A stretch of 55,737 bases of DNA, taken from positions 1-55,737 of the forward strand of contig JWZX01003112.1 in assembly GCA_001275005.1 (NCBI GenBank), read 5' to 3'. The notes below the pieces were generated by a model. It did not search any database, was not told the origin of the DNA, and saw only the letters and a list, made by a program, of their open reading frames with translations. The translations under genes were made by a program, and so were the position numbers. Positions 1 to 55,737 of this stretch are shown here, in pieces. Numbering within the stretch: the first letter of the stretch is position 1; each line of letters begins with the position of its first letter. The stretch is from Chrysochromulina tobinii. Lineage: Eukaryota > Haptophyta > Prymnesiales > Chrysochromulinaceae.

Positions 1-1509
1 GGCGGCGGAGGCGGCGGAGGCGGCGGCAGCATTGGGGGCGTTGGCGGCGTCGGCAGCTGTGGCATGGCAACGGCGTGCGGTGGCAGCGCCGTGCGATCGA
101 GCGTGACGCCGTCGGCAGGCACCGTCACGGGCGCCGTCTCGGGCGCCGCCTCGGGTCCTTCCCAGCCACGCAGCCCCACCATCGCTGCCGGCGCGCGCGC
201 CCACGACGGCGCTCGACTGAGCGCCCCCTCCGATCGGAATGACCATCGGAAGGACGACGTGATCGTGATCCATGTGTGCGACGATAACCGAAGGATCAAT
301 CGAGATTTCTATTGCTCGCGCGAGCTCCTGCTGCAGGTGATGAGCTCTGATGACACCTGATGGCCACTGAGTGCTGCAGGTGATGAGCTCTGATGACACC
401 TGATGGCACCTGATGGCCACTGAGTGCTGCAGGTGATGAGCTCTGATGACACCTGATGGACTCCTGATGACTCCTGATGGCACCTGATGGCACCGGATGC
501 CCTCTGATGACCTCTGATTGCTCGCACGAGCTCGCTCCTGCTGCCGCAGCACATGGCCTACTTTGCTCCATATTTGGGCGACGATCGGCGCGTCGATGAG
601 ATCGACATCTCCGTCCACTGCGACGTGCACATCTTCGAATGGTTGATGGAGTACATTCATCAGCCGGCCAAGCCGCCCATCCTCGATGCGGGCTCGGTGA
701 TCTCGGTGCTCATCTCGGCGGATTTCCTACAGATGAAGCCGCTGACGAAGCACTGCATCGAGTTCCTCCGCGGAGCCCTCGCTGAAGTGCTTCGCCTCCC
801 GATCGACCTGAGCTGCGTCTCGGACAATCTGCTCGGCGAGCTTGCGCTTCATCTCGAGGCGGACGAGATCGAGAGGCTGCGCGACAAGAAGGACAAGATC
901 GCGTCGAGGTTGTACACACGGAAGCTCGAGGCGCACCTCGCTGATGAGGCGAACACGCTGCACCGGTGCCCGCTCCGCACCCTCTACCGATCGGCCCTCA
1001 TGAATGCCTCTGAGTGCCCTCTGAGTGCTTCTGAGTGGCTTCTTATTACGATCAGATGGGCCTCTGAGTGCCCCCTGAGTGCCCTCTGAGTGCGCTTTTC
1101 ATCAGGTGCGCCTTCTGCAGTCGGATCTTCACATCCCTCCTCTGAGTGCCACTGAGGATCTCTGATTGCCTCCTTCATCAGGTGCGCATTCTGCAGTCGG
1201 ATCTTCACGCCCGCCCAGCGCAACTGGGAGCAATGCCCTCGCGCGCCGCCACTGCTCGACTTCCGTGGCAACGTGATCGCCGAGCATGTGCCCAACCGCC
1301 AATGGGACGTGCATCGGTGGGTCGCGACGGTCCGACGGGCAAAGGGCGGCAGTCGCGAAGCCTATTGGCGGCTGTGGGGACTCACCCACTTCCTTACCTG
1401 TTCGACGTGTGACAGCGCCTTCCCCGTGTGCGAGCTCGACATGTGCGCGCCCGCCACGGCGCGCCGGTCACGGCGCCCCGCCCACTCGAGCCCGGATGAT
1501 GACCTCTGA
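1..1509 (+). CDS. SANBR: SANBR/KIAA1841-like BTB-domain protein, 5' partial
   Basis: The reading frame is open from base 1, so the gene enters from outside the window. Exons are 1-336, 550-965 and 1182 to about 1492, with introns 337-549 (phase 0) and 966-1181 (phase 2). The spliced protein reads VIVIHVCDDNRRINRDFYC, then HMAYFAPYLGD, VDISVHCDVHIFEWLMEYI-type residues, and a C-x2-C finger (CAFCSRIFTPAQRNWEQC). Next come NRQWDVHRWV and YWRLWGLTHFLTCSTC. From memory of the family these blocks follow vertebrate SANBR (KIAA1841) in order: BTB-like domain, Cys finger, then the WRDVYWRLWG region. In vertebrates it regulates class-switch recombination; its role in an alga is unknown. After CELDMC the homologous frame appears to move by one base (ARHGAPV in another frame), so the 3' end at 1509 is uncertain. 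Real homology ends near 1490. The first residues are Gly-rich low-complexity sequence. Confidence 0.72.
337..549 (+). repeat. Intron with decamer repeats and a copied exon end
   Basis: This intron is GT-AG, phase 0. It is filled with CTGATGGCAC, CTGATGACTC and CTGAGTGCTG units. The motif GCTGCAGGTGATGAGCTC occurs at the true donor (near 331) and again near 376 and 427. Its last 30 bases (520-549) are an imperfect copy of the end of the upstream exon (311-336). Confidence 0.7.
966..1181 (+). repeat. Intron holding a decoy copy of the next exon start
   Basis: Phase-2 intron with CTGAGTGCCC-type repeats. At 1101-1132 it carries ATCAG plus a near copy of the first 27 bases of exon 3 (1182-1208). 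The decoy runs into an in-frame TGA 13 codons later. It could act as a cryptic acceptor. Confidence 0.7.
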
Positions 1510-1672
1510 TTGCCCTCCTGTTCACCTCTGATTGCCCTCCTGATGACCTCTGATTGCTCTCCTGATGACCTCTGATTGCCTCCCTCATCAGGTGCGTGCG
1601 ACCGAGGAGACTCTGATTGCCTCTGATGACCTCTGATTGCCTCTGATGACCTCTGATTGCCTCCCTCATCAG

Positions 1673-2742
1673 GTGCGTGCGACCGAGGAGACTCTGGCGA
1701 TGATGGCGCGTCTAAAGAGGCGCATGGAGACCGAGGACGTTTGGGACCAGACAGCGTACAATGAGGAGATGTGGTACGCCCCGCTCCCTAGTACCTCGGC
1801 AACTCAGCATGCATGTGCTCCCCACGGCGACCCGTTCCGTTCCCCACAGGTACGCCGCGCTCCCCGGCGTGCAGAGCCACGGCGTCTCCGTGCGTGTGAT
1901 GAACTACTTTTGCAACATGAACTCGAAGACGCTCTTCCGCTTCATGCTCGACGACGCAACCCTCATGGCGAGGCACCGGCCAGTCTCCATCCACATCAAC
2001 TACCACCCAGAGAAGCTGCCGCGCATGGAAGATGTCTTCCAGCATTTCTACGGCGCCGCGGACGACGTCGATCTCGGCGCCGGGCTCGGTCTGCCGACGA
2101 AGCGGAACGCGAGCGGCGGGCTGTACGCGTGGCATTGGGGCGTGGGGCTCAAAGCCGGGAAAGCGTGCCGTGAGGCCAGCCGCACTCCGGGGGCCTCGGG
2201 CAGCTCGCTCGCAGAGCGCATCCAGGCAGCGGGCGGCAAGGCAGTCTGGTCGGGGATCAAGGTACTTGGCATCTGATGGCATCTGATGGCATCTGATGGC
2301 ATCTGATGGCATCTGATGGCATCTGATGGCAACTGATGGCAACTGATGGCAACTGATGGCAACTGATGGCAACTGATGGTAACTGATGGCAACTGATGGC
2401 AACTGATGGCAACTGATGGCAACTGATGGCAACTGATGGCAACTGATGGCAACTGATGGCAACTGATGGCAACTGATGGCAACTGATGGTAACTGGTTGC
2501 ATCTGATTTCATCGGATTGTTCCCTTCATCAGGGCCTCCAGTTCCTCTCGGGAGGAACGCTCAAGACGCCGTGGGGAATAGGCCAATGGGGTCGCGTGCG
2601 CAGCATGCCCGGCGACGTGCTCTTTGCGGACTTCATTGGCCAGCAGCATGTGGTGCGCCTGAGCCCTGCAGGCTGGCCCACGCTGGTCTCGACGCGCTGC
2701 GCCGACTTTGAGAACGTCACAGTGACCGTCGAGCAAGGCTGA
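1673..2742 (+). CDS. RAY1/RRA-like nucleotide-diphospho-sugar glycosyltransferase, C-terminal half
   Basis: Exons are 1673-1773, 1850-2261 and 2533-2742 (introns phase 2 and phase 0), giving 240 residues to a TGA. Visible blocks are DVWDQTAYNEEMW, GVSVRVMNYFCNMNSKTLF, RPVSIHINYHPEKLPRM, then LKTPWGIGQWGRV, DVLFADF and STRC. These match the second half of the plant and algal Nucleotid_trans family (RRA/RAY1 type), which transfers sugars in the Golgi. The usual N-terminal half, with signal anchor and donor-binding start, is absent. The first exon simply follows an acceptor 180 bp after the SANBR-like exon. The protein is therefore either the 3' part of a chimaeric transcript with the SANBR-like gene, a truncated copy, or an assembly join. 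The first intron is an introner-like element and the second is a pure decamer array. Confidence 0.7.
1774..1849 (+). mobile_element. Introner-like element, 76 bp
   Basis: Runs from GTACGCC to TCCCCACAG. It shares its whole layout (AGTACCTCGGCA, CTCAGCATGCA, GTGCTC, CACGGCG, then C/T-rich sequence and CCCCACAG) with two tandem copies in the unrelated DIS3 gene at 8148-8299. The first 15 bases repeat the start of the next exon (1850-1864) with one mismatch, like a target-site duplication. Confidence 0.85.
2262..2532 (+). repeat. Intron made of a decamer tandem array
   Basis: From 2270 to about 2500 the intron is about 23 units of CTGATGGCAA or the variants CTGATGGCAT and CTGATGGTAA, with TGA on the sense strand. 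Donor is AAG|GTACTT and acceptor TTCATCAG|GG. It is phase 0. Confidence 0.9.
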
Positions 2743-3833
2743 TGTGCGCGACCGTAAAAGAAATCACGCTAGACGTTTAGAAAGCTGTAGAATTTGTATG
2801 CGGTCCCCAGGCCCTAAGTGACCGTTCACAAGAAAGCCCCACAAAAAATTCGTTGGGAGATCATTCACACGTGAGTTCACATGAAAGATTCCGTCGCGAT
2901 GCTTGTCAGCTCTTTGACGAGAGCCACAGTTCCTCCGATGCGCACACAGCGTACCGCAGTCGCGATGAGTCGACTACCGGACGAGAGACCGCTGGAAGCA
3001 AAAGTCATCGATCTCGTCATCTCAAGTTTCAGCGTCCTGTTCCTGCCTATCATCGCGGTCGTGGGCCTCTCCCTCGCCGCTGCGACAGGCCGATGGGACG
3101 GTGGCGAGCTCCGAATCGGTGCTCCGTCTCGTGCAGAGCGCATGTCGAAGCCAACGGCCGAAAGGCCCGTGCTCCCTCCCGTTTTGCTTCTCTCGAGCAG
3201 CCAGGATCCGGTGCTCAGTGACCTGCAGGACGGCCCCGCAGCCATGCTATCGAAGCCTGCTGCGGAGCAGCAGCGTCAAGAAGGATTGCAAGCCCTCGAA
3301 GATGAACGCCTGGTCACCTGCAGAGCCTCGCAAGACTTTGATCAGGCATGCCGCTTCGCGGTGCACCAGCGATCCTCCCAGCGTCTTCCTCTCCGCGCGC
3401 TCGTGACGCCCCCCGAACAAACCTTCCCGCGCTCCCCTCCGGACGCAGTGCTTCTTCTTTGGATCCTCCGACGCCATCGACTCCCGGCGCATGATGGAAG
3501 GCTCCGGGTCCCTCTCGTTCTCGCGCCTTGGCGATCCGAGGACGACCGAGTTGCGACCGCCGCTTCGAATCCCGACGTGGTAGGATCGATTTCGCTTCAG
3601 CGTGGTCGCGTAAATGACGCCGCGATCAGCATGAGAGCGTATTCGAGTCGCACTGTTCGGCTGTGCTTGGGCTTGAACGCGTTTCAACACGCTAAACGCG
3701 CGCAACTCGTCCGAGCGCGGCAGCTCATGTGCGTCTAGCGAGTTCACTCGAGCGGAGTTCGATTATTTCTCAAAAGTGGTGACCGAAGGCGTCGTCGGCA
3801 AGCTCGAAGCTGACCGTGACGCGTTTCACACAT
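2743..3833. other. Intergenic, two weak overlapping reading frames
   Basis: I recognise nothing here. On the + strand an ATG-started frame of 285 codons runs 2881-3738 and contains one possible membrane segment (VLFLPIIAVVGLSLAAA). On the - strand 3247-3747 encodes 166 residues rich in Arg, Lys and Glu. Neither shows family motifs, so I do not call a gene. Confidence 0.4.
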
Positions 3834-5854
3834 TCATGCGAGTTCTCGTGTGGAAGCTATCAGGGTCTCCTTTTCAAGCAAGTAGCGCTGCCACCGGCCG
3901 ACCGCGTAGCCGAGATAGTCAAAGTCGTCTGGCCCGCCTCCGCCGCCGGCGTCAGCCTCGGCCAGCGCTGTGGTGAGCGCCCAGAGGATGTTCCACAGGT
4001 GAGCGACAAGCCCCCAGCCACGCGCCCATTCGGCCACAAGGGCCTCCGACTCGACCTCGACCTCCGCGTCCGAGATCCCAGGGAGGTGAGCGCGCACGTA
4101 CGCGCGCGCAAAGTCGCGTCGGTCGCTCTCGGTGGGTTCACGTTCCCAATCCCACGAGCCATCCTCCTCCACGAAGGCGCATTCAAGGAAGAAGTTGGCG
4201 ACGTCGAACGCACTCGGGCCTACATCGGCAAACTCAGCGTCGATCAGGCGTAAGCTGCCGCCCGCGGCGGCTGGCAGTTGCAGAAGGTTGAGGGCGTGCA
4301 CGTCCTTATGGATGATGGTGCTCTTAGTGGGCGCCACCACACCCTCCTGCGAAACCCATTGCACCTCTGCCATCAGCGCCTTGCGAACGGGCAGAGAGGG
4401 AGGCACGTGCGGGCCCCAATCTCCGTCCAATCTCCGTCCAATCTCCGTCCAATCTCCGGGGAGTGCCGCAGCCCACGCCTCCATTTCGGTCCAAAGTCGA
4501 GCTTTGTCCATCTCGGTCCATCTCGGTCCATCTCCCTCCATCTCGGTCCAAAGTCGAGCTTTGTCCGCATCGTCCACGGCGACGTCAGCGTCGGCCGGCA
4601 GCAACGGGCAGGCGTGCAGCCGACCCATCAGCGCCGCGATCAGTCCCCTGTACGGCGCCTGCATCATCTGAGAAAAGCGCAACGGATGGCCGTCGATCCA
4701 CTCCTCCACGTGGCCATGGCCGCCCTGATGAGGGAGGCAATCAAGCGGATGAGAGAGGCAATCAGAGGCCATCAGTGGATGAGAGAAGTCATTAGAGGCC
4801 ATGAGGTACCTGAGGAGGGAGGCAATCAGAGGCCATCAGAGGCCATCAACGGGCCGTCAGAGGCACTCAGCGGCACTCAGCGGCACAATCAGAGGCCCAC
4901 GCGTACCGGCAGCGCATAGAGCAGCCGCTTGCATAGCGCGCCGTCGGGCGCCACGGCTGCGAGGTGGTCCATCAGCCGGCGCTCGCGCTCGCGGTTCGTC
5001 AGCTTCGCGTTCCCCTCTCCTGTACCGTACAACTTGAGCACGGACCCGCCGCCCGCTAGTCGAAAGCTCACGTTGTTGAGACACCTGCAATCATAATGCA
5101 ATCAGCATGCAATCAGCATGCATTCAGCATGCAATCAGCATGCAATCACGTTGTTGAGACCACCGGCAATGCGAGAGCTCGCGCGGCAGAAATGGCCCTT
5201 GCCGCCGCCTCGAGGAGAGCCGCCGAGGAGGCGCACGACCTGCTCGTGCTGCTCGGCCGTCTCGGGCGATTTGTGCCCGCGCGCGAACACGTCCGCCCTC
5301 ATGTCGTGCGCATGCTGCACGAGCTCGATGGCCGCGTCCGCCGACAGGTCGAGCAGGGCACCAACGAGGCATGCACACACAATGCCCGAGCGGCCGTGGC
5401 CGCCCATGCAGTGGACTAGGAGCACACCGCCCGCCGCGATGCGCGCGAGGCTCTCCTCAAGCAACCCACGCAGCTGCTCGTCATCCGCAACGACGCCATA
5501 ATCCGGGATCGGGAAGTGCTGCCAGCTGATCGGAACGTGCGTCGTCGCATCCGCGTCCGGGTTGCGGGTGCTCACGCCGAGCGGTTGGGCGTGCCGCAAC
5601 TCGCCAGGCGGCAGAGTGCCGAGGTACGGTGGGAGCGAAGGCAGCTCCTCGTAGGGCTGCAGGCACACGATGTGCGAGACACCAGCCTCAAGGACGGCGT
5701 CACGTATCGACAGCCCGAGCGAGGGATCGGAGGCGCCCGGGTAGCCCGCGTGCACGAGCGTGCCGCCGATGAGCCAGTTGGCCGTGGGGAAACCCGGGAT
5801 AGCAGCGGCGCCTGCCTTGTCCTTCCAGTGAGTGTCGGCGTGAGGTGCGGCCAT
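3834..5854 (-). CDS. Dual-specificity phosphatase fused to choline/ethanolamine kinase
   Basis: The ATG is at 5854. Exon 1 (to 5150) encodes a PTP-fold phosphatase: WQHFPIPDYG with a likely general-acid Asp118, and the P-loop HCMGGHGRSG at 148-157 (Cys149, Arg155). The kinase then begins at AGGLNNVSFRLAGG with LKLYGTGEGNAKLTNRERE (nucleotide-binding lobe). It continues in the last exon with HVEEWIDGHPLRF, the catalytic IIHKDVHALNLLQ and metal-binding LRLIDAEFADVGPSAFD. This is the choline/ethanolamine kinase fold, the first step of the Kennedy pathway for phosphatidylethanolamine or phosphatidylcholine. The second intron, 4725-4906, is GT-AG and phase 0. The first junction near 5102-5150 is irregular (see findings). 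The HxDxxxxN motif reads HKDVHALN, so the catalytic Asp and Asn are kept. I cannot choose between choline and ethanolamine as substrate. Confidence 0.82.
4435..4570 (-). repeat. Coding minisatellite in the kinase domain
   Basis: On the sense strand GATGGACCGAGAT-type units encode repeated WTEM and DWTEIG peptides (ARLWTEMEGD, RWTEMDKARLWTEM) between the two conserved kinase lobes. The array stays in frame, so it looks like a tolerated loop expansion. Confidence 0.7.
4725..4906 (-). repeat. Decamer-rich intron in the phosphatase-kinase gene
   Basis: Donor CTGCCG|GTACGC, acceptor CCCTCATCAG|GGCGG. On the sense strand it holds CTGATGGCCT, CTGATTGCCT and CTGAGTGCCG units. Phase 0. Confidence 0.8.
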
Positions 5855-5986
5855 GCGTCGCTTATATGCGAGCCAAAAAAGGAACGAGCATGAAGGCAGT
5901 TACGACTAACCGATTGGGCCTTGCGCCCTGAAACTTGCCATCACGTTTTGTCCAAATTAGGGGGATTCATCGTGGTTCCTTCGCGG

Positions 5987-6737
5987 ATGCTCTCCGATGG
6001 CTCGCCGATGAGCGATCGCGAGTTCCTCGCTGTGCACGGCGTCCAGGAGGCGCTGGCCGCGGCGGTCTCCGAGATTTTAAGCACCCGCCCCTCTAATCCC
6101 ATCCTGGCTATCCGCGACATTCTGATCGCCAAGGAGGCGGCAAGGGCACTCTCAGAGGGCCTCGGCGAGATGGGCACCGACCCCAATTGGCAGTTCAAGT
6201 ACAGCAAGCGCCGAAATGCCTACGGGATGGGGATTTACGCCGAGGTGCGCGTTGCCCACACCGCGCCGTTTGCTTGCGAGTGCCGCGCCGCGGGGAGATG
6301 CGCCACACAACTCGTGCGCCACACAACAGATGCCGACTGCTCGTTCACACGTCCTGCAGGAGGATATTCCAGCGGGATCCCTCGTCTGGCGCTTCGAGCT
6401 TGGCGTGTCCGCGTCCGAGTACTCCACCGAGGAGTGCATGCAAGCCAAGCTCGCGACCCTGTCGGTCGAGGAGGCGACCGAGCTGCTCGACCACACCTAC
6501 GTGAGGCAGGGCCGCATCTTCAATCCACACCTCGATGGGCCGCTCATCAACCACTCACTGGAGCCCAATTGCTCTGTGAGGGCCGGTGACTCGGAGTCGG
6601 GCTCGTATGCGATCCGTGACATCAAGAAGGGTGAGGAGATCACTGAGAACTACAACAGCTACGATGCCAAGAAGGACTGGCCTCGCTGGTACGTCAATCT
6701 GATGGAATCCCACGGCATCATGGATGACTACTACTGA
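5987..6737 (+). CDS. SET-domain protein with N-terminal Dpy-30/RIIa-like helix pair
   Basis: Exons are 5987-6244 and 6360-6737, joined in phase 0 through a 115-bp GT-AG intron, giving 211 residues. The N-terminus contains VQEALAAAVSEILSTRPSNP followed by ILAIRDILI, which resembles the Dpy-30 or RIIa dimerisation-docking motif (x-x-P-x-x-P-I-x-x-L-x-x-x-L). The SET fold follows: YGMGIYAE|EDIPAGSLVWRF across the splice, then INHSLEPNC (AdoMet and pseudoknot motif), AIRDIKKGEEITENY and a short tail. It is probably a protein-lysine methyltransferase or a catalytically weak relative. It lacks obvious pre-SET and post-SET cysteine clusters. An ATG 21 bases downstream (6008) is an equally possible start. 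It is divergent from the phosphatase-kinase gene with 132 bp between them. Confidence 0.8.
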
Positions 6738-7528
6738 GGCCACGGGGCGTCGGCATAGGGCAGTACGTAGCAGTCATATCGAGCTGTCAGCGGCATTGGG
6801 GGTTCGAGAGTTTACGATGTAGTTGAAGTGATCCTGAGTGTTGCATATTGATATTAGTTAGATTCACGTTTGTCGTTTCAACCGCTCGACCGCGCACGGG
6901 ATTTTAATTTGATCGTGCCCGCCCGCGCGCGCCCCCGGCCGGGCGCCCGGGCCGTAACCTCTGGGCGCCACCGTATCAACACTTAAGGTTTTAGAGAGAA
7001 GAGACGGTGCGGAGTGCGAGTCAGGAGACGATCCAGGACCACATCCGCCCCCGCCGCCCCCGGCCGACCGCATTGCGGGTTTGCGGCCGACCCCGCCCGG
7101 CCGGTCCGAATGACGTCGTGTACCGTACTGTGAGTCCGTGGCGCCGCCAGCGGCACGCGAACGACGACGGTCGACGCGGCCGATCAGGCCGGCTAACGTC
7201 ACCGCCGCATCGCATACACATACAGTCCAGTACAGGCTACATCTGCGGGCCTCACCCGTCCGGCAAGCTCCACGCGCCATGGCCACGCGCGCCCCCTGTA
7301 CAGAACGACTCATCGGCTAGTTCACATTCACAGTCACGCATCGGCTAGTTCAGACATCGTCGTGTGACCTGTAGGATTCGTCAATTCGTCAATTCGGTAT
7401 GTGGAGGATCCCTACGACGCGCGTCTTGCGTCTTCGCAACTCCAGCCTGCCGCTTGCGTCGACCGCTTGCGCACTCAGCTCGCCCTACGCCCTGGGCAGT
7501 ACGGGCTAGTTCACATTCACAGCTCGCG
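6738..7528. other. Intergenic between convergent genes
   Basis: I see no gene. CGGCTAGTTCACATTCACAG recurs near 7313 and a related stretch near 7505. The 18-base block CCCTGGGCAGTACGGGCT lies at about 7491 and again at the end of DIS3 (about 7534), a small duplication of the DIS3 3' end. Confidence 0.6.
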
Positions 7529-10500
7529 CTAGGCCCTGGGCAGTACGGGCTCGATGATGGCGAGCTGCAGCTTGGGCCGATGGGCGCGGCTCTGGTCCAC
7601 CGAGATGGCCACGCGCACCTTGTCATAGTCGGAGCGTGGGGAGATGAGGGGGCGCCGTGGTGAGCACTTGCATGCAAGGCAGGTCATCAGTGGCAATCAA
7701 CGCACCTTGTCAAAGGTTCGAAGCGTGCAGCCGGGAGCGATGAGCGCGTCCGTCTTCGCGTCGTACGCAAACGCGCTGCGCTCGCCTCGGGCCGCCACGT
7801 ACACAATCCCCTCGATGCCGTACCTCGGGACCAGAACGACGACGCCATTCTCGCGCACCTGTGGGGAAGGGAGTAGGGCGCCGTGGTGAGCACATGCATG
7901 CACGAGAACGACGACGCCATTCTCGCGCACCTTGATCACGTACGCGTCCTCCTCGGTCGCCTTGGCGCGGAAGAAGATGAGCGTGTGCAGCGCGACCGAA
8001 GCCCGCCCGGCGTGCTGCGCGAGCGTGTGTCGCTGATTGAGGTTGTCAATCAGCTCGGTCGCGGCGCTCGTGTCGAGGGCTTCGCGTGGAACCGCTTCCC
8101 ACTGGATGATGGCCGCGAGGAGCCGGTGCGCCATCTGGTCCGCGTACCTGTGGGGAAGGGAGGAGGGCGCCGTGGTGAGCACCTGCATGCTGAGCTGCCG
8201 AGGTACTGGGGAGCGGGGCGTACCTGTGGGGAAGGGAGGAGGGCGCCGTGGTGAGCACGTGCATGCTGAGCTGCCGAGGTACTAGGGAGCGCGGCGTACC
8301 GGCGGATGGGCGAGGTGAAGTGCGTGTAGATGGGCGCGGCGAGGCCATAGTGCAAGTAGTCGGCGGGGGTGAGCGTGCCCGACGAGAAGTACCGTGCTTG
8401 CTGCATCGAGCGTGTCGCCAGGATGCGCACGAGCTTATTGAAGTACGGATCAGCGGGCTTGGTGCATGCATCGAGCGAGTCCGAGAGCGCGAAGGATGAG
8501 CTCGCATCAAGTTCGAAGCCGTGCGCGCGCAGCGCGTGGTTGAGGCCGTCGAAGGCGCCGGGGGGCGGCGGCGGGTGGCGGCGCAGGATCGCGTGCTGGG
8601 GGAAGGCCTGCGCTATCTGCCTCGCAACTGTGATGTTGGCGAGGAGCATAAACTCTTCGGCCATCGAGTTGGCCTCCTTGAGATTGTACATCGCCACATC
8701 TGTGGGGTCGCGGGTCTCCGAGTCGAGCACGAAGCGCACCTGTGGGGAGACGCGAGGGCGCGCCGTAAGTGAGCACTTGCATGCCGAGGGCCGCGGGTCT
8801 CCGAGTCGAGCACAAAGCGCACCTGTGGGGAGACGCGGGGGCGCGCCGTAGTGAGCACTTGCATGCCGAGGGCCGCGGGTCTCCGAGTCGAGCACGGAAG
8901 CGCACCTCGGGGGACGCGAGGGAGAGGGCACCGCTCGCCGCCCGCTTCGCCTTGAGCGCCTTCGCGAGCCGATTGAGCGTGCGCAGCGACTCGGTCAGAG
9001 GGTCAACGAGACGCGCGTCGTCCATCCGGAGCTGAGCCTGTTCACACGAGAGGGCCGCGACGGATCAGACGCACTCAGACGCACTCAGACGCAATCAGAC
9101 GCAATCAGTGGTCATCACTCTACCTGTTCATACGAGAGCGCCGCGACGGATCGGATGACCGTCTTCGCCACCTTGGTGCTGATCACATTCGCCTCGTGGT
9201 CGACGACCCAGATGACCGAGAAGGCGAGGCGATCGACCTTCTCATGAAGTGAGCAGAGGTCCTCGCCCAGCCGCTTGGGCACCTGTGGGGACGCGGGCGC
9301 GATCGGGTGCAATCAGTACGCCCATCCTATCGTCATCGGATGCAATCAGTGCCCATCCGATCGTCATCGGGTGCAATCAGTGAATATGAAATGGCCATGT
9401 CACTGTGAATATGAAATGGTCGCCACCAGCGAGGCGATCACGCGCGTACCATGTCGATGCGCCGATTGACGAGGTACACGGTCGTGGCTCGTGCGGCCGC
9501 CTCGGCATCGATGGGCGTCCCCGGCCTTGATGAAATGGCCCACGTCCGCAATGTGCACTCCCACCTCGTACCGCGGTGCGCCGTCTTGAGCGCTCGGCAG
9601 CGCGCGCGCATGCAGGGCGTCGTCGATGTCGACGCACCCGGGAGGGTCGACCGAGCACACGAGAGTGTGCCCGTCCTCACGCAGATCCAATCTGCGCGCG
9701 ATCTCGTCCGCCGGGATCGTCCACCCTTTGACCGGTAGGCACGATTGCACCTGCCATCAGCGGATGGGCGCCGTTTCGGTCATGAGGGTGTCACTCAGTG
9801 TCCATCGAGGGCGCTCCACTGCCTTCCGAAGCATCAGCAAGCCATGAAGAACAGGCCATCGGGAGAGCCCCCTCGGACGAGCGCACCTGTGCCGAGAAGG
9901 GCGCGGTGTTAACCTCATGCTCCATCAGGATCGCCTCCGATTCCGCATTCGTATCGCCCACCACCCCGAGAGTGCGCACGTAGTGACCGGTAGGGTAGCG
10001 GTGATCGGGCTCCCAAAAGTCGAGCGCCACCACGAGCAGCTTCCCACCGAGACTCTCCGCCTGGCGCGTGCTGCTCAACGAGGAGAGAGGATGCCACGCG
10101 GGGCCATCAGCATGCAACGCGGGGCCATCAGCATGCGATGAGGGAGGCCATCTGCATGCCACGCGGGGCCATCAGCAAGGGGCAATCAGCATGCAATGAG
10201 GGAGGTCATCAGCATGCAATCCATGGGCCCATTGATGGGCCATTGATGGGGCGCTCGCCTGATGTTGATGCGCGGGACCCGCTGGTCTAGTGGCTCCGCC
10301 AAATAATTGCCCCCGAGCCCACTATCAGGATCGAGCACGCACACGTACGGCCGCCAGCCACGCTTGACCACGCCGACCACCACCCCACACGCCCGCTTGC
10401 CCCTCGAGCCCGCACGCGCGCCGCTGCTGGGCGCCGAGGACCCAGGGCCGCCGCCGCCACTACCGCCGCCGCCACATCCATTGGGCGCCGCGGCGCCTGC

Positions 10501-11613
10501 GCTGCCCATGCTGGCCAGCTCCGTCTGATCGTCTCCCCATCCCGTCTCCACAGCCGTCTCGAGGTCCGCAGCAAAGGGCATCGCGCCCATGTCGCGCTCG
10601 CCAGCGCCGTCCTCCTCATCGTCGTCCGCGGCGGCGAGCGCAGCGCGATCCGCGAGCTTCGAGTCCACTTGATCAGTCCACTCGGCCTCGGGCAACAAAC
10701 GCACCGCCACGATGTCTCCGTCAATGGCGCGATTCAGCGCCTCGTCGCCGCGTAGCAAGATCGAAGTATGCCCCTTCAAGCTGCTCACGAAGACGGCACC
10801 CTGGCGCGAGTTGTGGCGCGAAATGTTGAGCTTGCCTTGATGAAGCTCGCCCGCCGTGAGCCCCGCCTGCAGCTGCGAGAGCGGCAGGTGCGCCACGTAC
10901 CGCACCGCACCCTTTTCCCTTTTCCCGCCGCCGCCGCCGCCGCCGCCGCCACTCTCCTCTCTCGAGCCCCCACCTCCTCCTCCGCCGCCGCCGCCGCCAT
11001 CGGCGGGCGCACTCGCGAGCACATCCATGAGCTCAGCCGCGTCGGCGCGCGCGCGCACGTGCTCATGGATGCTCTCGCACTTTAGCCCAGCGTCCCGCGC
11101 GAGCCGCCGGTTCTCTGCGTCGTTCGTCAGTAAGAGCACCTCGACTCCCGCCTCCTCCCCTAGCTGGGACTGGTACCATTGCGTGGCGACGCGGATGGCG
11201 CGGTCGTTGCGGTCATTGGGCGACTCGCCCGGCCGCCGCGCCACGAACGTCTCGCGGTGGAACTCGTTGCAGAAGACGTGGAAGCGACGCTGCTCGTCGG
11301 CGATGATCGAGCGCAGCCGCTTGTACACCGAGAGCTTGTTGTGACGCACCTCGTCGAGGACGGTCTGCAGCACGATCACGTCCGTAAGCGCCGGCCTCTC
11401 GAGCAGATCGATCTGGTGCAGCACCACGTTCGTGTCGAGCACATAGTAGCGCTCCGCGCCCTCGGAGAGCTTGGGCTCTAAGTCGGGTCCGTCGAGCTGT
11501 GGCGCGCCGGTGGGCAAGTCGTCGCGCAAATACGTCTGGCGCACGTGCGTCTTGACCGCGCCGCGCCGCGTGCGCTTGAGGAAGACCCGGTTCGCTGCGG
11601 AGGCGTGCTCCAT
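7529..11613 (-). CDS. DIS3: Exosome ribonuclease DIS3/RRP44
   Basis: Nine exons: 11613-10259, 10070-9887, 9750-9450, 9282-9124, 9037-8906, 8739-8300, 8147-7931, 7858-7706 and 7618-7529, about 1009 residues. The start ATG at 11613 gives [19 protein letters not shown] and TYLRDD as in other DIS3 proteins. Domains in order: PIN endonuclease ([17 protein letters not shown], catalytic Asp), a loop with Gly-rich tract, cold-shock domains, RNB exonuclease ([15 protein letters not shown] with the catalytic Asp cluster; [35 protein letters not shown]), and a C-terminal S1-like part ([16 protein letters not shown]). It is the catalytic 3'-5' subunit of the RNA exosome. Two oddities: a one-base excess in a C run at 9519-9522 breaks the frame inside RNB, and the first intron has a GC donor. 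Several introns are introner-like. Confidence 0.93.
7619..7705 (-). mobile_element. Introner-like element in DIS3 (last intron)
   Basis: 87 bp, phase 0. On the sense strand it contains TTGCATGCAAGTGCTCACCA followed by CGGCGCCC and CTCCCCAC. The exon end GACAAG|GTGCG is repeated as GACAAG|GTGCG at the acceptor, so intron 3' end and exon 3' end are identical. Confidence 0.85.
7859..7930 (-). mobile_element. Introner-like element in DIS3
   Basis: 72 bp, phase 0. Its first 27 bases (from GTGCGCGAGAATGGCGTCG) copy the start of the following exon. Then come GCATGCATGTGCTCACCACG, GCGCCC and CCTTCCCCACAG. Confidence 0.88.
8148..8299 (-). mobile_element. Two tandem introner-like units in DIS3
   Basis: Exactly 152 bp, two 76-bp units. 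Each starts GTACGCC and CGCTCCC, contains CTCAGCATGCA and GTGCTCACCACGGCGCC, and ends CCTTCCCCACAG. The same unit forms the intron at 1774-1849 in another gene. Phase 2, between Arg and the Tyr codon of SPIRRYA. The internal CCCCACAG|GTACGCC is a ready-made second acceptor and donor. Confidence 0.9.
8740..8905 (-). mobile_element. Two tandem introner-like units in DIS3
   Basis: 166 bp, two units of about 83 bp. Each unit begins with a copy of about 33 bases of the following exon (GTGCGCTTCGTGCTCGACTC onward). It continues GGCATGCAAGTGCTCAC, TACGGCGCGCC and CTCCCCACAG. The exon start therefore exists three times in a row. Confidence 0.9.
9038..9123 (-). repeat. DIS3 intron ending in a copy of the upstream exon
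   Basis: 86 bp, phase 0. After a few CTGATTGCGT and CTGAGTGCGT units, the last about 29 bases repeat the end of the upstream exon (GATCCGTCGCGGC through TGAACAG) with two mismatches. Confidence 0.85.
9283..9449 (-). repeat. DIS3 intron with short repeats
   Basis: Donor GACATG|GTACGC, acceptor CGTCCCCACAG|GTGCCC, 167 bp, phase 0. The sense strand contains CATTTCATATTCAC twice and GATTGCACCCGATGACGAT-type repeats. Only the 3' end resembles the introner tail. Confidence 0.75.
9751..9886 (-). other. DIS3 intron without an obvious array
   Basis: 136 bp, phase 0, GTGCGC to GGCAG. I see no introner core and only weak decamer content at its 3' end. Confidence 0.75.
10071..10258 (-). repeat. GC-AG intron in DIS3 with decamer-like repeats
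   Basis: Donor ATCAG|GCGAGC and acceptor GTTGAGCAG|C restore [13 protein letters not shown], matching the family pattern I-x-I-x-TRQA. The fill is GCATGCTGATGGCCCCGCGT-like units. No GT at the donor position keeps the frame. Confidence 0.7.
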
Positions 11614-11864
11614 GGAGCGCGCACGGCGTGAGCGTCTGGCCACGAGTCCGCAAGCGCCGGGCTCGTGTTTCGGCGCGTCCACGTCGTCGAAGAGCGGAAC
11701 AGTTTCGGGGCGCTGTGCTGGTTTGTTACAGTCCAAACTTTGAGTCTGTCGGCCTGCGGAAAAGAAGTTTCACGTTAACGTTGAATGTACATATCGCCAC
11801 TAAAAATTTATAAAAACTCCAGCAATTGAACTCCAGGCCACTAAGTCCCACTACCTTTCTCTTT

Positions 11865-12656
11865 TCAAAGCTCGACCGAGTGTTCCCCTCCTTCTCCGTG
11901 CATTTGCTGGACGCCGCCTCCGCGCACCGTGGCGCGCGTGATGGTGATGCGCTGCTTCGGCATCACGAAGATGCCTTCCTTGCGCGTCTCGACCTGTTCG
12001 AGGGCGGCCAACACCTCGTCGCCCTCCATCACCTTGCCAAACACGGTGTACTCATTGTCCAGGTGCGCCGCCCGCCCGAGCAGCATCGAGAACGAGGAGC
12101 CGCCGCTGTTGGGATCCTCTGTGCGCCCCATCGAGAGGATGCCGCGCACATGCCGGATCGATGTGAATTCCGCAGGCACGGTCTTCATCGCCTCGGTCGA
12201 GCACTCTTGCGAGAGCGTCTTGGTGACTGCTCCGGCATAGATCGACTGAATTTGCGCCACGAAGCCCTTGTCGACCCGAAAGATGTGGTCGGTGTCATAG
12301 CATCCCAGCCGGAAGAGCTTGGAGATGTGCGCCACCGTCACTGGAGCGGCATTGGGAAAGAATGCGAGCACGACCTTCCCGAAGCCTTCGATTTCGAGAG
12401 TAATGCGCTCATCGCCCAATTCCAGCAGCTTTGGGTCGACCGGCTTTGGGCACGAGTTGCACGCCACCGGGCAGCCCGTGTGCATGAACCCAGGGTTTTT
12501 GGAACACTCGCCAGACGTCGCCCAGTTTTTGCAGTTGTCATGCTCGTCAACGCAAGCCTCGTCGCACGCGGCGGTTGTGAGCACGGCGAAGAGGAGAGCG
12601 TACGCAAGACGTTGCGTGGGAGCCCGACGACCGACGACGGGAAAGCGGTCGCGCAT
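11865..12656 (-). CDS. Secreted cyclophilin-type peptidyl-prolyl isomerase with ShKT domain
   Basis: Single exon. I chose the ATG at 12656 because it gives a signal peptide (basic n-region, then LAYALLFAVLTTAAC); an ATG at 12803 would bury it. Residues about 33-68 form an ShKT six-Cys module (CDEACVDEHDNC, GECSKNPGFM, CPVACNSC). The cyclophilin fold follows: ITLEIEGFGKVVLAFFPNAAP, IFRVDKGFVAQIQ, RGILSMGRTEDPNSGGSSFS, DNEYTVFGKVMEGDEVL. Strongly conserved loop residues differ from the human CypA consensus: FVAQIQS replaces FMCQGGD. Activity may therefore be altered. It likely works in the secretory pathway. It diverges from the ATP-grasp gene with a 193-bp shared upstream region. Confidence 0.9.
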   Translation of the reverse strand: MRDRFPVVGRRAPTQRLAYALLFAVLTTAACDEACVDEHDNCKNWATSGECSKNPGFMHTGCPVACNSCPKPVDPKLLELGDERITLEIEGFGKVVLAFFPNAAPVTVAHISKLFRLGCYDTDHIFRVDKGFVAQIQSIYAGAVTKTLSQECSTEAMKTVPAEFTSIRHVRGILSMGRTEDPNSGGSSFSMLLGRAAHLDNEYTVFGKVMEGDEVLAALEQVETRKEGIFVMPKQRITITRATVRGGGVQQMHGEGGEHSVEL

Positions 12657-12849
12657 GTGGCTGCCTCTTTCGCCGACGGTCGGAGTCCGACTGACTCGCC
12701 ACGACTTGTGGAAGCCTCCAAACTTCTTGCGATGTGAATGCTGAAGCGGGAACAAGGCCAAGACGAGCTGTTTATGGTCTGAAGTCCGGAAAAAATTTCG
12801 CATCAAATTAGGCATTTAGACAATGGAGCAACTGTGCGTAATCACGTGA

Positions 12850-14091
12850 ATGCTCCTGGCCCTTGTCCTCACCATCGCTTATGGTCAGCATGAGGAGGAG
12901 GCTCAAACGCTGGAGCCGTATAAACTCTACTCCAACTTCGACATATCCCACTTGATACGGCCAGGGATGAGTTGGTACGAGCTGTTGGATATTCGTCAGC
13001 AGCTCCGGCGGCCGACCCTCTCATTCTATGTGGACAAGAGGCAGTACAAGGCTCGAATGACGGAGCTCGGCATCGACATTCCGCAGATATATCACGTCCA
13101 GAATGCGGACCCCGCTGCGGACGAGGCTACCTTCGAGAGCATCACGCAGAGCCTCGAGAACCTTCTCGCCGTGCAGAAGGACTACGTGGCCAAGCCGACG
13201 CATTTATCGTGCTCCGACCAAGTCTATGTGGTTAAAAATGGGTTGAACATCTACTCGAAGCTACACGCGCCCGTGCAGCCGCGCCTTGTCGCCGCCAACA
13301 TGACGATGGCGCTTCGCACACGCAGCAGTGTGTGGGGAGAGAGCTGGGCCTTGCACCACGTGCCTCCGGGCATCCTGATTGAGGAGCGCATCTCCGCAGG
13401 GGGCGACGACGACACCGCTGCCCTCGAGTTCAAGACGATCGTGATCTGGGGCCGCGTGTGGGCCTCCGAGGTCAAGCGAGGGACGGACACCCTGCAGATC
13501 TTGGGGCGAGATGGGCGTGGTTTGCAGGGCGAGGGGCAGCACCCCGACCTCGCTCAGGTGGAGTGGGCACGCGTGAGGTCTCTCGCCGAGCGGCTGGCCG
13601 TCCACACGGACTGCTTTCGTGTCGACATCTTTGTCGCCGAGGCGCTCGCCTCTCGCCGCTCGGGCCTCACGGCCATTGACGAAACACGCGCAGAGGAGGA
13701 GGAGGAGGAGGAGGAGGAGGAGGAGGAGGAGGAGAAAGAGGAGCAGCAGCACCAGCACCACCAGCACCACCAGCACCACCAGCAGCAACCTGAGCGTGCG
13801 CGCATCTCGAGGTATCTCGTGAGCGAGGTCGAGATCTTCATGACGCAAAGCCTGCCGCTGTTCAAGCAGGCCGCGGCGCTCTGGCTAGAGGGATACAGCC
13901 GACGCATCGAGCTCATCCCAAATGGGGATATTCGCGGACCTTATGCGAGCATGCAAGACCCGGAGCGCGAGCAAGAGCGCTCCCACTTTGCCACGCTGCG
14001 CGACCGCGAAGCCGAAGGGCTCGGCTGGGCGAACACGCTCGGCAGTGCTCGCACGTACGGCTCACTTGAGCCCTCCTTCAAACACCTGTAG
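12850..14091 (+). CDS. Secreted TupA-like ATP-grasp protein
   Basis: Single exon of 413 residues starting MLLALVLTIAYGQ, a likely signal peptide. The layout follows the TupA-like ATP-grasp family: DKRQYKARMTELGIDIPQIY near residue 63, a VLKPNH-like site written YVAKPTHLSCSDQVYVVKNG, and PPGILIEERISAGG. Then come FKTIVIWGRVWASEV and FRVDIFVA. Known members ligate amino acids in bacterial teichuronopeptide synthesis or modify glycans. The substrate here is unknown. Residues about 280-315 are a pure Glu run (GAG)n followed by Gln/His repeats, a low-complexity insertion between conserved blocks. Confidence 0.68.
   Translation: MLLALVLTIAYGQHEEEAQTLEPYKLYSNFDISHLIRPGMSWYELLDIRQQLRRPTLSFYVDKRQYKARMTELGIDIPQIYHVQNADPAADEATFESITQSLENLLAVQKDYVAKPTHLSCSDQVYVVKNGLNIYSKLHAPVQPRLVAANMTMALRTRSSVWGESWALHHVPPGILIEERISAGGDDDTAALEFKTIVIWGRVWASEVKRGTDTLQILGRDGRGLQGEGQHPDLAQVEWARVRSLAERLAVHTDCFRVDIFVAEALASRRSGLTAIDETRAEEEEEEEEEEEEEEKEEQQHQHHQHHQHHQQQPERARISRYLVSEVEIFMTQSLPLFKQAAALWLEGYSRRIELIPNGDIRGPYASMQDPEREQERSHFATLRDREAEGLGWANTLGSARTYGSLEPSFKHL
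13692..13785 (+). repeat. Coding GAG and CAC/CAG trinucleotide runs
   Basis: About 14 consecutive Glu codons followed by mixed Gln/His codons, inside the ATP-grasp gene. The frame is maintained. Confidence 0.9.
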
Positions 14092-14245
14092 TCATACCAT
14101 TCTCGAGTGACGAGACAAAAGACAAAAGTAAAATGCAGCAAATTCAAAAGGTGCTCATGAACTTTCGCCGAGACGACGCGTGCAAGTTTGTCTCGTGGGG
14201 AGCCCACGTGTGTCGTGATAATGGTCGACGTGAACAGCGGACGCA

Positions 14246-15373
14246 ATGGATGCCACGGAGCGGTGGCGGTCGAGATGCGAGGCTTCCGGTCTCGGCTACC
14301 TGCTGCAGCTGCGCTCACGCCAGTCGCACGAGTTGCCGGCCGCGCTCTTCGACGGCCTCAGCCTTTCTTCGGCTGGGATTGGCCATGAATCATGCGACAG
14401 AGGTGCAGGCAAGGCCATTGATGATTACATCCAGATGGCAAAGGCACTCTCCGACGATGTATTCGCTCCCCTCGCACGTACACGCTGTTCTGGTTGCGGC
14501 CGCTCGCAGCGATGGTACTGCAGCCGCTGTGAGATGTGGATGGACAATGTGCCTGAAGCCCATCGCCAACCGCTCGTGCTCCCCTTCCAAGTGACGGTGA
14601 TTGTCCGTGACGCGATCGAGGACTCGACCGGTATACATGCCGCAGCCCTGGCTACTCCGGTCGTCGTCCGTCACTTCCCGCACGGCCTTCGAAATGACGT
14701 GGCCACGACAGGTAGCGACGAGCCTTGGATCCGATTCGACGCGTCCTCGGTCGTGCTGTACCCGTCCCCAGGCAGCATGACGGTCGCGGAGCTCGTGGAG
14801 GAGCTGTGCCACACGGCCGAGGCCTCGAGGGTTGCTGGGGCTGCCGAAGCCGCCGAGAGTGAGCGAGAGATGCTGAGCCAGCCTCGACCAACGCCTCTGT
14901 GCACGATCATCGTGGTCGATAGCAAATGGCATAACGATGGTGCGGTCCTAGAGCATCCGTCCATCCGCGGTCTTCGTCGCGTTCGGCTGGAGTACCCGCC
15001 GGACACGTCGCGTATCTGGCGCAGCCACGCAAGGGCGACCGCTGGCTGCCTGAGTACGATCGAGGCCCTCTACTGCTTCGCCCGAGAGTTCAGTAGCTGC
15101 TCACGACGGCGCCAAACGGATCTTCCAAATTTGGGACTTCCGGCACCTCCCAATTCGGATACGAGCCTCTCCTGCTGCGGATACGAGCCTCTCCTGCTCC
15201 TCTTTGCGCTCATACACCATCGAATCGCCTCGCAGACGCGGGCGGGCGATCAAGCTCCGTTCGAGCCCGCTCGGAAGGCCGCTGCCTTGGCGCACCGCAA
15301 GCTCTCTGCGGCGAAGGGTTCGCGCGCCGCTCCCATGGCTGCGCAGGCTGAGGTGGCGCAGCCGGCCGTATAG
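14246..15373 (+). CDS. DTWD1-like tRNA-uridine aminocarboxypropyltransferase
   Basis: Single exon of 375 residues. The N-terminal part has a Cys knuckle (CSGCGRSQRWYCSRCEMWM), then PFQVTVIVRDAIEDSTGIHA, VVLYPSPGSMTVAEL, IIVVDSKWHN and RGLRRVRLEY. LSTIEALYCF completes the DTW-domain order. The family makes acp3U in tRNA using the aminocarboxypropyl group of AdoMet. The family motif DSTW reads DSKW here, a substitution at a normally conserved Thr that could affect activity. The C-terminal about 90 residues, including CCGYEPLLLLF, are not family-like. An upstream ATG context was not needed, since homology starts after residue 20. Confidence 0.82.
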   Translation: MDATERWRSRCEASGLGYLLQLRSRQSHELPAALFDGLSLSSAGIGHESCDRGAGKAIDDYIQMAKALSDDVFAPLARTRCSGCGRSQRWYCSRCEMWMDNVPEAHRQPLVLPFQVTVIVRDAIEDSTGIHAAALATPVVVRHFPHGLRNDVATTGSDEPWIRFDASSVVLYPSPGSMTVAELVEELCHTAEASRVAGAAEAAESEREMLSQPRPTPLCTIIVVDSKWHNDGAVLEHPSIRGLRRVRLEYPPDTSRIWRSHARATAGCLSTIEALYCFAREFSSCSRRRQTDLPNLGLPAPPNSDTSLSCCGYEPLLLLFALIHHRIASQTRAGDQAPFEPARKAAALAHRKLSAAKGSRAAPMAAQAEVAQPAV

Positions 15374-15627
15374 GTTGACGTGAGGTTCGTGAGCGGCACC
15401 CGACTTAGTAACGCGACGGTAGCCGGTCCACCTCCTATTTGTAGGTTAGATAAGTTTTCTAAGTTAAGCACTTAACGCGGTTATGAAAGGCAGAGGGAGC
15501 GAGAGACGAGTTCCGAATCCACTAAGTCGATATACAACCGTAGTCGTCGTTGACGAACCGTGATTGACGAGATCCAATCGGGGGGATCCGAAAATCGGAA
15601 ACGAAACCCAATCGGTTCCAGACTCCA
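15374..15627. other. Intergenic
   Basis: I see nothing recognisable. AAGTTTTCTAAGTTAAGCAC is a small AT-rich patch after DTWD1. Confidence 0.6.
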
Positions 15628-16266
15628 ATGGTTGCCCTCATGCCGGACGCGTTCGACAGAAAACTCAGGATGCCGATCGCACAGGTCATGCCGATCGCAC
15701 AGGTCACTATGATCGAGCTCCTCCACGCGCTCGACGCCGCGCTGCACGGTGGCGAGCCACTCACTGAGATCGAGTATCGAACAATTAGGATCGCGATACA
15801 AGCGGGCAACAAAAGAACCGAGAGGAGCACACTCCCCGCAATCCAGGCGGCATGCCGTCGCCTCTGCAGACCTCAACAATTCCCGTCCGCTGAAAGTGCG
15901 GCGGCCGCCAGCGGCAGCAAGGCGCCCCGATGCACCTTCTGGGTGACTAAGATACAGAAATGTATCGCCGACGAGACAGGAGGTACTGCCACCGCGATTT
16001 GCAGACCTCAACAATTCCCGTCCTCTGCGAGTGCGGCGGCCGCCAACGGCTGCAAGGCGCCCTGGTGCACCTTCTGGTTGACCAAGCTTCGAAAATGCAT
16101 CGCCGACGAGACGGGGGATACTGCCACCGCGATATCGGACGGACGGACTGGCGGCGCCGGTAGCTCATCCGCCCCCCCCAAGGCGTGCTCGCAAGAGGAA
16201 GTCGCAGCACTCGATGGGCTCATCTCACTCGGCGAGAGGGGTAGTAATGTCCCTCGCACTCGATGA
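15628..16266 (+). CDS. Hypothetical protein with two 45-residue Cys repeats
   Basis: I do not recognise this 212-residue protein. It contains two tandem copies of a 45-residue unit (near 15866-16000 and 16001-16135). The shared pattern is CRPQQFPS, a short Ala/Gly stretch, KAP-x-CTFW-x-TK, KCIADETG and TAT. Differences between the copies include synonymous third-base changes (TGT/TGC, ACA/ACG, GGA/GGG), which supports this strand and frame. The C-terminus has EEVAALDGLISLGERGS. A 177-residue frame on the other strand (15481-16014) overlaps but shows no such codon pattern. The number of exons is uncertain. Confidence 0.45.
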   Translation: MVALMPDAFDRKLRMPIAQVMPIAQVTMIELLHALDAALHGGEPLTEIEYRTIRIAIQAGNKRTERSTLPAIQAACRRLCRPQQFPSAESAAAASGSKAPRCTFWVTKIQKCIADETGGTATAICRPQQFPSSASAAAANGCKAPWCTFWLTKLRKCIADETGDTATAISDGRTGGAGSSSAPPKACSQEEVAALDGLISLGERGSNVPRTR

Positions 16267-16543
16267 CGTATGTGTGCAGGTATGCAGGTCTTACGCCACG
16301 CGCCTAGAACGGCTAACCGCCCACCGCCCCACCAGGAGGTGTTTCGCCGGCTAATCAAGATAGACGAACAACGACTCAGGCATAATAAAGTATATGTTAC
16401 GTTATCGCGATAGTGAAACTCAAACTGCCGACTCCCCCGTCCAGCCCCAGGCGCGCCTCGTGCGCGCGAAACGACATGACACATGTAACATCGAACACGG
16501 AAAAGTGCGGTCCACGGCTCCACGCGGGAATAACCGTCGCGTC
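16267..16543. other. Intergenic between convergent genes
   Basis: No gene or repeat that I can support. Confidence 0.6.
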
Positions 16544-19500
16544 TCAAGCATGGAATATGGAAAACCGTTGTCGGGGTTGCGCTCCGTCTACGCTGCTCGC
16601 CGTCGAGGGCGCCGTCGCGGGCGCCGTCGCCTGCTCGCCCTGCTGCACGCCTCTCAAGGACTGCCGGTGGCGCAGACCCTGAAGGACCTCCTCGCGCGGC
16701 ACCCCCGCGGCGATCAACTCAACCGCGTCGGGGTGGCTCGCAAGCAGTTGGTCATCGAGCGCCGTACCGAGCACTCCGTTCACGGCTTCACCGAAGGCCG
16801 ACGGCGGCGGCCGCCGCTTCTGCTTGGGCCTCTCGCTGCCGTCCTCATCGGCGACGCGCGCCGAGCGAGGCTGTCCCGGCGGGTCAGAGCGGAAGCTCAC
16901 GACGGGCGTTCGTTTGGAGGCGGCGTCGGTGCCCATGGCCGCCACGAGCGCCTTGCCCCTGGTCTCGTTGCCGCTTTGGCCAGTGCCGCTTTGGACGGTG
17001 ACGCGGCGCGGGATGGCGCCGCCCGCAATAGAGCCATCCGAGTTGGCGTCAGCGATGATGCGAAGCTTGCGGACGGCACGGCCAGCACCCTCCTTCCACA
17101 ACTTGGCCGCGGCCATGCCCTCCGTACAATCGACGTCGTCGACTGCGAGGATGAGGTCGCCCGCGTGCAATCCCGCCTTGGACGCCGGCGAGTTAGGCTC
17201 CACAGCAGTCACCTTGTTGAATTCGTTCACGGTCAAGCCGACCATTTCGTTCGGTTTCAGTTGCAGCGTGAGGCTCTTCTCGAGCCCTACGCACGTATTG
17301 GACCGTTGGAACATGCTGGCGCGTGAGCCCGATTTGGGCAGCCAGGGACGCACCCTGTCCGCGTGGACTTGGAATTGGGAGCCCGCCCCCAATAATTGGA
17401 CGACGTACATGTTCGTGGCGGGATCGAAGGCGTCGACGACGGCGCGCTTCTCGTCGCCGCCACTGCGCGTCACCAGGACGGTGCTGCCTACCTGCGGCCC
17501 TGCGGGGCGCACCTTGTCAGCGGTTGCGGACACGAGGATCCCCGTGCCCTCGAGAAGAATGTTGTAGCGATTGGTCACCTTGTCAAAGTCTTGGACGATG
17601 CCGCGCTTCTCGTCGCCATTGCTGCGCGTCACGATGATCGTTGCCTGGGTGGCCGGGCGCATCTCCCTGTCCCTGCACTGCTTAAGCTTCCCGGAGCCGA
17701 TCCTATCGAGATCCACCATGTAGTAGTTCTTGGACGCATCGTACTGCGTCACAAAGGCGATGCACTCGTCCCCGCTGCTGCGCTTCACGTACACCCTGTC
17801 GCCGACCTTGTATGCCGGCCCGGGCGCACGCGGCGGCGCCAGAGTCCTCGGCTCATCGGGATTGGAACTTGGCTGGCGCGACGAGGTCGGCCCGAAGAGG
17901 TTCCTTGTAGACCCTCCGAAGAAGTTCACGCGGCTCATGCCCAAATTAGGCAGTCGAGGAGTGCCGCGCGAGCTCTCGCCGCCAGATCGCGATCTCATCG
18001 AGGCGCGAGATCGGAGCTGGCCGATGAGGGCCGCGCGCTGCGCGCGTAGCCGCGCGGCCGTCGCCTCGAGCGACTTTTGGTTCCGGCGCTGCTCGCGGCG
18101 CACGAGGATCTGCACGAGCACGATGAAGGTGGCCGAGGCGATGAAGGGGATGGCAGTGATGAAGAGCAAGCGCAGCCATCCGGACGTGTTTCGGCTTTGG
18201 ATGCAGAGCGGTTCTCCATTAGCGAGAGGCTCGTAGGCGCCCTCGCAGGTCGGGTACCTGATGAGGGAGGTCATCATGGACAATCAGGGTCACTCAGGGT
18301 GGATCGGGTACCTGATGAGGGAGGTCATCAACGGCAATCAGGGTCACTCAGGGAGGATCGGGTACCTGATGAGGGAGGTCATCAACGGTAATCAGGGTCA
18401 CTCAGGGAGGATCGGGTACCTGATGAGGGAGGTCATCATGGACAATCAGGGTCACTCAGGGTGGATCGGGTACCTGATGAGGGAGGTGATCATGAAGGCA
18501 ATCGGTCGCAATCCTCCTGATGAGGAAGGCAATCGGTCGCAATCCTCCTGATGAGGAAGGCAATCGGTCGCAATCCTCCTGATGAGGAAGGCAATCGGTC
18601 GCAATCCTCAGCGGCAATTGCGTACAGAAAGTTGAGCCCTTCGAGGTCGTCGACCGAGAGGCACGTGCGAACACGGTGAAGCGACCTCGAAAACATGATG
18701 GATTCGGTGACGACCTCCACCGTCGTCGCGGCCAACCGCACGTGGTCGAGCGGATAGGAACAAGTCGTTGCGTTCATCCTCTGATTGGCCTTTAGGTTGT
18801 GTCGAGACTCCACGTCGGGGTGGTGGAAGCCAAGCACGTGGCCCACCTCGTGTGCGATCGCGGACTCGAAGCCGTGGCATTCCCAACAAGGTGTGAAGAT
18901 GCGGTAATAGAACATCGGTGCGAAGATGATGAAGAAGATCGCCAAGAGCAGTGGGATTGTGGGCATGACGGACACGTACTCCATCACCGCCGTGCACCGA
19001 CGGCTGCCGCACGTCAGATGCTCCTCGCTGCCGTGAGAGTTGACCGCCATCGACGAGCCTCCTTGGTTCAGCCCGGACAGGAGGTTCCGGAACGTCTTCG
19101 AGAGTTCCAAGTTCTTCGACGGGGATCCGGCCGCCGTTGCGAGCCTGGCGGGCTTCATCGTGAACATCAGATTGCTCGACGGGCCGGCGGGTGGCGACGG
19201 CGGCGGCGAGATCGAGATCGAGCTCAGAGGGCTGCTCGAGCCGGCAGGTGGCGATGGCGGCGGCGAGGCAGCGCGCGCCGGCTCGTGCTGCGCCTTCCTC
19301 TCCCTCATCGACGTTCGCGAAGCAGCATCGAGCTCGCCAATCTCGGACTCGTCCGTCCCTTTCGGGAGGCAGCACGCGGCGGTAAGGCTCATAAGCCCGA
19401 GGTAGAGCACGTAGAGCACGGCCAAGCAGAAGAGCACGCCGCACACGATCCGCGCGATCAGCACCACGTCCACGTCCTCGCCCTGCCACATGTGGAAGTA

Positions 19501-20211
19501 CCAGCAAAAGGTCGAATCAAGATACCAGCAGAGCTCTCCTGCCGACGCGGGCGCGCGCACGTGGATGACTGCGCCGCTGATCTCGAAGCCCACGGCCATG
19601 CGCTCCCCGGCCGTAGTATACACGCGCCCGGCTCGGTGGGACGTCACCGCCAGCGCCGCCTGGTTGGAGTTTGTGCTCGTGCCAGGTGCGCCCTCAATAC
19701 TGGCGACGATAAAGATCTCGGCGTACGCGCAGCCGCTCGTCGTGTTCACGTCGGCGCACTGGTCGCTGACATCGCGAAAGTAGATGGTGCGGTGGTTCAC
19801 CGCCCACGTGTCGAGCGCGCGCTTGATCACGTCCCGCAACTCCTCGCACGTCAGGAAAGTGGTCTCCTGCGCGTTTCCCGTCGGATTCTCCTCGGGGAAG
19901 AGGTGCAGCATTCTGCGGCACAGGTCACGATGAATGGCGAAGGTGATCCCCCCTGACAGCCCGTTGGTTGTTGGCGCATATGCTGCAGGTTCGTTCACGC
20001 CCGCGTTTGAGACTGAGCCTGTGGTCGCAGGAGGCGTATGGCCCCAACGAATCGCCACAGTATCCAGGCGAAAGCTGGAAGGGCCCCTCCACTGCGCGTT
20101 GGCACTATTGTAATACCCCGGGTTGTCGGCAGTGCTGTACCGCGCAGATGGCGAAGTGATCACCCATCCTGAGCACTGTAGCACCGCAAGAAGAAGAGGA
20201 CCGCCCAGCAT
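16544..20211 (-). CDS. Membrane metzincin-type metalloprotease with SH3/Tudor-like repeats and PDZ domain
   Basis: Two exons (20211-18626 and 18257-16544) joined in phase 2 as LNFLYPTCEGAYEPL, 1099 residues. The ATG at 20211 gives a signal peptide (MLGGPLLLAVLQCSGWV). A metzincin N-lobe follows (ELRDVIKRALDTWAV, CWYLDSTFCWYF). Two hydrophobic segments (ARIVCGVLFCLAVLYVLYLG and IPLLLAIFFIIFAPMFYY) flank a Ser/Pro-rich loop. Only then comes the zinc motif HEVGHVLGFHH, with Met-turn SIMFS. After a third membrane segment (LLFITAIPFIASATFIVLV) there are three VGDRVYVKRSSGDE-like repeats that resemble SH3/Tudor barrels. A PDZ domain (VTAVEPNSPASKAGLHAGD) and a disordered tail end the protein. It is probably a surface or endomembrane protease with a cytosolic scaffold. 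Substrates are unknown. Confidence 0.8.
18258..18625 (-). repeat. Metalloprotease intron with four decoy acceptor/exon-start copies
   Basis: 368 bp, phase 2. The true acceptor CTCATCAG|GTACCCGA is followed upstream by four more copies of CTCATCAGGTACCCGATCC (near 18306, 18359, 18414 and 18467), spaced about 53 bp. The 5' part holds about three GGATTGCGACCGATTGCC units. Confidence 0.85.
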
Positions 20212-20414
20212 GTTTGTAGCGATGGAATTGGGTGAATGTACCGGGTGTAAGTTGGCCTGCGGAATTCGGTCTGCAAAGGAGCAAAACGTACGTAAGATAC
20301 TCGACCCCTGAGCTGGATCCAAACCCGCATGTTAGGGCTCATTGATTGACGGAATGCATTTCGCGAATGCGGAACGGACGCAGCGATTAGCAGCGAGCGC
20401 AAACAGAAAATCGG

Positions 20415-22803
20415 ATGGCTTACATCGATGCGAGCGGTCTGCCGGACCCATTGCCCTTCCGCGTGGCGGGCGTCGGCTCTCTTCCAGGCTCGCCGCGGCA
20501 CGGCAAGGCTGCACCACCACCGACGGCATCGCCACGCTCGACGCGCTACGTGTGGAACCGGAGCGGCATGTGGGTCGAGGAGGAGCCCGCCCTAATGGGC
20601 GGCCACAAGATGCCGACCGCGCCCAAGTCGGGCAGCACGGTGCGCCGCGGAAGCCACCGCGCGCACATGCTGTCGCGCTCCGATCCAGCGGCCGCACCAC
20701 TGCCCAAGGAAAGCAGCAGCCTGCCGCCCATCTCGGGCATGCTCGAGGGAGGCGCGACAACGGAGACCGAGCTATGGACGGAGGTGGTGCTGCCCGCGGT
20801 GACGTGGCTGTACGGCTGGGTCGAGTGGCAGGTGGACTCGAGGCACCATAGGATGCCCTCGATCGTCGAGCGTGAGCACCGTACCGCCTTCAGCCTCGCG
20901 ACCGAGCGTGTCGCCGATGCGATCCGCGCGACGCCCGACCGGCTCGCCGCATGCATTTGGCGAGCGATGGTGGCGCTGCTGAGCCACTTTGTGGAGCGGG
21001 TGTACCCGGTCTTTGGCGCCTTCGAGCGGATGCAGCTCGAGCTGCAGCACACGCGCTCCCGGCTCGATGAACTCCTCGCCGCCCGCGGAGTCGCGGTGGA
21101 CGCATTCGACCAAAGTAGGAAGAACGACCCTCCAAACACGGCGGCGGAGGCGGCGGCAGACGAGGCGGCAGCAGCGCGCGCGTCCCTGCAAACCCCCGAC
21201 GGACCGCGCGCCGCGAACGTCAGCGGCGGCGTCGCCGTCTCGACCCTCATCGGGGCGCCCGACGCGTCGTACCGGGCGTCTGACAGTGGGCGAAACCGCC
21301 GGTTGAGCAGCCACGAGTTCCACAGCGACGCCGAGCTCCGTGCGGCGCATGCGGAGATCGACGAGCTCAAGCAGAAGCTGCTTGGGGCACAGCGCGACCT
21401 CCTCATCGAACGCAACCAGAAGGCGTATGCCGAGCAGAGGCTGTCGAAGCAGAAGGCAGTACAGTTCGCCGAGGGCGGCGGTCTGAGCACCAGCAGCGCG
21501 CCTGGGGCACCGCCTGGGCTGCATCGTCAGAATACGCTCCGGCTAATCGAGGACGATGTGGTGGAGCGGCTCGAGGCTGAGCTTGACGAGGAGCGCAAGC
21601 AGCGACGGGTCCTCGAGAAGCTCAAGAAGCACCTCGCCGCGCAGATGGGCGACGCGTACATGCAGCGGCTGCTCATGACGCTCGGAGCGGAGGATGGCGC
21701 CGTCGCGGGCGCCGATGAGGAGGGCGCTGGCGCCGACGCGCGCGCCGACGTGGGCACCCAGGTGGACGAGGTCGAGATTGAATCTGGAGGTGCGGTGCTC
21801 GAGATCGAATCTGGAGGTGCGGAGGGCGAGGAGGAGGGCGACGACGAGGGCGTCGAGGGCGAGGAGGAGAGATTCGATCTCGATCTCGGCACCTCCAGAT
21901 TCGATCTCGAGGGCGAGGAGGCGAGCAGCGGCGGCGGAGCGGAGCGCCGTGGTGGGCGCAAGGGACGTTACCGGTCAGATGTGCGCAGCTACAATCCGAA
22001 AGGTCAGAAGAAGGCTCTGTCTCTGGGCAGCGGCGGCGAAGGTGTTCTTCGGCTGCAAGGGGCTGTGGTGCACTCGACGATCCGCATCATGTACGACGCG
22101 AAGCTCAAGCGGGATGCCGTCGACGAGCTCGAGCATCGGACCAAGGTGGAGCTCGGCGCCTTCGTGCTTGATTGGTACTCCCAGCGCCACGGGATCCATC
22201 AGATAGCGAGCAAGCACCTGCAGCAGTTCCGAGAGGGCGTGAAGAGTTCCACCGTCGCCGGCTCACGCCGCACCTTCCTCTTCGGCGCCTTCGCGGGCTA
22301 CTTCCCTTTTTTGGGCGACACGTCACTCACGATGCGCGAGCCGACGACGCTCCAGGTGAGGCAGCGTTGATTGCCTCTGATGACCGACCTTGCATGCATG
22401 TGCTCACCACAGCGCTCTCGACCTGCTCCGGCGACGCTCCAGTTCTTTTTGGACTTTGAGCGCAAGGCGGTGCGCGCGGCGGGCGGCGACGAGCGCACGT
22501 CGGAGGACAGCTCGATTTGGCTACCAATCGACCGCGCCGTCGAGCTGATGCGCAACGAGTTCCGTAACGCGCGCGCGCCCGACATCGCGAAGGCGACGCT
22601 CGAGATCGAGGATCTCGTGCGCCTGCCGAACGAGATTATCGAGTACTCGAAACGGTTCAGTTCCATGATGGCCGCCGGTGAGTCGAGCGCCAAGGCTGGC
22701 GCCGCGGGCGTCGCTGCCGCCAAGGCCGACGTGTCCGCCCGACTCAGTGGATGTACGGTCGCTGCGCCCTCCTCCGCCGCCTCCGCCGCCCGCTCCTCCG
22801 CCG

Positions 22804-22836
<33 letters not shown>

Positions 22837-24426
22837 CCGCCGACAGCGAGCTGTACGCGGGTCTGGAGCCTGCACTCGCATCGTCGCTGCACTCGATGCT
22901 GCACGACCGGCAGGGCCTCGAAGTCCTCGACCAAAAGGGGACCGACGAGAAGGAGAAGGTGCTCCCAGCGACGCGACGAAGCCCTCGTGCATGCAAGTGC
23001 TCACCACGGCGCCGTGCTCCCTTTTGCACAGGTGCTCCAGCGACGCGACGAGGCCCTCGTGCAGAACAAGGTCTTACGCGCCCTCTCGCGTCGTGGACTC
23101 TCCTTGAGGGAGCTCTTCCACCTGCTCGATACGAATGGCGATGGGGAGATCGACCCCTCCGAGTTCGTCAAGGGCGTGCAGGTGTGATGAGCGCGCGCTG
23201 AGAAGGATCGCTGAGTGCCATGGCGTGATGATCGCTGAGTGCGACGGATTGGCGCGAGATCGCATGCGAGTGCTCATCACGGCGCGAGATCGCATGTAAG
23301 TGCTCACCACGGCGCGAGTTCGCATGCAAGTGCTCACGACGGCGCGATATTGCATGCCCCGCAGGAGCTCGAGGGATGTCTGAGCGTCTCTCAAGTCGAG
23401 CGGCTGATGACCATCATCGACACCGACCACAGCGGCACCATTGACTTCCACGAGCTCGCCAAAGGGCTTCAGAAGATCGACCTGCGCGTCGAGGTGAGCG
23501 CGCCTCATGGGTACCCTCTGGGCCCCCCACCCTCTGCTTGCCCCTGCTTGCCTCTGATTGCCCCTGCTTGCCTCTGATGGCCTTCCCCTTGATCGAGCGC
23601 AGGTGTACGAGTATATGCTCGTGGTGATGCGCCTCTATTCCGCCGAGATGGCGCGCACGGCCCAGCTGCTTCGCGCTCGCTTCGATCAGGCACGCGCTGA
23701 TGTGGCCACCCAAGCCGCCAAGGACATTGACCTGGCCAAGGATCCCGCAGCCAAGGTGGCCGCCGCTAAGGCCGCCACCGCCATCGCGGAGCTCACGGCC
23801 AACGGCCAGCTGCCTGCCGAGGCAGTCAAGACACTTCTCAAGCAGCTCGACGCTCCCTTTGCGCCGGTACGACTGATGACGACTGATGACGACTGATGAC
23901 GACTGATGACGACTGATGACGACTGATGACGACTGATGACGACTGATGACGACTGATGACGCTCCCTTTGCGCCGGTACGACCGAGTGGATTCAGTTGGG
24001 GAGTGATGACCTCATGAGTTCCCGTATGTGCCTCGGGGTGCCTCTGAGTGCTTCCCTGATTGCACCCCTCATTAGGCGGACGCTAGCCGACTCATTCACG
24101 AGATGGGAAGGGATTCACTGCCGGCTGGCGCCGGCGGAGCCCCGAACGCGAGCAAACGCGCCTCTGAGCGCCTCTCCCTTGCACCCGATGTTGGGGGTGC
24201 GCCGCTCACGCTACCGATCAATCGCGACGCCTTCACACGCGTGTGCATCGCCAACGGGTTCACTGCACTGCAGAGCTCCGCGTTCAAGGAGATGGGGCAG
24301 GCCATCCAGTCCTCGGTCAACGCTATGATGGTCGCGAGCTCCTTCGTGCGCAAGCTCCCCTTTGGCAAGAAGAAGACGCTGCCGCCGGACGCGGGCGGAC
24401 CACTGATGACCACTGATGACCACTGA
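20415..24426 (+). CDS. Large coiled-coil protein with two EF-hands
   Basis: Six exons: 20415-22355, 22443-22958, 23032-23181, 23365-23493, 23603-23866 and 24076-24426. Every exon length is divisible by three, giving 1116 residues. The order is a disordered N-terminus, a helical region (WLYGWVEWQVDSRHHRMPS, FVERVYPVFGAFERMQLELQ), and long coiled coils (DELKQKLLGAQRDLLIERNQ, LEAELDEERKQRRVLEKLKK). An acidic stretch and a conserved-looking block (HSTIRIMYDAKLKRDAVDEL, FLFGAFAGYFPFLGDTSL) follow. EF-hands are DTNGDGEIDPSEF and DTDHSGTIDFHEL, both with good Ca2+ loops. The end is INRDAFTRVCIANGFTALQ. I cannot name the family; a calcium-responsive cytoskeletal or flagellar role is only a guess. The 3' end is uncertain because decamer repeats begin at 24405 within the last codons. 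Confidence 0.75.
22356..22442 (+). mobile_element. Introner-like element in the EF-hand gene
   Basis: 87 bp, phase 0. It contains TTGCATGCATGTGCTCACCA. The exon end CGACGCTCCAG is repeated exactly as the intron end. Confidence 0.82.
22959..23031 (+). mobile_element. Introner-like element in the EF-hand gene
   Basis: 73 bp, phase 0. The first about 32 bases copy the next exon start (GTGCTCC, AGCGACGCGACGA, GCCCTCGTGCA) with a one-base insertion. Then GCATGCAAGTGCTCACCACG, GCGCC and CCCTTTTGCACAG. Confidence 0.88.
23182..23364 (+). repeat. Intron with tandem copies of the introner core
   Basis: Three and a half tandem units of about 30 bp, CGCGAGATCGCATGCAAGTG plus CTCACCACGG, between about 23251 and 23357. 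The intron ends TTGCATGCCCCGCAG. Phase 0. Confidence 0.85.
23494..23602 (+). repeat. Intron in the EF-hand gene with short CTGATTGCC-like units
   Basis: 109 bp, GTGAGC to GAGCGCAG, phase 0. The middle has TGCTTGCCCCTGCTTGCC and CTGATTGCCC units. Confidence 0.75.
23867..24075 (+). repeat. Intron with CTGATGACGA array and copied exon end
   Basis: Nine units of CTGATGACGA near 23872-23958. They are followed by a second copy of the exon end plus donor (GACGCTCCCTTTGCGCCGGT, true copy at 23850, second at about 23957). Acceptor CTCATTAG at 24075. Phase 0. Confidence 0.8.
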
Positions 24427-24964
24427 TGACCACTGATGACCATTGATGACCGCCGGACGTGGGCAGACCAGCACCGGCCGAAGCCACCTAATTTGGTCCA
24501 AAAGGAGACGCCACCGGCGGACGCTGGCACGGGACGAGGCCGAGCGCCTCCGGCCTGAGGTTGTGAGCCCAACAGAGAAGAAGGCACGGTATACGGAGTA
24601 GCATGTGGATTCCTGCAGCATGTGGGAACGTAGAGTACACAGGTCCGCCGCGCGTGCGCACAGCCTTTCGGCATGGGCCTTTCGGACACGTTACTGCTTA
24701 CTCAGCGAGTGTTCGACTCTTGGCTTAACGTGAAACGTCGTACACGTTACTCAGTCGAGAGTACCGAAAGATATAGATAAACGCCGTCCGTGGCGTGCCC
24801 GTAACGTAACGGTATGCCCACCAGCGCACGGTCGACATCGCGGAGAACGCACGCACGACGGCGAGCGCGAGGCCGACGCGGGCCGACGGCGACGTTCCGC
24901 TTAAGTAACGAAAGTGCTCTAAGGGATGGCGCGCGCCCTCGGCATTACAGTAAAGATTGCAGTC
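24427..24964. other. Intergenic between convergent genes
   Basis: Starts with the tail of a CTGATGACCA array and a degraded second copy of CCGCCGGACG-x-GGGC (true copy near 24382). The rest shows nothing I recognise. Confidence 0.6.
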
Positions 24965-27000
24965 TTAAGCCCTGAGATTCGAATCGGAGTGCTCGAGCCT
25001 TGCGACGAGCGCGGGCGCGTGCTGAGCGAGCGTCGCCGCATTCAGCTTGCCAAGAGTCGCGACCGCAGCCTTACGCACACTCGACACGGAGTCCTCGAGC
25101 CTTGCGACGAGGGCGGGCGCGTACTGAGCGAGCGTCGCCGCATCCAGCTGGCCAAGAGTCGAGACCACCGCACAACGCACACCCGAATCGGAGTCCTCGA
25201 GCCTTGCGACGAGCGCGGGCGCGTGCTGAGCGAGCGTCGCCGCATCCAGCTGGCCAAGAGTCGAGACCGCCGCCTCACGCACACTCCAATAGGTGTGCAC
25301 GAGCCTTGCAACGAGCGCGGGCGCGTGCTGAGCGAGCGTCGCCACATCCAGCTGGCCAAGAGTCGAGACCGCCGCCTCACGCACATCCCAATCGGAGTCC
25401 TCGAGCCTTGCGACGAGCGCGGGCGCGTGCGGAGCGAGCGTCGCCGCATCCAGCTTGCCAAGAGTCGAGACCGCCGCACAACGCACATGCCAATCGGAGT
25501 CCTTGAGCCTTGCGACGAGCACGGTCGCGTGCTGAGCGAGCGTCGCCGCATCCAGCTGGCCAAGAGTCGAGACCGCCGCACAACGCACACTCCACACGGA
25601 GTCCTCGAGCCTTGCGAGGATCGCGGGCGCGTGCTGAGCGAGCGTCGCCGCATCCAGCTGGCCAAGAGTCGAGACCGCCGCACAACGCACATCCGAATCC
25701 GAGTCCTCGAGCCTTGCGACGAGCGCGGGCGCGTGCGGAGCGAGCGTCGCCGCATTCAGCTTGCCAAGAGTCGAGACCGCCGCCTTACGCACACCCGACT
25801 CGGAGTGCTCGAGCCTTGCGAGGATCGCGGGCGCGTGCTGAGCGAGCGTCGCCGCATCCAGCTTGCCTAGAAGCGAGACCACCGCACAACGCACACCCCA
25901 ATCGGAGTGCTCGAGCCTTGCGACGAGCGCGGGCGCGTGCGGAGCGAGCGTCGCCGCATCCAGCTTGCCAAGAGTCGAGACCGCCGCCGTACGCACATCC
26001 GAATCAGAGTGCTCGAGCCTTGCGAGAATCGCGGGAGCGTGCCAATCGGAGTCCTCGAGCATTGCGAGAATCGCGGGCGCGTGCTGAGCGAGCGTCGCCG
26101 CATCCAGCTTGCCAAGAGTCGAGACCGCCGCCTTACGCACACTCCACACGGAGTCCTCGAGCCTTGCGAGGAGCGCGGGCGCGTGCTGAGCGAGCGTCGC
26201 CGCATTCAGCTTGCCAAGAGTCGAGACCGCAGCCTTACGCACGTCCGTCTCGGAGTGCTCGAGCCTTGCGAGGATCGCGGGCGCGTGCTGAGCGAGCGTC
26301 GCCACATCCAGCTGGCCAAGAGTCGAGACCGCCGCCGTACGCACATCAGAATCGGAGTCCTCGAGCCTTGCGAGGAGCGCGGGCGCGTGCTGAGCGAGCG
26401 TCGCCGCATCCAGCTGGCCAAGAGTCGAGACCGCCGCACAACGCACATCCGAATCCGAGTCCTCGAGCCTTGCGAGGATCGCGGGCGCGTGCTGAGCGAG
26501 CGTCGCCGCATTCAGCTTGCCAAGTGTCAAGACCGCCGCCTTACGCACACCCGACTCGGAGTGCTCGAGCCTTGCGACGAGCGCGGGCGCGTGCGGAGCG
26601 AGCGTCGCCGCATCCAGCTGGCCAAGAGTCGAGACCGCCGCCTCACGCACATCCGTCTCGGAGTCCTCGAGCCTTGCGACGAGCGCGGGCGCGTGCTGAG
26701 CGAGCGTCGCCGCATCCAGCTTGCCAAGAGTCGAGACCGCCGCCTTACGCACACTCCACACGGAGTCCTCGAGCCTTGCGAGGATCGCGGGCGCGTGCTG
26801 AGCGAGCGTCGCCGCATTCAGCTTGCCAAGTGTCGAGACCGCCGCCTCACGCACATCCCAATCGGAGTCCTCGAGCCTTGCGACGAGCGCGGGCGCGTGC
26901 GGAGCGAGCGTCGCCGCATCAAGCTGGCCAAGAGTCGAGACCGCCTCCCTACGCACACTCCAATCGGAGTGCTCGAGCCTTGCGAGCGCCTCGACAACCT
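24965..27000 (-). repeat. 102-bp HEAT-coding tandem array (paralogue)
   Basis: About 20 units of the same repeat as 45170-47880, in the opposite orientation. Confidence 0.92.
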
Positions 27001-27397
27001 CCGGTGTGAATGCGGCCATCGTATATTCAAGCGCCGTCGCCGCCGCTTTTCGCTCCTCGCCAGCGGCGACGGCCTCCTCGGCTTTTTCTCCGGCTGGTTG
27101 CAAGTGCATGAACAACGAGAGCCACTCGGAGACTCCTTGCCGCGGATAGAACCGCAGCCGCTCGTTCAACTGTTTGTTCTCACCCCTTAATCTCTCGACC
27201 TCGTCCCTGAGCCGTTCGACATCCTTGCGCAGCTTCTCGAGTTCTTCTGAACAGTCTGCGCTGTTCGCGGCAACCGTTGGTGGCGCCGCGCTGGGGCTGT
27301 CACCGGCGGCGCAAGTCTCCGAACCGAGCGCCGAGTCCTGCTCCAGCAGGGTCAAGCCCTTGACACTGCTCGACAACGCGCGGAAGCTATGCTGCAT
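24965..27397 (-). CDS. HEAT-repeat protein with N-terminal coiled coil
   Basis: Single exon of 810 residues from the ATG at 27397. Residues about 50-95 are a coiled coil (EELEKLRKDVERLRDEVERL). From about residue 135 to the end there are about 20 near-identical HEAT units of 34 residues (102 bp) with the pattern DSDWDVREAAVSTLGKLDAA, TLAQHAPAILARLE. One unit is internally deleted (LEDSDWHAPAILARLEHSDS). It is a clear paralogue of the gene at 43693-47943. It shares the first about 110 residues, the repeats and about 77 bp upstream, but lacks the about 300-residue middle domain. HEAT arrays bind other proteins; the partner is unknown. The high identity among repeats implies recent expansion or gene conversion. 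Confidence 0.88.
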   Translation of the reverse strand: MQHSFRALSSSVKGLTLLEQDSALGSETCAAGDSPSAAPPTVAANSADCSEELEKLRKDVERLRDEVERLRGENKQLNERLRFYPRQGVSEWLSLFMHLQPAGEKAEEAVAAGEERKAAATALEYTMAAFTPEVVEALARLEHSDWSVRREAVSTLGQLDAATLAPHAPALVARLEDSDWDVREAAVSTLGKLNAATLAQHAPAILARLEDSVWSVRKAAVSTLGKLDAATLAQHAPALVARLEDSETDVREAAVSTLGQLDAATLAPHAPALVARLEHSESGVRKAAVLTLGKLNAATLAQHAPAILARLEDSDSDVRCAAVSTLGQLDAATLAQHAPALLARLEDSDSDVRTAAVSTLGQLDVATLAQHAPAILARLEHSETDVRKAAVSTLGKLNAATLAQHAPALLARLEDSVWSVRKAAVSTLGKLDAATLAQHAPAILAMLEDSDWHAPAILARLEHSDSDVRTAAVSTLGKLDAATLAPHAPALVARLEHSDWGVRCAVVSLLGKLDAATLAQHAPAILARLEHSESGVRKAAVSTLGKLNAATLAPHAPALVARLEDSDSDVRCAAVSTLGQLDAATLAQHAPAILARLEDSVWSVRCAAVSTLGQLDAATLAQHATVLVARLKDSDWHVRCAAVSTLGKLDAATLAPHAPALVARLEDSDWDVREAAVSTLGQLDVATLAQHAPALVARLVHTYWSVREAAVSTLGQLDAATLAQHAPALVARLEDSDSGVRCAVVSTLGQLDAATLAQYAPALVARLEDSVSSVRKAAVATLGKLNAATLAQHAPALVARLEHSDSNLRA

Positions 27398-27497
27398 TGT
27401 CCGCGACCCCGGACGTATGGCAAGACAGGACCGCTTTGGGGATGTCGGTTGCTAAGTTTGCGCCACGTGTGACAGACAGTTTCGTCAGAAAGTAGAC

Positions 27498-27574
27498 AGT
27501 TTCGTCGCGGTTCAGCCTCAACTTCGGGTGTATTCTGACCACCTGCATGGACTACAGCTGTACCTGGGCCTAGA
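27498..27574. repeat. Upstream block shared with the HEAT paralogue
   Basis: Reverse complement of 43555-43632 with only a few mismatches (CCAGGTACAGCTGTAGTCCA and CGAAGTTGAGGCTG are common). It lies about 100 bp upstream of the ATG at 27397 and about 60 bp upstream of that at 43693. It could be a shared promoter or the residue of the duplication. Confidence 0.85.
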
Positions 27575-27694
27575 AATTGTGTATGAAAAGACCAACTGCG
27601 ATGCGAAACGCGGTCCCCCGGTTTTCCCCCGGTCAGCTGGCGGCCGGCAGGACTAGCGACTACGGCAGGACTACGTGGGTCGGGTGGGGGGGCG

Positions 27695-28369
27695 TCAAAG
27701 AATCACACAGCTAGCCTGCCCTCCGTCCTCGCCGCGCTGTCGGATGGCATTCGAAGCGGCCAACTCGAGCACGCTCCTGGTCGGATCTACCATTGCGGGC
27801 AGAGTCGCCCCGGCGATCAGCAACTTCCGCACGACTTCTCCATGGCCTCGCTTCTGAGCGATGTCGATGGCGGAGACGGCGTTCGCCGTGACCGTCCTAG
27901 CGTCGACATCGGCGCCGGCGGAGATGAGCAGTGTGATGACATCCGCCTGCCCCCACGCGGCCGCGGCCATCAGGGGCGTAAAGCCCAAGAGCTTCGACGT
28001 GCCATTCGGATCCGCTCCGTTGAGGATGAGCTCCTTGGCCACCGACACGTGCCCTCGCTCAGCCGCGAGCATCAGTGCCGTCTTTTGACCAGAATCCATG
28101 GACGTGTCGGCAGGTACGCCCGAGGCCAAGAGTACACGTACCTTGGTCAGGTTGCCGCGGTCTATCTCCAACATGAGCTGCTCGCCGGTCATAGGCTGCT
28201 CAAACGAGGCCGGCTCTCCAGTGGCGGCGATGAGCCCTTGCTGCCTCGGAGCGACGACCTTAGTCCTGTATACAATGTCACCGTCGGATGTAGCGCTCAC
28301 CACCTCCCTGTTCAATGCGCGCACAGCCGAGATGCCACTGCCGCGCGGGCTGTGAGCGAGCGTCAGCAT
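27695..28369 (-). CDS. Ankyrin-repeat protein
   Basis: Single exon of about 224 residues; I chose the first ATG of the frame, at 28369. Ankyrin repeats are visible as GNLTKVRVLLASGVPADTSM, KTALMLAAERGHVSVAKELI, LNGADPNG, FTPLMAAAAWGQADVITLLI, SAGADVDA and AIDIAQKRGHGEVVRKLLIA. The N-terminal about 55 residues carry no recognised domain. Such proteins mediate protein binding; no partner is suggested by the neighbours. Confidence 0.82.
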   Translation of the reverse strand: MLTLAHSPRGSGISAVRALNREVVSATSDGDIVYRTKVVAPRQQGLIAATGEPASFEQPMTGEQLMLEIDRGNLTKVRVLLASGVPADTSMDSGQKTALMLAAERGHVSVAKELILNGADPNGTSKLLGFTPLMAAAAWGQADVITLLISAGADVDARTVTANAVSAIDIAQKRGHGEVVRKLLIAGATLPAMVDPTRSVLELAASNAIRQRGEDGGQASCVIL

Positions 28370-28825
28370 TGCCTGGACCCACACAAGGATTCAAGTCCAG
28401 TTTTTGCGGTGCACCCCAGGCAGGAAAGTTGGAAGAGGAGCTGTGTTTCGCATGCATGCTTGATAAACTCAGAGGCTGCGTGGTTTTGCTGGGCAATCGC
28501 GCGTTCAAAACGCATCGCGCGATGGCATCGGACCCCCGACCAAATCCGAAATCGAAGTGTGAGAGTATCGGCTGTCACAGGGAGGACCGGACTTCTTGCA
28601 TAATATTGTGATGTGAGTCTGTCCAATATTGCAGAGATAAGTCGTTAAGGACTTTTTGTTTACCGCAACAGTGTACGCCTACAACGAATGTACGTCAGAT
28701 GTACGTACTACTTACTTGTACTGCAGTAATACGCACTGCAATGTGCAAAGCGGCGGCGTGCCGTGTGCCATGCTTCTGCTCGGCTTCTCTGGCTGGCCTG
28801 CATGCTGGCCTGGCGCCTCCGGTTC
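28370..28825. other. Intergenic
   Basis: I see no supportable gene. GTACGTCAGATGTACGTACT near 28689 is a small inverted or direct repeat. Confidence 0.55.
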
Positions 28826-31684
28826 TCATCCGACCGGCCGAGTGCTCACATAATGGTACTCGGCGAAGTGCCCCAGGTAGAGACGCGTGCGCAGCTCGAC
28901 TTTCCACACATCGGGCGGCTTGACCACGTGGCAGTAATCCTCGGAGAGTGACGAGATCACGCAGATCTCGGCCTTAAAGAGCACCTGCGGGGACGGAGGG
29001 CACCGTGGTGGGCACTTTATTTGCATGCAGAGGCGCAGTCGAGGGGCAATCAAGCCATACCGACATGGCGAGCAGGGTCGCCTCATCGATTGCATGCAGG
29101 GTCGGTATGGCTCTGCATGCAATCAAGCCATACCGACATGGCGAGCAGGGTCGCCTCATCGCCCCATGTGCGCCCATGCTGTTCCATCTCGGCGAGGTAC
29201 GCATGCCAATTGTCCACCCCCACAGAATCCTTGAGCATGAAGCGCTCGCCCACCTGATGGCATGCAATCGGGTGATGGCAATCGGGTGATGAATCACGCA
29301 ATCAGGTGACGGCAATCAGATGATGGATCACGCAATCAGCCCAAATCTGGCGCTGTGAGGCACGAGAGGCACTCGGGGGCTCTCGGGAGCAGCCCCATTA
29401 AGGTCATTAAGGTCATTAAGGTCATTAAGGTCATTAGGGCTTTCAGGAGCAGCCCTAGGCAACGTAAGGCAATCATCTTGCCATCGTCCATCGCTCGACT
29501 GCCATTCGTCAAATGCAATCACATGCAATCACATGCAATCATATGCAATCATATGCAATCATATGCAATCATATGCAATCACCTTGCCATCGTCCATCGC
29601 TCGACTGCCATTCGTCTTGAGCCATTGCACCGCCTTTTGACGAAGCTTGAGAGCATTGTAGCCGCCAAAGCCCACCTGCTCGAGCATCGCCATCCGAGGC
29701 AATCAGTGGCAATCACATGCAATCATACGCAATCAGGCTATCAGAGGCCATCACCTGCTCGAGCGGGCAATCAAATGCAATCATATGCAATCATATGCAA
29801 TCAGGCCATCACCTGCTCGAGCTGGTCGGCGATCGCGTGGAACTGGCAGTTGTTATCGCCGGGCACGTCCTTGATCTTGAAGCCGCGCACCCCAAGGTGG
29901 CGCGCGAGGCGAGAGCGTGGGTCCTGCGGCAGGTGCTTCTCGGCTTCCTTTTCGCGTGCCTTGTTAACGCGGTCGCGCAGCGCCTGATGAGGGGGGCAAT
30001 CAGAGGTCATCCAGACGCAATCAGAGGTCATCCAGACGCAATCAGAGGTCATCCGAGGCACTCCAAGGCACTTGCCACACACCGGAAACGGACTCAGAGG
30101 CACTCAGAGGCACTCAGAGGCACTCAGAGGCACTCAGAGGCACTCAGAGGCACTAAGAGGCACTCAGATGCAGTCAGAGGCACTCAGAGGCACTCAGAGG
30201 CACTCAGATGGCCTTCCCACCTGCAGCTCAGCCGACGGCTCCGACGCCACGATCCCACGCGTTGTGTTGGGCGCCATGATCCCACGCGTTGGCGGCTTCG
30301 CGCTTGGCGGCTTCGCGTGGTAAGGCCCCTCGCCACCAAGCGTGTCTGGCCTAATCGTGTCTTCCCAAATGTTCTTCGGCCTCTCCGACCTTGTCCCCGC
30401 CGCGGCGGCAGCGGCGGCGGCGGCGGCGGCGGCGCTGCCACCAATCTTTCCAGCGGGCATAGCGGCCATCGGGATGGCCACCTTGGGATACATGGTGTTC
30501 GCATACTCGTACGACGGCGGCGTTGGCGCCGGCCGCGTTGGCGTCGTTGGCGTCGGCTCGTCGGGTCGCCCACTACGGCGCTCGTCGGGTCGCCCACTAC
30601 GGCGCTCGTCGGGTCGCCCACTACGGCGCTCGTCGGGTCGCGCGAACGCCGACGGCCCTTCTGCGGCGCCGCCGCCCATGGGTGCGCTCACGACGGCGCT
30701 CAAGTCCGCAGCGTCGCCACCAGTGGGCACGTCGGGCGCCGTAGTGGGCATGGTTGGCGCCGTAGTGGGCACGTTTGGCGCCGTAGTGGGCAACATGGGC
30801 GCCGTAGTGGGCAGCTGATACGGGCCCGCCAGAGGCCGTGCGAGCGCCGTAGTGGGCAACGCGAGCTGCTGCTGCTCGACCTGCTTCTCGACGCCTTCGC
30901 ACCGAATCGTGTAGTACGGGGGCATGTCGTCGTTGTGAACCACCAAGACCTCAGCGGGGATCGGCGCACCCTGAGCCGGATGATAGAGGACCACGTCGCC
31001 CTTGGCGAACAGCACGGCGGGTGGCGGCGGGGCGCTCGGCGGCAGGGCGTAGGGAGTTCCGGGCATCGGCGACGGCGCTGAGACTCCCCGAGCAGGAGCC
31101 ATGCTCGAGGCGGCGTCCGTCGCATCGCCGCGCCCCAATACGAGCGGTACACCCGCTACGCCTGCCCCGGCGGCCGCTACGCCGGCCGCCGCCACGCCAG
31201 CCGCCGCGGCGGCGGCCGCAGGCTTGAGCTTGGGCTTGAGCTTGGGCTTGGGCTTGGGCCTAAAGCTGGCCCAGCGCTGCTCGAGCTGCGCAATCATGTC
31301 CATCCGAAACTGGTCGCCATCGGGCGCCGCCTCCGGCAGCGGCGCGGGCTCCGCCTCGTTGAGCATCCTCGTCAGCCGTGGTTTGAGCTCCTCGAGCGCG
31401 TCGACCACCGATAACAGGTCGCGCTGGAGTTTCAGGTGCGCCGTCGACTTTTTGTTGATGGAATTGGCCTTGCTGATCGTCTCGTAGAACTTTGCGAAGC
31501 GAAGCATGAACACAAAGGCCTCCTTTAGGCTGCCGAGTGTGTTCGCATTGTACTTTTGGAAGGCGACGACGCGCAGGTGCTCGGCCTGCTGGTAGAGGCG
31601 CTCGGGGTTTAAGAAGCTGGATTTGTCGCCGAGGGACCCGATCTTGTCGCCCTCGGCCACGAGCCGCTCCATCTCACGCCCCAT
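28826..31684 (-). CDS. USP8-dimer/OTU-domain deubiquitinase
   Basis: Five exons: 31684-30221, 29983-29813, 29675-29583, 29253-29134 and 28984-28826, all joined in phase 0, 668 residues. The N-terminus (FLNPERLYQQAEHLRVVAFQ, AFVFMLRFAKFYETISK) matches the USP8-dimerisation/MIT-like helical domain found in AMSH and USP8. In the middle is a Tudor-like piece (LFAKGDVVLYHPAQG, YTIRCEGVEKQVEQQQL) and Pro/Thr-rich repeats. The C-terminus is an OTU cysteine protease: IKDVPGDNNCQFHAIADQL (Asp, catalytic Cys), YNALKLRQKAVQWL, HGRTWGDEATLLAMS, ICVISSL and LGHFAEYHY (catalytic His). It should cleave ubiquitin chains, perhaps at endosomes given the N-terminal domain. The ATG at 31684 is preceded by another possible in-frame non-ATG codon stretch. 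Confidence 0.85.
28985..29133 (-). mobile_element. Introner-like intron with duplicated exon end in the OTU gene
   Basis: 149 bp, phase 0. It contains a second copy of about 32 bases of the upstream exon end (CGATGAGGCGACCCTGCTCG through CATGTCG|GTATGG), then GCATGCAAATAAAGTGCCCA, CCACGGTGCCC and CCGTCCCCGCAG. Confidence 0.82.
29254..29582 (-). repeat. OTU-gene intron with TGATTGCATA array and exact 33-base exon-end copy
   Basis: 329 bp, phase 0. Immediately after the donor come TGATTGCATA units. Then an identical 33-base copy (about 29478-29510) of the end of the upstream exon (29583-29615). A (CATTAAGGT)-type run lies near 29395-29440. Confidence 0.85.
29676..29812 (-). repeat. OTU-gene intron bounded by CTCGAGCAG copies
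   Basis: 137 bp, phase 0. CTCGAGCAGGTG occurs at the donor, in the middle (near 29752-29763) and at the acceptor. TGATTGCATA units fill the rest. Confidence 0.8.
29984..30220 (-). repeat. OTU-gene intron with CTGAGTGCCT array
   Basis: 237 bp, phase 0. About twelve CTGAGTGCCT units follow the donor on the sense strand. Three GATGACCTCTGATTGCGTCT units precede the acceptor. Confidence 0.85.
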
Positions 31685-32564
31685 GTTGAGAGTGCGAGCA
31701 CTTCCTCGCGCGAGTTCAGTCAAGTCAAGTCAAGTCAAGTCAAATCAAGTCAAAACTTATGGGAGCACCCACTCCGTCTCAAAGGACGGCACCGCTACCC
31801 CCGGTAAACACAAGTACTTTCAATGACATCTGAAGCGACTCGGGGGTGTTAAGTCTATCGTACTCGCTCTCGTGGGCTGTCCTCAGTTCAGAATACATGT
31901 ACATTTCAATTCACAATTGTTGCTAGTGAGAACGTCACGTCGGGCTCTCCCTGCGCACAGCGTACAGGGTTATCGCGTGATCAGCCCTGCCGCTCGCTGC
32001 CCGTAGATACTATTGGGCAAGCCAAGGGGCAAGCATTCGTGAACAGTCAGTACCACATTCAGAGTACGAGCTAAGAACGAGCCATAGAGTGGAGGGGGTG
32101 GGCAGCGATGTCCGATGACGCATGACCGGACGTTGACGACGTCGTACGAAGAACCGATGCGAAGAACACACGCTACGCCATAGACCGCCAATCTTAACCG
32201 CCAATCGTTCCGCAATCATTGATGAAATGCGGCAATCCCAAGATCGCGCGCCATGTCGCGCGCATGCCCGCGAACGTCGTCGTCGAGAGGCCGGGGGTTC
32301 AAAAAGGCTAAAAGGGGGATAGACCAGCACGGCAAAAAACGATATCATTGGCCAGTTTAGGTTATACTCCACAAGCATTCCATTCGCATTCACCCCTGAC
32401 CCCGGGCTGCGGGCTTGGCGCCCTCCTCCGCTTTGTTCATGAGTTCACCATCAGTCTGCCTCTCGTTGCGCACCGGCGCCCCGTCTCATGTGCACTTGGC
32501 GCGCGCGCTCTCTCTCTGCAAGTTGAGTTTCCTCTCACGTTGCTGCTGCTGCGTCGCTCTGCCG

Positions 32565-32596
<32 letters not shown>

Positions 32597-32655
32597 CTGG
32601 AGCTGGTGCACGTGCTGGCTCTGGTCGTCCATATTAGGCACGCGCCTCTCATGTC
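31685..32655. other. Long intergenic with microsatellites
   Basis: A (CAAGT)n run lies at about 31719-31757, just upstream of the OTU-gene ATG. A (TG)n run of about 14 units is at 32566-32593. I found no gene; the frames at 31970-32393 on the minus strand show no motif. Confidence 0.6.
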
Positions 32656-35600
32656 TCACGCAAACGAGCGCACCTGGCCGCCGCGGCCGCCGCCGCCGCC
32701 GCCGCGGCCCCCTTTGGCTGCGGCGCCCTTGGCCGCGCCTTTGCCCTTTCCCTTTCCGCCTTTGCCCTTTCCGCCTTTGCCCTTGCCAGCACCTCCCTTG
32801 CCAGCCCCTCCCTTGGCGCCGGCCGCGCCGTCGACGGTGATGATGGCAATCGTGGACATGAGGGAGAAAGCGCTCATCGGGATGATCGAGAAGCTCACCC
32901 CTAGGCGGGCCGCGGGCCGCAAGCCGCTGCCGCTGCCCTCGAGGGGGGCGCTCTCAGCCCCCCGTGACGAAACCGCGCCCCGTGACGAAACCGCCTCCCG
33001 TGACGAAACCGCGCCCCGTGATGGTGTGGCCGCCACCGCCCCGTGTGTCTTCAGCTGCCCGCCGTGCCCAGATGGCACGCCCGCCTCCGCCGCCTCCGCC
33101 GCCTCCGCCGCCTCCACCTCCGCCAGCTCCACCAGCTCCGCCTCCGCCTCCCAGTCAAACACCTCCTCGACTGCGGCCACAGCCGCGGCGAGCCCTCGGA
33201 CCACGGCAGCGGCCGCAACGGCCTTAGCCCCCTTGCCCTTCTTGCCGACGAGCTGATGGCGAAGGTCATTAGCGCCCAAGCTCGCGCTCACGGCGCTCCC
33301 CTTGCCGCCCAACACGGCGCTCCCCTTGCCGCCCAACACGGCGCTCCGCCCCTTGGTGCGTCCTCCGCGCGCGTCCGGCTCGTCCTCCTCCTCGTCGTCG
33401 TCGTCGTCCTCGTGTTCGTCAAACGGTTGCTCGCCGTCCTCCTCCTCTTCGTCGTCGTCGCGTCGTCTTAAGCGCACTGCGAACGCAGGCTCGTCCTCGT
33501 CGTCCTCGTCGTCCTCCTCCTCCTCATCCGCTTCCACCTCCTGAGTGTGCTCGTCGTTGCGCGCGAATCCCTTGCCTTTCCCCTTGCCTGGCATCGACGA
33601 CCCCTTGGCACCGGCCGGGGCGTTGTGATGAGCACTTGCATGCATCGACGACCCCTTGGCACCGGCCGCGGCGTTGTGCGGGCGCTGTGCTGAGCTTCGC
33701 GGTGCCGACGGACGTGGCGCCGAAGGGCGCGGCGCCGACGGCGCGGGGGGCGCGGCGCTGTGCCGAGCACCTGGCGCCGTGTTGGGCTCCGGCGCGGGCT
33801 CAGGCACGGGCGCCGTGTTGGGCTCTGTCTCGGCGCTGATATCGTACACGGCGGACGAGAGGGTGAGCCGGATGACGCCCACGGCGGCGCGTAGCACCTG
33901 ATGAGGGAGGCAATCAGAGGTCATCAGGGTGAGGAGAGTCGGATGACGCCCACGGCGGCGCGTAGCACTTGGGAGCCATGATCGTGCCCTAATGAGGGAG
34001 GCAATCACATGCAATCACATGCAATCAATGCAATCACATGCAATCAGGCCATCACCTGGGAGCCATGATCGTGCCCTAATGAGGGAGGCAATCACATGCA
34101 ATCACATGCAATCACACGCAATCAGGCCATCACCTGGGAGCCATGATCGTGCCCTAATGAGGGAGGCAATCACATGCAATCACATGCAATCAGGCCATCA
34201 CTTGGGAGCCATGATCGTGCCCTAATGAGGGAGGCAATCACATGCAATCACATGCAATCAGGCCATCACCTGGGAGCCATGATCGTGCCCTAGGATCGCC
34301 TCGCCGTTCACAGCGACCAGGAGCTGCCCAGGCAAGATCTCGCCCGACTCGGCGGCGATGCAGCCTGGCACGACCGTCAAGATCGTCGGCGCGCTCTGGC
34401 TGTTCCCCTTGAGAGTGATCCCAAGTCGCGAGCTCGCCGTGGGCTTCTTCAGCTTGATGTTCACAGTGCCAGCCGCCCAGGGGTTGGCAGGTGGCGGCGC
34501 TGCCTCGGTGGCGGCGGCCGGCGCTGCCGCGGCGGTGCTGGCGGCGCCCGGCACGGCGCCCGCCATGAGTCCTTTGCCCACACCTTTGCCAACTCCCTTG
34601 CCCGCACCCTTGGCACCTTTCCCTGTCGACACCGACGCCTCGGCGGCGGCGCTCGTGACGGCGCTCGAGGCCGGCGCCTCCGACGAGGCGCCGTACCGGG
34701 CACTCTTGGGCCCTCCCTTGGGCACCGCGCCGTTCTGGGCGGCCGCTTCGACGGCCGTTGGCGCCGAGTGCAGCCCGAGGCCTTTCGCGCCTCTGACGAA
34801 ACCCTTGGCGCCCGCGACGGCGCCGACGGATGGCGCCGTACCGGGCACGGCGGCCGCCGCCCCGTCCACCGGCGGCAAGGTGCCATCCTCGACGCGCCGG
34901 CGCGCCTCGGTGAGCGCGAGCGTGTCGGCTTGCTTGAGCCACTCCTGCCACGTGGCAGAGGGTCATCAGCGGTCATCAGGGGCAATCAGCGGTCATCAGG
35001 GGCAATCAGCGGTCATCAGAGGCACTCAGCGCACCTGCCACGTGGCGGGCGCGCCGCCCGTCACGCCCTTGCCACCCCTGCCGCCCTTGCCCTTGCCAAG
35101 GAACGCACCGACCTTGCCCTCGGCGTCGAGCGCCGTCGCGGGCGCCTCGGCGAGCCGCCCACCCTTGCCTTTGGCGAACGCTTCGCCTTTGCCGAGGCGC
35201 GGCACGGGCGCACCGGCCTCGTCGCCGCCTTTGGCCGTCGCTGGGGCTGCAGCTCGCTCCGCGGCCGCACGAGCTGCAGCCGAGATCGAGATCGACATCT
35301 CGTCGGCGTCTCCGGCGAGCAGCTTCTCCTTTTCGAGCCGCAACCGCTCATTCTCCGCGCGGACGCGCCGAAGCTCTTCCCGCAGCTCCGCATTGGCAGA
35401 CATGCCGGAGGGCACATCCCCTCCTAGGTTCTCGAGCATTTGTTGCCGGGCGAAGGCCGCCGCGCCCTTGCCCTTGCCGCCGCGCGTACCGGCGCCAGCA
35501 CCGCCCGCCTTGCCGCCGTCGCCGTCGGCGGCGCCGCCGGCGCTCTCGCTTCCCTTGCCGCCGGCGAAGGCAGCGGCCTCGCCCTTGCCGCCCTTGCCGC

Positions 35601-38469
35601 CCTTGCCGCCCTTGCCGCCAGCGCCCGAGACGGCGCCGGTTCCATAGAGGCCATGGACCACGCCGTCGGCGGCGCCGCCCCTGCCGCCGCTGCGGGCGGA
35701 GTCCTCGGAGGTGTGAACGTTCACGGAGGCGTGCACGCTCACCTCTCCTCGCTCGCCTCCCTTGCCGCCGTCCGCCGCGCCCGTCGGACCGAACGACGTC
35801 GCCGCCGCCGCGCCGAGGACGTCGTCGACGACCGCGCCGCCGACGACCGGAGGAATGAGCCCGCCAGAGCCCCCGCCGGAGGCCGTCACATCGAGCTCGA
35901 CGTCGCCCACGGCATTCCGTAGCAACGCCGTCGCCTCCTCGTGCGTGTGCACGCGCTGCCCGTTGACGGCGACGAGCAGCTGGTTGATGGTGATGCGCCC
36001 TGAGGCCGCGGCGAGGCAGCCGGGCGCGAGCGCCGTGATGACCGGCGCCGTGATGGGCGCGGTGGGGCCGCGCGGCGCGTGTGTCTCATCGCTGTTGATG
36101 AGAGTGATGCCCAGCCGCGCGGACGCATCGGGCTTGTGCAGCGTCACCCGATACGTGGCCGGCATGCGCATCGTGTCGGGCGCGCCGTGATGAGCGCTGA
36201 CGAACCCGTCGAAGTTGGGTCCCCCCTTGCCCCCCTTGCGAAAGCCCTTGCCGTAGCCGTAGTCGGCGCCCCGTCCGAAGTCGGCGCCCTTTCCCTTGCC
36301 CATGGCGGCGGCGGCCGGGTAGCGCGCGCGATTCACGTCGTACGAAGAGGCGCCAGACCAGCCGTCATTCACACCAGCGCCGCCATTCACACCATACGGC
36401 TTCCTCGCGCCGGCGCCGAAGCCGCCCGCGCCAGCGCCGCCCAACGGCCCATCGAGACCGGCGTCGTTCGAGATGGCGGCGCCAGGCATGCCTGGCATCC
36501 CTCGGCCCGTGAACGACGCGTTGGCGCTCGCGGCCGCGGCGGCGGCGGCCAGACCGGCGGACAAGCCCGTGGCAGAGGGCACGCTCGAGCCGCCAAATGC
36601 AGACGCACTGGCTCCGTAGGGCGGGCAAGCGCCGGCGCCGCCGGCGCCGCCGGCGCCGGCGCCGCCCAACATGGCGCTGCTGCCCAACATAGACGTGGGT
36701 CCGGGGCACGTGAGCGCGGGAATGTGGGGCAGCGAGCAAGCATTGCATGCGCCCGTCACGGCGCCCCCGAAGGCCGATCCGCCCACGCCCATCGAGTTCA
36801 CCAGAGGCGCAGCGCCGACCGGAACAGCGCCAGGGAGCTGGTTGAGTGGGAGCATCGCGGGGAGCATCGTGCCCATATTAGGCAACATCGACAAGGGCGG
36901 CAGCGCCATGTTGGGCGCGGACGGCTGGAGGAGCACGGGGAAGCTGGCGGAGGCGTTGTTGCCCGCGGCGGAGGGTGGGACGCCGCCGTTCGAGGACATG
37001 GAGAGATGCATGCCATGGGAAAGGGAGGTGTGCCCGAGCGGAGCGCCGAGGCCAAACGCGCCGGGCATCGTGCCCATATTAGGCAACTGGCCGCCCATGC
37101 CGCCGCCCATGCCGCCGCCCATGCCGCCGCCCATGCCGCCGCCCATGCCGCCCATGCCGCCGCCGCCCATGCCGCCGCCGCCCATGCCACCCCCCATGCC
37201 GCCCATGCCGCCGCCGCCGCTCATGCCGCCCCCCATGCCGCCGCCCCCCATGCCGCCGCCCCCCATGCCACCGCCTCGCATAGCGCCGCCCATGCCGCCG
37301 CTGCCGCTCATGCCACCGCTGCCGCCCATGCCGCCGCCCATGCCGCCGCCACCCATGCCGCCGCCACCCATGCCGCCGCCCATGCCGCCGCCGCCGCCCA
37401 TGCCGCCGCCGCCGCCCATGCCGCCGCCGCCATCGCCGCCCCGCAGACCGCCGCCGCCGAGGCTTCCGTAGAGCCCCGCGCTGTCGGCCGATGCCGAGGA
37501 CCGTCCGAAGCCGCCGTGTTGGGCGCCGTGCTGGGCGCCGTGTTGGGCGCCGCCGTCGGGAAGCGGTGGCATCGACAACCGACCGGCGCCGCAGCCGCCG
37601 CTGCCACCCACGCCAAAGTCAGCTCCTCCGAAATCGGAAGCGTTGCCACCGCTGGGAGAGTAGACGCCGCCCGCGGCGGCGCTCGGGCGAGCGGCGTGGG
37701 GGGCTGGCCCAGAGTTAGCGGGCGCCGGCCAGCGCGCAGGGGGGGCGGCGGCCGTGCGCTGCGACGTGCCGGTACTTGCGTTCCATCCGGCACCGCCGAC
37801 GCCGCTGCCCATGCCGCCTCCGCCCCCCATGCCGCCGCCACCACCGCCCCATCCGGAGGACGACATGACGCCGGTGGAGCCTCCACCCATCGTAGGCGCC
37901 CCCTCCCACTCGCCATCCGCGCCGTCGTCGTAGTGGCTAGCTTGCAGAGCGTCGTAGTTAGCTTGCCCCCCCATTCTCGCGCCTCCGAAGCCGCCGCTGG
38001 CTGTGGGGCCGCTGCCGGCCGACCCGCCGTCGTTTTGCGACGATGAGCGCCGGCGGGCGGCGGCGGGCGGCAGCTCGATGGGCGTGCCGTCGGGCGCGCG
38101 AAGGTCCACCTTGCCGCCCATCGCGCCGGCCACCGACCCGCCGCCGCCCGTCGAGGCGGCAATAATCGCCGGGTCGGAGGCGGCGATCGAGTTGGATTGA
38201 GGGTTCTCACGGCGCGGCGACGGCGTCGGCAGCTGAACATCCTGCCCGTCGGGCGTTTGCAGCGTCACCTTGGTCGACGCGGGCGCCACGACCGTGGGCG
38301 CGCCCATCCGTGACGAGGGTGCCACGCTCGCCACGGCCTGCTGCGGATCGAGCCCCATGGACGAGAGCTGCTCCTGCGTGAAGAGGGAATTGCTCCTCCG
38401 CGGAGAGGAGGCGCTACCGCCCATCCCCATCTGCTGCTGTTGCAGCTGCTCGGAGGTGAAGAGGGACAT
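32656..38469 (-). CDS. Giant low-complexity protein with two PDZ-like domains
   Basis: Three exons: 38469-35035, 34944-34270 and 33897-32656, joined in phase 0, 1783 residues. The N-terminus (MSLFTSEQLQQQQMGMGG, SNSLFTQEQLSSMG) carries two copies of an LFTxEQL motif. A very long Gly/Met repeat (GGMGGGMGG type) follows. The first PDZ-like domain reads VTLHKPDASARLGITLINSD, APGCLAAASGRITINQLLVA and VNGQRVHTHEEATALLRNAV. The second reads IKLKKPTASSRLGITLKGNS, PGCIAAESGEILPGQLLVAV, and NGEAILGHDHGSQ|VLRAAVG across an intron. That cross-intron match to the first domain confirms the splice. The rest is Gly-Lys repeats and acidic runs (DDDEEEEDG). It is a likely scaffold or condensate-forming protein; function unknown. 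Confidence 0.78.
33592..33668 (-). repeat. Introner core retained as coding sequence
   Basis: On the sense strand GGTGCCAAGGGGTCGTCGATG occurs twice, 51 bases apart. Between the copies is GCATGCAAGTGCTCATCACA, the introner core with two changes. The unit is in frame and is translated as HASAHHNAPAGAKGSSM. No GT-AG pair removes it exactly. Confidence 0.7.
33898..34269 (-). repeat. Composite intron with four exon-end copies and one exon-start copy
   Basis: 372 bp, phase 0. The end of the upstream exon (TAGGGCACGATCATGGCTCC plus CAG) is repeated at about 34202-34225, 34133-34158, 34055-34079 and 33970-33992. The start of the downstream exon (GTGCTACGCGCCGCCGTGGG onward, 30 bases) is copied at 33939-33968. 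TGATTGCATG and CTGATTGCCT units lie between. Confidence 0.9.
34945..35034 (-). repeat. Small intron bounded by GCCACGTGGCAGG copies
   Basis: 90 bp, phase 0. The last 13 bases of the intron plus the first exon base repeat the exon-donor junction TGCCACGTGGCAG|G except the first base. CTGATGACCGCTGATTGCC units fill it. Confidence 0.85.
37080..37450 (-). repeat. Coding Gly/Met minisatellite
   Basis: Tandem GGCATGGGCGGCGGC-type units encoding GGMGGG repeats within the giant PDZ protein. The antisense frame is open but reads PPMPPP and is a by-product. Confidence 0.9.
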
Positions 38470-38726
38470 GATAATTTCGGAAGTCTGCGCGACTTCCGGC
38501 GCGCGCAATCCACGCGTCGCTCGCGGGACCGCGTGTGAAAAAGAACTAGTCGATTACCCCCCGTGTGTGAAATACCGCCAGTGAGAAACCAAAATAGTCT
38601 CGACGATCGCCGCGCGAACCTCGCGAGTTGCCCGCTATGGTGCCGGTTTGAATTGCCGCCCGCGCTTAACGGTCGACAATTTAGCCCTTCCAAGATCTTG
38701 AATGTATTCCGAATTAAAGAGTCACG
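38470..38726. other. Intergenic
   Basis: Nothing recognised; it contains the upstream region of the PDZ protein and the 3' flank of the sulfotransferase. Confidence 0.6.
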
Positions 38727-40664
38727 TCACCCTGTGTCCTTTCCGTCAGCACGCACCCCGCGCCTCTTCGCCGCCTTGCGCGCCTGGCGCAGCGCCCCCG
38801 CCGGCGAGAGCTCGAGCACCTGACGCAGCGTGAGCCCGCACAGGCCGCACGTCTTCTTGCAGTTGGTGCGCATCCACGACGAGGTGGCGCAGGGGCCTTG
38901 CTTGTCGTGCAGGTTCGCGGCCGAGTTGCCCTCAGCCTCGCACCCAGCAAAGTCGGCCCACGGGCTCCCGAAAGCGAGCACCTCGGGCGGCGTGTCGTTA
39001 CATCCTATCGCTTCGAAGGTCAGCGGGCGCAGCCTGTCGCGCACGCGCTTCGCGAACGTGGACGCGCGCACGGCACTCTCCGCGGCGCTCGGCACACGGT
39101 ACGGCACGGGCGCAAACGGCGGCTCCGCGTCGGGCGGCAGTGAGCACTCCGTGTCGCAGATCGTGGGGAGTGATGCATTGATGGCCTTGGCCATGGCGTC
39201 GTACCCAGGGCCTCGCACGGCACGCTCGTTGCGCGGGTCGCCCACCTGTGGGGATAGGGCGCCGTAGTGAGCACTTGCATGCAGGGCTCAAGGAGCGCGA
39301 GGGTCGCCCACCTCGGGCAGCCAGTGGTAGCAGTGCGTGGGTAGCCTGCGGCGTGCCATGCGGATGGCCAAGCACGCGTGGATGTGCTGGCAGCACGAGG
39401 CGCGCGTGTGGCGCCAGTTGAAGCGGAATGGCGTGTCGGCAAAGATGCGCTGGCACGCCTCCAAAGCAATGGGGCTGCTGCCCCCAACTGGGCAGTGCAG
39501 CCGGCTCATCGGCACCCGGCTGTGCATCTGCGTCGGCGACGAGCGATGGCGAGCGACGACCCTAAGCAGCTCCTCGCCATCAAAGTCGTCTTCAGCGCCC
39601 GACCGTTTCGCCGCGGCGATCCGCTCGGCCCGTGCGCGCAGCGTCTGCGACTGGTACGCGGCGTTGGCCTGCCGGAAGGCGCGGAGCCGCGCTTGGAACG
39701 GCGCGCCCAGCGCGGACACCTTGGCCGCGAAGGCCGCCGAGAAGGCCGCGTAGAGCTCGTGATCGAAGGGCGCGACCTCACGAATACGCGCGTCGCACGC
39801 GGCCGGGTCTGGGCACACGGCGGAGACCGACGGCTGCGCGTAGTGCGGGTTGGTGGTGCCTGGGACCGCGCGCATGTGCAGCAGCCGCTGCAAACCAGTC
39901 AGGTCTGCCAGCAGCAGCAGCGTCTCGTCAAACCGCTCCATCAGGCCCACCAGGTCAAACGAGGAGAGGAGGGAGCGCAGAAGGGCACGCTGCTTGGCGC
40001 CCTCGCCAGGGCGGCGGGCGACCGTGGCCCCAGGTGGCAGCTGGCCATCGGGGCCGGGCGCGTCGTCGAACTGCGAGTACTCCCGGCGCTTCGCCTGCCC
40101 ATCTTTCGTGTTCACGCCCAGGAACTCGGCCCAAGTCGCATCGATCGGACGCAGCATGATCGAGCTCTGCAAGTTGCGCGGCGCCCAGTCGAGAATGGTC
40201 GCGCCGAAGAGGGTCGAGTTGCGCGCCTGGCGCCACGAGACTGTCCAGCGGTAGAAGGAGACGTAGTAAGACGTCGGCTCGCGCAGCCGCGTCACGAGCA
40301 CCACGGTGCACTGGCAGCGGAGCGCGACCTGCTGCAACGGCGACGTGGGCCCAAACGCGGCGAGGATCGTGCGCATGCCCATGCGCGAGTAGTGGTGCTC
40401 CGCGAAGAGGCGAAATGGTGCGCGGCGATCCCAGTCCGAGCAGCTCGCGTTGCGCGGGCCCAGCAGCGCGGCCGTCAGCGTGTCAGTCACCTGCCAGTGC
40501 TGGTGCAGTCCATAACCCCAAAAGCCCCAGCCGTCCAACATGTCGTTGGTATTCACGATGTGGCGCAGCGTACTGCCACCATTCTTGTGCGTATGACGCT
40601 CGAGGACGATCGAGCACGGCTTCAGAGGCGTCACCAGCCACGGGGCGAGCGGGCGCTGTGACAT
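38727..40664 (-). CDS. Sulfotransferase with C-terminal ShKT domain
   Basis: Two exons (40664-39312 and 39245-38727), joined in phase 0, 623 residues. The PAPS 5'-phosphosulfate loop is visible near residue 24 (RHTHKNGGSTLRHIV). The 3'-phosphate site follows (VVLVTRLREPTSYYVSFYRW), then FDLVGLMERFDETLLLLADL. This places it among Golgi-type carbohydrate or glycolipid sulfotransferases. The C-terminal region has a six-Cys ShKT-like module (WADFAGCEAEGNSAANL, KQGPCATSSWMRTNCKKTCGLC in part). There is no clear signal anchor at the start. The acceptor is unknown, likely a secreted polysaccharide or glycolipid. Diverges from the DUF3431 gene. Confidence 0.82.
39246..39311 (-). mobile_element. Introner-like element in the sulfotransferase gene
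   Basis: 66 bp, phase 0. It starts with a copy of the next exon start (GTGGGCGACCC, CGCGC). It continues TGCATGCAAGTGCTCACTAC, GGCGCCC and TATCCCCACAG. Confidence 0.88.
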
Positions 40665-40942
40665 CCCGAAATCTTATTTGCTCGTGTGAATGAGAGCGTG
40701 AACAACTGGTTTCGTCAGAACAGAACACAGCCCCTCCTATCTCACATGGGGCTCCCACGCCGAGCGTGAGAGATGCCTTCGAAACACATGAACGACGAGC
40801 ATTTCGAGGAGGTGGCAGAACTGCTCGGTGCGGCCGGGGCCGGCGCGCGAGGCTTGTTGATCTTATTGCCTTGTCGCTGTCAAGTCAAGTCAAGTCACTT
40901 GACTTGTGCGCTTCGCGTGCCATCCCCTGAATCGCCAAGTTT
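40665..40942. other. Divergent intergenic region
   Basis: Contains GTCAAGTCAAGTCAAGTCAC at about 40879, the same CAAGT repeat seen upstream of the OTU gene at 31719. No promoter element could be assigned. Confidence 0.6.
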
Positions 40943-43498
40943 GTGAAACCACATGTTCACACTTTCGATCCGCGCGGCGGTGCCGCACTGGACTGCATGT
41001 GCCTCGCATGGGTCTTCGAGGCATGGCCGCTCGGCGGACCAGCAATCGGCGGATCCACGCTGTACTTGCGCACCATTGGAGCCGATCACGGCGTGGTCCA
41101 CCAAGGCGTCATCTTCAGCTTTGGCCACGACGACGTCCGGCTCAGGACGAGAAATGTCACTTTCCACTCGGCCACGCTCGTCGAGGTGGTGACCCCATCG
41201 GTGCCTCCGACGGTCGGCTTGTTGCCACGGACGGCGCGCGTGTACTTCGCCTGCTCACAGAAGGCGCGGCAGAGCGAGCGCCGTGACTTGGGACAGCACA
41301 TCGCCACCTTCACCTTCTGGTTAGACCGCCCGTCAAGACTGCCGCTCTGCTTTGACGCGTCGAATTGCGACCGACCTCCTGCGTTGCTCGACATTGCGGC
41401 GGGGGTTACGCCTCGTGCAGCAGCACGACTTGCGGGCATGAGCGCGCTCGCTCCGCGTGTTCTGCCGCCTGGTGGCCGCTGCGAGGACTGGCGAGCGCTG
41501 CGCGGCCTGCGAGGGCCACCAGAGTGCCAGCGTGCAGCTTCCCTCGTGGCGGCTCGATGGGACGGCGTGGCGCCCGGTCGTCCGCAGAGCTTCGCAGGCT
41601 GCACACTGTGGCGGTCTGCGCGTGGGCCGGGATTCGTGAGGTTTATCCAAGCACCGCCGCAGACCCAAAGGAGCGCCGCTGCCAACGCTGCGTGTGACAT
41701 CACGGGCCGAGGTGGGCACTGCCTCTGCGTTGGGCCGAGCGCGGCGAAGCCCCTGCAGACACCGTGCGGCCAGAGCCTGAGCGCCCTCTTTGGCTTTCGA
41801 AAGGACCTCGCCCACGCCTCGAGCACGCTGCACGATCCGTGCGAAGCGCCCAGCCGAGCGCGGCCGTGCCTCTCCAAGGTGCTCCAGCAGCTGCCTGCGC
41901 CCGGTTTTCACGAGCTCGAAGACTCGAGCGTCGTCGGCTACCTGCGCAGGATCGAGGGGAGCTTCAATCTCGACGTCGTTGTGGCGCTCCACTCGACGCC
42001 GATGGTGGACCTGGTCGACGCCATCCACGAGGCTCTGAGCGTGGAGCTAGCACGGGCCACCACCGTGTATGTCTACCAAAAAGGCCAGCTACCTCCGAAA
42101 GAACGCCGCCGGCTCGCAAACGTTCGCCACCTGACCGTGCGCATAGAGCGCCTGGCCAACGTGGGCCGCTGCGACCACAGCTATCTCACGCACATCACCC
42201 GCCACTTCAGCTCGCTTGCCAAGCTGACTCTCTTTGTGAAGGACACCACCTTTGCGCACTTGCACTTGGGCTACGGCAGCAAGTTGCTGACGTTTCTGCG
42301 GCGGCTGCCAGCGCCCGTCGACTTTTGGGGCGCACGCGCTCTTCGGCGCGCCGGGCCCGACTTTGAGATGGAGGAATACGTCAGCGACATTTGTCGTAAC
42401 CGCTTCGTGAAGCGCACCCGTGGCCAGGCTTGCTACAAGAGCGACTTTGAATATCTTCGGGCAGAGAGCCGCCCGCTCGGCGTGTGGCGGATGCGCATGG
42501 GCTTGGGTAACGAGACGACCTACAAGTTTGTGCCCGGTGGCATCTTCGCCGCGTCGGCGAAGGCGATTCGGCGCACGCCGCTCGCCATCTATGAGCGGAT
42601 GCTCCAAGATGTTGGTCGGGGGCCCAACGTCGAGGCGGGTCACTTTATGGAGCGCTCGTGGTTTGCTGCCTTCAACGGGCCGCACCAGCGCACCCATCGT
42701 CCGATTGTGCGTCTGCGTAGTACGCTCGCCGTCTATACCATCGTGCTTGCAGCCGATGGTGGCCGCGATGTGGCCGTGGGCGCGCCGCCGTGTGACGACA
42801 CGTTTGCTGCCAAGACGGCCGGGATGAGCACGGTGGAGTGCCTCTTCTTTTCCGATTCTCCCATGCATCTCGAGGCGGCACAGACCCGAGGCTGGCGCAC
42901 TAGCCGGATTGCGCACGAGCACGAAGCCCGCGTGCTCAAGCGTGCTCCTCATCGGCACACGGCCTTGGCCGCCTTTGATTACAGCGCCTTCTATGTAGCC
43001 TCCGCGGGGCGGACCCTCAATGTGCCCGCCGTGCTCGAGGCCATCGGCGGACGCTTCCTGACGTCGAGCGCTGCGTCGATGCTGTTGCCCGCTCCGATAC
43101 GGGCGCAGACGGCGGGCACCGAAACGTCTGTGTCCACGGCTGCCATCGTGCGTCGCCAGACCGGAGCCGTGGCTGCGCTCGGCGACGCGTGGCTCAACGC
43201 GTCGTCTGAGGCCCATTCGAGGGCCCCCGGCCTTGCGGATGATGACCGCAGCCTCCAACAGGTCCTCGCTCGGCAGCCTCAGCCTTTCGGACTGCCCGCC
43301 GTCCTCGTGCTCCCGAGCGAGAATAGTCTCTTCGGCTCCAACGACGTGCCCCTGTTGCTCATCCCTCCGGCGGAGCTGCCCACGTGGTGGACCTGGTGGA
43401 TGTGTGTCTCCAAGGGCCACGGATCCGCCGATACGGGACGCGCTCGCCTCAGCCGATGCTGCAAGCCGGGCACAATGGAGTCGCGCTCGTTCGCGTGA
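40943..43498 (+). CDS. DUF3431 glycosyltransferase-like protein with IPT/TIG domain
   Basis: One long open frame; the first in-frame ATG is at 40997 and the true 5' end may lie in an unseen upstream exon. The N-terminal about 70 residues (PLGGPAIGGSTLYLRTIGAD, FSFGHDDVRLRT, VEVVTPSVPPTVG) look like an IPT/TIG immunoglobulin-like fold. From about residue 340 the DUF3431 pattern appears: FNLDVVVALHS, TTVYVYQKG, LANVGRCDHSYLTHITRHF, LTLFVKDTTFAHLHLGYG and FVPGGIFAASAKAI. The C-terminal third (YTIVLAADGGRDVAVGAPPC, VECLFFSDSPMHLEAAQTRG) resembles another glycosyltransferase-like fold (TOD1/MUCI70 type). It is probably a secretory-pathway glycan enzyme; no activity is established for this family. 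Confidence 0.68.
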   Translation: MKPHVHTFDPRGGAALDCMCLAWVFEAWPLGGPAIGGSTLYLRTIGADHGVVHQGVIFSFGHDDVRLRTRNVTFHSATLVEVVTPSVPPTVGLLPRTARVYFACSQKARQSERRDLGQHIATFTFWLDRPSRLPLCFDASNCDRPPALLDIAAGVTPRAAARLAGMSALAPRVLPPGGRCEDWRALRGLRGPPECQRAASLVAARWDGVAPGRPQSFAGCTLWRSARGPGFVRFIQAPPQTQRSAAANAACDITGRGGHCLCVGPSAAKPLQTPCGQSLSALFGFRKDLAHASSTLHDPCEAPSRARPCLSKVLQQLPAPGFHELEDSSVVGYLRRIEGSFNLDVVVALHSTPMVDLVDAIHEALSVELARATTVYVYQKGQLPPKERRRLANVRHLTVRIERLANVGRCDHSYLTHITRHFSSLAKLTLFVKDTTFAHLHLGYGSKLLTFLRRLPAPVDFWGARALRRAGPDFEMEEYVSDICRNRFVKRTRGQACYKSDFEYLRAESRPLGVWRMRMGLGNETTYKFVPGGIFAASAKAIRRTPLAIYERMLQDVGRGPNVEAGHFMERSWFAAFNGPHQRTHRPIVRLRSTLAVYTIVLAADGGRDVAVGAPPCDDTFAAKTAGMSTVECLFFSDSPMHLEAAQTRGWRTSRIAHEHEARVLKRAPHRHTALAAFDYSAFYVASAGRTLNVPAVLEAIGGRFLTSSAASMLLPAPIRAQTAGTETSVSTAAIVRRQTGAVAALGDAWLNASSEAHSRAPGLADDDRSLQQVLARQPQPFGLPAVLVLPSENSLFGSNDVPLLLIPPAELPTWWTWWMCVSKGHGSADTGRARLSRCCKPGTMESRSFA

Positions 43499-43692
43499 GC
43501 GAGCACGTAATCTCAAACCCCGCGTTCACATTTTGGGACAGACGTGCACGATGTTCTAGGCCCAGGTACAGCTGTAGTCCATGCAGGTGGTCAGAAAACA
43601 CCCGAAGTTGAGGCTGGACCGCGACGAAACTGACTGTATGCTGAAACCTAGGATTCCTAACCCCAAAATGGCACGCAGAGGGGCCGAGGACA
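43499..43692. other. Upstream region of the large HEAT gene
   Basis: Contains the 78-base block 43555-43632 shared in inverted orientation with 27498-27574. Confidence 0.8.
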
Positions 43693-46600
43693 ATGCAGCA
43701 TAGCTTCCGAGCGTTGTCGAGCAGGATCAAGGGCTTGACCCTGCTGAAGCAGGACTCGGCGTGCAGTTCTACGACTTACGTCGCCGGTGACAGCCCCAGC
43801 GCGGCGTCACCAACGGTTGCCGCGAACAGCGCAGACAGTTCTGAAGAACTCGAGAAGCTGCGCAAGGATGTCGAACGGCTCAATTCAGACATCGAGCAAC
43901 TCCATGGAGACAAGGAGCAGCTCAATGCAGACAACGAGCGGCTGAAGGACGAGGTCGACAGATTACGGGGTGAGAACGAACAGTTGAACGAGCGGCTGCG
44001 GTTCGATCCGCGGCAAGCAGTCTCCGAGTGGCTCTCGAGGTGCATGCACTTGCAACCGGCTGGAGGAGTGGCCGCCGCCGCCGCCGAGGAGGCCGTCGCC
44101 GTGCGGGAGACCGCGGCGGACGGAGTGGCCGCCGCCGCCGAGGAGGCCGTCGCCGTGCGGGAGACTCTGGAGGAGTCCGCCGCTGGCGAGTGCACCTTTT
44201 GGTTTGTGTCCGCATCGCACATCCGCTCTCTGGATCTCACGACCACCATCACGCTGCCCTCCTTTCAAGAGCTCTTCAAGCTCAACAACGCCTCTGGGGG
44301 CAGCGTGCTGGAACAGCGCACGCTCAAGGCTGGCGTCGCCTACCGTCAGGGGTACGTGTCCGATCTGCTCGCGGTCAGCCACCGATGGGAGGACCCATCG
44401 GCACCCGACGGCGCGGGCGCCCAGCTGCGCGCGATCCGCGCGTACCTCGACGCCCATCCCGAGGTCGTTGGCGTCTGGTTCGACTTTTGGTGCATGCCGC
44501 AGGGCAAGCAGAGGACGCTCGCTGAGACGGTGCGCTTCAAGCACATGCTCGGCAACGTCAACTTGCTCTACCTCGGCTGCCAGGTGCTCGCACTCATCGA
44601 CATTTCGTACCTCTCCCGCTTCTGGACGCAGTTCGAGGCGTGGCTCTCGATGCAGGAGGGCTCGTCGGCGAAGGGCTTGCGCGCGGCGTCAGAGCGGCGG
44701 CGGCGCTTGCAGATGGTGTGCCTGCATAATGCGACGACCGGGTCGGAGGACGTCAAGCTGCAGCGAATGTGGTGCAACGTGACGCCGAAAATGGCGCTCG
44801 AGCTGCTTTCAAAGCCTGACGTGACGGTGACGAACACGGGCGACAAGGTGACGCAGCTCAAAAAGATTGAAATGCTCGATGGCGAGGTGCGTCAGGCCTG
44901 GGGTGTCGAGGCGGCGAGGGCGCTGCGTGCGGAAGCCGAAGAAGAAGGCGTCGCGCCGAATCTGCCCTATGGCTTCTCGAAGGAAGTGCTCCTCGGGGCG
45001 GGGTTTACGGGGGTGGAGCGGGCGGGGGTGATGGCGCGATTTGCAATCCGAGACAGGGACCTTGCTTCGGCAAAGGCATTTGGTGAGTTTTCGTTGCAGG
45101 AGCGAAAAGCGGCGTCGGCGGCGTTTGAGTTTCCGATGGCCGCATTGGCCCCGGAGGTTGTCGACGCGCTCGCAAAGTTCGAGGACTCCGATTCGGGTGT
45201 GCGTTTGGAGGCGGTCTCGACTCTTGGCCAGCTGGATGCGGCGTCGCTCGCTCCGCACGCGCCCGCGCTCGTCGCAATGCTCAAGGACTCAGTGTCGTAC
45301 GTGCGAAAGGCGGCGGTCTCGACTCTTGCTAAGCTGGATGCGGCGACGCTCGCTCAGCACGCGCCCGCGCTCGTCGCAAGGCTCGAGGACTCCGATTCGG
45401 ATGTGCGTATGGCGGCGGTCTCGACTCTTGGCCTGCTGGATGCGGCGACGCTCGCTCGGCACGCGCCCGCGATCGTCGCAAGGCTCGAGGACTCCGATTC
45501 GGGTGTGCGTTCGGCGGCGGTCTCGACTCTTGGCCTGCTGGATGCGGCGACGCTCGCTCAGCACGCGCCCGCGATCCTCGCAAGGCTCAAGCACTCCGAT
45601 TCGGATGTGCGTGAGGCGGCTGTCTCGACTCTTGGCCAGCTGGATGCGGCGACGCTCGCTCGGCACGCGCCCGCGATCCTCGCAAGGCTCGAGGACTCCG
45701 ATTCGGGTGTGCGTAAGGCGGCGGTCTCGACTCTTGGCCTGCTGGATGCGGCGACGCTCGCTCAGCACGTGCCCGCGATCCTCGCAAGGCTCGAGCACTC
45801 CGATTGGGGTGTGCGTGCGGCGGCGGTCTCGACTCTTGGCCTGCTGGATGCGGCGACGCTCGCTCAGCACGCGCCCGCGATCCTCGCAAGGCTCGAGGAC
45901 TCCGAGTATCCTGTGCGTATGGCGGCGGTCTCGACTCTTGGCAAGCTGGATGCGGCGACGCTCGCTCAGCACGCACCCGCGCTCGTCGCAAGGCTCGAGC
46001 ACTCCGATTGGGGTGTGCGTAGGGCGGCGGTCTCGACTCTTGGCCTGCTGGATGCGGCGACGCTCGCTCAGCACGCGCCCGCGATCGTCGCAAGGCTCAA
46101 GGACTCCGATTCGGGTGTGCGTAAGGCGGCGGTCTCGACTCTTGGCAAGCTGGATGCGGCGACGCTCGCTCGGCACGCGCCCGCGATCCTCGCAAGGCTC
46201 AAGCACTCCGATTCGGGTGTGCGTGAGGCGGCGGTCTCGACTCTTGGCCAGCTGGATGCGGCGACGCTCGCTCGGCACGCGCTCGCGATCCTCGCAATGC
46301 TCAAAAACTCCGATTCGGGTGTGCGTAAGGCGGCGGTCTCGACACTTGGCAAGCTGGATGCGGCGACGCTCGCTCAGCACGCGCCCGCGATTGTCGCAAG
46401 GCTCAAGCACTCCGATTCGGGTGTGCGTGAGGCGGCGGTCTCGACTCTTGGCAAGCTGGATGCGGCGACGCTCGCTCGGCACGCGCCCGCGATCGTCGCA
46501 AGGCTCAAGGACTCGGATTCGGGTGTGCGTGCGGCGGCGGTCTGGACTCTTGGCAAGCTGGATGCGGCGACGCTCGCTCAGCACGCGCTCGCGATCGTCG

Positions 46601-47943
46601 CAAGGCTCGAGGACTCCGATGTGTTTATGCGTGCGGCGGCGGTCTCGACTCTTGGCCAGCTGGATGCGGCGACGCTCGCTCAGCACGCGCCCGCGATCCT
46701 CGCAAGGCTCGAGGACTCCGGTTCGGATGAACATATGGCGGCGGTCTCTTCGTACGTGCGTGCGGCGGCGCTCCTGACTCTTGGCAAGCTGGATGCGGCG
46801 ACGCTCGCTCAGCACGCGCCCGCGATCCTCGCAAGGCTCAAGGACTCCGATTCGGGTGTGCGTATGGCGGCGGTCTCGACTCTTGGCAAGCTGGATGCGG
46901 CGACGCTCGCTCAGCACGCGCCCGCGATCGTCGCAAGGCTCAAGGACTCCGATTCGGGTGTGCGTAAGGCGGCGGTCTCGACTCTTGGCAAGCTGGATGC
47001 GGCGACGCTCGCTCAGCACGCGCCCGCGATTGTCGCAAGGCTCGAGGACTCCGATTCGGGTGTGCGTTCCGCGGCGGTCTCGACTCTTGGCCAGCTGGAT
47101 GCGGCGACGCTCGCTCGGCACGCGCCCGCGATCGTCGCAATGCTCAAGGACTCGGATTCGGGTGTGTGTGAGGCGGCGGTCTCGACTCTTGGCCAGCTGG
47201 ATGCGGCGACGCTCGCTCAGCACGCGCTCGCGATCGTCGCAAGGCTCGAGGACTCCGATTCGGGTGTGCGTAAGGCGGCGGTCTCGACTCTTGGCAAGCT
47301 GGATGCGGCGACGCTCGCTCGGCACGCGCCCGCGCTCGTCGCAATGCTCAAGGACTCCGATTCGGGTGTGCGTGCGGCGGCGGTCTCGACTCTTGGCCAG
47401 CTGGATGCGGCGACGCTCGCTCGGCACGCGCGCGCGATCGTCGCAATGCTCAAATACTGGGATTCGGGTGTGCGTGAGGCGGCGGTCTCGACTCTTGGCC
47501 AGCTGGATGCGGCGACGCTCGCTCAGCACGCGCCCGCGATCGTCGCAAGGCTCGAGGACTCAGTGTCGGGTGTGTGTAGGGCGGCGGTCTCGACTCTTGG
47601 CCAGCTGGATGAGGCGACGCTCGCTCAGCACGCGCCCTCGCTCGTCGCAAGGCTCGAGGACTCCGATTGGGGTGTGCGTACGATGGCGCTCCTGACTCTT
47701 GGCAAGCTGGATGCGGCGACGCTCGCTCAGCACGCGCCCGCGATCCTCGCAAGGCTCGAGGACTCGGATTCGGATGTGCGTGCGGCGGCGGTCTCGACTC
47801 TTGGCCAGCTGGATGCGGCGACGCTCGCTCAGCACGCGCCCGCGCTCGTCGCAAGGCTCGTGGACTCTGTGTCAGGTGTGAGTTTTCCGCCGACCTCTTG
47901 CCATTGCGATAGATGCCTGCGACGGCAACTACACCAACAGTGA
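43693..47943 (+). CDS. Coiled-coil, HET-like and HEAT-array protein
   Basis: Single exon of 1416 residues. The start MQHSFRALSSRIKGLTLLKQ is nearly identical to the paralogue at 27397. A longer coiled coil follows (EELEKLRKDVERLNSDIEQL). Residues about 170-420 form a globular domain absent from the paralogue: TFWFVSASHIRSLDLTT, SDLLAVSHRWEDPSAP, VGVWFDFWCMPQG and ISYLSRFWTQFEAWLSM. The spacing of SHRW, W-x-D-x-x-CMPQ and RFW-x-Q-x-E is like fungal HET domains (SYVWG, W-x-D-x-x-CI-x-Q, SRVW-x-x-QE). About 26 HEAT units of 34 residues follow. Coiled coil, effector-like domain and repeat array recall NLR-type sensors, but there is no NTPase, so this is speculation. After the last unit (DSVSGV) the frame runs 22 codons through unrelated sequence, suggesting a truncated 3' end. 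Confidence 0.82.
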   Translation: MQHSFRALSSRIKGLTLLKQDSACSSTTYVAGDSPSAASPTVAANSADSSEELEKLRKDVERLNSDIEQLHGDKEQLNADNERLKDEVDRLRGENEQLNERLRFDPRQAVSEWLSRCMHLQPAGGVAAAAAEEAVAVRETAADGVAAAAEEAVAVRETLEESAAGECTFWFVSASHIRSLDLTTTITLPSFQELFKLNNASGGSVLEQRTLKAGVAYRQGYVSDLLAVSHRWEDPSAPDGAGAQLRAIRAYLDAHPEVVGVWFDFWCMPQGKQRTLAETVRFKHMLGNVNLLYLGCQVLALIDISYLSRFWTQFEAWLSMQEGSSAKGLRAASERRRRLQMVCLHNATTGSEDVKLQRMWCNVTPKMALELLSKPDVTVTNTGDKVTQLKKIEMLDGEVRQAWGVEAARALRAEAEEEGVAPNLPYGFSKEVLLGAGFTGVERAGVMARFAIRDRDLASAKAFGEFSLQERKAASAAFEFPMAALAPEVVDALAKFEDSDSGVRLEAVSTLGQLDAASLAPHAPALVAMLKDSVSYVRKAAVSTLAKLDAATLAQHAPALVARLEDSDSDVRMAAVSTLGLLDAATLARHAPAIVARLEDSDSGVRSAAVSTLGLLDAATLAQHAPAILARLKHSDSDVREAAVSTLGQLDAATLARHAPAILARLEDSDSGVRKAAVSTLGLLDAATLAQHVPAILARLEHSDWGVRAAAVSTLGLLDAATLAQHAPAILARLEDSEYPVRMAAVSTLGKLDAATLAQHAPALVARLEHSDWGVRRAAVSTLGLLDAATLAQHAPAIVARLKDSDSGVRKAAVSTLGKLDAATLARHAPAILARLKHSDSGVREAAVSTLGQLDAATLARHALAILAMLKNSDSGVRKAAVSTLGKLDAATLAQHAPAIVARLKHSDSGVREAAVSTLGKLDAATLARHAPAIVARLKDSDSGVRAAAVWTLGKLDAATLAQHALAIVARLEDSDVFMRAAAVSTLGQLDAATLAQHAPAILARLEDSGSDEHMAAVSSYVRAAALLTLGKLDAATLAQHAPAILARLKDSDSGVRMAAVSTLGKLDAATLAQHAPAIVARLKDSDSGVRKAAVSTLGKLDAATLAQHAPAIVARLEDSDSGVRSAAVSTLGQLDAATLARHAPAIVAMLKDSDSGVCEAAVSTLGQLDAATLAQHALAIVARLEDSDSGVRKAAVSTLGKLDAATLARHAPALVAMLKDSDSGVRAAAVSTLGQLDAATLARHARAIVAMLKYWDSGVREAAVSTLGQLDAATLAQHAPAIVARLEDSVSGVCRAAVSTLGQLDEATLAQHAPSLVARLEDSDWGVRTMALLTLGKLDAATLAQHAPAILARLEDSDSDVRAAAVSTLGQLDAATLAQHAPALVARLVDSVSGVSFPPTSCHCDRCLRRQLHQQ
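45170..47880 (+). repeat. 102-bp HEAT-coding tandem array
   Basis: About 26 units of 102 bp differing mainly at a few codons (AAG/CAG/CTG before CTGGATGCGG; CTC/ATC before GTCGCAAGG). One unit near 46720-46760 carries a 12-residue extra stretch (SDEHMAAVSSYV). Confidence 0.92.
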
Positions 47944-48046
47944 TGTTGACGTCGCCGAGGTAGGCCTTCGCCTCTTCGGTGACGAACAGCCGATTGGACG
48001 CATCATGGTCTGGAAGCGTAACGCATGGCCATGGAGGATAGAGCAT
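47881..48046 (-). pseudogene. Truncated GBP-type large GTPase fragment
   Basis: On the minus strand, from an ATG at 48046, the frame reads FVTEEAKAYLGDVNI, TVGVVAVAGIYRNGKRS. This matches the start of guanylate-binding-protein GTPases, where NEEALEYL precedes VVAVAGLYRTGKS (P-loop G-x-Y-R-x-G-K-S). Homology stops just after the P-loop, where the HEAT array of the opposite gene begins. The P-loop Ser/Thr position is Arg here (GKR). No switch regions or downstream GTPase parts are present, so I treat it as a broken copy or a lone exon. Confidence 0.62.
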
Positions 48047-48510
48047 GCCAGCATGGAGGCTACCATGTTTGTGTGCGCTCAGCGGCCATTACATGGTCGG
48101 TTCCCCTCGCCAGGCCGCAGCGAGCGCTGGTGAGGGACTTTTCTGAAGGGACTGATTGGATTTTGTAAAGCCGCGCCACTAGCCTACACGACAGCATACA
48201 TTTAGCTGTTTATAGGTACACTCGAAAACCGCGTCTTGCACTTCTCGCCGCGCCGCCGTGCGGTCGCGCGCAGTGCCCGTCCAGCGTGCGGTGTCACTGA
48301 GTTCAAAAACATAAATCAGGTGGTGGGGATAGTGTGTGAATCCAGAAACAATACCGTACCTCCCCCTACCCCTTTGGGTCAATCACTGAGTTCAAAATCA
48401 GGTGGGTGGGGATAGTGTGTGAATCCAGAAACAATACCTCCCCCTACCCCTTGGGTCAAATCTGTGGGCATGTATTGGTATGCCGGCGCGCGGCGGTCCA
48501 TAAAACGCGT
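48047..48510. other. Intergenic with an 89-bp tandem duplication
   Basis: TCACTGAGTTCAAAA starts two adjacent copies, 48294-48382 and 48383-48470. They share GGGGATAGTGTGTGAATCCA and CCTCCCCCTACCCC, with small indels. No gene is seen. Confidence 0.8.
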
Positions 48511-50841
48511 TCAAGATCCAAGCTTGTGGAAGCCGCCCATACTCTCGGGCGGGCCTGCAAACTGCTGGGCTAGTAGCCGCGGCTCGAGGGCGTCCAGCCC
48601 AATCTCGGCACGCATCGCGAGCGAGAAGCGCGCGAGCGCGCCTCCGTAGCACACGGGCACGATGGATGGGTCCACGTCCGCGCACAGCAGCTGCGCCGCC
48701 TTGGGAGCATCGACGGTGCGGAAGATGTGTAAGGTGTCCGTGATCTCCTTGGAGAGCATCGGCTTGAAGATCGCGTAGACGGCGTGCACCGTCGAGGGCG
48801 CGTTGAGCAGCAGCGACTTGCGAAGGTACAGCGGGTAGTGCAAGTCCGCAACCGGCGCGGTGCGTGCGAAGCGCTTGTACACCTTCCACAGGAAGCCGAG
48901 TGTGAACCCGGCGCCGTCGGAGACCATGTAGACCGACTTGAGCGTCCGATCCCCTTCAAGACAGAGCCGGTCGCATTTGACGGCGCGGTACTCCATGAAC
49001 GCGAGATTGCACCTCCAAAATTCGTCATCCGTCGTCGCCTCGAGCAGCGAGCTCCCATCGAGCCGATTGAGACCAAGACGGCCAGGTACGCACACCTCAA
49101 ACGGGTCTCCCCGGCGCGTAGTCCCGAGGAACGGATGGCCCGGGATGAAGACGTTGACCCGAGCGACCGCATCGCCCCAGCCGCCGCTCAGCTGCAGCAG
49201 AGGCACGCCGGCGAGGAGCTCGGCGCGTACCTGGTTCAGGCCCCTGCCCTCGCCCGACAGTCGCCATTCGATGGTACGACGGACCTGTTGAAGGGTCGGT
49301 GCCTCCTCCCACTTGTTGCTCACGCAGAAGCGGCAGTAGGTCGCAGCGCTGTACGCATCGAGCGGTGCGCCCGCGGCGTATGCCGCCTCGAGCACCCTGA
49401 TTAGGAAGGCGCGCTCATCAGGCGAGAGCGTGTCTAGGAATGCATGCGTCAGCGGTGCTGTGAGTACTTCGGCAGGTGAGAGGTGCGGCGGCTGAATGAC
49501 TCGTGCTGATCGGTTCTGATGGACCTCTGATTGGTTCTGATGATGGACCTCTGGTTGCGTACCATGGGCCTCTGGCTGCGTATGATGGACCTCTGATTGC
49601 GTCTGATGACCTCCGATTGCGAAACCCACTGCAGGAGAGAGACGGCCTGGCTTGGGAGCCGCCTCCGAGTCTGATTGCCTCTGATGGACTACCTCCAAGT
49701 CTGACGGGCTCTGATGGACTGCCTCCAAGTCTGAGCGCAGCGAAAGTGGCTTGTGACCGGGAGGCATGCCGACGGGTGGAGGCATGCCGACGGGTGGAGG
49801 CATGCCGACGGGTGGAGGCATGCCGACGGGTGGAGGCATGCCGACGGGTGGACTGGCGAAGCGAGTTCGTTCCTTATTGAGACCTGGGCTCGAGGGCAGC
49901 TGTGAATGTGACTGTGAACCTGGGCTCGAGGGCAGCTGCCGTGCCTCTGCGGCAGGCATGAGCGTGGCTCGGGAGTGCGTTCGTTTCCTGCCCGCGTCGC
50001 CGTTGGCCGGCTCGGGGGAGCTCAGGGGAGCTCGGTCGAGATCGGGGGAGCTCAGTGGAGCTCGGGTGAGATCGGGGGAGCTCAGCATCGGTGTTTGCCG
50101 CGTGCCGAGCGCCGTGCTGAGCGCCGGTGGGGTGAGCTCGAGGGCAGCTCCGAGCGCCGACGCAACGGATTGTCGGTGATGACCTATGATGGTCTGCGAG
50201 GACCGAAGCTCGAGGGCAGAGACGCCGCCGAGCTCCGCCGAAGCGAGCTCGAGCTCAGGGCCCCTCGAGCTCGGAGATTCAATCTGGCCCATCGAGCGCT
50301 CCTCCGCCTTCGCTGCGAGCGCTCCGATTTGCGGGATGGATGCGAAGGCGCTCGGACTGCCGGTGGAGGCGTTGTGGTGGGCGCTCGGACTGCCGGTGGC
50401 CTCGTCGTTGGAGGAGGCGCTGTGGTGGGCGCAACACCCACCTCTGATTCCGTACATGCGCCGAGCATCGGCATCAGCATACGCGGTCTTGGCATAGCTC
50501 GCATCGATCTCGGCCGCATCGGTCTCGGCGGCGTCCTTATAGAGCGCCTTTTCGACGTTGTTCTCATGGGTGCTCATGTGCTCCTCGAGCTCCACGTGCG
50601 AAGCACGTCTCTCTAGAGCTTCGATGCGTCCCTCGAGCTCGAGGAGCATGCCTCGTACGTGGCGCACTTGCACACCGACCACTCGCAGGAGCAGCTCCTG
50701 CGCTTGTACGTGCATCTCCTGCGGCTTCGCGGAGACCACGCTCACCTCCTCCGCGGAGATCTCGATGATCACGGGCTCGTCCACTTCCCGTGCAGCCACT
50801 TGGCACGGAGTCTGTGCCAAGGGGACCTCCGCGCCGACCAT
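48511..50841 (-). CDS. CRAL-TRIO/Sec14-like lipid-transfer protein
   Basis: Single exon of about 776 residues from the ATG at 50841. The first about 100 residues include a likely coiled coil (LLELEGRIEALERRASHVEL). A long Ser/Pro/His-rich disordered region follows, with five PPVGM repeats. The C-terminal about 300 residues are Sec14-like: FLDTLSPDERAFLIRVLEAA (CRAL-TRIO N), FVSNKWEEAPTLQQVRRTIE-like helix, SVYMVSDGAGFTLGFL, LYLRKSLLLNAPSTVHAVYA and IFKPMLSKEI with LLCADVDPSIVPVCYGG. The last blocks match the Sec14 pattern (N-x-P, lid helix, LP-x-x-YGG). It should bind and move phosphoinositides or related lipids between membranes. Confidence 0.86.
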   Translation of the reverse strand: MVGAEVPLAQTPCQVAAREVDEPVIIEISAEEVSVVSAKPQEMHVQAQELLLRVVGVQVRHVRGMLLELEGRIEALERRASHVELEEHMSTHENNVEKALYKDAAETDAAEIDASYAKTAYADADARRMYGIRGGCCAHHSASSNDEATGSPSAHHNASTGSPSAFASIPQIGALAAKAEERSMGQIESPSSRGPELELASAELGGVSALELRSSQTIIGHHRQSVASALGAALELTPPALSTALGTRQTPMLSSPDLTRAPLSSPDLDRAPLSSPEPANGDAGRKRTHSRATLMPAAEARQLPSSPGSQSHSQLPSSPGLNKERTRFASPPVGMPPPVGMPPPVGMPPPVGMPPPVGMPPGHKPLSLRSDLEAVHQSPSDLEVVHQRQSDSEAAPKPGRLSPAVGFAIGGHQTQSEVHHTQPEAHGTQPEVHHQNQSEVHQNRSARVIQPPHLSPAEVLTAPLTHAFLDTLSPDERAFLIRVLEAAYAAGAPLDAYSAATYCRFCVSNKWEEAPTLQQVRRTIEWRLSGEGRGLNQVRAELLAGVPLLQLSGGWGDAVARVNVFIPGHPFLGTTRRGDPFEVCVPGRLGLNRLDGSSLLEATTDDEFWRCNLAFMEYRAVKCDRLCLEGDRTLKSVYMVSDGAGFTLGFLWKVYKRFARTAPVADLHYPLYLRKSLLLNAPSTVHAVYAIFKPMLSKEITDTLHIFRTVDAPKAAQLLCADVDPSIVPVCYGGALARFSLAMRAEIGLDALEPRLLAQQFAGPPESMGGFHKLGS
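49500..49625 (-). repeat. Decamer array read as protein
   Basis: The plus strand has CTGATGGACCTCTGATTG-type units as in introns elsewhere. On the coding minus strand they carry no stop and encode SEVHHTQPEAHGTQPEVHHQ-like sequence in the Sec14 protein. Confidence 0.75.
49762..49856 (-). repeat. Coding 18-bp minisatellite (PPVGMP)
   Basis: Five tandem units of CCGACGGGTGGAGGCATG on the plus strand, in frame in the Sec14 protein. Confidence 0.92.
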
Positions 50842-51316
50842 CGCCAAAGAGAATGTTTAATGTGTGAATGTGAATGAGTGTCTGTGTGACAGCGGGGGGC
50901 GTAATTTGACTGTACACACGGAACACACGGCCGAACCTCACACCCGACCCGACCCAACAACGCACACGCAGGACCTTCGTAACGGTAATCTCTCAAATTG
51001 TTTGTGAACTGGCTGCCCGGGTGCCTGTGAACGTGTTGCAGCTGTTGCCCTACGTTCCTTCTCGCGTCACATGGGTGATAGCGTGGCCTCCACAGTCGGC
51101 ATGCACTCCTGTCCTCTCCCCTCGCCGCCGCTCGCACTCGGCCCCCTTTTGGGGCCCACGCACACACTCGATGCACACGTATGGAGCATGGCACGGCGCC
51201 GTAGTTCCACGACTCCTCCCGTGGGGCGCCTTGGTACCTCGTTACACTCAGATCCACGTGACACTCAGCACGAGGTGCATCGCCAGACTGGCCGGGTCGT
51301 GCGCGAGGGCCGTCGC
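50842..51316. other. Intergenic
   Basis: Nothing I recognise. It would hold the promoter of the Sec14 gene and the 3' flank of the membrane protein. Confidence 0.6.
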
Positions 51317-53167
51317 TCAGATGATAATGGGCTTCCCCATCTTCTTCGCGCCGTTGGTGATCGAGGTCGTCTTCGCCGTCTTGGGCCCGACGCAGCACCC
51401 CTCAGTCCAGCACTGGCCGCAGCTCGCGTACATCGCGAAGATGGCCACGATGATGTTGCAGATGCCCGGCCCGAAGAGGTTGACGGCGCTGCCGAAGAAG
51501 GATGTGACGCACACGCACAGGTTGCCAAAGATCGCGACCGGATCCTGCGCGGCGTTCAGCATATTCTGCAGGTCGCTCGAGCTGCTGGCAGTAGTATTGG
51601 ATGGCATGCGCGCCATCGCCGCGGTTGCGTCCTGAAGCGTTTGCTCGAGCGTCGGCAGGGTGGTCTCGCAGATGCCGGTGCTCGTTGAAAGGATCGATTG
51701 GGCCTCTTCGAGCTGCACGAGGGGCCCAAGGGCGGCAGCAATCACGCCGACGATGATGCTCAGGATGATCCAGACGTACGCGATCAAGAGGAAGAGCTTT
51801 GAGCAGCACGAGCACCACGATTTGCCCGCATTGTACGCGCACATGCTCTGGAGGAACATGAAGAGGGCGGACAACGCGGCGGGGATGGCGACGAAGATGT
51901 TGAGCAGATTGAGGACGGGACGGATCGGGTCGATCAGGCTGAAAATGGACTCGAACCCCCCGATCGCGGACCGCGCTTGCGCAGACTCGGAGTCGCGCAG
52001 CTCAAAGATCTCGTCGATGATGCAAATGATGCTGGCCTGTGTGTCCGTCATCGCTGTGTACAGCAGAAAGCCGCCGCCGAGCATGAAGATGGCCGCGCAG
52101 TCTGTGGTGAGGGCCCAGCCGCTCGACGCGTAGACGGAGCAGCATCCCGTTGAGCAGCAGCCGCCGCGCGAAGGCATCGTCCCAGCCTTCTTCATGTCCT
52201 CCTTGTACTGGCGCGACGCGCACTGGGAGCCGATGACGCACGCGAGGCAGAAGAGGGCGCCGCAGACGCACGCGAAGATGATGATGTTGACATAGTCGAG
52301 CGTGCCGCTGCCGATGGTGGCGCTCACGCTGATGCTCAGGCTCGAGGTGGTTGTCACGCCCAGCGATTGCTGGAAACCTGCTGTAGACCAGTCGGTCTGG
52401 AGGAGGGCAGCGGCCGCGTTGGCGGTCGCATCATCGGTGTAGAAGACCGTCACGTCGACGACCATCGAGCCCGAGAGGATGGTCATCGTCATGTGATCGA
52501 GCGACATCTGCAAGAAGGGGTCGAGGCTGTTGCGGATCGTGTTCTTGATCTGATCGCGCTCCACGGGGAAGAGGTCCTCAGGGTTCTGCGACGCCGTGAA
52601 GCTGATATCGAGGATGGCCCTCGCGTTGGTGACGTGAGCGGGGACGCTGCCGATACCGCTGAGGGCCGCGGTCATCCCCGTGGGGTCGGGCACGCCGGTC
52701 ATTTCTGCGATGATCTTGTCGCCAAGCTGCTCGGCCTTCTCCGAGGAGACTGGGCCGCATGTCGCCGGGGGCGCTGGCGGCGATGGGGTGCCTACTACGC
52801 CAGCGGAGCACGCGAGGATGTAGTCGGTGAACTCAGTCGCCGTCACGCCGTTGTCGTTGCTGGTGTCTGCCTTGTCGAACGCAACGGCGACGCCATTGCT
52901 GCCATACGTCGCAATCAGGTCGTTCTCAATGCCGAGCAGCCAGACCATGCGCGCCCACTCACCCGCGTTCTCGAACTTCGTGTTGTTGTTGCCGGAACCG
53001 GTAGAGGGCTTGGTCCACCCTCCGAGGGCGCTGGTCAGCCCGTCCGTTTTCGAAAGCAGGGTGGCGACGTAAGGCTCAAACCATTGCGTTCCCGTCAAGC
53101 GCCGCGCCGCTGCCGCGTCGACCAGCGAAACAATCGCGAGTACCGAGAAGAGGCGGCACTTCATCAT
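51317..53167 (-). CDS. Polytopic membrane protein with signal peptide
   Basis: Single exon of 616 residues starting MMKCRLFSVLAIVSLVDAAA, a signal peptide. An EF-hand-like loop (DKADTSNDNGVTATEF) lies near residue 97. A luminal domain follows that resembles an SEA or similar autoproteolysis fold (HVTNARAILDISFTAS, MTMTILSGSMVVDVTVFYTD). Membrane segments are VNIIIFACVCGALFCLACVI, CAAIFMLGGGFLLYTAM, LLNIFVAIPAALSALFMFLQ, LFLLIAYVWIILSIIVGVIA and ICNIIVAIFAMYASC. Cys-rich loops (GGCCSTGCCSVY, WCSCCSKL) join them. I do not recognise a named family. The IVGVIAAALG and cytoplasmic KTTSITNGAKKMGKPIII tail fit a surface or endosomal protein. Confidence 0.72.
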   Translation of the reverse strand: MMKCRLFSVLAIVSLVDAAAARRLTGTQWFEPYVATLLSKTDGLTSALGGWTKPSTGSGNNNTKFENAGEWARMVWLLGIENDLIATYGSNGVAVAFDKADTSNDNGVTATEFTDYILACSAGVVGTPSPPAPPATCGPVSSEKAEQLGDKIIAEMTGVPDPTGMTAALSGIGSVPAHVTNARAILDISFTASQNPEDLFPVERDQIKNTIRNSLDPFLQMSLDHMTMTILSGSMVVDVTVFYTDDATANAAAALLQTDWSTAGFQQSLGVTTTSSLSISVSATIGSGTLDYVNIIIFACVCGALFCLACVIGSQCASRQYKEDMKKAGTMPSRGGCCSTGCCSVYASSGWALTTDCAAIFMLGGGFLLYTAMTDTQASIICIIDEIFELRDSESAQARSAIGGFESIFSLIDPIRPVLNLLNIFVAIPAALSALFMFLQSMCAYNAGKSWCSCCSKLFLLIAYVWIILSIIVGVIAAALGPLVQLEEAQSILSTSTGICETTLPTLEQTLQDATAAMARMPSNTTASSSSDLQNMLNAAQDPVAIFGNLCVCVTSFFGSAVNLFGPGICNIIVAIFAMYASCGQCWTEGCCVGPKTAKTTSITNGAKKMGKPIII

Positions 53168-53789
53168 CTGCGTCTTTTTCGCCGCTTTTTGGGGCGGTCG
53201 TCACATACATTATGTTTTTTTTGCGAAGCAGCTCGAAAAAAAAAATTCTGTGCAATTCAACTATTCGGCCGTTTATTATGATTGAAAGAGACCACAACCA
53301 TGGGACTCTTTTTTTTCTGATTGAATCTGAAAGTCCTTTTGATGCGCGAACTGTGGGGAAACTCGCTGTGGGAATCTCGAGAAACGTGTCACGAGGTCGG
53401 CAACAAGCCTTTGCCTGTGCCGCATCTGCAGGCGCACGCGCAGAGGCTACCGCAGCTGAGCGTGAGGGGCCGCCTGACGAGGACGACACTGTCTGGAACG
53501 TGGACGCAGATGAAGAGTTTGGCGCCTCAGCGCCAAGACGTGCAGATTTGAACATCGTCCTCGCCAATGGGCGCGGCGATGCAGGCTTCAGGCAGAGCGG
53601 CCGAGGACTGATCAGTGTCCACTCGACGGTCGAGCCCGACGAGCGAGCGTACGCGCTCGAAGCATACATGAATGCGATCTTCGCCCAGGCCGTCGCCGAG
53701 CGGCGGCCGGTCGCGAGGGCAACTCGCGCTGTGTGCTGCTCGTGGCGTGCTCGTGGCGTGCTCGTGCCGCCAATGCCAGCGACGTGCAG
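53168..53789. other. Region with A/T runs and an unassigned open frame
   Basis: Runs of T and A near 53214-53248 and 53309-53317. A + strand frame 53212-53811 reads DDTVWNVDADEEFG and LNIVLANGRGDAGF, which I cannot assign. It could be the 5' part of the fragment to its right. Confidence 0.4.
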
Positions 53790-54111
53790 GAGGTGCACAC
53801 GACGCGCATAGAGGCAGGGTACGAATGCTCTCGATGGGGCGATCTGCTGCGCGTCCTCGCTGTCGGCGCAGTCGATCCCGATGGCGCGCCGAAGCCCGCG
53901 CAGCTGGTCGGACGCATCTACGTCGAGTTCGAGAACGCTGAGGCTGCGGGCCGAGTGCGCGCGCTCGATGGATGGACGTTTCTGTGCCCGATGACGCGCC
54001 CATGCCCGCGGAGCAGGTCGGACGCATTTTTTTCGTGTTCGAGGACGCAAAGGCTGCGGCCGAGTGCGCGCGCGCGCGACGCGCCTTGACGCTGTACCGG
54101 TACTGGTGTTA
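53790..54111 (+). pseudogene. U2AF-homology-motif-like fragment, frame-disrupted
   Basis: After an AG at 53788-53789 the frame reads ECSRWGDLLRVLAVGA, then QLVGRIYVEFENAEAAGRVR, ALDGWTF. This resembles the third RRM (UHM) of U2AF large subunit (ECxKYGxVLxV, GKVFVEFxDxxxA, LxGRxF). The second half is partly duplicated at about 54015-54085 (EQVGRIFFVFEDAKAAAECA), in another frame. No single frame reads both, so the gene looks broken or is spliced in a way I cannot resolve. Confidence 0.4.
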
Positions 54112-54960
54112 ATTATTAAATGCGCCACCAGAATTTTTTTTTTTCGTCGTCGTCACATTACGCTTTTCATTTTATCAATCGAACCAAAACGATGCGCGCA
54201 TGTCTCGGTCATGTAATTTGGGGCTGTCGAGAACACCTCTCCTCTCATTCACAAGTGAAGAGACAAGCGAAGCGGCATTGCCTGAGTGTCAAACAGCGTG
54301 CTGTGGGGATTGAGAGGTGTTTACTCGACAGGCTTGGTCGTTTCAAAGCTCCATACATTGTAAATTGACCCGTGGCTGTCGCGAAAATGCGCGGCGTCGT
54401 TAAAAATGTCCGTCCCGGGCACTCGTGTTAGAAGTCACACAGACACACATTCACAATCCAGGAAATCTCTCCTCCGTAGCGCTGGGCCCCGTTTGCTGGC
54501 CTGTTGCCAGTAGTCAGGTAGTTCAGTTCAGTTCAGTTCAGTTCAGTTCAGTTCAGTTCAGTTGGCGTCCTTCGCCGTCCCTCTCTTCCTGACCCCTCCG
54601 GCGCAAGCGATCGGGAGGACACGGCGCGGCGCAATTGGCATGGCTGGAAGAGTGGTGCTGGCATGGCGTCTGCAACATGCTATGGGTGCAACACCGGAGG
54701 TGTTGGCGCAGGACGCTGAGAGAGAGAGAGAGCAGCAGAGAGAGGCGGGTCGGCGACGGCGCGGGCAGCAGCGGCAGTGAGGCTGGGCGAGCGCATGAAG
54801 GCGATGGCGGCGACATGGGCTGCGTGGGCGTCGATGGCAAGTACATCGGCAAGTTGCAGCAGGACCGGTCTGAGCACGCGATGCAACTGAGTCCGGCACT
54901 GCCCCTTGGGGTGTGAGTCGGGACCGGTGTGCGCGCGGGCTTGTTGATCACGAGCACCTC
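54112..54960. other. Intergenic with TTCAG microsatellite
   Basis: A (TTCAG)n run of about nine units is at 54518-54561. A + strand frame 54562-54780 encodes 72 Arg/Gln-rich residues with an (AG)n stretch; I do not support a gene. Confidence 0.55.
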
Positions 54961-55176
54961 GGTCGAGGCACCTATGTCCCCCTCTTTCTCTCCCCCAATC
55001 CCCCCTCTCTATCTATTCTCTTCGATCTCTATCTGTACTCTGAGGGCACGCAGGCTAGCACCCTGTGGCGTGTCTCCTCCTGGTCTCCTTCGCTCGTGCT
55101 CCTTCCGTTGTGTCTCACCATCTCCGACGACTCTCACCCTCACTGCTAGCTTAGAGAGCACATTCGATAGGCTTCC
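54961..55176. repeat. Direct repeat copy 1, about 216 bp
   Basis: Highly similar to 55288-55515. Shared blocks include CTGTACTCTGAGGGCACGCA, CACCATCTCCGACGACTCTC and TTAGAGAGCACATTCGATAG. It is pyrimidine-rich, and no long protein is conserved between the copies. Confidence 0.9.
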
Positions 55177-55287
55177 GGGAGGAGGTTCCAGTCCTGCGCC
55201 TTCATTGTGCTGCAGTACGGGCCTTCTTGCTTGCGTTTTGATCATCTCGACGAGTGTGACGCGGTGCCGACCGGCCTCGAGCTCCTT

Positions 55288-55515
55288 GGTCGAGCAGGCG
55301 CCTATGCTCCCCTCTTTCTCTTCCCCAATCCCCCTCTCTCTTTCGTTTTCTTCGATCTCTATCTGTACTCTGAGGGCACGCAGGCTAGCACCCTGTGGCG
55401 TGTCTCCTCCTGGTCTCCTTCCCGTTCGTGTTCCTTCCGTTACCCGTTGTGTCTCACCATCTCCGACGACTCTCACCCCCACTGCTAGCTTAGAGAGCAC
55501 ATTCGATAGGCTTCC
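55288..55515. repeat. Direct repeat copy 2, about 228 bp
   Basis: Second copy of 54961-55176 with small insertions (for example ACCC near 55441). Period about 330 bp. It might be a terminal or subterminal repeat of an element or a local duplication. Confidence 0.9.
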
Positions 55516-55737
55516 ATTAGGTTGTCTGTTGTTTACGAAGTAACTTGAACTTGAACTCGCCTCGGGGCCGGGACACAGTACCGTAGTTCTCTACTTGTAG
55601 CCCTGGCAGACTCGGACACATACGACTCGTCACACACGACACGCAGGGCCAGCGCGAGCGCGCGCGAGGCTTGCTCGCGGCGCAGCCGCCCCCTCGGACG
55701 CGCACCATCCCCGTCAGTCGCTCCTCTGCCGCCTCGG
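55516..55737. other. Right edge, nothing assigned
   Basis: GC-rich with no motif I can support. Confidence 0.6.

Follow-up and report, generated by a model that had tools for sequence, protein, structure and literature searches.

Introns within a 55,737-nt stretch of Chrysochromulina tobinii DNA (contig JWZX01003112.1, hereafter the window) carry copies of the edges of their neighbouring exons, which raises the question of how these introns were gained. The sequence-only reading had explained them by tandem duplication of exonic stretches holding AG|GT, the two copies of which would provide the donor and the acceptor of a new intron.

Exon-edge copies in the introns of the window

We compiled a census of 24 introns of the window whose boundaries were set via the reading frame, eight of them also fitting the database protein P0121; it covers the delimitable introns and leaves out G1i3, the other G6 introns and some arrays. 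Each intron was tested twice, for copies of the exon start and of the exon end, and 552 mismatched exon/intron pairs served as the null. An exon-edge copy was detected at p<0.01 in 12 of the 24 introns (about 0.5 expected), and three more introns (G3i8, G4ia and G6ib) contained copies with p values of 0.02 to 0.033 which included the exon edge, while G3i3 (p 0.013) was left out of the count because its copy lies away from the edge. This confirms that the introns repeat adjoining exon edges, with flank similarity above the mismatched or shuffled level, and makes the wording "most introns" fair to slightly generous. GT starts 15 of the 24 downstream exons in our recount, as compared to 16 of 27 reported before. 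Local repeats are common in this genome, with 15% of 1,350 random positions, and 20% of the 600 of them inside the window, reaching the score threshold applied to the cores described below.

The individual pairs cited previously were recovered by recomputation with the identities listed in Table 1, the register of the pair at 29478-29510 being off by one. The weakest example is the copy at 520-549, which is gapped and not exactly at the exon edge. In the intron at 1014..1181, another 3' splice-site segment precedes the internal copy, which looks like a duplication across a 3' boundary. The evidence for splicing is at the protein level and comes from one gene, DIS3, where all eight predicted junctions agree with P0121, a protein that shows a single difference among the 418 residues searched; this indicates splicing with an unchanged protein. 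The DIS3 reading frames of relatives (P0126 and P0127) span introns 4-8 and may be transcript-derived. The exon-end copy at the acceptor of DIS3 intron 8 is weak (p 0.027).

Table 1. Introns, repeat units and a bare core of the window; T1 and T2 are the two copies of the duplicated exon stretch T
Feature	Position	Strand	Type	Parts and observations
Minisatellite intron	337..549	+		end region (520-549) like upstream exon end 311-336, 22 identical with gaps, p 0.009
Intron	1014..1181	+		internal copy 1106-1132 of downstream exon start 1182-1208, 26/27 identical
81-bp unit	1592..1672	+		exon-start copy 1592-1615 and minisatellite cassette ending CATCAG; exonic copy 1673-1696, 24/24 identical
Intron of SANBR-like BTB-domain gene	1774..1849	+	D	T1 1774-1788, core 1807-1830, exonic T2 1850-1864
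Intron	5085..5163	-	D	GATTGCATGCT minisatellite cassette; 15-nt exon copy starting 2-3 nt inside edge, p 0.0018
DIS3 intron 8	7619..7705	-	A-like	donor arm GTGCGTTGATTGCCACTGATGACC; core 7652-7675; fits P0121
DIS3 intron 7	7859..7930	-	D	T1 7904-7930, core 7878-7901, right arm and acceptor 7859-7877, exonic T2 7832-7858 (26/27 identical); junction fits P0121
DIS3 intron 6	8148..8299	-		two units; cores 8243-8266 and 8167-8190; fits P0121
DIS3 intron 5	8740..8905	-	D	83-bp unit twice, 8823-8905 and 8740-8822 (80 identical); core 8843-8866; exonic copy 8709-8739 (30/31 identical); fits P0121
DIS3 intron 4	9038..9123	-	A	donor in minisatellite cassette; intron end 9038-9069 repeats exon end 9124-9155 (29/32 identical); fits P0121
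Intron	22356..22442	+	A	donor arm and core 22392-22415; 15-nt exon-end copy at acceptor, p 0.02
Intron	22959..23031	+	D	T1 about 22959-22988, core 22989-23012, exonic copy from 23032
Intron	23867..24075	+		internal 18-nt copy of upstream exon end beside CTGATGACGA minisatellite, p 0.009
Intron	29477..29582	-	A	donor-bearing GTGATTGCAT minisatellite; 34-nt exon-end copy at acceptor; 29478-29510 vs 29583-29615, 32/33 identical
Bare core in open frame of 452 codons	33593..33670	-		51-bp unit without splice arms; T1 33644-33670, core 33620-33643, T2 33593-33619
Intron	33898..33968	-	D	33-36 nt exon-start copy; minisatellite cassette ending CATCAG
Intron	39246..39311	-	D	15-nt exon copy, core 39259-39282, acceptor CCCCACAG

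A repeated cassette in two mirror arrangements

Much of the intron sequence outside the exon copies belongs to a cassette that recurs throughout the genome. In the 53 Mb genome, its 24-base core is found with up to two mismatches at 2,080 places, the exact core with acceptor and GT at 226 places and a donor-arm cassette at 133 places, with zero hits in each control (the reversed sequence for the core and for the core with acceptor and GT), so similar introns are present at unrelated sites. The TGCTCAC motif of the core resembles the general branch-point consensus yUnAy, and the core may possibly carry the branch point.

A repeat from the same locus flanks 85 of 115 isolated cores (74%; 1.15 expected) at a threshold set above 99% of mismatched pairs. 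Because the binomial p value ignores the local repeats of the genome, we relied on the comparison of these 74% with the 15% of random positions; another null for the core flanks holds near-duplicate loci (maximum 96), and since 0 of 102 lay above its maximum, the 99% quantile was used. The loci were taken in contig order, not randomly, and 30 of them were chosen via the donor arm. The mean repeat identity of the significant copies amounted to 93-95%. No significant flanking repeat was detected at 30 of the 115 isolated cores, and the patterns used recognized neither arm in 43 of the 147 core-sampled copies. Where no repeat shows at a core or intron, T has either decayed or is short, unless these copies arose by a different route; the score cut-off misses repeats shorter than about 14 nt.

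The copies occur as two mirror types. In type D (53 called), the cassette holds the acceptor and the copied exon supplies the donor; the layout is exon 1, followed by an intron of T and a cassette with core, C/T tract and CCCCACAG, followed by the second T as the beginning of exon 2, where the first bases of T (mostly GT) are the donor. In type A (11 called, of which nine are clean, with T of 15-30 nt and introns of 69-87 nt), the cassette holds the donor and the end of the copied exon is the acceptor; here, exon 1 ends with T, and the intron runs from GTACGTTGATTGCCACTGATGACC through the core to the end of the second T. The type remained unclassified in 21 further copies. Two candidates for type A were rejected, as L010 -2420 reads as type D and L018 -2304 is a chance pairing. 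We also rejected a dinucleotide scan as evidence because it counted one repeat from many interior starts; it did not separate GT..AG (49 D and 41 A) from other pairs (1 to 166). Minisatellite cassettes obey the same T rule, e.g. at L040 +445 with an identical T of 33 nt.

The junctions were then compared with the expectation of an AG|GT duplication. In the 53 type D introns, the end of the upstream exon and the end of the intron match at positions -10 to -3 with a frequency of 0.297, as compared to 0.288 in mismatched pairs, while the match is 0.85-0.98 at +1 to +14 (0-based) past the junction and returns to background by about +40. The type A profile mirrors this jump at the junction. The original type rule accepts a block if GT or GC and AG lie no more than 8 nt from its edge, so that blocks spanning far upstream could escape it; we therefore additionally called the acceptor from the cassette alone, which removes this bias. 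An edge-anchored copy was then present in 59 of 78 cases and absent in 19 (null, 7 of 1,544); none of the 59 showed an upstream extension with a score of 6 or more, the upstream profile stayed at background, and 54 of the copies begin with GT or GC, although neither was required.

Thus, the splice junction is where the copy starts, without any extension across it, in contrast to the claim of a duplicated block holding AG|GT. Nor does it represent the whole intron, as had been assumed, but only 15-47 of the 63-122 nt of type D introns, the rest being the cassette. AG ends the upstream exon in about half of the type D introns (27 of the 53 called by the rule and 28 of the 59 with independently called acceptors) and is missing in the remaining 26 and 31, respectively, so that AGGT is not needed. 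Moreover, one sampled site has three paralogues, retrieved out of eight matches, which are intronless and lack AGGT (ATCGC|CTAC, ATCGC|CTTT and ATCGC|GTAC); the sequence-only reading had named such intronless relatives as counter-evidence, with sister strains in mind rather than paralogues of one site. The Rogers model, i.e. tandem duplication of an exonic AGGT segment, would account for the exon-edge copies, which are real, and for the AG present at half of the sites, but a dispersed repeat within the introns is foreign to it. It is refuted as a general cause by the type D junction profiles, and we regard it as extremely improbable for these introns, while single pure cases are possible elsewhere in the genome. 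What stands of the earlier explanation is that a short exonic stretch is duplicated, gives one splice site and leaves the protein unchanged.

The length of T is variable (15-47 nt in 22 young type D copies) and inversely related to the amount of extra cassette sequence (rho -0.73), and the donor is at least 26 nt away from the core in 53 of 53 type D introns, as a minimum intron length would give. Of the 13 gap-free copies, 12 show microhomology at the left junction (11 of 12 if a unit belonging to an array is set aside), compared to 36% in the control.

Bare cores, sources and copying mechanism

Cores without splice arms also occur within open coding frames in both orientations. The nine bare-core units chosen, which were picked by eye from 24 candidates and include two belonging to one array, are all multiples of three, and the remainders 0, 1 and 2 are represented 14, 6 and 4 times among all 24 candidates. 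The unit at L041 is followed by the acceptor-like CGCCACAG and may lie inside an intron. A protein search for alleles without the bare core at 33620-33643 yielded one protein (P0241) with 17% query cover and was dropped.

Two insertions were traced to a source. With the intron at L027 on the same contig, the intron at L025 shares an identical 20-nt right arm and, to the left of its core, a stretch of 14 nt with 13 matches, and these 14 nt represent the end of L027's own T. In DIS3 intron 6, a 33-nt T matches the intron at 1774-1849 and does not follow the DIS3 exon past GTACGC; the latter intron is the probable source, and DIS3 intron 6 is probably a copied whole intron, one unit of which is retained in P0236. 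Flanks shared outside the core were detected in 14 of 12,246 non-A pairs and 14 of 861 A pairs, several of which are duplicate loci or arrays (e.g. L035/L059), and the source tracing is based on the two pairs described. The groups L084/L092/L094 and L080/L091 suggest the same tracing for type A, in a less clean form.

On balance, we consider it rather probable that new introns arise from a cassette of an existing intron, which is inserted into an exon together with duplication of a target stretch around it. A short cassette would be copied from an existing intron into an exon, T (15-47 nt in the sampled type D introns) would be duplicated on both sides, and splicing would take out one T plus the cassette and restore the original message. 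For the copying step, we favour microhomology-guided template switching, in which synthesis would jump from the target to the intron and back upstream, recopying T, because the length of T is not fixed, 1-3 nt at the left junctions are identical to the start of the cassette, and a piece of the T of the source locus is present in at least one insertion. Whole units are later duplicated in tandem, giving arrays with units abutting as AG|GT; splicing out one or all of these units should yield the same mRNA.

The copy might alternatively be made by retro-insertion, with an excised intron RNA or a fragment of it being reverse transcribed at a nicked target (target-primed). Staggered nicks would then lead to long, variable target duplications, and the cassette end at the intron end would correspond to the RNA end, with the other end truncated. 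The variable T agrees with this, as do the cassettes, which are anchored to one end of the intron while their opposite end varies, and the genome contains 26 matches to a reverse-transcriptase domain (RVT_1), 22 of them above the curated cut-off, albeit without a link to the cassette. However, the truncated end of type A is not the one expected from standard 3'-primed copying, the left end of type D lies upstream of the presumed branch point, and the bare core lacks both ends of an intron and is found in either orientation. The traced copies, two in number, each share a contig with their source, which speaks for local copying of DNA. We therefore consider retro-insertion unlikely.

A duplication across the boundary of a pre-existing intron, similar to that in potato RdRp, would involve no insertion into an intact exon and fits the extra array units at 1014-1181, 1592-1672 and 8740-8905. 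For DIS3 intron 7, however, the first T is preceded by coding exon sequence that P0121 contains, indicating that there was no older intron at this position, and other single-unit introns look like it (the protein check covers DIS3). As the origin of the introns, this seems very improbable, but whole units do become multiplied in this way at a later stage (e.g. 8740-8905 and 1592-1672).

Relation to introners and other routes of intron gain

The introns described here share with introners, as presented in the parts of Gozashti et al. 2022 used here (PMC9860276), large numbers of introns with similar sequence at new sites, boundaries with direct repeats and the recruitment of donor or acceptor from the repeat. 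If they were ordinary introners, i.e. non-autonomous DNA transposons which a transposase inserts while the target site is duplicated, the thousands of similar intronic cores would be readily explained. However, the repeats of earlier introner families in that account measure 3-9 bp (4 bp in the figure example from Chrysochromulina sp.), whereas T is 15-47 nt long and variable, so that roughly one third of the intron comes from the host exon. Target-site duplications are missing in some of those families, and terminal inverted repeats are present only in part of them. By eye, our cassettes end in GCATGC.. and ..CCCCACAG (..CACAG), or in GTACGTTG.. and ..GGCGC; no inverted match was found between these ends. 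In addition, the core occurs without splice sites, minisatellite cassettes follow the same rule, and a flank of the source locus is present in one cassette. Ordinary introners are therefore a rather remote explanation. The best reading is an introner with a long, variable duplication, a half-intron completed by the copied exon edge.

The other accounts are compared as far as the cited parts reach. The introners of Amoebophrya (PMC7789003) are likewise repeated introns with direct repeats overlapping the boundaries, but these are 3-5 nt long and accompanied by inverted repeats of 8-20 nt and mostly non-canonical splice sites, whereas GT or GC with AG and no inverted repeats were seen here. New introns of Daphnia pulex, attributed to staggered break repair (PMC4202315), have an exon terminus repeated at the opposite intron end and secondary internal repeats in common with ours; their repeats span 4-12 bp and most sources are unknown, while ours span 15-47 nt (type D) or 15-30 nt (clean type A) around a recurrent cassette. 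The potato RdRp intron arose by duplication across an existing intron, and the Rogers model leaves the protein unchanged (PMC4974935); as in such tandem-duplication introns, the donor comes from an exonic copy and the acceptor from a pre-existing intron end, but here the acceptor cassette was brought into an intact exon, and it is the array expansion which resembles the potato mode. Direct repeats of 4-30 bp (mean 11.4) at or near the borders of 213 introns are described in PMC11782384; ours have a greater average length and were compared with mismatched pairs as a test, and the shared cassette family and mirror types are absent from the abstract of that study. Introner duplications of 15-47 nt were not met in the passages of the introner literature covered, and a literature search for tandem duplications with filler DNA yielded no paper.

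As a wider and more tentative proposal, introns of this organism could spread as half-introns: a 3' cassette (core, pyrimidine tract and acceptor) and a mirror 5' cassette (donor and core) would be copied from existing introns by a replication- or reverse transcription-based jump without fixed target-site duplication, with the duplicated host exon as the missing half. The 24-bp core would also jump into coding exons in either orientation, and splicing would be one fate among several.

Intron gain is a long-standing question, and few recent cases keep a footprint. Near-identical duplications in many copies make source, target, junctions and age directly readable, and the variable duplication of 15-47 nt misfits the fixed short duplication of transposons and points to another copying chemistry. 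The arrays abutting as AG|GT represent natural tests of repeated splicing through zero-length exons. With one splice site coming from the insert and its partner from the copied exon, new introns can appear without a change of the protein.

Exon copies and a repeated core in the introns

According to the sequence-only reading, introns in this region were born by tandem duplication of exonic AG/GT stretches and carry copies of exon edges, and all seven examples cited for such copies are present in the sequence. For a census, the boundaries of 24 window introns were set via the reading frame, and each intron was compared with the adjoining 60 nt of exon on either side (two tests per intron), using mismatched exon/intron pairs (n = 552) as the null. 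In 12/24 introns, one or both tests gave an exon copy at p < 0.01, where about 0.5 introns were expected, and a further 3/24 gave p values of 0.02–0.033, exon edge included. Where an intron consists of a single unit, a copied exon start sits no more than 3 nt from the beginning of the intron, and a copied exon end sits at its end; the copy is shifted or internal in the window introns G1i1, G1i2, G3i5, G4ie and G6ib.

Many introns additionally contain a 24-base segment outside the exon copy, GCATGCAAGTGCTCACNACRGCGC, termed the core. We searched the genome (53.15 Mb in 2,253 contigs, the window being contig C1953) and found the core, with G at its R position and up to 2 mismatches, at 2,080 places, and the reversed pattern at none. 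The exact core was followed 2–24 bases on by CCCCACAGGT at 226 places (control 0), and a donor-bearing cassette, i.e., the repeated intron part outside the exon copy, GTACGTTGATTGCCACTGATGACCTGCCTTGCATGC, occurred at 133 places with up to 3 mismatches. Classified by pattern, the 147 core-sampled copies carried an acceptor arm (95), a donor arm (7), both (2) or neither (43). The window has a GC content of 0.57–0.74 in 2-kb steps, and its cyclophilin has its best named matches in Haptolina and Prymnesium (72% identity), which makes a haptophyte the probable source. Because window positions 500–1300 have an identical copy at contig C306:14786-15586, the assembly contains redundant or haplotype contigs.

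Duplicated exon targets and the splice sites they provide

Sampling of 136 loci plus the window yielded 199 distinct cores, of which 84 were set aside for lying within 170 nt of another core. In each of the remaining 115, the 100 nt preceding the core were aligned with the 150 nt following it, and the top score was compared with a cut-off set at 99% of mismatched pairings. The cut-off was exceeded by 85 of these isolated cores (1.15 expected), i.e., 74%, vs. 15% of 1,350 random positions, a rate which reflects the genome's own repetitiveness and is the fairer background. In the 53 copies of type D, the cassette carries the acceptor and the duplicated host-exon stretch (T) gives the donor, starting with GT in 49 and GC in 4, as the class rule imposes. 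Their T has a median of 29 nt (range 15–47) and their introns one of 78 nt (63–122), 44/53 ending in CCCCACAG. The mirror arrangement, type A, in which the cassette holds the donor and the T end serves as acceptor, was called 11 times; the 9 cases clean once checked all place the donor 30 nt upstream of the core and have T of 15–30 nt and introns of 69–87 nt. Another 21 copies with a flank repeat fell into no class, many having small gaps near the junction.

In type D, the match between copies is at background from −14 to −3, reaches 0.91–0.98 at +2 to +6 (0-based; null 0.30–0.52) and fades by about +40; the type A profile is its mirror image. With the cassette as the only basis for calling the acceptor, an edge-anchored copy was present at 59 of 78 non-A cores (null 7/1,544). 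It began with GT or GC in 54/59 although this was not required, the match upstream of the junction again stayed at background, and none of the 59 extended upstream. A duplicated block spanning AG/GT, as the sequence-only reading had it, is thus not what we see: the copy begins at the junction, the 53 type D copies show no upstream excess, and the upstream exon does not end in AG in 26/53 type D and 31/59 independently called cases. The background match upstream of the junction and the upstream exons without AG, about half of the total, therefore exclude AGGT tandem duplication as a general cause.

In the 22 type D copies whose identity is 96% or higher, T still ranges from 15 to 47 nt and shrinks as the extra sequence between T and core lengthens (rho −0.73), and the donor lies at least 26 nt from the core in all 53 type D. 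In our reading of this trade-off, the duplication itself varies in length and selection sets a lower limit on intron size. Some core-less introns of both types instead contain minisatellite cassettes, e.g., (CTGATGACC)n ending in CTGATTGCACTCCTCATCAG, with T of 16–38 nt in identical or nearly identical copies; they obey the same T rule as core cassettes. By eye, a CTGATGACCA minisatellite at about 24386–24456, near a gene's 3' end, is flanked by a pair of similar copies, each about 21 nt long, with no GT/AG and is perhaps a non-splicing insertion.

Bare cores, empty sites and splicing

From 24 candidates, we chose nine bare cores, which lack splice arms, lie in open frames and have a T of 16–36 nt at their flanks; the other 15 were assigned by eye to intron-type arrays and checked in part. 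Unit length is a multiple of three in 9/9 chosen cases, and the remainders 0, 1 and 2 occur 14, 6 and 4 times among all 24. As two L071 units form one array and an acceptor-like CGCCACAG follows the L041 unit, seven bare cores are independent and clean. Sampled locus L071 (C343:1900-3300) is one long open stretch in which several bare cores, inserted in either orientation, are each accompanied by duplicated target residues; some form arrays. Its opposite-strand frames span 466 and 464 codons; either may code, so that cores are present in both orientations regardless.

Bare-core units, minisatellite-cassette introns with T, and long open frames
Feature	Location	Unit (bp)	Remark
Bare core	window 33593-33670	51	
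Bare core	L019	48	
Bare core	L041	51	
Bare core	L095	45	
Bare cores	L071	42, 60, 60, 48, 54	
Minisatellite introns	L040 +445, +753, +914, +3781		
Minisatellite introns	L039 -2618, -9318		
Minisatellite intron	window 33898-33968		
Open frame	window 43645-47943		1,432 codons; matches HEAT repeats (HEAT_2, 14 stretches)
Open frame	window 24965-27451 (-)		828 codons; ~110 bp tandem repeats (GAGTCCTCGAGCCTTGCGACGAGCGCGGGCG..), by eye

The window minus strand encodes a DIS3/RRP44 homologue at about 7.5–11.8 kb, whose eight introns were spliced in silico and compared with P0121, a database protein of 586 aa from a 2,194-bp contig. P0121 contains all eight junction peptides, with 1 difference in 418 residues searched. 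In another protein, P0236, intron 5 is absent and one of the two intron 6 units (window 8148–8299) is present, a state that would represent either partial splicing, in which just the other unit was removed, or a one-unit allele. Tandem units abut as AG/GT, so any combination of removals should yield the same mRNA. At about 9516 (minus strand), a DIS3 exon shifts frame where P0121 stays in frame, reflecting either an assembly error or a polymorphism.

In relatives, single ORFs cross the positions of DIS3 introns 4–8, with identical junction residues at 5/5 sites in P0126 (longest contig 12,015 bp) and at 4 in P0127; the contigs may be genomic or derived from transcripts. The intron at sampled locus L015 interrupts a dual-specificity-phosphatase motif (SLVIA/YVMW), a peptide with eight other genome matches. 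The three retrieved are contiguous at this site (ATCGC/CTACATC, ATCGC/CTTTCTG and ATCGC/GTACCTC), and none of them has AGGT or a duplication there; they are distant paralogues (50–71% identity), not alleles.

Copying route and relation to known systems

Some introns carry target sequence of others. The introns at L025 and L027 on the same contig share a 20-nt right arm and, at 13 of 14 positions, the bases preceding the core; in L027 those 14 nt are the end of its own T. Likewise, the T (33 nt) belonging to the intron at 1774–1849 is present in DIS3 intron 6; it occurs at three genome places, all on the window contig. In 13 copies, T runs right up to the core; here the following base of the target equals the core's first base in 12 (control 36%), and the following two bases match in 8 (control 13.5%); minus one array unit, the values are 11/12 and 7/12. 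These matches suit microhomology-guided copying. A less probable alternative is an RNA route for making the copies; the genome has 26 reverse-transcriptase matches, none linked to the cassettes. Type A introns on different contigs (L084, L092 and L094; L080 and L091) have up to 21 nt right of the core in common, own acceptor included, and their upstream exon ends are alike over 7–10 nt, perhaps by whole-intron copying via short homology.

In introners, a target duplication, of 3–9 bp in earlier families, supplies one of the splice sites (PMC9860276), and the present system works as they do. Daphnia introns repeat 4–12 bp of one exon (PMC4202315), of which the present repeats are a long version, and the arrays expand in the same way as the potato case, in which an exonic copy supplies the donor and an older intron the acceptor (PMC4974935). 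We file the system as a variant among these known kinds rather than in a separate category.
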